Source: Closterium sp. NIES-65
Taxonomy: Eukaryota > Streptophyta > Zygnematophyceae > Desmidiales > Closteriaceae
Assembly: GCA_948144175.1 (NCBI GenBank)
Contig: CANXME010002275.1
Span: 5,271,001 to 5,335,000, forward strand
DNA length: 64,000 nt
Reading direction: 5' to 3'
Shown: piece after piece, positions 1 to 64,000 of the stretch
How positions within the stretch are numbered: the stretch's first letter is position 1
How the letters are laid out: the number at the start of each line of letters is the position of its first letter
Notes under the pieces: generated by a model
Database searches by the model: none
Told to the model about the DNA's origin: nothing
Seen by the model: the letters and a program-made list of their open reading frames with translations, nothing else
Translations under genes and position numbers: made by a program

Positions 1-1
1 A

Positions 2-3000
2 GCCTACTGTGCTGAGCACGGCATTGAGCAGTCGTTCACGCTTCCGGCCTCTCCACAGCAGAATGGGGTTGCGGAGTGCCGCATTGGCCTGGTCATGGAG
101 GTCGCTCGTACCTCCTTGATCCATGCGGCTGCCCCCCATTTTCTGTGGCCGTTTGCGGTCCGGTACGCTGCGCATCAGCTCAACCTCTGGCCCCGTGTCT
201 CCTTGCCGGAGACCTCGCCCACACTGCTGTGGACGGGGGAGGTTGGCGATGCGTCGCGTTTCCGGGTCTGGGGATCTCGAGCTTTTGTTCGCGATTCGTC
301 TGCGGACAAGCTCTCCTCTCGTGCTGTTCCCTGCGTCTTCCTTGGCTTTGTTCCGGACGCGCCTGGTTGGCAGTTTTACCACGCCACCTCGCGCCGGGTC
401 TTGGCCTCTCAGGACGTCACTTTTGACGAGTCTGTCCCCTACTACCGCCTCTTCCCCTACCGCACTGCCCCGCTCCCACCCCCGCCTCTCTTCCTCGCGC
501 CAGGTGCTGCTGACGTAGACCCCCTCCCCCCTCAGGGTGCCGCTCCCTCAGGTGTGTCTCAGGTAGACCCGGTCGAGCCCGTTGAGGTTGCTGTCGACTC
601 TCGTCCTGCTGGGGGTGCTGAGCCTGGGGGTGCGGACGCTGGGGATGCTGAGCCTGGGGGTGCGGACACTAGGGGTGCTGAGCCTGGGGGTGCGGACTCT
701 GGGGGTGCTGAGCCTGGGGGTGCGGACTCTGGGGGTGCTGAGCCTGGGGGTGCGGACACTGGGGGTGCTGAGCCTGGGGGTGCTGTGCCTGGGGGCGCTG
801 AGCCTGGGGGTGCGGCGACTGGGGGTGCTGAGCCTGGCGGTGCTGCGTCAGGGGGTCCTACGCCTGGACGAGACCTCTCTTCAGAGCAGTTGCGTGAGTG
901 GTACTTACAGTACTGCAGCCTCCGGAGAGGTACCTCTGGGACCAGGCGCGCTACGGAGACTGGTGTTGACACTTCTCCTTCTAGTCGGGAGCTCCCCTCT
1001 CGTGAGCGGATCCGTGAGTGGTACGAGCGCCGTTGCACACTTCGTAGTGGCGCGCCTCGTCTCACGGACCCTGCTGCTGCTGGTGCTGCGGACCCGGGCG
1101 TTGGAGCTGCTGCTGGTGCTGAGGACCCGGGCGTTGGAGCTGCTGCTGGTGCTGCGGACCCAGGCGTTGGAGCTGCTGCTGGTGCTGAGGACCCGGGCGT
1201 TGGAGCTGCTGCTGGTACTGCGGACCCGGGCGTTGGGGCTGCTGCTGGTGCTGCGGACCCGGGCGTTGGAGCTGCTGCTGGTGCTGAGGACCCGGGCGTT
1301 GGAGCTGCTGCTGGTACTGCGGACCCGGGCGTTGGAGCTGCTGCTGGTGCTGACGACCCGGGCGTTGGAGCTGCTGCTGGTGCTGAGGACCCGGGCGTTG
1401 GAGCTGTGACTGGTGCTGAGGACCCTGGTCTTGGAGTCCCTGCTGGTGCTGCGGACTCGGGCGTTGGTACTGCCGCTGGGGGCACTGGTGCTGTCCCTGC
1501 TGTGCCTGGAGTCGCCGCGCGCCCTCAGCCGTACTTCGTTCCGCTCCTTCAGCAGGTTCTTGGTCTCTCGCCTCCTCCTGATCCTCCCCCTCCTTTAGTG
1601 TGTCCACAGCCTGTTCAGTCACTGCCTGCTCCTTCTCCTTACTCTGGTCCTACTGACGGTCTTACTGAGCGTCGTGAGCCTACGTCTCGCCCTGCGTCGC
1701 CTGTCCGTCCTGCTAGCACTAGTGCTCGTAGTTCGCGTCCACGTCCTCCTCCTGCCCCTGGCACGCACCGGATGTCTCTGCGTCCTTCCACTGCTCCTCT
1801 GCGTGCCCCTTTGCCTTCTCCTCCTGCTTCCTCTCTTCCTGCTCTTAACGACCCTGAGTCGGACTCTCTTCGTGCTGCCAGTCCTACTGTCACGCGTCTC
1901 CTTGCTACTGTCGTCACTGACCCTTCCTTCGAGTCTTCTGCTGCGTCTGCCCTAGTTGCTGAGCTCGTCGACTTTGCTGCTCGCTGTCATCTAGACTACG
2001 CTGCTAGTTTTGTCGCTGAGTCTGAGTCTGTCTGTCCTCCGTCCGTCGGGGGTGCGTGTGCCCTTGGCACGGACGTCCTTGAGGACAGGCAGGAGGAGTT
2101 TCAGTGCTTGGCTGCCGCTTCACCTCATCTCGCGTCTGTACTGCTAGCCCCTGAGGGAGAACCGGATGCACTAGACATCCCGACTCCGCGCTCTTACGCG
2201 GAGGCGATAGAGGGTCCCTACTCCTCTCAGTGGCAGGCAGCTATGGATGCAGAGATGGCTTCCTGGAAGTCCACAGGCACCTACGTTGACGCTGTCCCCC
2301 CTCCTGGGGCGAACATCGTCAGTGGCATGTGGATCTTCAGGGTGAAGCGGCCGCCGGGTTCTCCGCCTGTCTTTAAGGCGCGTTACGTGGCTCGTGGCTT
2401 CAGTCAGCGGCAGGGAGTTGACTACTTTCAGACCTTCTCCCCCACCCCGAAGATGACCACTCTTCGGGTACTCCTGCACGTTGCTGCTCACCGGGACTAC
2501 GAGCTTCACTCTCTCGACTTCAGCACTGCTTTCTTACAGGGCAGCCTGCACGAGGAGATCTGGCTGCGTCCCCCACCTGGCTTCACTGGGTCTTTCCCTC
2601 CTGGTACCCAGTCGAGTCTCCGGCGTCCAGTCTACGGTCTACGCCAGGCGCCACGTGAGTGGCACGACACACTGAGGACTACGCTGGCGGCACTTGGATT
2701 TGCTCCTTCTACTGCCGACCTGTCGCTGTTTCTGCGCACCGACACCTCTCTGCCACCGTTCTACATCCTCGTGTACGTCGACGACTTGGTCTTTGCCACT
2801 GCTGACACTGCTGGACTCGCCTACGTGAAGTCCGAGCTGCAGAAGAGACACACGTGCACTGACCTGGGTGAACTGCGCAGCTACCTTGGCTTGCAGATCA
2901 CCCGGGACAGAGCACGCCGCACCATTACCCTGACTCAGTCACACATGGTGCAGCAGGTCCTTCAGCGCTTCGGCTTCACGTACTCCTCGCCTCAGGCCAC

Positions 3001-3757
3001 TCCTCTGCCTACTCGCCACTCGCTCTCAGCTCTGCCTTCGGATGAGTCCGTAGAGTCGAGTGGCCCGTACCCAGAGCTTGTTGGCTGTCTCATGTACCTG
3101 ATGACCTGCACACGACCTGACCTTGCATACCCTCTTAGCATTCTTGCGCGCTATGTTGCTCCTGGGAGACACCGACCAGAGCACATGGCAGCAGCGAAGA
3201 GGGTGTTGCGCTACTTGTGCAGTACGTCGGGCATGGGACTAGTGCTTGGAGGGCGGAGTCCAGTGGTCCTCACTGGTCACGTGGACGCTTCTTGGGCTGA
3301 CGATCAGGCTACGCAGCGGTCGTCACAGGGTTACACCTTCACCCTTGGTTCCGGCTTTGTTTCGTGGCGGGCTACTCGCTCGTCTTCTGTTCTCGGCTCC
3401 AGTTGTGAGGCTGAGATCTACGCAGGGGCCATGGCTGCTCAGGAGCTTCGCTGGCGCACCTACCTGCTGACCGACCTTGGAGAGCCGCCTCGTTCTCCTC
3501 CAGTCCTGTACGTTGACAACAAGGCCATGCTGGCCTTGTGTCGAGAGCAGAGATTGGAGCACAGAACAAAGCACATTGCTCTCCGCTACTTCCTTGCTCG
3601 TGAGCTACAGCAGCGTGGTCAGTTGCGACTTGCGTACGTGGCCTCTGAGGCCAACACTGCTGATGTTTTCACCAAGGCACTTGCGCCTTGTGATCATCAG
3701 CGCTGCTGTACCCAGCTGGGTCTTGTGTCTGTCTTGCCTCACTTGCTCTCCTCTTGA
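2..3757 (+). CDS. Ty1/copia polyprotein, 5'-truncated by window edge
   Basis: The reading frame is open from base 2, so the first ATG at 95 is internal. It opens in the end of the integrase core (FTLPASPQQNGVAE, whose E would be the last catalytic acid of the D,D-35-E triad) and continues into the GKR-like C-terminal part (VFLGFVPDAPGWQFY). A Gly/Ala/Pro linker of two tandem repeats follows (about 600-850 and 1075-1410). Next come the copia reverse transcriptase (YVDDL at 2774-2788) and RNase H (VDASW near 3280, CEAEIYA near 3403, VDNKAM, RTKHI, TADVFTKAL near 3655), and then the stop. The order integrase-RT-RNaseH is diagnostic of Ty1/copia. No stop or frameshift is seen, so this copy could be recent. 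Gag, protease and the 5' LTR lie off the left edge. Confidence 0.93.
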   Translation, partial: AYCAEHGIEQSFTLPASPQQNGVAECRIGLVMEVARTSLIHAAAPHFLWPFAVRYAAHQLNLWPRVSLPETSPTLLWTGEVGDASRFRVWGSRAFVRDSSADKLSSRAVPCVFLGFVPDAPGWQFYHATSRRVLASQDVTFDESVPYYRLFPYRTAPLPPPPLFLAPGAADVDPLPPQGAAPSGVSQVDPVEPVEVAVDSRPAGGAEPGGADAGDAEPGGADTRGAEPGGADSGGAEPGGADSGGAEPGGADTGGAEPGGAVPGGAEPGGAATGGAEPGGAASGGPTPGRDLSSEQLREWYLQYCSLRRGTSGTRRATETGVDTSPSSRELPSRERIREWYERRCTLRSGAPRLTDPAAAGAADPGVGAAAGAEDPGVGAAAGAADPGVGAAAGAEDPGVGAAAGTADPGVGAAAGAADPGVGAAAGAEDPGVGAAAGTADPGVGAAAGADDPGVGAAAGAEDPGVGAVTGAEDPGLGVPAGAADSGVGTAAGGTGAVPAVPGVAARPQPYFVPLLQQVLGLSPPPDPPPPLVCPQPVQSLPAPSPYSGPTDGLTERREPTSRPASPVRPASTSARSSRPRPPPAPGTHRMSLRPSTAPLRAPLPSPPASSLPALNDPESDSLRAASPTVTRLLATVVTDPSFESSAASALVAELVDFAARCHLDYAASFVAESESVCPPSVGGACALGTDVLEDRQEEFQCLAAASPHLASVLLAPEGEPDALDIPTPRSYAEAIEGPYSSQWQAAMDAEMASWKSTGTYVDAVPPPGANIVSGMWIFRVKRPPGSPPVFKARYVARGFSQRQGVDYFQTFSPTPKMTTLRVLLHVAAHRDYELHSLDFSTAFLQGSLHEEIWLRPPPGFTGSFPPGTQSSLRRPVYGLRQAPREWHDTLRTTLAALGFAPSTADLSLFLRTDTSLPPFYILVYVDDLVFATADTAGLAYVKSELQKRHTCTDLGELRSYLGLQITRDRARRTITLTQSHMVQQVLQRFGFTYSSPQATPLPTRHSLSALPSDESVESSGPYPELVGCLMYLMTCTRPDLAYPLSILARYVAPGRHRPEHMAAAKRVLRYLCSTSGMGLVLGGRSPVVLTGHVDASWADDQATQRSSQGYTFTLGSGFVSWRATRSSSVLGSSCEAEIYAGAMAAQELRWRTYLLTDLGEPPRSPPVLYVDNKAMLALCREQRLEHRTKHIALRYFLARELQQRGQLRLAYVASEANTADVFTKALAPCDHQRCCTQLGLVSVLPHLLSS
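600..850 (+). repeat. 30-bp in-frame tandem repeat in copia linker
   Basis: Unit of about 30 bp read as GGAEPGGADS or close variants, roughly eight copies, all in frame with the polyprotein. It lies between integrase and RT, where copia elements normally have a variable linker. Confidence 0.85.
1075..1412 (+). repeat. 33-bp in-frame tandem repeat in copia linker
   Basis: Unit of 33 bp encoding AAAGAEDPGVG with D/E and A/T variation, about ten copies, in frame with the polyprotein. The opposite strand stays open over the same stretch, which explains the spurious antisense ORFs there. Confidence 0.85.
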
Positions 3758-3966
3758 CCCTCTTTGTAGTGTTACATATATATATCACTGCTCTTGCTTG
3801 TTTAGTCTTATATATATTTATATGTACTCCTGCATGTGAACTGGCCTTGTGGCCTTGAACTTGTGCTCGGATTGTGTGGTGACATTGTGATCCACCCTGA
3901 GCTTGCTTTGCTTTACTTGACTGGTCTTGTGACCCCTAGTTCTCCCCCACTTCGCCTATGGGGGTG
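3758..3966 (+). other. copia 3' untranslated region and polypurine tract
   Basis: Sequence between the polyprotein stop and the 3' LTR. It holds short TA-rich runs (3773-3783, 3810-3823) and ends in a purine-rich stretch (TATGGGGGTG) directly before the LTR, the expected position of the plus-strand primer. The decayed minus-strand copia at 55706 onward carries the same stretch. Confidence 0.7.
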
Positions 3967-4101
3967 TGTCAAACATTATATATATTGTTGTAGTTGTTAG
4001 GCTACAGTGGGTTAGCCTATAGGGGGTACACACTCCTAGGTTTCCATATTTGTACTCTTTTCATTCTTAGTCATTTCATTCCTTGTTCAACAGCTTCAAC
4101 A
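3967..4101 (+). repeat. copia 3' long terminal repeat, 135 bp
   Basis: Starts TGTCAAACATTATATA and ends TTCAACA, so it is bounded by TG...CA. It is the same length as, and clearly similar to, the LTR at 61986-62120 and the inverted one at 55573-55705. It contains a small hairpin (TAGGCTA ... TAGCCTA) in its first half. The target-site duplication cannot be tested because the partner LTR is outside the window. Confidence 0.85.
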
Positions 4102-5270
4102 ACCATGATTTTCAGGGTTTTCGACAGTGAAGATTTCGCCACCGACAGCAATTTCGACTACACAGCGGCTGAATTTCAGGCGGGAGGTCATAGCACTTGG
4201 TATTCTGTCCTACCCTCGGTGTCAGGGGGGTTGTGGTTTTGTGCCCGCGCAGCTGTGCACATTTTGGTGGGCAGCAGTTCTCTTCCAAGGGGGGTGGGGG
4301 GGGAGAAAGAGTGCTCACGCACTGTTGTTGGCAGGCCTCTGACATTACGGCAGTTATTTCTGATAGTTCGTTTGACACACCCAGCACGACGGACGCACAC
4401 AATGGCTTCATCAGCATCGACGGCACCAGATTCATCGATCTCTGACAACGCGTCAGAATTCCCGCCGACATGACATTCACCAGAACCATCTGATACACAT
4501 CCGCGACATCGACGGTCGTCCTTCGTCGAACGATTTGAGATCGACATTCGCTTTCAACCGCCCGATTGACATCGGCAGTATCAACGGCTGACATCCCAAC
4601 TCTTTGAAATTCGCCTGGTCAACGCGCTCAGCCACGCGTCAACTTGAAAGTCAACATGCTTCCGCACCGTCAGATCAGTTTCAACCGAGATCTGCAGTTT
4701 TCACGCTACTGCAAGACTCGCCTACGTATAAGGGCACCTTATTTAGAAGGTGGGAGAGTGTAATGAATGTGAATTCATTACTGTAGAGGCTACTCCTAGC
4801 GAGGACAGCCCGAACTGTTCGCGCCAGTTTGGGTTCGGCCTACACTTCGGCTCGAGCCACTTCCGAGTCGCCCCGCACCAATCGCGACACTTCCAACCCA
4901 TCCACGTCCCGAGGTCCTCACCTACCACGGTTTCGACCCTACAAATGCTTGCTTCTTTATCATTCTCGTCATTCTGTAGTTCTCATCCTTTTATAAAGTC
5001 TTCCACGCACTCTTCTTAGTACAACTCATCGCAGTTAGACTCGTATTTGTGAGGTCGTGTATTGTTGCAATTGCACTATATTTTCTATGTTAATTGGCTG
5101 GCTGGAATAGGTTTCAAGAAGACATACACACATAGAGCCTGATGATAAATATGTGTAGAATTTCGAGCTACATGTGACGGTTGATTAATCAAATATATTC
5201 TGAAATTGGATATGCATAATTTTGTTTACAATGTATTCTGGAACATATACATTCCAGGAAGAGACTAGCA
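4102..5270. other. intergenic, no gene recognised
   Basis: About 1.2 kb between the copia LTR and the CPBP protease gene. Short ORFs exist on both strands but none resembles a protein family and none has supporting splice structure. A short imperfect inverted repeat (GTAATGAAT ... ATTCATTAC) lies near 4760-4782. Confidence 0.5.
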
Positions 5271-5280
5271 GCCTCTTGTG

Positions 5281-6805
5281 CTAAACGGAAGGAGCAGCCG
5301 TTGCCATGAGTGCATAGAGAAGGGCAGATGCATTGTAAGTGGTATGCAGGGCGATAGCTGGCAGCACGCTATTAGAGTAGACAGCGAGCAGGCCGGCGGC
5401 AATCCCAAGGGCCATGTTGGGAAAGAGGAGGGAGAGGGAGAGGTGGAAGAGGGCGAAGAGGGCTGCAGAGAGCATGGCCGCGTCGATCCTGAGGGAGAGA
5501 GAGGGAAGAGGGAGGAGAGGTATCTGACAGCGATTGATTTGTTGACTTGCAATTACAACCATGGTTCACATTACCTTGGCTTCATTACTTAGATGTACCA
5601 AGAGTGGCAAGGGTAAGAGGAAAAGAACGAGTGCTGTTGCATTGATGGGAGCGAGGCTGGGCTTTGGAGAGTCGAGCGACTGCCCCATCAAGTTATTGGT
5701 GAAAGAACATTGTCAAGCCACACTACCCAGCCTCCTGCCAAGCTTCTCACCTGCCGAGCCTCTCTTGCAGGGCTGTGAGCAGCAGCCCTCTGAAGAGCAG
5801 CTCCTCTGCTACAGCCGGTGACACCGCCACCCACAGGAACAGCTGTAGCATGTCAAAAAGCGGTAAGGCCGTGGCAGCTGTAGCAGAGGCAGCTGTAGCA
5901 GCTACATCCCCTCCGGTCCCATCAGGCAGCAACAAAGGACCCAGCAACAAACCTGTAGCACTCACACTATCCCCTCCGCTTCCTCCTGCTGCTCCTATTC
6001 CTGCTGCTAATTCTGCTATTCCCCCGGCCGCCTCCCCTCCAGCACCTGTTTTGAGAGAAATTAAAGACAAAAGCAGAGCCCAAAGAACAGGACCCCCTAC
6101 AGCTCCTGCTACAGTTGCCTTCCACCAGCTATCGTCTCCCCCCGCTAACTCTCCCCTCTCCCCGTCCCCCTTACCTCCCCGCTCCCCAGCTCTTCCCCCT
6201 TCCCCTCCGCCACTACCCCGCGAAAGTTGCAGCTTGAGTGTTGCGCGGAGGGGGAACCCGCGGTCGCGACACCAGGAGAGCGCGGGGAGGACGAAGAATA
6301 GCCATTGGACGAGCGCGAGCAGGAACGGCGCGGATTGCGGAGGCGCGGCGCGGAGGATCGGGCCCAGCGGAGAGAGGTCTATGAGCGCGATTAAGGCGAT
6401 TAAAGACAGGCAGAACCAGGTGATGCCGTCTTGAAAGGAGGGGGAAGGCGGGGGGGAGGAGGGCGGGGATGGGGGGAGCGGAGTGCCGGGAGGGGGAGGA
6501 GCGGGGGAAGGGGGAGGCGGGGAAGAGGAGCTGGCGGAAGGGGATACCCGGAGTAAGACGCGGGAGGAGCTGACGGAGTTGTCGCGACTACTAGAGCGGC
6601 CCGCGAAGCGCGCGGGAAACGGAGGGGGAAGGCGAGTCTTCTCAGAAGGTATACGGCGACTAACGGCGCTACGGCCCGCGGAGGGCGCCGACGACGGGAA
6701 CGTGGGAAGCCTAGCTGTTCCGAAAAGGTTAAGGGGGGTGCTACTGGTGCTAAGTCCCGCGAAGGGCGCGATAGAGCTAAGAGAACGGCAGTAGAATGTG
6801 GCCAT
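5281..6805 (-). CDS. CPBP-family (CAAX protease/bacteriocin-processing type) intramembrane protease
   Basis: Two exons: about 6805-5751 and 5488-5281, with a GT-AG intron (CGGCAG/GTGAG ... CCTCAG/GATCG) and matching phase, giving about 420 residues. The N-terminus is rich in Ser, Arg, Pro and lacks acids, like a chloroplast transit peptide. Several hydrophobic helices follow. The family motif EExxxR (AEELLFRG) ends exon 1. Exon 2 carries the second motif (FALFHLSLSLLFPN) and the third His/Asn motif (HTTYNAS). These glutamate/histidine residues form the active site of this family, whose plant members lie in thylakoid or envelope membranes. An in-frame upstream ATG at 6994 would add 63 residues; I prefer the later start because the transit-like sequence begins there. 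The substrate cannot be told. Confidence 0.82.
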
Positions 6806-6994
6806 AAGAGGCTCTTCTGCAGAGTCACTCTGGTATTTCGGAAATACGCAAGCGCCTTCGACGAAATGGTCGAAACTAGCGGCGTTTGATGTTTCGATAG
6901 GACGCGCCTTCGACGCGTGGAGACGCCTTTGACACCATGTCCTGACCTGACGGAGATTTTGACGAGATTTTCTCGTCCTGGTGGATGCAAGCAT

Positions 6995-7384
6995 AAAAAA
7001 TTCGCGCCATTCTCACTAGCCCCAGAATTATCCCAAGACAACGGCCTAGTAACGCGTATGGGAAAGTGCATGCATCATTCTAATCCCTTTGTAGTGCTAC
7101 ATTATAGTTGAATGAACATTTCAATATCGCCAATACAAGAGTCTGAGAAGTAATATTTGGGTTATGTTCTTATTATTTCTTGAGATATGTATACATATAT
7201 ATATATATATATCCCTGGCGTGGAAATTAAGCTCACATCTGTACATTGTAGTACACCCCAAATCCAACATGGATCAAAGCAATTCACCGATTTACCATGT
7301 GCGCAACATTTCCGCAAACCTCCATGATACTAACTTCATGTGCAAACTTTAGATTCAGAGACCTGGCTGTAGCAGCCACAGACC
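6995..7384. other. divergent intergenic region
   Basis: Separates the minus-strand protease gene from the plus-strand lipase gene, so both promoters probably lie here. The only repeat seen is a short TA dinucleotide run near 7195-7212. No convincing ORF. Confidence 0.5.
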
Positions 7385-10300
7385 ATGTGGGGTCCCGTGT
7401 TTCCCGCCGTCATTTTAGGAGGCGCCGTCTTTTACGTAGTTAAGCGGCTCGCCAGGCCGCGAAAGGCGCTGAGTCTTGAATGGGAGACTGGTCGGCGGAA
7501 AGCGCGGCAGCCGCACAAGAAGCCTCCCTCGTTCTACGTGAGTGTTCCTTTAGAAAATCGGCGACTTCTTTGATAACTGGTCCGTCAACTGGTCCGTCAG
7601 TTCGTCCGCCACGTCGTCCGTCAGTCTGTCCGTCACGTCGTTCGTCAGAGTCCGTCAGTGTCCGTCAAGTAGTCTGTCAGTCAGTACGATTGTCAAGCAG
7701 TAGGCAGAAATCACGCCAGCCGTACACGTCACCTTTCCGCCCCCCCTCTGTCCTTCCGTCTGTCAGTTCGTCCGTTCGCCCGTCCGTTCCTCGCCGAACA
7801 CCCTGACCGCCCATTCCTCGATTTCCCCCCCTTCGTCTTCCCTCCGTCAGCACCCATTTCTACGGATCCATCAAACTAGTGATCCATACCCATTCTTTTG
7901 TCGTCTAGTCGAATCAAGAAACCATCCGTTCCCATTAAACGGAGTGACTCTGTGAACTAAATCAACTCACCAACGTGGAGCTGAGCTTTGAGGCGCCTCG
8001 AAAGTCGTCTAAATCAACTCAAGAACCTGGAGCTGAGCTGAGCCATTTTCAGAACATAGCTTTCCACACGCCCACGTGCTGAGCTGAGCTGAACGTGCTG
8101 CTTCTGATTCACACGGATGCCCACTGAATTTGCGTGGGGTGGAGCGGAGCTGACTTCCGAGTCAGACTCGAAAGGCATCGCACACCTTGGCTTTATCTCA
8201 AAAACACTGAGTGAATCTGCGTGAATTGAAGGAGCTGCTCACCAGCGAGTGTTCGTTACAAACAAAACAACACTCCCGCCCGCCCGTCTCATGCCTTTGC
8301 AGCATCGTCTCCCTGCTCCTTTTATTGGAACGGCACTCCTTTCCAGGCTGCGCATGACATTTCTTCAGCTGAGGAGTATTTCCATCAACTCACGGGGAGT
8401 CGAGCTCTTTACCAAAGAGTGGCTGCCCGGTGATGGACGGTTGAGAGGCGTGCTGTGGTGCTGCTCTGCCTTTTCATGCCCCTGCTTTTCCCTCCCACAG
8501 GCCGCACAAGGCGTGGCTTCATCCGAGGAATATTTTATCAACTCACGGGGCGTCGAGTTGTTTACCAAGGAGTGGCTGCCCAGTGACGGACGATTGAGGG
8601 GCGTGGTGCTGTTCTGCCATGGGTACGGGGAGACATGCACGTACATCTTTGAAGGTGGGAAATGGGTATGGATGTAGGGGGTGGGTGTGTGATCGTGTGC
8701 GTGTGGGTTGACAATGGTGGGGCACCGCAAGCCATTGAGAAGCGTGGTGCTGTTCTGCCATGGGTACGGGGAGACCTGCACATACATCTTTAAACGTATG
8801 GGTGGGTGCGGATGTTATCTGGGCCGTATGGATATCCAGGCAGCAGCAGGCTACGCACTGCTAGGAGTGGACCATGAAGGCCACGGGCTATCAGCTGGTC
8901 ACCACGGGCTATCAGCTGGTCACCACGGGCTATCAGCTGGTCGCCACGGGCTATCAGCTGGTCGCCACGGGCTATCAGCTGGTCGCCACGGGCTATCAGC
9001 TGGTCGCCACGGGCTATCAGCTGGTCGCCACGGGCTATCAGCTGGTCGCCTCGCCACGGGCTATCAGCTGGTACGCACTCCTATCTAACCCCCCCTCCCA
9101 CCTCCTCTCCCCTTCCAACCAATCCATCTGTTCCTCGCGTCCTTCTCGCCCTTCTCCTCCCACCAGACGTGGCAGTGATGCTGGCAGCAGCAGGCTACGC
9201 GCTGGTGGGAGTGGACTACGAGGGCCACGGGCTATCAGCCGGACGGCACGGGTACATCCGCAGCTTCACTCGCCTGGCAGACGACGTGATTGAGTTCGCC
9301 AACAGGTTAAGAGGTACGCAGAGAGTTGAGTGCGGTGCTGGGGAGAGGATTAAGTGTGGTGTTCGAGGAAGGAAGGGAGAGAGCAAGGGCCACGGGTTAG
9401 CTGACAGCCGGACGGCACGGGTACATCCGCAGCTTCACCCGCCTGGCAGGCGATGTGATTGAGTTTGCTGATCGGCTGAGAGGTAGGTGGAGGAGTTCAG
9501 TGCGGTGTTGGGGGGAGGGAAGGGGGAAAACAAGGAGCATGAGTTATCAGCGGACGGCACGGGTACATCCGCAGCTTCACCCGCCTGGCGGACGATGTCA
9601 TTGAGTTCACTAATCGTCTCAGAGGTAGGCAGAGGAGTTCAGTGCGGTGGAAGGGGTTGTATGCATGTGTGCTGGTCGCCACGGGTACATCCGCAGCTTC
9701 ACCCGCCTGGCAGACGATGTGATTGAGTTTGCCAACCTGTTCAGAGGTATGCAGAAGGGTTAAGCTGCCACTTCCTTCCTAAGCCACTTCCCTTGGGTTT
9801 CACCAATCTTAGATTCGTCAGAGTGTTCTAAAGGCCTCTGTTTCCTTCCCACCACCCAGTCTCCCCCATTTGCCTCCTCCTTTCCCCCACATTCGTTTCC
9901 CCCCTCATTCGTTTCCCCCCTAGCAAGCCCTAGGTTCGCCCATCTGCCGTTTTTCCTGTATGGCGAATTTGTGGGAGGGGCCATGGCGATTCATTTTTTT
10001 CTAGTCGACCCAAAGCACGCTTCCTCCTTCCCCACCCCTCAATCTCTCCCTTCCCACTTTCCTCCCCCCAGGAAATCCTAGGTTCGCCCAACTGCCGTTT
10101 TTCCTCTATGGGGAGTCCATGGGAGGGGCCATGGCGATTTGTGTTCTTAGAGTTGACTACTCAAAACATGTCTCCTCTTTTACCACACACCCCCTTCCCC
10201 CCGTCCCCACCAGCAAACCCTAGATTCTCCCATCTGCCGTTTTTCCTGTATGGGGAGTCCATGGGAGGGGCGATGGCGATTCAAGTGGCAAGGAGGGACC

Positions 10301-13079
10301 CCACTTCTTGGAATGGAGCAGTGCTGGTGGCACCCATGTGCAAGGTCGGTCCAGTGCGGTGTAGTGTGGTTATGAGTGGTGCAGGCAGGTTGGTGTTGAA
10401 CGACTGTGTTGTGCTCCGTGGCGAGTCAGGATCCCGCCCCTTGGAGCGGAGCAGTGCTGGTGGGGCCCATGTGCAAGGTCTGTACCAGTGATCTGTGCAG
10501 TGCGGTGTAGCGAGGTTATGAATGGTGCACAGGCGTCGTGTTGTGTGTGCTGTCTTGTGCTGTGCTGGCTACAGGGAGTCCATGGGAAGGTGGATGGCGA
10601 TTCTAGTGGCGAGGAGGAAGAGGGGGTGCTGCCGTTCCATGGGGTCCACCAGGAACGTTCTGTCCTCTCTCTCTCGTCTCTCCTTCGTCTCTCCCTCTCC
10701 TCCCACCCCGCACTCGTCTCCCCCTCCCAGATGGCGCAAGAAATGACACCCCCAGCACCAGCCATTTTCGTTCTGAAATGCCTATCATACATCTTCCCCA
10801 CCTGGAAGCTCGTGCCTGTCAGCTCCAACTCTTTTCCACCCTCCCTTATCCACTCCTCTCCCTCCTCCCCTCCCATATGGCTCAAGAAATGACCCCTCCA
10901 GCACCAGTCATCTTCGTTCTCAAATGCCTATCATACATCTTCCGCACCTGGAAGCTCGTGCCTGTCAGCGCCAACCCTCCCCCCCTCTTATCTTATCCCC
11001 TCCTCTCCCTCTCTCTCCCTCCCAGATGGCCCAAGAAATGACCCCCCCAGCACCAGTGATCTTCGTTCTCAGATGCCTCCATACATCTTCCTCCCCTCCT
11101 CTCTTTCTCTCTCCCCCGCTTCTCTCTTTCTCCCCCCCCAATCCACTCCTGTACCTCTTTCCTTCTCAGATGGCGCAAGAAATGACCCCCCCAGCACCAG
11201 TCATCTTCGTTCTCAAGTGCCTCTCATACATCTTTCCCACCTGGAAGCTTGTGCCTGTCAGCGCCAACCCTGACAACTGCTTTCAGGTGAATGCAACAGA
11301 GAACGTGACAACTACAATCCTATTATATTATCGTTATTAATAATACGACTGTTATTCTTATTATCGTTATCATTGCTACCACTATTATTATTAGTATACT
11401 TGTAAGTTGTCCTGAAGGTGATTGCGTGAGCGTGATGATTTGTGATTCCTATGTGTGTTTCCTATGCTGGATCATGCGTGCATGCCTGTTGGTCTGTCAT
11501 GCTTGCACGCCCACCCACCCGTGCCCTTGTTTGTTTCACACCTGGGCAGGTGCCAGAGAAGCGGGAGAGGGCAGAGAAGCATCTTTTTGCACATTGTGCA
11601 TGCTGCATTGAAGCCTTTTATGCCTTCTCAAGACTCACCATGTGTTGCTGTGTGTGTGCACACCCGCTTGTGTGCACGCCTGGGCAGGTGCCGGAGAAGA
11701 GGGAGAGGGTGGAGAATCATCCCTTTGCACATCACGCACCTGCGTGTATCTATACCGTTTCAAGACTCTCCGTCTGCATCATTCCTGCTTGTGTTCCTGT
11801 ATGTGCCTGCACGCTTGTGCAGGTGCCAGAGAAGAGGGAGAGGGCTGAGAAGCACCCCTTTGCATATCAGGACAAGCCCCGCCTGGGCACGGCGCTGCAG
11901 CTGCTGCGAGTCACCCAAGACATTGGCGCGCACATGGAGGAGGTGAGAGTGAGGGGTGCAAGTTTGCATACATGCATGCGTGTCTGGGTTGTCGGGTGGG
12001 GCGCCTTGGCACGGTGCTGCAGCTGCTGCGGATCGCCCAAGACACTGGCGCACACATGGCGGAGGTGGGTGAGTGTCTGTGTCAGTGTCTGTGTGCCGCC
12101 CAAGACACGGGCGCTCACATGGCGGAGGTGGGTGCACACAGACACGAGGTCCGCCACTCACCCACCTCCGCCACGTGGTATGACCTCGTGTCTGTGTGCA
12201 CTTCATGGTATTTTTGAGACGTCTCAAAAACAACCTCGCTACACATGTATGACCTCGTGTCTGTGTGCACTTCATGGTATTGTCCTTTGTATGCAAGGGC
12301 GGAGAACCACCCTAACATATGTTACCAGTATTTTTTTTTTTCCTCCACGCCAGCAGTGCCGACAAGGAGATGACGATGTACGAGGGTGCCGGCACGCCCT
12401 CACATGCTGTGCTGTTGGTACCCCACCTCACCTCTCGTCACCGCACTGCATTCTCTCCCTTCTCCAGGTCACCGTGCCTCTCCTGATTCTCCACGGGGCA
12501 AAGGACGTGGAGACCGATCCAGCAGCCAGCCAGGAGCTGGTGGGGTGCACACCGCACTTAAACCCATCCCACCCCATCCCACACCCCTCCAGGTGACAGT
12601 CCCTCTGGTCATCCTGCACGGGGCAAAGGACGTGGTGACGGATCCAGCAGCCAGCCAGGAACTGATGGGGTGCATGCATCTTAAGTCCTTTCTACCCACC
12701 TCACCCCACATTACTGTACTCCACTCCTCACCTCCAGGTCACCGTCCCCCTCCTGATTCTCCACGGGGCCAAGGACATGGTTACGGACCCAGCAGCCAGC
12801 CAGGAGCTCTTCATCCGAGCCAGCAGTGCCGATAAGGAGATCAAAATCTACGAGGGGTGCTGGCATGCCCTCACATGCGGTGAGCCTGATGACGTCATCG
12901 CCAGGGTGGTCGGGGATATTATTGCGTGGCTCAATGCCAGGAGCCTGCCGCCCGGTTCTGCGCCGGCCGGTGGTGTGGTGGATGGTACTGCGCCGCCCGG
13001 GGTGGTTAAGGAGGGTGGTGGAGGGGAGGTGGGGGATGCTACTGCGAGTGATGAGATGTCGAGTACGGTTACCAGTTAA
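7385..13079 (+). CDS. monoacylglycerol lipase-like serine hydrolase with N-terminal membrane anchor
   Basis: Seven exons with consistent phases: 7385-7537, 8501-8654, 9167-9313, 10214-10344, 11170-11286, 11823-11942, 12738-13079, giving about 387 residues. Exon 1 encodes one hydrophobic segment (FPAVILGGAVFYVV) and basic residues; its assignment rests only on phase and position. Exon 2 has the oxyanion motif HGYGE. Exon 4 has the nucleophile elbow GESMGG. Exon 7 has the acid region (HGAKDMVTDP) and the catalytic His (CWHALT). The order and spacing match plant monoacylglycerol lipases and caffeoylshikimate esterase, which cleave glycerol or shikimate esters; the exact substrate is open. Each exon has partial decayed copies beside it, so other splice forms are possible. 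Confidence 0.82.
7576..7770 (+). repeat. degenerate GTCCGTCA short tandem repeat
   Basis: Many imperfect copies of an 8-10 bp unit (GTCCGTCAGT and variants) in intron 1 of the lipase gene. No regular array or coding potential. Confidence 0.6.
7950..8036. repeat. GAGGCGCCTC palindrome between direct repeats
   Basis: TTTGAGGCGCCTCGAAA at about 7987-8003, flanked by CTAAATCAACTCA-type copies of about 30 bp ending in TGGAGCTGAGC. Confidence 0.9.
8881..9072 (+). repeat. 20-bp minisatellite grown from exon 3 coding sequence
   Basis: About nine copies of CACGGGCTATCAGCTGGTCG. The unit is a variant of the genuine exon 3 segment at about 9220-9245 that encodes GHGLSAGR, so the array appears to have expanded from a partial exon copy. 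Confidence 0.85.
12211..12280. repeat. TTTTTGAGACGTCTCAAAAA palindrome between 34-bp direct repeats
   Basis: The palindrome is at 12211-12230. The 34 bp before it (12178-12211) recur identically at 12247-12280. Between them lie the palindrome and the tail CAACCTCGCTACACAT. It is the cleanest example of the family and lies in the last intron of the lipase gene. Confidence 0.95.
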
Positions 13080-13690
13080 GTGGTAACCAGCAGATTAGAA
13101 GAATAAGCAGCTGTAACAAGTACAGCAGCAGGCAGAAGTTGTGGGAAGAGTCGATTGGTCACTTTTACCAATAGTACACTTGCGGTATTTTGAGTGTATA
13201 ATATAACAGGTACACTGCAATCCTCCCTCAAACTCTCAGTATTGTCTACACGGCAAAAAGAAATAACATTAATTATACGAGTACCACCTGGTACAACACT
13301 GTTGTCAAGCCTCATCTAGAACAAATAATACCGTATCATCTGATGGATCAACATACGCACAACAAATATGGAGAAAACAAAGAACCTCTACCGGATTGCT
13401 AGGAAAAGAACGTGTTGCTTCTTTGATCCTGGGTCGAACGAAACATATACCGTACAATACGCATTGGTTAGTTGCTAAAACCTAGACGGCTTGCCGCCAA
13501 GGAACAACTTTTCAAGCAATGCTGCTGGTGGCGTTGCTAGGAACAGCGGGAGAGGCAACGTCTCATGCGGTAACTCCTGGACAAGGGGAAGAAACAGCGG
13601 AACAAGTCGGGGAGAGGAGTGTCAGAGGGGGGGAATAGATTGTGCTTGTGCCTTTGCTTTTTGGAAGTTTGGCTATCCTTACTTGATCAT
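13080..13690. other. intergenic, lipase 3' flank
   Basis: Region between the convergent lipase and LRR genes. AT-richer in its first 400 bp with no recognisable gene. From about 13690 it grades into degenerate copies of the LRR gene 3' end. Confidence 0.5.
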
Positions 13691-14163
13691 AAAAGGCAGC
13701 AGGGACGCTGCAACGAGGAGGAACAAGAGTGTGGGAGGCGTGCGGGGGAGAGAGAGGAGGAATTCGGGCTCATGAGCTAAAGACACCTTAAATTCATACC
13801 TGTGGTCACAAGAGCGGAACAAGCAGCAGGAAAGCTGCAACGTGGAGACGGGTGTAGACAGTGAGTTTTTGAGACGTCTCAACTGTGAACAGTGGAACTC
13901 ACTTTCTACAAGTGGAACAAGCACGTGTAGAGAGGGGGTTTTTGAGACGTCTCGAAGACTCACTCTCTACAAGTGGAACAAGCAGCAGGAAGCTGCAACG
14001 AGGAGTCGGAGCAGGAAGGGGAGTGGAGGAGGGGACTCGAGTTTAATTCAGAGTTGCCTTTTGAGTTTTGAGTCGACTCAAAAGCCACCTCGTTACAATG
14101 GAGGGGAGTCAGAGGAGGGAGCTTCAACCGCCAATCTAAGGCACCTTAAGTTCATACCTTTGG
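13690..14163 (-). repeat. echo copies of the LRR gene 3' end
   Basis: Four degenerate copies of the last 30-60 bases of the LRR coding region and its first 3' UTR bases lie at about 13697-13725, 13775-13850, 13900-13930 and 13975-14005. Each resembles the true end at 14164-14200: a CTGCTGCYTGTTCC-like stretch, and in one case the stop and the GTATGAAYTTAAGGTG sequence. Palindromes of the TTTTGAG...CTCAAAA type separate several of them. Confidence 0.7.
13810..14110. repeat. three GAG...CTC palindromes among repeated LRR 3'-end copies
   Basis: Palindromes at 13866-13880 and 13939-13953 (centre ACGT) and 14066-14083 (centre TCGA). The first two are each followed by ACTTTCTACAAGTGG or CTCTCTACAAGTGG, then a fresh copy of the upstream sequence (GTGGAACAAGCA...). 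Confidence 0.9.
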
Positions 14164-17100
14164 TCACAACAGTGGCACAGGCAGCAAGAGAGCCACTAGG
14201 AGGAGGAAAAGGCGGAACAATAGGGCAGGAGGAGAGTGAAAATGGGCAGAAAAGGCCGAGCGAGAGGGAGGAGGTGGGCTGGGAGGAGACGTCGAAGGGG
14301 GGGTGGTGGCAGCGGGAGGCGGTGACTGGGGAGCGGGATTAGGAAGTGGTGGTGCTGCTGGTGGTGCAGGGGATGATGTTGGGGATGGTGGCGGGGATTT
14401 TCCCCCAGTTGTGGGGGAGTTTGGTGGGGTGGTTGCGGAGGGTGCTGGTGCTGGTGTTGGCGCAGGGGGGGTGTGGTCGATGCCTGGGAGCAAGAGGACA
14501 AGTGGGAAAAGGGAGACATACGGGAAGTGACTGGGTTATGAGTGGGGAAGAGAGGGAGGGAAGGAAGGGGGTGTGGCTGCGGATGGTGCTGGTGCTGGTG
14601 TTGGCGCAAGGGGGGTGTGGTCGATGCTTGGAAGTGATAAGGAAAGGGAGGGGAGAGGAAAAACGAGTGGGAAAGAGAGGGAGGGAGGGGCAGATGAGTG
14701 GGTAGAGAGATGACATGGGGACGGTGTGACTGAGGCAGGTGCCTTGTGAGGAAAAAGACTAGAGCAACCGCTTTCCCCCAGACCAAAGCACTCCCCTTCT
14801 TCCCCCAGACCACTCACTTGGATCGTTGCAGTAGCGGCAGGAGGCACAGAAATCACAGTAGAGAGATGACATGGGAACAATAGCACTGGGTCAGGTGGTG
14901 CTTCCTAAGGTGCTGCAGGTGTATCCAAGAAGCAACTCCCGCACCACCCAAAGCACTCACTGGGGTCATTGCAGTAGCGGCAGAAGGAGGAGCAGAATTC
15001 GCAGTAGAGGGAAGACAGGGGGACAGTAGAAGGGCAGGTGCCTTCCAGCGGGCAGAGGAGACCAGTGGCTGATATGTCGAGGAGTGTGAGCGAGGAGAGC
15101 TGAGCTAGAGCGGCTGGGAGAGTCCCCGAGAAAGGATTGGAATGCAGGTCCCTGGGGTAGAGGGAGGTGAGGAAGAGGGAAAAAGTGGGGGCAGAGGAGG
15201 CCAGTGGCTGATATGTCGAGGAGTGTGAGCGAGGAGAGCTGGGCTAGAGCGGCTGGGAGAGTCCCCGAGAAAGGATTGGAGTGCAGGTCCCTGGGGTAGA
15301 GGAACAAATAGAGAGGGATAACGGAAGAGAGGGGAAAAGGAAAAGGGCATGAGTAAGCGCACTGGTTGATTGATGCGTGGAGGGGAAGGTTTTGATTGAG
15401 ACGTCTCAAAACCCAATAGTATCACGTGGATACGTGGAGGGGAAGGGAAATGAGAGAGGGGAGCTGGGCAAGAGCGGTTGGGAGAAAGCCTAAGAGCAAC
15501 GGAGGTGCCAAAAGGATTCTGTATTCTGGCCGGTTTTTGAAGACGAATATGGAAAACCCCTCATAAGTGAGACTTATCATTTGATGTTCGCCAATACAGG
15601 ATGATATGACAATATGGGTTTATCTTATTTTTAACTCGACTCAAAAACCTCTTTTTGAGTCGACAAAAAAATCCTTACAAGTAATCTCTATCACGCGGTG
15701 TTGGCCCGTACAGGACGATATGACGGATATGGGGTGCAAAAGCAGATCAAATTAAATCGTACGTACAGCTTCTCAAGAAAGTTGAGATTGCCGATGGATG
15801 GTGGGAGGGAGCCTGTGAAGCTGTTGGATGAGAGATTGCTGTGAAGGGGGGACAGAAAATCAGGGAAAACTTGTGGGTCAGGTGGGTGGTGGGATACTGG
15901 AAGGATCGCCAATGGATGGTGGGAGGGTGGCTGAAAAGATGTTGGATGAGAGATTGCTGTGAGGGGAAGACGGGGTGGGGAGAACAAGTAAAGGGAGAGA
16001 GGGGCGGAAGGGAAGGTGTATGTAAGACCATCAGGTAGCCACGAACTGGTGGTGGGAGGGAGGGTGTGTGAGAAGCTGTTGGAAGGGCGATAGCTGAGAG
16101 GAGCAGAAGGGAAGTAGGGGGCAAGGGGAGGGTGGGGCGATAGGGAAGGCTGGGCGAACAGGAGTGAGAGCGATGGTAATGGGGTGTGCATGAGAAGAGG
16201 TGATGGAACAAGGCATGAGAAGAGGTGATGGAACAAGGCATGAGAAGAGGTGATGGAACAAGGCATGAGAAGAGGTGATGGAACAAGGCATGATGTAAAG
16301 GCATGAGCAGCAGTGTGAGCTTACAGCAGCTATAGAGATGCGAGGGAGGCAAAAGGCGTCTGGCAGGGAGGAGGTGAGGCGGATGGATGTGCTTGTGCTT
16401 GGAATAGGCAATAATGATGTACAGGAAAAGAAAGCAGGCGTGAGGCATGAGCAGCAGTGCGAGCGCGAGCTTACAGCAGCTGCAGAGACGTGAGAGAGTC
16501 AAAGTCGTGTGGGAGTGAGGAGGTGAGGCGATTGGGGTGTGCTTGGGATGGGAAGGTATATGTGAAGTGGAAGGAATGAGACACGCCAGTCAAGGCATGG
16601 CAGGGCTTACAGCAGCTGCAGAGTCGCGAGGGAGTCAAAGGCGTCTGGGAGGGAGGAGGTGAGGCTGATGCGTGTGCATTCATGCATATGTGCATTCATG
16701 CATATGTGCATTCATGCATATGTGCATTCATGCATATGTGCATTCATGCATATGTGCATTCATGCATATGTGCATTCATGCATATGTGCATTCATGCATA
16801 TGTGCATTCATGCATATGTGCATTCATGCATATGTGCATTCATGCATATGTGCATTCATGCATATGTGCATTCATGCATATGTGCATTCATGCATATGTG
16901 CATTCATGCATATGTGCATTCATGCATATGTGCATTCATGCATATGTGCATTCATGCATATGTGCATTCATGCATATGTGCATTCATGCATATGTGCGGT
17001 GATGTAGAAAGCATGAGCAGCAGGGGAGCAGGGCAGGGCTTACAGCAGCTGCAGAGGAGCGAGGGAGTCGAAGGCGTCTGGGAGAGAGGAGGTGAGGCGA

Positions 17101-20100
17101 TTGCGAGACAGATCTCTGGTGTATTGGAGGGAAGGGGGGTGCAAGGGGAGGGGGAGGGTGTTGCAGAGGGGATGTAATTGGCTAGACAAAGTAAGAATGG
17201 GAGTCGAAGGCGTCTGGGAGAGAGGAGGTGAGGCGGTTGCAAGAAAGGTCTCTGGTGTATGGGGAGGGGGGGAGAGGGGGGTTGCAAAGGAGTGGGGAAC
17301 ATTCACAGAGGTGAGGCGGTTGCGAGACAGGTCTCTCTTGTATAAGGAGGGGGAGAGGGGGGGTTGCAAGGGGAGGGGTAGGTGCAAGGGGAGGGGGAGG
17401 TGCAAGGGGAGGGGGAGGTGCAAGGGGAGGGGGAAGTGCAAGGGGAGGGGGAAGTGCAAGGGGAGGGGGAAGTGCAAGGGGAGGGGGAAGTGCAAGGGGA
17501 GGGGGAGAGGGTGGAAGGAGAGAGGAGGGGGTTGCAAGAGGGGAGAAAAGCATTGAAGTAGGAATCGAAACAGAAGGACATAAAGAGAATGGGGTGCGAA
17601 GGGGACTACAGGGTTAATGGAAGGGGACAAAACACATAGGAATTTTTTGAGACGTCTCAGAACACTCCTTTTTTCACGTGGAAGGGGAAAAAACACATAG
17701 GAAATTACACTTTGCCTGACGTCAAATTCTCGAATCCTCAAGCGTCCGCTTACCGGATAAATGAAAAAAATCAATACTTTGTGTGGTGGTGTGTCTGCTT
17801 ACAGAATCTCGAGATCCCTAAGCTGAAACCAAGTTGGCGGGATGGAGCCCGTTATGTTGTTATTGGATAGCTCACTGACGGGGATGAGATGGCATAGAGG
17901 AACAGCAGGAGGAGGGATGAGAGATTGTGAGTGCTAGGTGGGAAAGATAATGTCTCTTTTCTACAAACAGAGTTTGCAGCTGATCAGGACTTTTGAGATG
18001 TCTCCAAAAGTGAGAGTTCTCCAAAAGTACCATCAATCAGCGTTTGCAGCTGATCAGAAATTTTGAGCCGTTTTAAAAGCGAGAGATTTTATATTTGCAA
18101 CAAACACAGTCTGCAGCTGAAACTGAACTGAGTTTTGAGGCGTCTCTCAAAACTCGGTTTTCATCACGTGCAGTATTTTTCTACAAACGCAGCTCGAAGC
18201 TGAAACGGAACTGCCAAACGCACATGCAATGGCATAGATACATGCATGCATGTGCGTGCGATGGCATGCATGCATACACGTGTGCATGCATGGCATGGCA
18301 TACATACATGGAGGTGAGGTTGGTGAGCAACGGGGACACACATGTGAGATGGCTTACAGGCTATGGTGTGAGGCTTACAGGAGTACATGCATGTGGGGAG
18401 TACAGGCTTACAGGCTTACAGGGGTGACGCATGTGTGCATGGCATGGCATAGCATGGAAACATACAGACACACACACACATGGAATGAATGCATACATGG
18501 AGGTGAGGTTGGTGAGCAAGAGGTGAGACGGCATAAGTACATGCATGCATGTATGTAGGAACGACACAAGCATGTGGCATGGCATGGCATGAATGCCTAC
18601 ATGGAAGTGAGGTTGGTGAGCAGAGACACGGAGAGGGGGAGGGAGTTGAAGAGCTGGTTGCTGGGCAGGGATCTGCACAGACAGGGATGGGCATGGGTAG
18701 GCAGGTGTGGGCATGGGTAGGCAGGTGTGGGCATGGGTAGGCTGGTGTGGGCATGGGTAGGCAGGTGTGGGCATGGGTAGGCTGGTGTGGGCATGGGTAG
18801 GCTGGTGTGGGCATGGGTAGGCAGGTGTGGGCAGGAGTGGGCACTCATATTAAGAACACCACATGGAGGGAGTTGAAGAGCTGGTTACTGGGCACACAGG
18901 GGCACACAGGGGCACACAGGGGCACACAGGGGCACACAGGGGCACACAGGGGCACACAGGGGCACACAGGGGCACACAGGGGCACACAGGGGCACACAGG
19001 GGCACACAGGGGCACACAGGGGCACACAGGGGCACACAGGGGCACACAGGGGCACACAGGGGCACACAGGGGCACACAGGGGCACACAGGGGCACACAGG
19101 GGCACACAGGGGCACACAGGGGCACACAGGGGCACACAGGGGCACACAGGGGCACACAGGGGCACACAGGGGCACACAGGGGTGGGCATGGGTAGGCATG
19201 GGTAGGCAGGGGTAGGCAGGTGTGTGCATGAGTAGGTACTAGGTAGGCAGGGACGAACCGCAGAGCACCACAAAGCACAACAGGGCACCACAGCACACCA
19301 CAGAGCACTCCAGCGCACCACGGAGTATCACCGCTCCCCACACCGCCACTCACATCTGCTGCAGGCTGGCTCTTCGGTGCTGTGGAATAAAGCGGACAAA
19401 GAGCACTACACAGAGCAGAGCACCGCACAACACCGCAGAGTAGCACAGCGTACCACCAAACACCGCACCGCCACTCACATCTGCTGCAGGCTCTTCAGGG
19501 CGCTGATCCCCTCGGGAAGATACCCGGAAATGTTGCCAGCTGGCATGTTGCTGACGTCAGCACAGCGGGTGGGGAAGAGGGGGAGCATAACACGGCATCA
19601 ACAGGCATATCAGTGTTTGTGTGCCTGCCTGCCACGTCAGCCATTGTGTGCCGCATCAGCATCTGTTGGAGATATTATGCCCTGGATGATGGCGGGATCA
19701 TACCATAACGGACCGTGGCAGACAGAGCATATTCATTATAACGTATTTCGGGAGTCACAGGTCCGAATGAGACAGACATATGCGTCACATAGACGTCTTG
19801 AATAGCTATTGAGTCGACTCAAAAACATAGACGTCTTGAATAGGGAGCCTGAGATTCACGCGTGGGAGAGCATGTCTCAATTCGGAAACTCACACGATTA
19901 CCCTGGTGGTTATCACCAGCCCAGTGACTACTACGAGAGTATTTTATCAGTAAACCTACTGGAGGGCATCGCACTCACATGTAGAAAGTGAATTTTACAC
20001 TGGAGCTCTCTCACTGGAGAGGAGACGTGTATGTTTTTTGAGGGCTCTCACTGGAGAGGAGACGTGTATGTTTTTTGAGGGCTCTCACTGGAGAGGAGAC

Positions 20101-28902: not shown

Positions 28903-31900
28903 TATCCTCCTCTTTCACCTCCCCTCGCTGCTGCACCTCTCTCACCTCCTCTCGCCCTTGCACCTGCACACAAGCCAAGTCTGCCACAACAGTAGCCTTA
29001 TGAGGCGCCTCAACAGTCACGTCTTCGCGCCCTTGCCCCGGCCCACAGGCCAGTTCAGTCACCAGCATTGCCAGCGCTCTCACTTCACTACTGCTCGTGC
29101 TCAGCTTTCTAGATCCATCTTCCGGACCTGCATCTGCTGCAGCTGACGCTCCCAGCTTTGTAGTTCCGCCATCCCCTGCTGCTAATCCTCCTCCTACAGC
29201 CTCCTCCCCCTTGCTCTCCCCTGCTTCTGATCCTTCCCCAGCCTCTGTTGTTGTTTCCTTCCCCAGACCACTCTCCATATCTCCTGCAAGAAAGCTGCCT
29301 TCAATATCTGAACCGTTTTCTAGGATTTTCAAAACTGCTGCTGATCCTCCCCTTGCTCCGCCCTCCACCCCATTTTCTAATTCGTCTGCTTTTTTGCTGC
29401 CGTTTATCAGTAGAACACCTTCTGCTGGTTCTTCTGCTGTGCCGCTGCCCATTCCCCGTGCTTTTCCATGCTCTGGAATAGAGGCTGTTGCACTGGCAGC
29501 GGCAGTTGCAACAGTGGTTGTCGCAATGGCTGTGGAACCAGCTGCAGCAGTAGTGACACTTTTCCCTCCAGCATCCACCTTTCCTGTGCTCGCCCTCCCC
29601 TTCTTCCCACCTGCCTTCACCCCACTCACCTTCTCTTTCTCTTTCTCCCTCTCCTTCTCCTTCTCTTTCTTCTTCTCCTTCACCTTCTCTTTCACCTCCT
29701 TTTGCTTCTTAGGCTTGCGCGGGCTCTTGATGCCGTTCTCCCTCACACTACCTTGTAATGCATCTGCCGTGAGAGGGGATAAAGCTCTTGTCTCTCTACC
29801 GCCTTGTAGCGCATATGCCTCTAGCTGTCTCACTTCATGGCCTTGTAATGCATCAGCCTCTAGCGGAGCACCAGCTTCCCCTGCCTCTTCCCCTGCCCCT
29901 GCCTCTGCCCCCTCCTTTGCCCCTGCCTCTGCCCCTTCCTCTGCCCCTGCCGCTGCCCCTTCCTTTGTCCCTTCCTCTGCACCTTCCTCTGCCCCTTCCT
30001 CTGCCCCTTCCTCTGCCCCTGCCTCTGCCCCTGCCTCTGCCCCAGCCTCTTCCCCTGCCTCTGCCCCTGCCTCTGCCCTTCCCCCTGCACCTCCCTTAGC
30101 TTTTTCTATGCTTGGGCGGTCAGCGCACCCTCCTTGCTCCACATTTCTTTGATCTTCAACAAAAACAGACCCTTCTGTCGTTCCCTCCTCTCCATCCCCC
30201 TCCTCTCCTTTCCCCTCCTCTCCTTTCCCCTTCCCTCTGTTCCCCTCCTCTTCTTTCCCGTCCTCTCCTTTCCTCTTCCCTCTTTTCCCCTCCTCTTCTT
30301 TCTCCTCTTCTTCTTTCCCCTCCTCTCTTTTCCCTTCCCCTCCTTTCCCCTCCCCTCTTTTCCCCTCCTCTCCTTTCCCCACCTCTCCATCAATCTTCTT
30401 CCCTTCTCCCGTGTCCTTCCTCCTCTCCTCTTCCTCCCCTCCGCTTCCATCCATTCCACTCATCTCTGAAAAGAGAAACGTCCGGTCCTCTGGCGGTTTT
30501 AGAGGCTCCATTTCATCCATCTCTGAAAAGAGAAATTCCCGGTCCTCAGGAGCTCCCATGAAAATGTTGAACACGCTGCTGCGACTGGGAGTGCCGCTGC
30601 TGCTGCGGCTGTAAGTGCTGCTGGTGCTGCTGCTGCGGCTGTGAGTGCTGCTGGTATTGCCGGTGGTGGTCCTGCTGCTGCTGGTGCTGCTGCAGGAGAA
30701 AGAGGAGGCTGAAGGAGAGGAGTGGAAAACCTTATCAGCACTGTTGGGGCGAGGAGAATCGCAATTGCCCCAAGACCTGGAATCACCACTGCTGTCACGC
30801 TCTGCACTAGCTGCAGCAGCAGACACGTCTAAGTCAGCAGCAGAGTCTGCAGAAGAATCAGCATCAGCACTAGCAGAACCAGTACCAGCGACAACAGCAG
30901 TAGCACCAGCAGCACCAGTATCAGCAGAATCAGCACCAGCACCACGAGCAGCGCCTTTCGGCTTCCCAGTTTTCTTGTGTGTAGCATTGGCCAGGTGTTG
31001 TTGCCTGGGCTGCCTCCCGCCTGCTGTGCGCTCCACAGCAGCCAAACCAGCAGCAGGAGAGGAAGCGGGAGAGTGGTGAGGGGGGCGAGACGACGAGGAG
31101 GAGGAAGAGGAGGAAAGCGGCGAAGAGGAGAAGTTGGAAGCTTCCCCGGAAATTACCAGCTGTAGAGGCGCCTGCTGTCAGAAGGAGGACAAGGTTGGTT
31201 GGGGGCAGATCACAAGGAGAGAGCGAGAAAGAAAAAAACGAACTGAGAAAGTTCCGAGGCCGACAAATCTGGGACAGATCACGAGGAAAGATGGGAACAG
31301 CAATCGGTGAGAACGTTTTGGGTCGACTCAGAACAGCAATCGGTGAGAAAGGGGCCCAAGAGGACACAGACGGCACAGTGGCAAGACATGGAGGAAAGAA
31401 GGGAATTGAACACCAATCTGGCAAGAAATAACTGGACAGACTAACCCTAAACCTGACACAAAAACATGGAAGCTAAAACCCTAAACCTGACCCAAGAAAA
31501 CGAAGCGAAAACATAAAGCTGAACCGAGACTTAGAAGCCAAAGCCTTAAACCAGACCTGCAATTTGGAAGCCGGGAACCCAAACCTGACCTGAGGCACGA
31601 AACCGAAAGACCAATATTCAAAAGCTGCTGAAAGTTGGAATCCAAAACCCAGAACCTGAAACCTGGAACTCGCAGCATGACACCCTTCTTTCAGGAAAAG
31701 ACAATGGGTTTGGAGTGAGCTTTACCTTCCTTTTAGTAGCCTTTCCTTTTGAGAATTCTCAAAACACAATGGGTTTGGAGTGGGCTTTACCTTCTTTTTA
31801 GCCTTCCCTTTTCCTCGCTTCGACTGAGGAAGTGTGGTTTGCTTGCCCTTTTCCTCCCCAGATGAGATATCTCTCAGCATTCCCAGAAATCTCTGTTTGT

Positions 31901-34900
31901 CGTTGCCCTCCCCCACATCACAGCAACCCTCCTCCTCCCAACCACACTCAGTCACACCCGCTCCTTCTAGTTTCACCCTTGTGACATTGAGACGAGGTGA
32001 ATCCTGAGTCAGCTCAAAAGCACCCTCTTCATAATCACATTCCGTCACACTCACTCCTCTTCTCACACCAGCCCTTCCTCCCAGTCCAAGCCCCCCCAGA
32101 CCCATCGGAGTCAGAGTCGGAATATCCCCATTATTAACAGTCCCGTTTTTGGAGGCAGTTCTCTTCTCGAAAGCAGCTGCAGTATCGTCCTCTGTGTCCT
32201 TTAGTGCCTGTATTTGTAGGCTACTATCATCAAATGGTTCACTATACGCCACCTCACTATCACCATAAACAGTTTCACCAGAAGCAGCATCATCAGAACC
32301 CAAACTGACAGCAGCACCAGCACCATCACCAGAACCATCATCAGCATCAGCAGCAGCAGCAGCATCAGCAGCACCCAAAACAGAATCTCTGTCTTTGCTG
32401 TTCATCTGCTTCTTCTTTTTCAAACCCCCCTTCCCCTTCCCCACCCCCTTCCCCTTTCCTGCCCCCTTCCCCTTCTCCACTCCCTTTGATTTCCCCGTCA
32501 GCTTATCTTTGGCCTTTCCCACGTCTGCTTCCTTCCCACACCCTTCCGAGATGGACATCCCTCCATCAACACTGCTCATGCTGCAAAAACTACTGTTCAT
32601 GATGCTGGCAGCTGCGGTAACGGGTGGCAAGGGCTCGTTTTCTTCTGCCGCAATGATGCACTGCAGCACCCTGGCCGGCGGGAAGGCCTCATCCAATGAG
32701 GTGACAGCACCATAAAAACCAGCATTCCCGTTCCCACTCCCACTTTCATTCCCACTCCCACTCCTACTCCCACTCTCATTCCTGTTCTCATTCTCACTCC
32801 CGCATACATTCTCAGTATCATTCACCTTCTTCCACTCACTCTCATCCTCTTCCCTCTCACTCCTCTCCCGCCTGCTTCCACCATCCTCCCCACAACCCTT
32901 CCCCTTACTCCCGTCCGCCTTTTCCACTCCTCTCCCCACTCCATCCTCCTCCCCTCTTCCCTTTCCTCCTTTCCCAGCCCTTGCCAACAGCGGCAGCAGC
33001 CCCCCATCTCCTCCCCCCATCCCTCTCGGTCCCCCCATCCTTGGCCCTCCCCCCATGTCTACCCCTCCCCTCTTCCCTGCCCCTCTTCCCCCCAACGGCA
33101 GCAGCCCGCCGACTGCTCTTTCCCCTCTCCCTGCTTCCCCATCTCCTCCTCCCCCTCTCCCTGCACCTCCCCCCAGCCCTGCCCCTTCCCCTATCCCTGC
33201 CCCACCCCCCAGCCCTGCACCTCCCCCCATCCCTCCCAGCAGTGCTGCCCCCCGCGAGCACAGCAGCTGGAAAAACATCTCCTCGTGGCTTGCACGCCAG
33301 CTGTCGCTCAACGATTGAATGCGGGCAATGCTGGGAGGAGGGGCGTGCACAGTAAACTGCTCACTGCCAGCAGCTGTAGCAGTGGTGGCTGTAGCAGTGG
33401 CGGCTGTAGCAGTGGCGGCTGTAGCGCTCACGGCAGTCTGAACGCTGCTGGCACCTTGTCCCTCTTTCTCTCCCTTGCCTGCTTTCGCACCCGCTTTCAC
33501 TGCTGCACTGCCCCTGTCGCCCTCCTTATTCCCCTTTCCCCCCTTTTTAAGAACGCCCTTTCTTTTAGTCACTGCTGCAGCTTTCGTGCCTTTCTTCCCA
33601 GCGCCCTTGCCTTTAGCAACGTCAGCTTCAGTCACATCTCCAATTGCCACGTCAGCAACAGCCACATCGCCATCGACAACAGCCACATCAGCACCAGATA
33701 CATCAGCAGCAGCCGCTGCTGCTACATCCACTGCAAACGAAACAGGCCCTGCTACATCCGGTCCTATAACTGCTGCTACAGACCCTGCTACATCCTGTCC
33801 TATACCTGCTGCTACAGGCCCTGCTACATCCTGTCCTATACCTGCTGCTACAGACCCTGCTACATCCTGTCCTATACCTGCTGCTACAGACCCTGCTACA
33901 TCCTGTCCTATACCTGCTGCTACATGCGCACCTACACGCCCTACCACATCCGCTGCTACAGCTGTTGCTACAGATGATGATACAGGCGATGCTACAGATG
34001 ATGCTGCAGATGATGCTACAGATGGTGCTGCAGATGATGCTACATATGGTGCTGCAGATGATGCTACAGATGATGCTACAGATGGTGCTGCAGATGATGC
34101 TACAGATGGTGCTGCAGATGATGCTACAGATGGTGCTACAGATGATGCTACAGATGGTGCTACAGATGATGCTACAGATGGTGCTACAGATGGTGCTACA
34201 GATGGTGCTGCCTCTGTTTCTGCTACAGGCGATGCAACAGACGCTGCCACTCCTGCTGCTGCTGCAGATGATGCTACAGATGATGCTGCCACCGGTTCTA
34301 TACAAGGCAACTCAGGGGCTGCATCACATGCTGCTTGCGAATTCCCAGTCTCCTGCACAGTTTCATAGCTATCCCTTGACAGAACTGCCTGGTTGCTGCT
34401 ACTAAGTGGGGGAGTCATAGCTTCAATAGCTCCAAGTGCAGGTCTGTGCAGTGTGGGGTGTTCTTGAGGCTCCTCGAGAACAGATGTACAAGCCGTAGCT
34501 TCAAGTGCAGGTGCCTGCGGTGTGCCAGGTGCACACGGTTCTTGAGGCACCTCGAAAATTGTCTCCTCGCACAGTAGGGTTTGGTTGTCGCTACCAGATG
34601 AAAGGGCTATGGCTTCAAGTGCAGGTCTCCGCAGTGTAAGAGATGCTGATGATTCATTGTCACACCCTGCTGCTGGCTCTGCTAGAGATGATGCAAAAGC
34701 CTCTGGTACAGGCTCTGCTACAGATGCTGCTACAGGCTCTGCTGCTACAGCTGTTGCTACAGGTGTGGCTACGGTCTCTGCTACAGCTTTTACTACAGTC
34801 TCCACTACAGGTGCTGCTTCAGATACTGCTATGGATGCTCCCACACGTCCTGACTCATTGTCACCCTTCACATGATCAAATCTTGCACTTGCCTCCACAC

Positions 34901-37853
34901 CATCTGCCCCTCTCTCCTCCGATGCAGCTCCATACCCCCCTTCCCCTTTCCCCTCCCCCTCCCTCACCACTTCCCTCTCCCCCTCCCTCTCCCCCTCCCT
35001 CTCTCCCTCCCTCTCCCCCTCCCCCTCTCCCTCCTCCTCCCTTTCCACTTCCCTCTCCCCCTCCGTCCCCACTTCCCTCCACACTCTCTCCCCGGCCTTC
35101 CCACCTGCCCTCTCCTCCCTCCTCTTCATCCTCTCCTCCCTCCTCTGCTTCTCCTTTCTCGCTCTCTCCTCCCTTTTCTTCCCCTCCTTTATAAGCATCT
35201 CCTGCCGCTTCATTATAATCTCCTGCTTCGCCAGTGCTGCTTCCAGCTCACAAGCCATCTGTTTTTTCAACCTGCCCGCATCAAACCTCTCCTCCAAACC
35301 TGCACCTTCCACTCCCGATAAAGCAGAACCCAATGGCCCTGCTACACGCTCCGCAGCACCCAAACCCACGATTTTAGCCCCATTCCCTTCCCTTTCCTTT
35401 CTCTTAACATATCCACTCTCCTCCTCCTCATGACTCTCTTCTTCCCTCCATATGCCCACAAGAGCAGATGCAGGCGGCCCTGCTACACACTCCACTCCAC
35501 TCACACTAGCTCTCTTCACTCCCCTGTTCTCCTTGCCTCTCCCACACTCCTCCTCCCCCCTCTCCACCTCCCTGCTTTCCTCCTCCCACCTTTCCTCCGC
35601 CCTCCACATACCCGATAAAGCAGCGGCAGGAGGCCCTGCAACACACTCCACCGCACCAAACCCCACCCTCTTCCCCTTCCCCTTCTGCTTCTGCTTCACC
35701 CCTTCCTCCTTCCCCCTTTCCTCCTCCTTCCCCTCCTCTTCCTTGCCTCTTCCGTCCTTACCCCTTCCCTCCTCCTTGCCCATCCCCGCCTTCCCAGCAG
35801 CAGCACCACCACCAGGCATCAGGGACAAGGAGAGGAGTTTAGGGGGCCGCAGGAACCTAGGGGCGTGGAGGGAGCTCCTAGAGAAGCCCAGGAAGGGAAG
35901 CACGGAGCTTGGCGCCTCTGTAACCATAGCTTGGTTACCAGCAGCACTCGGGTTACCACCCGTTTCTCCAGCCGTAAGAACAGACCCAACTGCACCGAAC
36001 GAAGAAGGCGCAGCAGCAGGAACAGTCAATCCAGCGGCCGAAAGTATCCTCTCATCCCCTGCTGCACCCCTTGATCGGTCCCTATCTAAGCCCTGCGAGC
36101 CCTGTGAGCCCTGTGAGACCTGTGGGTGGGGGAACACCTGTGAAGGCCTGGGGTTGGTGGTTGGGATGTGGTTCGAGCTGGTTAGCTGGGAAGTAGAGAG
36201 GAAGCTTCTTTCTTGAGGCAACAACACGTACCGGCTCTCCTGAAACTGGGCGGAAGCTTCTTGCTGCTGCTGCCTGTGCCGAGGATTTTCTTTCTCCTGC
36301 CCAGAGTGCGTGTTGGGCAGCTTCGAAAAGAGTTTGGCCATGAGCTGGTGTTTGTGGCTGTGGCGAGCGGTGGGGGTGCGTGGGGGGTTCTGTGCAGTGC
36401 TGTGGGGGATGGGCGGGTCTGTTATGAATGCTGCAGTGTGGAAAGAGGAAGCGGGTGGAGAAAGGTTGAAGTGGTGGTGTGATGAGACAGCGGAAGAGGA
36501 GGAGAGGGAAGGGTAGGATCTTCTTGATGCTGGTAGTGCTGATGCTGATGCTAGTGGTGATGATGATTGCAGTGGTGAGTCTGCAGTGGCGGTCCCTCTG
36601 CTACCAGCAGTGCCACTGACGCCAGAATTTTTCTCCGGGCAGCTCAAAGGAATTGATGCTAAGCTGAGATTCTCCAGGTAGCTCGCCTCCCAGATCTTTT
36701 CAATATCTGCCCGGTGTGTCGGGAGCATTCCTCCTGCCCGAGAAAACGCCACGTGGACCGGTCTGACTGCCCGGCCATCCGCAGTCATCACACCCCACGC
36801 TTGGGCAGCATTCCGGGCAGCATTGAAAGCCGTTCGCGGGGGCGCAAGCTGCCCGGAAAGCTCAAAAGAAACAGGAGAATCGCCAGGTTGAATCTGATCA
36901 CAACTCTGCAGCCAGTCCCGTACACTATCCACCACGCCAGGTGCTTTAGCTTCTAACTCCTGTGCGTCTTTAATCTCCCCGCATACCCTTAACCATTCTC
37001 CCTGCTCCCCCATATGACCAAATTCATGCTCCACCTGCTGCTGCTGATCCTGAACTTCTGAAACTGCACAGGTCACTAGTTTCCACGAAATTGCGTCAGG
37101 AGCTGCATCCGTCACTGTAGCGAAGGCTCCAAGAACCCTCACTACAAGAACATCCCCTGGGAGGGCTGCTGCTCCACTGATTTCCACTGCCTGCATCGGC
37201 GCTCCTGATTGGACGGCTTGATATGGAGAAACTCCGTTGCCAGTAACAGGGTAACCAAAAGAGGGGTGGGTAGGATTAGTGATGTTACTGAAATAGGAAT
37301 CATTAGAGTCTCGAACAAACCCGTTGCTGTCGTCGAAACTGCTCCTAGAAAGGTCACTGCTCCTGTTCTTACTGTTGCTGCTTCTGCTGTTGTTGCTGCT
37401 GCTGCTGACAAAACTGCTGCTGCTGCCGTAACTGCTGCTCCCACTGCTGCTGCTGATCTGAACCCACGTCTGAGGAAGGAACCCGATATTGTATGGTGCG
37501 TTATGGGAATAGTGAGACGGCCTGCCATCGTGTGCAATTATCCGCAATGGAGTGAAATCCTCGTCAGCTGCAGGCTCCACCCGTAACCATGAGCCACGTG
37601 GCGTGGTAACCACCATGTGTAGCAAAGGCGCACTGGAAGGCTCTGACCAATCGCATTCTGTCACGCTGGAAGCGTATCCCGCAACTGGTGACAGATACGA
37701 AGCTGCCAAGTCGGTCCGGCCACTGACGTGGCATCTTGGGGAGGCGTATAGCGGGACGTGGTGCCACGTGGACACGCCTCGTCCGTCGTTATCAACAGTA
37801 ATGGCACGCCACCGGAGGCTACCGGGCTTCCCGAACTGAATGATTCTTCCCAT
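27380..37853 (-). CDS. giant low-complexity protein with degenerate inorganic-pyrophosphatase domain (two-exon model)
   Basis: Exon 1 (37853 to about 31790) starts at a genuine ATG. Its first ~370 residues follow eukaryotic soluble pyrophosphatase: [59 protein letters not shown]. The catalytic residues are mostly lost: EIP is TTP, NYG is NIG, and the DNDPID aspartates are replaced (SGAPMQA). The rest is disordered, with Ser/Ala/Val repeats, charged coiled-coil-like stretches and Lys-rich ends. The ORF 31045-27380 has no ATG near its start (the first codon is TTG) and begins with similar basic text, so I treat it as exon 2. The donor AAGAAG/GTAAAG at about 31790 fits; the acceptor near 31000 is uncertain. 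Function unknown; a non-enzymatic scaffold is a guess. Confidence 0.6.
31046..31721 (-). other. probable intron or spacer with degenerate telomere-like repeats
   Basis: Contains AACCCTAAACCTGACMC motifs at about 31440-31500 and weaker versions to 31600, plus a GGTCGACTC palindrome inside duplicated AACAGCAATCGGTGAGAA at 31294-31350. No ORF. Confidence 0.5.
31294..31350. repeat. GGTCGACTC palindrome between 18-bp direct repeats
   Basis: AACAGCAATCGGTGAGAA lies on both sides of CGTTTTGGGTCGACTCAG. The palindrome has one mismatch. Confidence 0.88.
31700..31812. repeat. TTTTGAGAATTCTCAAAA palindrome between duplicated donor sites
   Basis: The palindrome is at 31747-31764. The ~45 bp on each side (31702-31746 and 31765-31811) are copies that contain an exon end and the GTAAAG donor of the giant-protein gene on the minus strand. 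Confidence 0.92.
33770..34285 (-). repeat. in-frame tandem repeats in the giant protein gene
   Basis: A 39-bp unit (about four to five copies, 33775-33935, encoding [12 protein letters not shown]) is followed by a 12-15 bp unit (33970-34280, encoding VASSVAPS). Both remain in frame; the complementary strand is also open. Confidence 0.85.
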
Positions 37854-39150
37854 GATTAACTGACTGACAGGCTCCCCCCTCGCGATGCTTAAATCGACTT
37901 AACGGCACGACTGTTACACTGATAGCACGCCAACGGCTCTGGTGTGACAACAACGAAAGCTCCCGCTTCAGCACGCGTACGGCGCTGATGCGACAGCGTC
38001 GACAGCTTTCGGGATGACGTATCCTTGTGCTTCCGTAGCTGCTGAAACAGCATGAACCGCTTAGGCTTCGTTTGCTGCCTGAATACCCCCGTACGCGGTG
38101 CAAGCACCGTACTACGACCTCTTATAAGTGAACGCCGTGCTCCTATAGCAGAGCATTTAGGGGGTCCTTCGATCATCGTCCGGGCCATCATGACATTTCG
38201 CGTGTCAGTTTCTAGACGAGTATCGAAACTATGAGACAACGTGACTCTCTAGAAATGCGAAGCAGCATTTGAACTAGAAACTCTAACGACGCGCGAGCCA
38301 TCAACCGTTTGCTACAATGCTTCTAAGTCAAGTCATTAAGAACAGGCGAGACTATCAGTACGCGAACTGGTATGGTTCGAAATAACTAGCGCGACTGACA
38401 GCAGAATGTGGAAGGAGTGCGTTTGCCTGTCCTTCCGCCTTGGGGTTGTCATTCAGCCTAGAAGTTGACGCGACCACCGAAGAGAAAAATCGTGGCGGGA
38501 GGAGCTTTGCTGATAACGGGGATTACATCTGCCGAAAACTACCAACCAGTCGTATGCCCACAGTCTTGTATCGGGTGTTGGCGAAGTGGGACGAGAGGTC
38601 CATTGCATATTCGTAGTGCACCAACACTGCAAAAAAAACTTAGGCTAGCAGCATGGTAACGTTTAATCTATATCTAGCCCTGCTTTGTCGTGGTGTGTGC
38701 TGATGAATGGAAGTTTCGAAGTAAAAAAATGTAAAACGGTTGCATCTAGACTAGCCTTGAACGTTACCTCTAATTTCTAGCATAGAAGACCCAAACTGTG
38801 TAGTATAATATCAATCCCATGCATGCCACAACAGCATTTTTAAGCTTAACATCGCATCTAGCATCATCATTCTCCTTCAGGCCTCGGCCATTCAGCTGCA
38901 AGGGAGAATGGGTGGGTGGACGAGAGGGAAGCCATATGCAAATGTGAGTGAAAACGTCAGAATACTCTCCCCTTCCATGTCCCCACTCCCCCCCCCCCCA
39001 ACTCCCAACCTTCCTCCCCCAAGAAATAACCACTCCAAAACTGCCCTTCTTGGTAGGTAACTAGTCCCTGATCTTCCAACCACCCCCTCACAACAGTCAC
39101 TTACTCGCACTTCTCTCTCCCATCCCCTGTAAGAGCCACTAACTCACATT
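37854..39150. other. intergenic, about 1.3 kb
   Basis: Lies upstream of the giant protein gene and downstream of the TMN echo copies. No recognisable gene or element. Confidence 0.5.
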
Positions 39151-39164
39151 ATATGAGGGTTTGG

Positions 39165-39870
39165 GAGGAGGGGGGGCGGGGGGGGGTAGATGTGGCATAC
39201 GAAGGAGAGCGGGGCCCCAGCTCTCCCCACAAATTCCCCACCACCCTGTCCCTCTCATTTCGCTCATTTACAAAAGAACACTCACTCGCTCTTGAAGGAG
39301 CAGTACATGTGGCGTACCAGAACATCAAAGCCTGAAATCCCCCGAGTTTCTGCCAAACACCCTTCCCAAATCGCCGCAGACCACCCTCAATCACCCACTT
39401 CTCTCTCCCTCCACTCAGCCCCACTTCTTCCTGGAACATGCTTCCTCCCACTGTTTTTGAGGCGCCTCAAAAATAAATTTCCTGCAACATACTTCCCCAC
39501 ACTTGATTGAGGCGTGGATGCAGCACACAAAGGATAGCAAGGCGCGGAGCCCGTACTCTCCCCAAAACACCACCCCAGTCTACCCTCAACCGGCCGCACC
39601 TCTGCCCCTCCCCTCCCCCTCCCCTGCCGTTCTTCACCTCATTCCCTCAACCACTTTCTCGCACTAGCTGGAGCGGTAGATGTGGTGCACGAAAGACAAC
39701 CATGCCTAGAAAGCTCCTATTATCCACCAAGTCTCCCCCCACCCACACTTCCCTGATCAGCCCTCAGCACACTCTCCCCCTCGTATCCCCCTTCATTTTT
39801 GGAAAAGCATACTCAAACTTGATAAAGCAGTAGAAGTGGCCCACAAACGACAGCAGGACGCAGAATGCCC
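39165..39870 (-). repeat. five echo copies of the TMN gene 3' end
   Basis: Degenerate copies of the last ~45-60 coding bases (true copy 39938-40000, encoding ASLSFVRHIYRSIKCE-stop) lie at about 39168-39215, 39298-39335, 39500-39550, 39664-39712 and 39818-39868. They are spaced 110-210 bp apart. They keep the core GCGGTAGATGTGGCGCACGA and decay by substitution. The 39818 copy would still read LLSFVGHFYCFIKFE. Confidence 0.85.
39425..39500. repeat. TTTTTGAGGCGCCTCAAAAA palindrome between direct repeats
   Basis: Palindrome at 39454-39473, between TTCCTGGAACATGCTTCC and TTCCTGCAACATACTTCC copies of about 26 bp, amid the TMN 3' echo copies. Confidence 0.9.
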
Positions 39871-39937
39871 TACACCCCTACTCCCCTCCTCCCCCTCACC
39901 TCCCCTCGCAGCTCCCTTCCCTCCTCCTAAGGGACAC

Positions 39938-42900
39938 TTACTCGCACTTAATCGAGCGGTAGATGTGGCGCACGAACGACAGGGAGGCGCGGAAGCCCAC
40001 AGTGCCGAGCATGAGGAAGAAGCCGTAGCAGACGCAGGCCATGAAGCCAAAGTAGAAAGACGTCTGCATGAAGCCGGTCATGTCTGAGCGAGCGTAGTAG
40101 TAGTAGAAGCAGTAGCCAAAGATGAAGAGTGCAGTGGAGCCACCACACAGCACAGACCTGAGAGCAATGGGAAAGGGGAAAGAGGTGGTGGAAGAGGAAA
40201 AGAGAGAGCGGGGTATGGTAGTCGAGGATGAAGAGTAAGGTGGAGCTATCACAGAATGAAGTTTATACTGGAAAAAACAAGGATTCGTTTCTATGCTTGA
40301 GAAAGCCAAGAGCCAGCAGGATTGGATTGAGGGTGGTAGAAAGGCTGACAGGTTTTAAGGTTGGAAGGTAGCGTACCTCCACCACCACTCGTGGTCTTCC
40401 ACAGCAAGCTGGAAGTATGTGAGCGCAATCGTGATGAACGCCGTCACAATGATGAGAATGATGAACACTATAAAGAGGATGCTGTAGATCGTGTACACCT
40501 TGTGCCCCCACACGCTCGCAAAGATGTAATACAGCTCGATATAAATCGCACTGAACGGCAGGAACCCAGCCATGGCCATCTGAGGCACAGTGTGGCGATA
40601 CCAGGGCAGCACCGGAATCTCCCTCGGGTACTTAGTCGTCCGGCAGGGCGCCTGGAACTCTGCGTTGCTCTTCTTCCCGGCGATTCCGCCAGCCACGAGG
40701 AGGGGGAAAGTGATGAGCGCCCAGATGAGGATGATGATGACGATGGTGCCAAAGGGCTTGGCGTTGGTGGAGTTGTAGACGATGGCGACGGTGTTGAGGA
40801 AGCAGAAGGAGATGAACACCGGTCCGCAGAACATGCACCCCGTCAGCAGAATGTTGCGCACCTGTAGGTGATCGGGCGGGGGAAAGAGAGGGGGAGAAGG
40901 GGGGAGGAGAGAGGCAGGGAAGAAAAGATGGAGGGGAATAGGAGAGAGGGGGAAGAGGGGTATGAATGGGTGAGGAAAAGGATGAGCGGATGAGAATGAC
41001 TGGATCGGTGAGGGAAATTCGGCAGGAGTTTGATACACCTCACGGATGGACTTGAACGTAGGGTGAATTGATGTTCATAATAGCGCATAAAACTGCAGAG
41101 AAAGCAGGTTTCTGTGCAGAGTAATCCCTGCACCTTTTTAGAGAACCCTTACTCGCATGTCCCTGAAGCCTAATCTTAATTGGTCCAGCCGAAGGGAGTC
41201 CAACGAATACCTTAACCTGCGTGGTTGCAATACCAAGATTTTATACCAAAATATTACAGACATCTTTGGTTCGTTTTCTCTGTATCCCTGGTCGGTTCCA
41301 AAACTGCATTGCACTCACCCAGTTGGTGCCCTCCATCTGCTTGTAGAAAGACGCAGCCGTGTACCCAGCAATTCCAGAGGTCAGCGCATAGATCACCACC
41401 AGCGCCGTCCACAGAGCACCGCGATTGTAAGGGTAAAACACCCCCACAAGAGCGAGGATGAAGATGAAGATGACCCTGAACGAAAGAGAGCAAGCACGGG
41501 AGAAGACACGGATTTGGGACCCAAAACGAGAAGGAGCAGCTTCATGATTCTGATCAACGATACATGACGCGTGGAGGCTGCCATCGTGCTCTAATCATAC
41601 CCAGAGCAAACCGTTCAGCAAGAGACTCTCCGTGTAAAGAAGCCAAACTTACAGAAAGAGCAATTGAGTGCCGCTGCCAAGAACGGCGCAGAAGAAGTCC
41701 TTGTTCTTGGGGAAGCGGAAGACATCGCCATGAATGTACTTCCACCCCGTCTCCTCCTGCTCTTCTGACGACTCCTCGTCACGCGAGTACCTGGATCACG
41801 CAAAGAAGAAAGCAAATTTTGTAAGACACGCTGCAGCAACCCCCTCTTGGTCCCGTACACCAACCTTCCACAACCAGATCAGATTTCTATAAGGTACCCT
41901 ATTCTCAACAAATGTAAACGGAAAACGGCAGTTTGAAAATGATGATAGCCGCCTGGCGACTGCATTCATTTGGCTGAAGGCATTTCCTGGTCCGAGGAGG
42001 AAGTCGACTAACGCATCTGATAAGATCCTAATTCGTCTGAAATATATGGGATCTCAGCGTTTGTCGTACGCGATGATTTCGTGCTTCGCACCTGATGAAA
42101 TCGTGTTTCGCACCTGATGAGATCTTTCGATACCAATACGAGCGTGTTTGGTACCTGCTGACATCGTGTTTCGCACCTGACAAAATCGCATTTTGTACCT
42201 CATGAGTCGAGTCAACATACTTGATGAAGTCGTTCTTGAGGACGCGCATGAGAATGGTGGCCAGGAAGCCGGTAAGCAGCAGCACCGTGACACACGAGTT
42301 GATGATGGAGAACCAGTGGATCTCCAGATGCTGCGGGAGGAACGAGTAGCGCGAGTACTTGTCCATGCGCTTGTCAAATGACTTGTCCGTCTGCTTCCAC
42401 TTGGCGGAATACGTGAATTCCACCTCCATCTCCTTATCCTCGGTAATGTCCACCGCGGTACCAGCGTCAGTCGCCACGCTGATCTCCACCACGCGGTCAT
42501 TGTTGTACTCTACTTCAAAATGCACGTGCGTGAAGAGGAAAAAGTGCTGGTTCTTGGGATCCGTGTCGACCTTGCCGATGAAACCCCAGATCGGGAGATC
42601 GTCGTAGTACATCTGGAAATAGTAGTCGTTCATGACCGCATCGCGGAACTTCTGGACGTCCTTAACGGCGAGAGTTCGCTTGCAGAGTGTGGTGCGTTCG
42701 TGATCTACGCGGAAGTTCAGCTCGTAAGGGGCCTGAACCATGCGATCGCCGTTCAGAACCTCGCCGAGGTCTTCCAGCTTCTCGTTTATCTTCCCTGAGA
42801 AAACATACAGGAGAAGAAGAATGAGCGTGAAACGGCGAAGTTAGTTTTGAATGCGCGATAGCTTCGAATGCGCGAACGTCGTTGAAACAGGGGAGTTGGA

Positions 42901-43443
42901 AGAGCAGGTTAGCAAGCATGAACGGTGAGCATTTACTACTATCTGAAAACGCAACACGTTATGAACGGGAGACGGACCTGGCTGGCAAAACGGCAGATCG
43001 AAGAACTTGTACGTTTCGCTGCGAAAAACAAGATGGGTCCAAAACGATTAACAGGAAATACGCCTACGTTGGCTTCACGAGTAGGAAATCCGAATTCAGG
43101 AGACACATGCAAAAGATCCTCGAATGAACCACAGCAAGTTAGAACGAAAACTTAGAAAGAGTGAGACTTTTCCCAGCGTCATCAAAGCGTCAGGCGAAAT
43201 CAGACAGAGAAGACGAGCGTCACGGAACCGTCAACGGATCGCCAACGAATCATCAACGAAGCGACGAATCAGAAACACAGCGTCGCACCTCGGGTTGTGA
43301 AAAGGACCGACTTTGTTCGCGTAGAAAGGCACCTTGTCCCCTTGGCCATATCTATGGTCGCTTGCACTAGCATCGGCGACAATGACAGCCGCCAGGAGAG
43401 CAGCAGCAAGCACCCTACAACGTAAACTGAATGTCAGAGTCAT
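39938..43443 (-). CDS. transmembrane nine superfamily protein (TM9SF/TMN)
   Basis: Seven exons with matching phases: 43443-43289, 43018-42978, 42794-42221, 41790-41653, 41475-41319, 40861-40377, 40157-39938; 589 residues, the usual family length. A signal peptide (LAAALLAAVIVADASA) is followed by the conserved lumenal start YANKVGPFHNPSETY and FDLPFC, then GEVLNGDR, DYYFQMYYDDLPIWGFIGK and HWFSIINS. Nine hydrophobic helices follow, and the cytosolic end is VRHIYRSIKCE. TM9 proteins are Golgi/endosome membrane proteins whose C-terminal KXD/E-like signal and short tail govern COPI retrieval; they act in sorting of membrane proteins with Gly-rich helices. The 41-bp second exon is unusually small. 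Codons and splice sites look intact. Confidence 0.95.
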
Positions 43444-44278
43444 GCTGACGAGATCTGACGGCCGTTATGCCAAGGTCAGAACTATGCACACTAAGAAGCC
43501 CTAGTTGCAAACGGGTCCGCCGAATGCGACCACCCTCCGATCACAAAATACAAGATTAAGTAGCTGTTCCCGGCCCTGAGTCATAAGAACAAAGCAAGAT
43601 CCTGCTGAAGGATGTGACAAGGTGACTTGTCAAAGCAAGGACGTCCTACCCTAGAATTCTACAGATTCACCCTTGAATTCAACTTGACTTCGCTGATGAG
43701 GGTTTTTAGGAGGTTACCGTGAGGGTTCGTTTTCGCTCACAACTCCGACAAGCCGCTATTTCACCGTATTAAACCGTTCTGAAGCGCTGAAGTTCACTCA
43801 TGACATGACACAACCTGAAACCTTGGGATGAGATCGGTGATTTTGTCCCAAGCCCGACCACGCCTGCGTCGGCTGAAGCAAATTGGTGGTTGTCAGACAG
43901 TCAGAGATTGGGCGACGATCCCGAGGTCCTAGCGAAAGAAGCGAGGGCGCAGCGACAGGCTCGAGGCGATGGTAACACCGGTAGTTGGCGGGAAGGTAGA
44001 AAGAGGATTGCTGGTCAGTGGGCTCAGTGGGGTCCTGACAACTAGTAGGGCTGGTACTGGTATTTTAAAGCAGAATGTTGCTGTAGCTGTTATAAGAAGT
44101 GTTTCGTACTCACCACAAACCACAAACACTTGATAACACACCAAGTCAAATCCTATGTATTCCTACTCCTATACACACAGATGCATGAGGGGAATGCATT
44201 AAGCTTATTCCCAAAAAATCAGCACCTTGAGACTCACTGTTGGGCACATTGGGCTTGTCCTAAAAAACCACAAACTCA
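43444..44278. other. intergenic, TMN upstream region
   Basis: About 830 bp between the TMN start and the AP2 gene stop. Probably TMN promoter and AP2 3' UTR. No further feature seen. Confidence 0.5.
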
Positions 44279-53419
<9,141 letters not shown>

Positions 53420-55572
53420 TTGGCCGAACCATGAGCTCGCTTAATTCCAAAACCACTAGCTGTTTTCACGTGTCCCCTCGGTTCTTTCGGTCAACGCGAT
53501 GAAACTTCGCCACGTGTACTACGGTGCCGTGCTGTTCTATGTCTAGTGGACGTGCTTCCGCAAGAAAGTACAGCGAAAAGAGCTATCCTACAGCTTCTTC
53601 GTAACCAGGGCTTCCTAGGCTAGAACGACCAGAACAATTATTGCTGAGTTCCACTGATTAGTGAGCTATCACAGAAGCATGGACGAAATGACATTTCCAA
53701 GGTTGGAAGGGCGAATTGCGGCGCGGGATGGCCTCGAGCTTGAGGATTTCTTTGTAGAAATCGGGGTTTGGTTGGCGGGAATGTAAATTTGGATTCCAAG
53801 ATTTTGACTTCGTCGCAGACTCTCCTGGCGAGCGTTTAGATCTGCATGCGATCACATGTGAGGGCGATGGTGCTGGGATGGTAGGAATGGTAGTAGTGGT
53901 TGGCTCGCAAAGCTCGCAATTGTCGTTCGTTTTGTCGATGATCAGCCGGCAAGTGCATCGCTTGCTACGCCCCGGGCGATTGTGGTTGGCCGAAGTTCAC
54001 CATAAAAAAAAATGAACGACGGTTTGGGTAGGGTTTGAACGACGTGACCACTGCACTGTAGCTGGGGATGCGACGCACGACAATGCAACTTCAAGACCTT
54101 GTTTGCAAATTAGCGGGCGCATGCGATCTGGCGAGGCAATGCGACTATGCAGGGGCGAATTCGGGGCTGGGAAAAGTGCTACGATTGGTCGAAGGGAAAC
54201 AGGGGCGCAACTGCAAACGCGAAGCTCCGGGCCGCATTCACCATGTCTCGAGACCTGCAAAAAGGCCCTCGCTTTGGCCCTTGGCAGACCTGGGACGGGG
54301 CTGGGACCGCAGCTGCAAAGTCGAACCAAGGTGCCTTGCTTTTGTCGAGTCGCATATTAGGTATGGGGTAAGGGTCACAAACTTTGATCCTCGATTAGAC
54401 ATTCCAGAATTTACAACAATATCACAACAGCCCAGTGTATTTCGTCTTCCTATCAGGCTTATTGATCTTGCTTTGCATTTATATCAACCCACATAGTATC
54501 ATTCCACGAAGTGGCTTAATTCTCCTTAATTCTCTCTTGCCTAGCTAGGTAAACCCTAGCTATGGCTCCTCGTTCTGCTTACTCTTGTAACAAAATTCGC
54601 TGGACACTGTGTGACATACCATAATTGACGCTCAACATGATGCTTATAGTAAAAAACAATAAGTGAACATGATGCTTGTAGTACAAAACATGCAATGAGT
54701 TGTCATACCAGAAATCGATTGGGTATGAAACATTAGGGATATTGCGTTGCATCTTGTGCTCACGCTTTGCATCGTTTTCGCACTCAAATCAGCCATGAAG
54801 CTATTGCAATGGCAGTGTACGCTCATCAGAATGTCCTCATGTGTGTTGTACAATGCACGATGTTTCCTTCTCTCCTGGCAACATAAGTCGTCGAGATTGA
54901 GCGATGTCCCACAGTTTCGTATTAAGACGGCGAGCCTGTTATGGTTGTCGGTGATGTTGGAGTTGGTGTGGGTGCAAGATGGAACACACGTCGAAACCAT
55001 TCGAGTCTTGAACAAGTACTCGTAAAGTAGACGGCTCATTTCTTTAAGACGTTCATATGCCAGCTTGACAAGATCAGCTCGTTCTGTTATGAACAGAATT
55101 GGTCCGCTAAGCGGGTAGAAATTATAAGAGGCCTCGCCCTTGCTTGGGCGGAGCCGGCTTCATTGTCCGGCTTGCAAGGTGTGCAGTCGGTTAGTCTTTG
55201 TGGCCAGCGCCGACGAAAAGGAACAAGTCGGCTTGGTTGGCCGACCTCGATGGAGTTATCATCAGCAAAGCTGACTTCGATATAGCCGACCACGGCGAAG
55301 CCGACTTGTGGCGACGCCGGAGCTGACTCCATGGTGGACGTCGACTTGGAGGATTAAGTAGGTTTGGTCAGCCAACTTCAACGGTTAGCCGACAAGTCGA
55401 CCACGGCAAAGTTGGCGAAGGCGAAGACGGTCATAGCAACGCTGACCACGGTGAAGCCGAGGAAGTGAAGCCGACGGACGGCATTGAGCCCTAGTGGTTG
55501 ACGAAGGTGATCGTCGATTGAGCGGCGACCTACGGACGCCGAGCTACGGATGCCGACCTACGGACACCAATC
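53420..55572. other. intergenic, about 2.1 kb
   Basis: Upstream of the AP2 gene. No gene recognised. From about 55240 to 55570 it has loosely repeated AAGCCGAC and GGATGCCGAC motifs directly beside the copia LTR. Confidence 0.5.
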
Positions 55573-55705
55573 TGTTAGAATCTAGTAGAAGGAATGAATT
55601 GACTAGATCAGGGTTTGGTACAAATATGAAACCCTAATGGGGTTGTATCCCATATTGGCTACCCCACTACAGCCTACACATATATAACACGCATATAATT
55701 TGACA
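55573..55705 (-). repeat. copia 3' LTR (minus orientation), 133 bp
   Basis: Read on the minus strand it starts TGTCAAATTATATG and ends TTCTAACA, so TG...CA. It is a diverged relative of the 135-bp LTRs at 3967 and 61986, including the TAGGCTGTAGTGGGGTAGCC hairpin region. The polypurine stretch lies at 55706-55715. Confidence 0.8.
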
Positions 55706-55885
55706 CACCCCCATAGGCAAAGTGGGGGAGAGCAAGGGGTCACAAGACCAGTCAAGAGAAGCAAAGCAAGCTCAAGGTGGATCACCACACACACTCAGCA
55801 CAAGCAAAGGGCCACAAGGCCTGTTCACATGTTGAGGTATATATGCAACAACAACAGCACAGTGATCTCTACCTACCAGGAGCAA

Positions 55886-55896
55886 GCATGCAGGTA

Positions 55897-55944
<48 letters not shown>
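55886..55944. repeat. (TA)n microsatellite
   Basis: About 28 TA units with a few interruptions in the 3' untranslated part of the decayed copia element; the intact copy at 3770-3825 has shorter TA runs at the same place. Confidence 0.9.
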
Positions 55945-55948
<4 letters not shown>

Positions 55949-58900
55949 AGTACAGGCAGAGCCTACAGCAAGTGAGGAGACGTTGGCACAAGGCCCAACA
56001 AAGTACAAAAGCGCTGATGATCACCAGGTGAAAGTGCCTTGGTGAATATATCAGCAGTGTTGGCCTGAGTGGCCACGTGAGCAAGACGAAGCTGACCACG
56101 CTGCTGCAACTCTCGAGCAAGGAAGTAACGCAGAGCGATGTGCTTCGTTCTGTGCTCCAGTCTGTGCTCATGACACAAGGCAATGGCGGCCTTGTTGTCT
56201 ACGTACAGCACTGGAGGAGAACGAGGCCGCTCTCCCAAGTAACTCCTGTGCAGCCATGGCTATGGCGTAGATCTCAGCCTTGCAACTGGAGCGTAAGAGA
56301 GGAAGAGCGTGTAGACCCCCAAGAAACAGAGCCAGAGTCAAGGCTGAAGGTGTAACCCTGTGACGACCGCTGCGTAGCCAAGTCGTCAACCCAAAAAGCG
56401 TCTGAGTGACAAGTGAGGACAACGTCGCCCCGTCCTCCGAGCACGAGCCCCATGCCCAATGTACTGCACAAGTAGCGTAGTACCCTCTTAGCAGCATCCA
56501 TGTGCACCTTTCGGTGCCGACCAGAAGCCACGTAGCGAGCCAGAAGGCCAAGAGGGTACGCAAGGTCAGGACGAGTGCAGGTCATCAGGTACATGAGGCA
56601 GCCCACTAGCTCTGGGTAAGGACCACTCGGCTCTACGGATTTGTCCCAAGGTGGAGCTGAGAGCGAGTGACCTGTAGCCAGAGGAGTGGCCTGTGCCGAG
56701 GACCAGGTGAAGCCGAAGCGCTGAAGGACCTGCTGCACCATGTGTGACTAAGTCAGTGTGATGGTGCGGCGTGCTCTGTCCCGGGTGATCTGCAAGCCAA
56801 GGTAGCTGCGCAGCTCACCCATGTCTGTGCACGTGTGTCTCTTCTGCAGCTCCGACTTCACCAGGGCAAGAGCCTCAGTGTCAGCAGTGGCAAAGACCAA
56901 GTCGTCGACGTGCATGAGGATGTAGAACGGCGGCATCGAAGTGCCGGTGCGCAGTAACAGCGACGGGTCAGCAGTCGACGGAGCAAACCCAAGAGCCACA
57001 AGTGTCATCCTCAGTGTGTTGTGCCACTCACGCGGCGCCTTGCGGAGACCGTAGACTGGCCGCCGGAGGCTCCACTGGGTACCAGGAGGGAACGACCCAG
57101 TGAAGCCAGGAGGGCGGCGCAGCCAGATCTCCTCGTGCAAGCTGCCTTGTAAAAAGGCTGTGCTGAAGTCAAGAGAGTGAAGCTCGTAGTCACGCTGAGC
57201 GGCAACGTGCAGCAGCATTCGAAGAGTGGTCATCTTCGAGGTGGGAGAGAAGGTCTGGAAGAAGTCGACTCCCTCCCGCTGACTGAAGCCGCGAGCAACG
57301 TAACGAGCCTTAGAAGACAGGCGAAGAACCTAGCGGCCGCTTCACCCAAAAAATCCACATGCCATCGACGATGTTCGCCCCAGGAGGGGGAACCTCGTCG
57401 ACGTAAGTGCCTGTAGACTTCCAGAATGCCATCTCTGCGTCCATGGTTGTCTGCCACTGAGAGGAGTAGGGACCTGCGGTCGCCTCAGCGTAAGAAGACG
57501 GAGTCGGGATGTCTGGTGCATCCGGGTCTCCCTCAGGGGCAAGCAGCATGGACATGAGATGAGGCGCAGCGGCTGCAAGACCCTCAAGGTCCTCCTGCCT
57601 GTCCTCAAGCACGTCCGTGCCAAGAGCATAATCACCCCCGATGGACGGAGGACAGACAGACTCAGACTCAGCAACAAGAATAGCGGCATAGTCGAGACGA
57701 CAGGCAGCAGCAAAGTCAACAAGCTCAGCGACTAAGCAGACGCAGCAGCAGACTCAAACGACGCGTCAGTGACAACTGTGGCTAGCAGACGCGTGACAGT
57801 AGGGTGAGCAGCACGAGCGCGGTCAGACTCAGGCTCTGGAACGTCAGGCAGAGAACACGCAGCAAGGGACGGCAGGGGAACAAGCTGCGGAGTAGAGGAA
57901 GGACGCAAGGCCATGAGGTGTGTGCCGGGGACAGCCGACGGATGCTCACGAGGAACACGACGACCAGTACGTCTAGTGCGGACAGTGCAAACAGGCAAGG
58001 CAGGACGAGACGCTGGCTCACAACGCTCAGCAAGAACGCCAGTCAGCTCAGTGTAAGGAGAAAGAGCAGGCAGCAGTGAGCCAGGCTGTAACGGAAGACC
58101 AGTAGAAGACGGGAGGCTAAGAACCTGGCGAAGCACGGAGCCATGCGGTGGCAGAGACGAAGGTGACGGCGGAGCGAAGAACAGTCGCGGCGGTGCATTG
58201 CCACCAGCACCAGTAGCTGCAGCACCTCCTGCAGCTCCAGAACCTCCAGCGCCAGCACCCGCAGCAGCTCCAAAACCTCCAGCTCCAGCACCACCAGCGC
58301 GAGCACCTCCAACAGCTCCAAATCCTCCAGCGCCAGCACCCGCAGCAGCTCCAGAACCTACAGCTCCACCGCCACCAGCAGTAGCACCCCCAGAACCGCC
58401 ACCTCCAGCTCCAGGGCCTCCAACCTCAGAGTCGACAGCAGCACCTCCAGGTCCAGTAGGACCTCCAGTCCTAGCAGCTCCAGTACCTCCAGTACGAGCA
58501 ACCTCTGGACCAGCTGCTCCAGGAACTCCAGTCGAAACAACTCCAGTAGCAGAATCACCAGCTCCAGCGCCTCCCGCAGCAGGGCCCCTAGCTCCAACAG
58601 CGCGACCCTGACGGCTAACTTACCACTTACACAGTTGCTGTGGGGAGAGAGGGACAGCGCCGGCTCCAGTGCCTCCAACACCAGCGCCTCCCGCAGCAGG
58701 CCCCCCGGCTCCAGCAGCTCGACCCTGACGGCTATCGTACCACTCACGCAGCTGCTGTGGGGAGAGAGGGAGACGACGACGAGAGTGCAGCGGCGAGGCA
58801 CTAGCGGAGCGACTACGGAGATGACCGCTCCAGGGAGACTGCTCACCAGACGCCTAATTGCCCCCATGTGCAGCACCCCCAGACTCAGTACCCCCAGGCT

Positions 58901-61789
58901 CAGCACCCGCAGACTCCTCACGCCCAAGCACAGCACCTCCAGGCTCCGCACCCCCAGGCTGAGCACCCCCAGGCTCCACACCCTCACGCTCAGCACCCCC
59001 AGAAGCAGCACCTCGTGTAGGACCACCCTCAGCAGGACCTGAGGAGGGTCTACCTGAGACACACCTGAAGGAGCCGGACTGGGAGCGGGGAGGGGGTCTA
59101 CCTGGGGAGCACCTGGTGCAAGGAAGAGCGCCGGGGGGGGGGGGAGAGGGGCAGTGCGGTAGGGGAAGAGACGGTAAAAGGGAACCGACTCGTCGAACGT
59201 GACGTCCTGAGAGGGGAAGACACGGCGCGAGGTGGGGTGGTAAAACTGCTAACCAGGCGCGTCAGGGACAAAGCCAAGGAAGACCGGGTACAGCGCGAGC
59301 GGAGAGTTTGTCTGCGGTGGTATCACGGACAAAGGCACGAGAACCCAAGACCCAGAACACCGACGCATGGCCAACCTTCCCCGTCCACCGCAGTGTGGGC
59401 GAGGTCTCCGGTAAGGAGACATGGGGCCAGAGGTTGAGCTGATACGCGGTGTAGCGGAGTGCAAACAGCCACAGAAAATGGGGGGCAGCCGCATGGACCA
59501 TGGAGGTACGAGCGACCTCCATGACCAAGCCAATGCGGTGCTTAGCAACCCCATTCTGCTGTGGAGAGGCCGAAAGCGTGAACGTCTGGCGAATGCCCTT
59601 CCCACGACAAAAGCTCTACAGAAGGTCGGAGGAAAACTCCTCACCTCTGTCAGAGTGCAGACGTAGGACGGGAAACTCCGTCCCGAACCGCTCGCGGAGC
59701 TGGAGACGGGCAGCGCGGATCCAAGGGATCAAAACATCAGGGACCTCACCCTTGGTGCGCAAGGGGAAGACCGTGGTGTAACGCGAGTAGTCGTCAACAA
59801 CCAGCAGGAAGTACCGCTCGCGGTCCTGCCCACTGACGTGGGCTGGGCCCCACATGTCCATGTGCAGGGTCTGCAGGGGAGCAGTCGTCGGGGGAAACGA
59901 GGAGGAGTGAGGAGCGGCGCGCTACCGCCCCTCGATACAGGGAAGACAGGGAGGAGCAGGCGAGGGTGGGAGGGGAGGGAGAACCCTGGGAAGACCAAGA
60001 CAAGGATACGGCGGTGCATGCTACGAAGGCGCTGCACTGAGAGGTGACCAAGACGGTGGTGCCAAAGAAGGGTCTGGTGCGACAAAGCGCGGCACGAGCA
60101 GGGGATCACTAGCTGACCTTACGCAGACGCAGACGTAGCGACCTGAGGGGACACAGTAGTCAGTGTATACAGACTTGAGCCAGGCGCACGGGTAAACGTG
60201 GCCAGGTGCCGGCCCGTCCAGGAGCACGTATAGTGGGTCACGCGCTGACCTCCAGGAGTGAACTGGTCAACCCACTGGTCCTGGAGGTCAGCACCACTCA
60301 CCAATTTTGTAGAGAACGAGGGGAGATGTAGACCTGACAGGGAGACAGACGGGACCGCCGGACACGGCAGGACCGTGGAGGAGTGCGCAAGGACTGGACC
60401 CCCAGAGGGGTCTGCCAAGGAGAGTGTAACCGGCCGATTGAGCGGCGTGACGGTGGTGCTGTCGCGAAAGAAGGAGCGGGAAGCACTTGAGTCAAGTGTG
60501 AAGGTGTACAAGGCCTCAGCAGGCGGAGTACCAGAGAGAGCAGACTCACCAGCACCTGGAGCAGTGGACTCACTAGCACCTAGAGCAGCAGCCTCACCAG
60601 CACCAGGAGACGCACTAGCACCTAGAGCAGCAACCTCACCAGCACCTAGAGCAGCAGGCTCTATACCTGGGTCAGGCGGTACGCACAGGTAACACGCACC
60701 GTCAGCACTAGTATGAAATGCATACATGGCAGTGAGAATAGCATCATAGTCAAGAGCAAAGATTTCTACCCTCTGCCTAAGCAGCTCCAGCCAGGTGAGG
60801 AGCTTAGCCTCGTCGCCAAACTCGGTACGCCAGGCGTCGCTAAGACGGGCGAAGCAGCGGGACTGTGTGTGACCAAGCGTCCCGCAAGCCTGACCAGCCC
60901 GATCACCTGTGCGAATGACGTACGGGCAGCGAACGGTACTCTGAGACCCTCTAGTCTGAGCGTACCACTCACGAAGCTGCTAGGGCGTAAGTGTCCCGCG
61001 CGGACGCCATTGCAGCTGCAGCTGGCCACTGCCAGACGCTCCCGACAGACCAGCTCCAGGGCGACAGCCACGACGGCTACCGCCACAACCCCAGCTAGCG
61101 CACCACTCACGAAGCTGCTGGGGCGTGAGAGACTCGCGCGAACGTCGCTGGAGCTGCATCTGGCCACCGCCAGTAGCAGCAGTAGCAGTAGTAGCAGCAG
61201 TATCAGCACGAGCAGGGCAGGCGCGGCAGGCAGGCAGATGGCGCGGCAGTGCGCTAACAAGGCAAGCGCGCGGGAAGCGTGGGTAGGGCAGGTGCTCACC
61301 AGTGGCGGGAAGGGCAGGCGCTTGCCGGGAGGGCAGGCGCTCGCTGGGAGGGCAGGCGCTCGCTGGGTGAGTAGGGCCGGCGCTCGGCGGGCGACGGCTG
61401 GGTAGGCGAACGACGGCGGCGACGGCGGGGCCGTAATACCAACTGCAGAGTAGGGCCGCGTCACCTGCAGGGCTGGGGCCACGACAGTAGCAGGGCAGGG
61501 CCGCGGCAGCTGCTGCAGGGCGCAGCCAGGCGGGGCCGCGTCGGCGGCAGGGCTGGGTCGCGACAGCGGCAGGGCGGGGCCGCGTCGGCGAAAGGGAGGG
61601 GCCGCGACAGCGGCAGGGCGTGGCCGCGTCAGCGGCAGGGCGGGGCCGCGTCAATGGCAGGGCGTGGCCGCGACAGCGACCTGGCGGGGCCGCGCCGGCG
61701 GCAGGGCGGGGCCGCGTCAGCGGCAGGGCGGGGTCGCGTCAGCGGCAGGGCGGGGCTGCGACAGCGGCCTGGCGGGGCCGCATCGGCTG

Positions 61790-61980
61790 TAGGGCGGGGC
61801 AGCGCTCTGGCCGGACGGGCCTGCAGGGGCGGCTCGCGGGCCTGACGGGCCTGCAGGGGCGGCCCGCGGGCCTTACGGGCCTGCAGGGGCGGCGCGCGGG
61901 CCGTACGGGCCTGCAGGGGCGGCGCGCCGGCCTTACGGGCCTGCAGGGGCGGCGCGCTGGCCTTACGAGTCTGCAGGGCG
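61790..61980. repeat. 33-bp GC-rich tandem repeat
   Basis: About five to six copies of a unit with core GGGCCTGCAGGGGCGGC, ending five bases before the LTR. It lies in the gag low-complexity part of the decayed minus-strand element, extended by less regular GC repeats back to about 61480. Confidence 0.85.
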
Positions 61981-61985
61981 GTGCG

Positions 61986-62120
61986 TGTCAAACATTATAT
62001 ATGTTTTGCTTGTTTAGGCTACAGTGGGTTAGCCTATAGGGGGTACACAATTCTAGGGTTAGGTACTTGTACTGTTTTCACTGTTAGTTCATCCATTTTT
62101 CCTGTTCATTCATTTCAACA
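61986..62120 (+). repeat. copia 5' LTR, 135 bp
   Basis: Begins TGTCAAACATTATATA and ends CATTTCAACA; the same family as 3967-4101. A primer-binding-like site follows at once, which identifies it as a 5' LTR. Confidence 0.88.
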
Positions 62121-62133
62121 TGGTATAGAGCAG
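62121..62133 (+). other. copia primer-binding site, initiator-Met tRNA type
   Basis: TGGTATAGAGCAGG directly follows the LTR. The usual copia site complementary to tRNA-iMet reads TGGTATCAGAGC; here one C is missing, so pairing would have a bulge. Confidence 0.7.
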
Positions 62134-62209
62134 GTCCTTCCTAGGACCGATTTTTTAGGGCCCACCACTACCTACCTACCTACCTGCGTCCTAGGGCACC
62201 TCGGTTTTC

Positions 62210-62740
62210 ACGGCCCTCTAAGGCCCCGCGACCCGCGACCTGCCTCTTAGCGACCCGCGACCCGCCCCTTAAGGCCCCGTCGGCCCACGCGCTTGCCCCT
62301 TACGGCCCCGCACTCGCCCCTTTACGGCCCCGCGCTCGCCCCTAGAGGCCCCGAACGGCCCACGCGCTCGCCCCTAGCGGCCCCTGTCGGCCCCGCGATC
62401 GCCCCTAACGGCCCCGTCGGCCTCACGCTCACCTCCCTAGAGGCCCCGAAAGGCCCCGTCGGCCCCGCGCTCACCTCCCTAGAGGCCCCGAACGGCCCCG
62501 TCGGCCCCGCGCTCACCTCCCTAGAGGCCCCGAACGGCCCCGTCGGCCCCTAGAGGCCCCGAACGGCCCCGTCGGCCCCGCGCTCACCGCCCCTAGAGGC
62601 CCCGAACGGCCCGTGACCGCCACAGCCCAGGACCGAACCGAGCCGCCCAGGACCGAACCGAGCCGCGCGACCCGAGCCGAGCCGCGCGACCCGAGCCGAG
62701 CCGCGCGACCCGAGCCGAGCCGCGCGACCCGAGCCGAGCC
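62210..62740 (+). repeat. GC-rich tandem repeats in the copia leader
   Basis: First a unit of about 39 bp built on CTAGAGGCCCCGAACGGCCC with CGTCGGCCCCGCGCTCACC (about 62340-62610), then an 18-bp unit CGAGCCGAGCCGCGCGAC (62650-62740). They lie between the primer site and the gag start, where packaging signals are expected. Confidence 0.8.
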
Positions 62741-62851
62741 GCGCGAACCGGACCGAACCGCGCCGCCCCACCGGAGCCGCGCCGCCCTACCTAAACCAAG
62801 CCGCCCTACCTGCTTCATCCTCTTACTCCTACTGCTACTCCTACTGCTCCT

Positions 62852-64000
62852 ATGGCTAGCCCACAGGAGCTAGTTTTCGATGCTGAGGGCCGCCCAGTGA
62901 AGTTTGACACCTGGCTAGACGACCTGCACCTCTATCTACAGCTCACAGCCAAGGACAACATCTCACTGTACGACCACGCCCTAGGCCATGTCACTGCCCC
63001 TGCTGCTACTGCTGACAGCACTGCCCGCACACAGTGGCAGACTCGTGATGCCCATGCTCGCTTCGCTATTCGCAACTCCCTGCCGATAGACGAGCGCGAG
63101 CACTTTGGCCAGCACAAGACTGCACAGGCACTGTACACAGCTGTCGTTGCTCGCTACTCCTCACCTGCCTCTGCCACGCTAGGCCGTCTCTCCCTCCCCT
63201 ACCTGTTTCCCGACCTGGCCTCGTTCCACACAATCGCTGACCTCATCACGCACCTCCGTACTAGTGAGGCCCGCTTCCGTGCCGCCATGCCTGATGAGTT
63301 CCTTGCCACGCACCCCCCCCCCCACTCTGGCTCACTCTCTACCACCTAGTCACCCGCCTCCCTGACACTCTGCGTGCTGTCAGGGATCACTTCCTAGCTC
63401 GCTGCCCCACTGAGCTCACCATTGCCCTCCTCGAGAAGGAACTGCTTGCAGCTGAGGCTAGCATCGTAGCTGTAGGTGCCTCTCGTGGCGAACCCCGTAC
63501 CCCGTTCTTTGAGGGGTGTTCTCCTTCCCCCCTTCTTCCCTCTGTCGCCTCTGCTGCTGCTGTCAACCTCCTTGGTGCTGAGAAGGTGGGTACTGCGTCT
63601 GCTTCGAGCGGGCGCCGCAGCGGCAAGGGCAAAGGGGGCAAGGGAGGAGGTGGTGATGGCGGGGGAGGCGGTGGTGGGGGTGGTGGCGGCGGTTGGGGTG
63701 GTGGTGGGACTGGTGGGGCTAGTGGTAGCAGTGGGGGTGGTGGCGGCAGCGGCGGGGGAGGTGGCAGGGGCGGAGGCAGTGGTGGGGGTGGCGGTGGACG
63801 CGGCGGCGGCAGGGGTTGGGGTGGTCGAGGAGGTGGCGGCGGCGGTGGTGGTCGTGGAGGCGCTGGCGGTGGCCAGGGCCAGCAGCACACTCCGTCGCCC
63901 CAGGAGGTCCGTGAGTGGTACTCACAGCACGGGGGGGGGGGGGGGGGGGATGGCTTTAGCTGCACGTACGTCATTCGCACGGGTGACCGCACTGGTCAGC
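62852..64000 (+). CDS. Ty1/copia Gag, frameshifted, runs off the right edge
   Basis: Starts ATGGCTAGCCCACAGGAG. The N-terminal Gag domain is clear (WLDDLHLYLQL, ARFAIRNSLP, ALYTAVVARYSS, FHTIADLITHLRTSEARF), ending at a stop at 63349 in frame 1. After the C run at about 63308-63320 the Gag text continues in another frame (LVTRLPDTLRAVRDHF, LLEKELLAAEASI), then a poly-Gly stretch and the zinc-binding-like region CTYVIRTGDRTGQ at the right edge. That region matches the decayed element near 60920. The shift falls in a homopolymer, so a sequencing or assembly error is as likely as a real break. A second G run at 63929-63949 has the same risk. Confidence 0.8.

Follow-up and report, generated by a model that had tools for sequence, protein, structure and literature searches.

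The palindromes that recur in the window, a 64,000-nucleotide stretch of Closterium sp. NIES-65 DNA, are insertions. They are probably very short, non-autonomous mobile DNA elements of the Closterium nuclear genome, anchored by their centre and inserted through a staggered cut followed by fill-in. The original prediction, which left the choice between an undescribed mini-element and a repair signature, is supported by the long, variable target duplications that flank these insertions and by the empty sites preserved in paralogs.

An abundant palindrome with a constant centre

The motif TTTTGAGNNNNCTCAAAA, with at most two mismatches, occurs 74,982 times in the 874-Mb Closterium genome, compared with 3,589 occurrences of the pattern read backwards. 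The search of the whole assembly that had been proposed thus places the motif far above its reversed control, and the 17 coordinates given earlier for palindromes in the window are correct to within 0–4 bases. Perfect palindromes of at least 16 bp in 264 kb comprise 52 of the TTTTGAG-NNNN-CTCAAAA family and 11 others that are not AT repeats; three runs of a second-order Markov control yielded 8 palindromes in total. The centre of the intact cores is one of four self-complementary types (ACGT, TCGA, AATT, or GCGC) in 51 of 55 cases. Half-cores without a mirror number 23 in the 264 kb, against an estimated ∼12 expected by chance, and since five of the 23 sit in one array and one lies inside a composite insertion, truncated cores are in no clear excess.

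The window is part of a 6.2-Mb contig bearing copia and AP2/ERF open reading frames, and the palindrome copies appear to be located in nuclear contigs. A viral or bacterial origin of the motif was rejected: the exact 18-mer with a TCGA core, TTTTGAGTCGACTCAAAA, is matched by four stretches among prokaryote contigs totalling 257 Gb, close to the chance estimate of 3.7, and has no exact match in IMG/VR, where its counterpart with an ACGT core, TTTTGAGACGTCTCAAAA, has one. An early lead, the Toxoplasma WGAGACG promoter motif, was dropped once the copia reading frame matched Closterium.

At its fullest, the element spans ∼54 bp, CACGTG-N12-core-N12'-CACGTG, with the 18-bp core at its midpoint. The palindrome first noted is real, but the 18 bp then described form just the central part of a longer palindrome whose arms are specific to lineages. 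Many copies have lost an outer arm or both, the bare form being 18 bp. Halves of the form core-N12-CACGTG number 923, against none in the control; identical N12 sequences are found again at separate loci, and arm sequences differ among lineages. Within ACGT-class copies (n = 21), the two arms match at 5.95 of 12 positions, compared with 4.01 (sd 0.40) after shuffling (0 of 2000 shuffles). This covariation is weak in the AATT class (n = 6, 17 of 2000 shuffles) and not significant in the TCGA (n = 35, 233 of 2000) or GCGC (n = 15, 1077 of 2000) classes. Between 0 and ∼18 inserted bases flank the core on each side in copies selected by their core, and the contrast between a constant core and variable ends is partly an artefact because the sites were chosen in this way. 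Independent support for the constant core comes from the palindrome scan and the half-core count, both made in the 264 kb. On arm-less sides of TCGA cores, 10 of 13 have a C adjoining the core, which may be a leftover of the arm or microhomology.

We also searched for a larger or autonomous partner. CACGTG-N12-TTTTGAG halves with a non-canonical interior, the only kind counted by a pattern that leaves out the canonical mirror half, number 231, compared with 5 in the control. Among the 100 listed of these 231, 46 are decayed mirror halves and 11 come from one local array; no other interior among the 100 occurs in more than six places, and no long interior is shared. A dispersed CACGTGATTGGTCGAAGGTTTTGAG[CT]GGG-like sequence found in six places, one of them in L005, has no mirror half nearby and looks like an unrelated repeat. 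Half-core pairs 1–9000 bases apart that share a flanking word of at least 12 number 36, most of them arrays or composites. One such pair in the window, 6.1 kb apart, shares a 16-nt match; in C6, four pairs share a 15-nt match at a spacing of ∼2.1 kb, and in L020 one pair shares a 13-nt match at a spacing of 147 bases.

Long and variable direct repeats flank the cores

Outside arrays in 284 kb, an adjoining local direct repeat is found at 31 of the 39 intact cores but at only 23 of 1000 random positions, so that flank duplication is indeed far commoner at intact palindromes, as the original prediction had it. At decayed cores the repeat is present in 5 of 17 (one mismatch) and 9 of 31 (two mismatches), and at 8 of the 39 intact cores the flank test finds no duplication. 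For this test, repeat copies had to lie within 22 bases of the core and arrays of at least 2.6 copies were excluded, which set aside 16 intact, 11 one-mismatch, and 8 two-mismatch sites together with 295 random draws; the random positions were drawn across the sample generally, introns and other sequence alike. Arrays make up 14.7% of the 284 kb. With 39 of 55 intact cores outside them, the family is not a simple minisatellite, and the (X-palindrome)n arrays are secondary forms.

The duplications, measured by flank comparison, are 16–94 bp long (median 34, n = 31). Identity between the target copies is 96.3% at intact cores (n = 20), 96.0% at one-mismatch cores (n = 7), and 87.6% at two-mismatch cores (n = 8); this fall with core decay is an age gradient, which counts for the mobile-element reading. 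The 62 cut points examined had no evident base preference.

In the window alone, where we required a local alignment score of at least 12 and copies no farther than 32 bases from the core, 12 of 17 sites have an adjoining direct repeat (7986, 12212, 13940, 15394, 17645, 17991, 18133, 19807, 23416, 31316, 31747, and 39455). The matching control is high (91 of 600 random positions) because tandem repeats were unmasked. Both this control and an earlier one with arrays included (47 of 400) are inflated by satellites and are superseded by the array-free value given above. Flank copies of 18–47 bp had been described at most sites: the duplication stands, but lengths extend past 47 bp, to 60 bp at a site with an empty paralog, some motif sites have no visible duplication, and some have turned into tandem arrays.

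The cleanest copy in the window (12178..12280) has an ACGT core at 12212–12229 with a right arm only, ACAACCTCGCTACACAT, between target copies (12178–12211 and 12247–12280) that are identical at 34 of 34 positions. A bare 18-bp TCGA core at 23416–23433 (23380..23469) lies between 36-bp targets at 23380–23415 and 23434–23469 (35/36 identical), and an AATT core at 31747–31764 (31701..31801) between 36-bp targets at 31701–31736 and 31766–31801 (34/36). Two further copies have recognizable right arms: one, ending in CACG, follows an ACGT core with one mismatch at 17645–17662 (17618..17703; targets 17618–17642 and 17679–17703, 24/25), and the other, ending in CACGTG, follows an ACGT core with two mismatches at 15394–15411 (15372..15446; targets 15372–15389 and 15429–15446, 17/18). 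Targets are identical around the TCGA cores at 19807–19824 (one mismatch; 19787..19843, 19 bp) and 31316–31333 (two mismatches; 31298..31349, 16 bp). They are less well matched around an ATGT core with one mismatch at 17991–18008 (17964..18057; 24 bp, 22/24), a GCGC core with two mismatches at 7986–8003 (7957..8037; 29 bp, 26/29), and an intact GCGC core at 39455–39472 (39428..39503), whose 25-bp targets have diverged (21/25). An older copy at 18100..18213, with a two-mismatch core at 18133–18150 and a right arm ending in CACGTG, has diverged targets of ∼31 bp.

A double insertion at 13816..14005 contains two ACGT cores with two mismatches each, at 13867 and 13940, with arms GTGTAGA../..TCTACAA; two copies of a local sequence, at 13816–13847 and 13975–14005, enclose both cores, and a partial third copy lies at 13914–13923. 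The first of these cores is one of the five sites below threshold. Duplication is weak at an intact TCGA core (14066..14083, score 11), which is followed by the right-arm-like GCCACCTCGTTACAATGG, and at an ATGT core with one mismatch (23273..23290; 16 bp, score 10). There is no clear target duplication at two degenerate cores, 15629 and 15653 (15629..15670; score 4 at 15629), and none at a partial core, GAGACGTCTCAAAA, followed by the right-arm-like CGTCACTTTCTACAAGTG (20092..20109, score 4).

Paralogs preserve the empty sites

Paralogs within the same Closterium genome served as empty sites, and all informative sites lie outside the window. At eight of nine, the paralog best fits one repeat copy without the palindrome. 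Five of these alignments are clean, with duplications of 16 bp (L015:9164), 20 bp (L012:8971), 21 bp (L022:1955), 28 bp (L021:4183), and 60 bp (L011:9299), and the insertion adds 41 to 83 bp. A target of 16–60 bp thus occurs singly in the empty paralogs and on either side of the palindrome in the filled sites, which identifies the palindromes as insertions with long, variable target duplications and agrees with the earlier view that the duplicated sequence is target rather than element.

At the ninth site, L015:4611, a spanning match was obtained only under the two-copy model, and the alignment, with a 121-bp difference compared with 50 for palindrome plus repeat, is a poor fit to either model. 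Empty sites bearing both repeats, which would have spoken against insertion, are not the rule. Four sites were excluded from the count: L009:7040, which belongs to a satellite with a 28-bp unit, and L019:8260, L019:8176, and L019:8218, all in the L019 array. L009:7040 and L019:8260 scored slightly higher with two copies, and L019:8176 and L019:8218 tied. A search for homologues of the open reading frame at 31722–37853 as empty alleles found none.

Proposed insertion by staggered cutting, and its alternatives

In the mechanism we favor, the two target strands would be cut ∼16–90 bp apart, so that the break is staggered; a duplex or hairpin form of the palindrome would bridge the gap, and fill-in would copy the overhang on both sides. 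Long variable target repeats of 8–514 bp have a precedent in IS1549/IS1634, according to PMC2266710, and fill-in of 3' overhangs is described as giving small tandem duplications (PMC8355091). The symmetric core is probably the binding site of a putative dimeric protein, an arrangement that would account both for the whole core persisting despite arm loss and for its self-complementary centre. Copying through a hairpin would preserve arm complementarity during sequence drift, and direct target repeats around the insert could lead, by unequal exchange, to (X-palindrome)n arrays. More tentatively, and with the balance somewhat against it, these sequences may represent a nuclear mobile element of a new kind, defined by its centre: a dimeric enzyme that binds the core would move palindromes of 18 bp or more in hairpin or duplex form, cut the target strands at points tens of bases from each other, and restore arm complementarity in each round of copying. 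Several points count against an element. No enzyme or autonomous partner emerged from the CACGTG-N12-TTTTGAG halves listed, and the 18-bp core is small for a transposase recognition site. Some intact cores and a larger share of decayed ones have no duplication by the flank test, the cut points have no evident base preference, arm covariation is clear in the ACGT class only, and the L015:4611 paralog is a misfit.

The main rival is capture during break repair without a transposase, in which accidental staggered breaks are filled in and an abundant palindromic fragment is captured as filler. The duplications, 16–94 bp long with no motif seen, do resemble the small tandem duplications described at 3' overhangs (PMC8355091), and the arms look trimmed, as ends would be before joining. 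Repair should, however, capture heterogeneous filler, yet one palindrome family recurs ∼75,000 times in a survey of palindrome sites only; the lack of a clear excess of truncated cores and the need for a source of the fragment also make this explanation rather doubtful. It is improbable that a short hairpin RNA was reverse-transcribed at nicks, a target-primed route that would also give variable target duplications. Variable duplication lengths and one-armed copies (12212, 15394, and 17645) fit truncated copying, but no poly-A or other 3' tail is seen by eye in the copies inspected, truncation within the strong core stem should leave half-cores, of which there is no clear excess, and both arms can be lost.

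That the palindrome favors pre-existing tandem repeats, or triggers duplication after inserting, is very unlikely. Tandem repeats are abundant in this genome, and the L015:4611 paralog matched the two-copy model only, but the better one-copy fit of the other informative paralogs largely refutes pre-existing repeats, and later duplication would leave two palindromes, whereas among the 64 duplicated sites 34 have a single isolated core with no more than one mismatch. The least probable reading is that the insertions are new introns with splice sites supplied by the target duplication: the original prediction placed the window sites in putative introns, the duplicated target at L011:9299 appears by eye to span a splice donor, and AG|GT (AGGT/ACCT) occurs in 12 of 31 targets versus 27% of random windows, but this excess is small and the length added at clean sites is short for an intron.

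With tens of thousands of copies, and a readable duplication at most intact ones sampled, the family amounts to a natural experiment in the making and filling of staggered breaks. If moved by an enzyme, a unit of 18–54 bp would be remarkably small and a possible tool. A centre-defined element would, to our knowledge, be smaller than any other transposable unit of high copy number, and would add a eukaryotic example of transposition that makes long, variable target duplications; repair capture would instead make the copies a genome-wide record of break geometry. The class to which Closterium belongs is often regarded as sister to land plants. Closterium strains vary widely in genome size (PMC10407611), and we speculate that arrays seeded by the palindrome may be tied to this variation. 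No description of such a palindrome was found in titles and abstract openings of the literature searched, with subscription literature covered in part.

Comparison with known systems

The Closterium family lacks a defining feature of each of three known systems, the classical MITE, the introner, and the organellar palindrome. MITEs and foldback class II elements are likewise short, non-coding, inverted-repeat sequences of very high copy number with a target duplication. In MITEs, however, this duplication has a fixed length and the outer termini are conserved, whereas the Closterium duplications vary (16, 20, 21, 28, and 60 bp at the clean sites) and a constant centre is joined to variable or missing ends in copies picked by their core. 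Introners of Amoebophrya and Micromonas also have inverted and direct repeats and many copies in genes, but the direct repeats of the Amoebophrya introners are 3–5 nt long and lie at exon/intron borders (PMC7789003), and the Closterium targets have no clear splice-site enrichment. LINE and SINE retroposons differ in their 3' tail and 5' truncation; the Closterium copies inspected have no tail by eye, and half-cores are in no clear excess. Fill-in tandem duplications are similar in their length of tens of base pairs, but no constant palindromic insert is described in the available text (PMC8355091).

The bacterial IS1634 family, including IS1549, shares long target repeats of variable length, but its members are insertion sequences of 1500–2000 bp with their own transposase (PMC2266710), and the likeness is one of repeat length only. 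Volvox palindromes are selfish hairpins of 10–100 nt in noncoding DNA; they are organellar, with nuclear copies called inert (PMC2670323), whereas the Closterium copies are apparently nuclear. The GC42 palindrome of yeast mitochondria is also under constraint, but yeast GC clusters are organellar and associated with AG or ACT repeats (PMC4478555) rather than with target duplications of tens of base pairs. Organellar palindromes of this kind have either no target repeat or one of 2–3 nt, whereas the Closterium duplications are at least 16 bp long. Organellar palindromes and GC clusters have in common with the Closterium family that pairing is kept while sequence drifts, which in Closterium is shown for the ACGT class.

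Abundance of the palindrome

Closterium is a desmid algal genus within the Zygnematophyceae. The window (contig C1977, 5271001-5335000) lies in an 874-Mb assembly of 2400 contigs, across which the 18-bp palindromic core TTTTGAG-NNNN-CTCAAAA, searched as TTTTGAGNNNNCTCAAAA with at most two mismatches, occurs at 74,982 places, against 3,589 for the reversed pattern. We read 284 kb, comprising the window and 22 further stretches, most of them picked at places listed for the pattern and therefore differing in density from the genome mean. Setting aside stretch ends, this DNA contains 55 intact cores, 28 with one mismatch and 39 with two. A motif-free scan of 264 kb recovered 52 perfect palindromes of at least 16 bp in the core family and 11 others that are not AT repeats; its three Markov controls gave eight perfect palindromes in total. 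Exact cores are found at about chance level both in prokaryote contigs totalling 257 Gb (TCGA centre, 4 stretches) and in IMG/VR (TCGA 0, ACGT 1).

Flanking duplication

Most intact palindromes outside tandem arrays are flanked by duplicated host sequence. Duplication was scored as a local alignment of at least 12 between copies ending and starting no more than 22 bases from the core, omitting tandem arrays of at least 2.6 copies. In the 284 kb it was present at 31 of 39 intact, 5 of 17 one-mismatch and 9 of 31 two-mismatch cores, and at 23 of 1000 random positions. Of 34 solitary duplicated copies with no more than one mismatch, 31 had no gap longer than 20 bases on either side. Among those 31, the duplicated lengths span 16-94 bp with a median of 34, those above ∼60 bp being less certain because gene segments here are themselves duplicated, and target pairs of equal length have a mean identity of 96.6% (n = 25, nine exact). 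By core, the two target copies are 96.3% identical at intact (n = 20), 96.0% at one-mismatch (n = 7) and 87.6% at two-mismatch cores (n = 8), a fall with core decay that joint ageing of core and flank would produce. The 62 cut points show no evident preference for any base.

Empty sites

The window opens with an open copia-type polymerase ORF (RVT_2 domain match, 2-3757), which has very many relatives in Closterium strains, the best 120 matches listed being all from Closterium. It also carries a tRNA gene (Rfam, 21615-21687, plus strand) and, on the minus strand, ORFs with an acyl-CoA-binding domain (24532-25656) and an AP2/ERF DNA-binding domain (3046 aa, 44279-53419). Satellites of 16 and 10 bp lie inside gene regions at about 16593-17040 and 18810-19259, and segments repeating every ∼118-139 bp (11535-11869, 15050-17234 and 24389-24634) are perhaps tandemly duplicated exons. 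Since segments within genes are tandemly duplicated, paralogs of the target are found close by.

For 64 duplicated sites, the left flank, one or two target copies and the right flank were compared with all fetched DNA, giving a site-spanning paralog at 13. Four were dropped (sites are named by stretch and position): L009:7040, in a 28-bp satellite, and three members of an L019 array that match other palindromes. Among these, the two-copy model was slightly better at L009:7040 and L019:8260, with ties at L019:8176 and 8218. The one-copy model was best at eight of the remaining nine (L011:9299, L012:8971, L014:5291, L015:9164, L017:727, L019:6749, L021:4183 and L022:1955). At the ninth, L015:4611, a spanning match was obtained with the two-copy model alone; neither model fits, with 121 bp missing from the paralog and 50 expected for palindrome plus repeat.

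Five of the empty-site alignments are clean. The gap equals palindrome plus one target copy exactly at L015:9164 (44) and L021:4183 (53); at L012:8971 (43, predicted 46), L022:1955 (45, predicted 41) and L011:9299 (74, predicted 83) it departs from that sum by small local changes. At L015:9164 the empty form reads CGGCCCAGCCCCAAGC followed by TCACTG, and the filled form has CGGCCCAGCCCCAAGC on each side of a 28-bp palindromic insert. Because the empty paralogs fit one target copy, the palindrome is an insertion with target duplication, as seen for duplicated lengths of 16, 20, 21, 28 and 60 bp. All informative empty sites in the fetched DNA lie outside the window, none being found for a window copy.

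By eye, the duplicated target at L011:9299 seems to include a minus-strand splice donor; one target copy may keep the gene intact, the palindrome falling in an intron. Separately, equal site pairs with equal spacing on two contigs (C309:1284574/1284698 and C763:938363/938487) suggest duplicated or allelic regions of the assembly.

Centre and arms

The four central bases are self-complementary in 51 of 55 intact cores (TCGA 24, ACGT 14, GCGC 11, AATT 2), the other four being TTGA, TCAA, AATC and ACAT. Outside the core, one or both arms are often absent. TCGA copies have a common arm consensus, GAGGTGAC, and ACGT copies reach CACGTG-N12-core-N12'-CACGTG, ∼54 bp. Across the genome there are 483+440 matches to core-N12-CACGTG and none to the control.

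Arm lineages recur: in 80 of 100 such places listed, after array neighbours were thinned by eye, there are 51 distinct N12, the commonest, CACTCCTTCTTT, appearing nine times. In these 80 the right-arm strand of N12 is poor in G (at most 7% at any position); position 6 is C in 91%, and position 7 is invariably T. The two arms of ACGT copies match palindromically. Where both end in CACGTG, at four of the places listed, N12 is identical in three and agrees at 10/12 in the fourth. In fetched DNA, ACGT-class arms (n = 21) agree within a copy at 5.95/12, against 4.01 (sd 0.40) when shuffled (0/2000 shuffles); the corresponding counts are 17/2000 for AATT (n = 6), 233/2000 for TCGA (n = 35) and 1077/2000 for GCGC (n = 15).

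It thus seems to be the centre that defines the element, part of the contrast between core and ends arising because copies were picked by core; the motif-free scan and a half-core count provide independent support. Half-cores lacking a mirror show no clear excess in 264 kb (23, with an estimated ∼12 expected), five being in one array and one within a composite insertion. Tandem arrays also occur. At L014:7344-7490 a 20-bp unit with half a core (GACTTTTGAGGCACTTTT...) is repeated and ends in a degenerate GCGC core, and at L016:9018-9060 the right half-element is tandemly repeated within one insertion (TCGACTCAAAAGTCACC twice), as if added twice.

Proposed mechanism

We propose that opposite strands of the target would be cut some 16-90 bp apart, that the palindrome would bridge the break, and that fill-in would leave a target copy on both sides. 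Binding of a protein to the symmetric core would explain why the core stays whole. In the text available, small tandem duplications in other species are attributed to fill-in of long overhangs (PMC8355091), and IS1549 and IS1634 are described with long variable target repeats (PMC2266710). CACGTG-N12-TTTTGAG halves with a different interior occur at 231 places genome-wide, against 5 in the control; of 100 listed, 46 are decayed mirrors and 11 come from one local array. No other interior recurs beyond six of these 100 places, so no partner element for the CACGTG-N12 arm type is visible among the matches listed.

Comparison with known systems

A splice-based, introner-like reading was rejected, there being no clear splice signal. 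MITEs differ in having target duplications of fixed length and conserved ends, neither of which the Closterium palindrome has. No title or abstract opening in the literature searched describes the family; in the accessible parts, the Closterium genome paper lacks the terms 'MITE', 'inverted repeat', 'repetitive' and 'tandem duplication', and the Zygnema genome paper gives MITE percentages only. The family is best placed with short selfish palindromes. There is a substantial chance, though less than even, that it is a new class of centre-defined mobile element, the odds being slightly lowered because copies were picked by core. Organellar palindromes of Volvox and mitochondrial ones of yeast, as described in the available text, are similar in size and palindromic form, whereas that of Closterium is nuclear by context (PMC2670323, PMC4478555).
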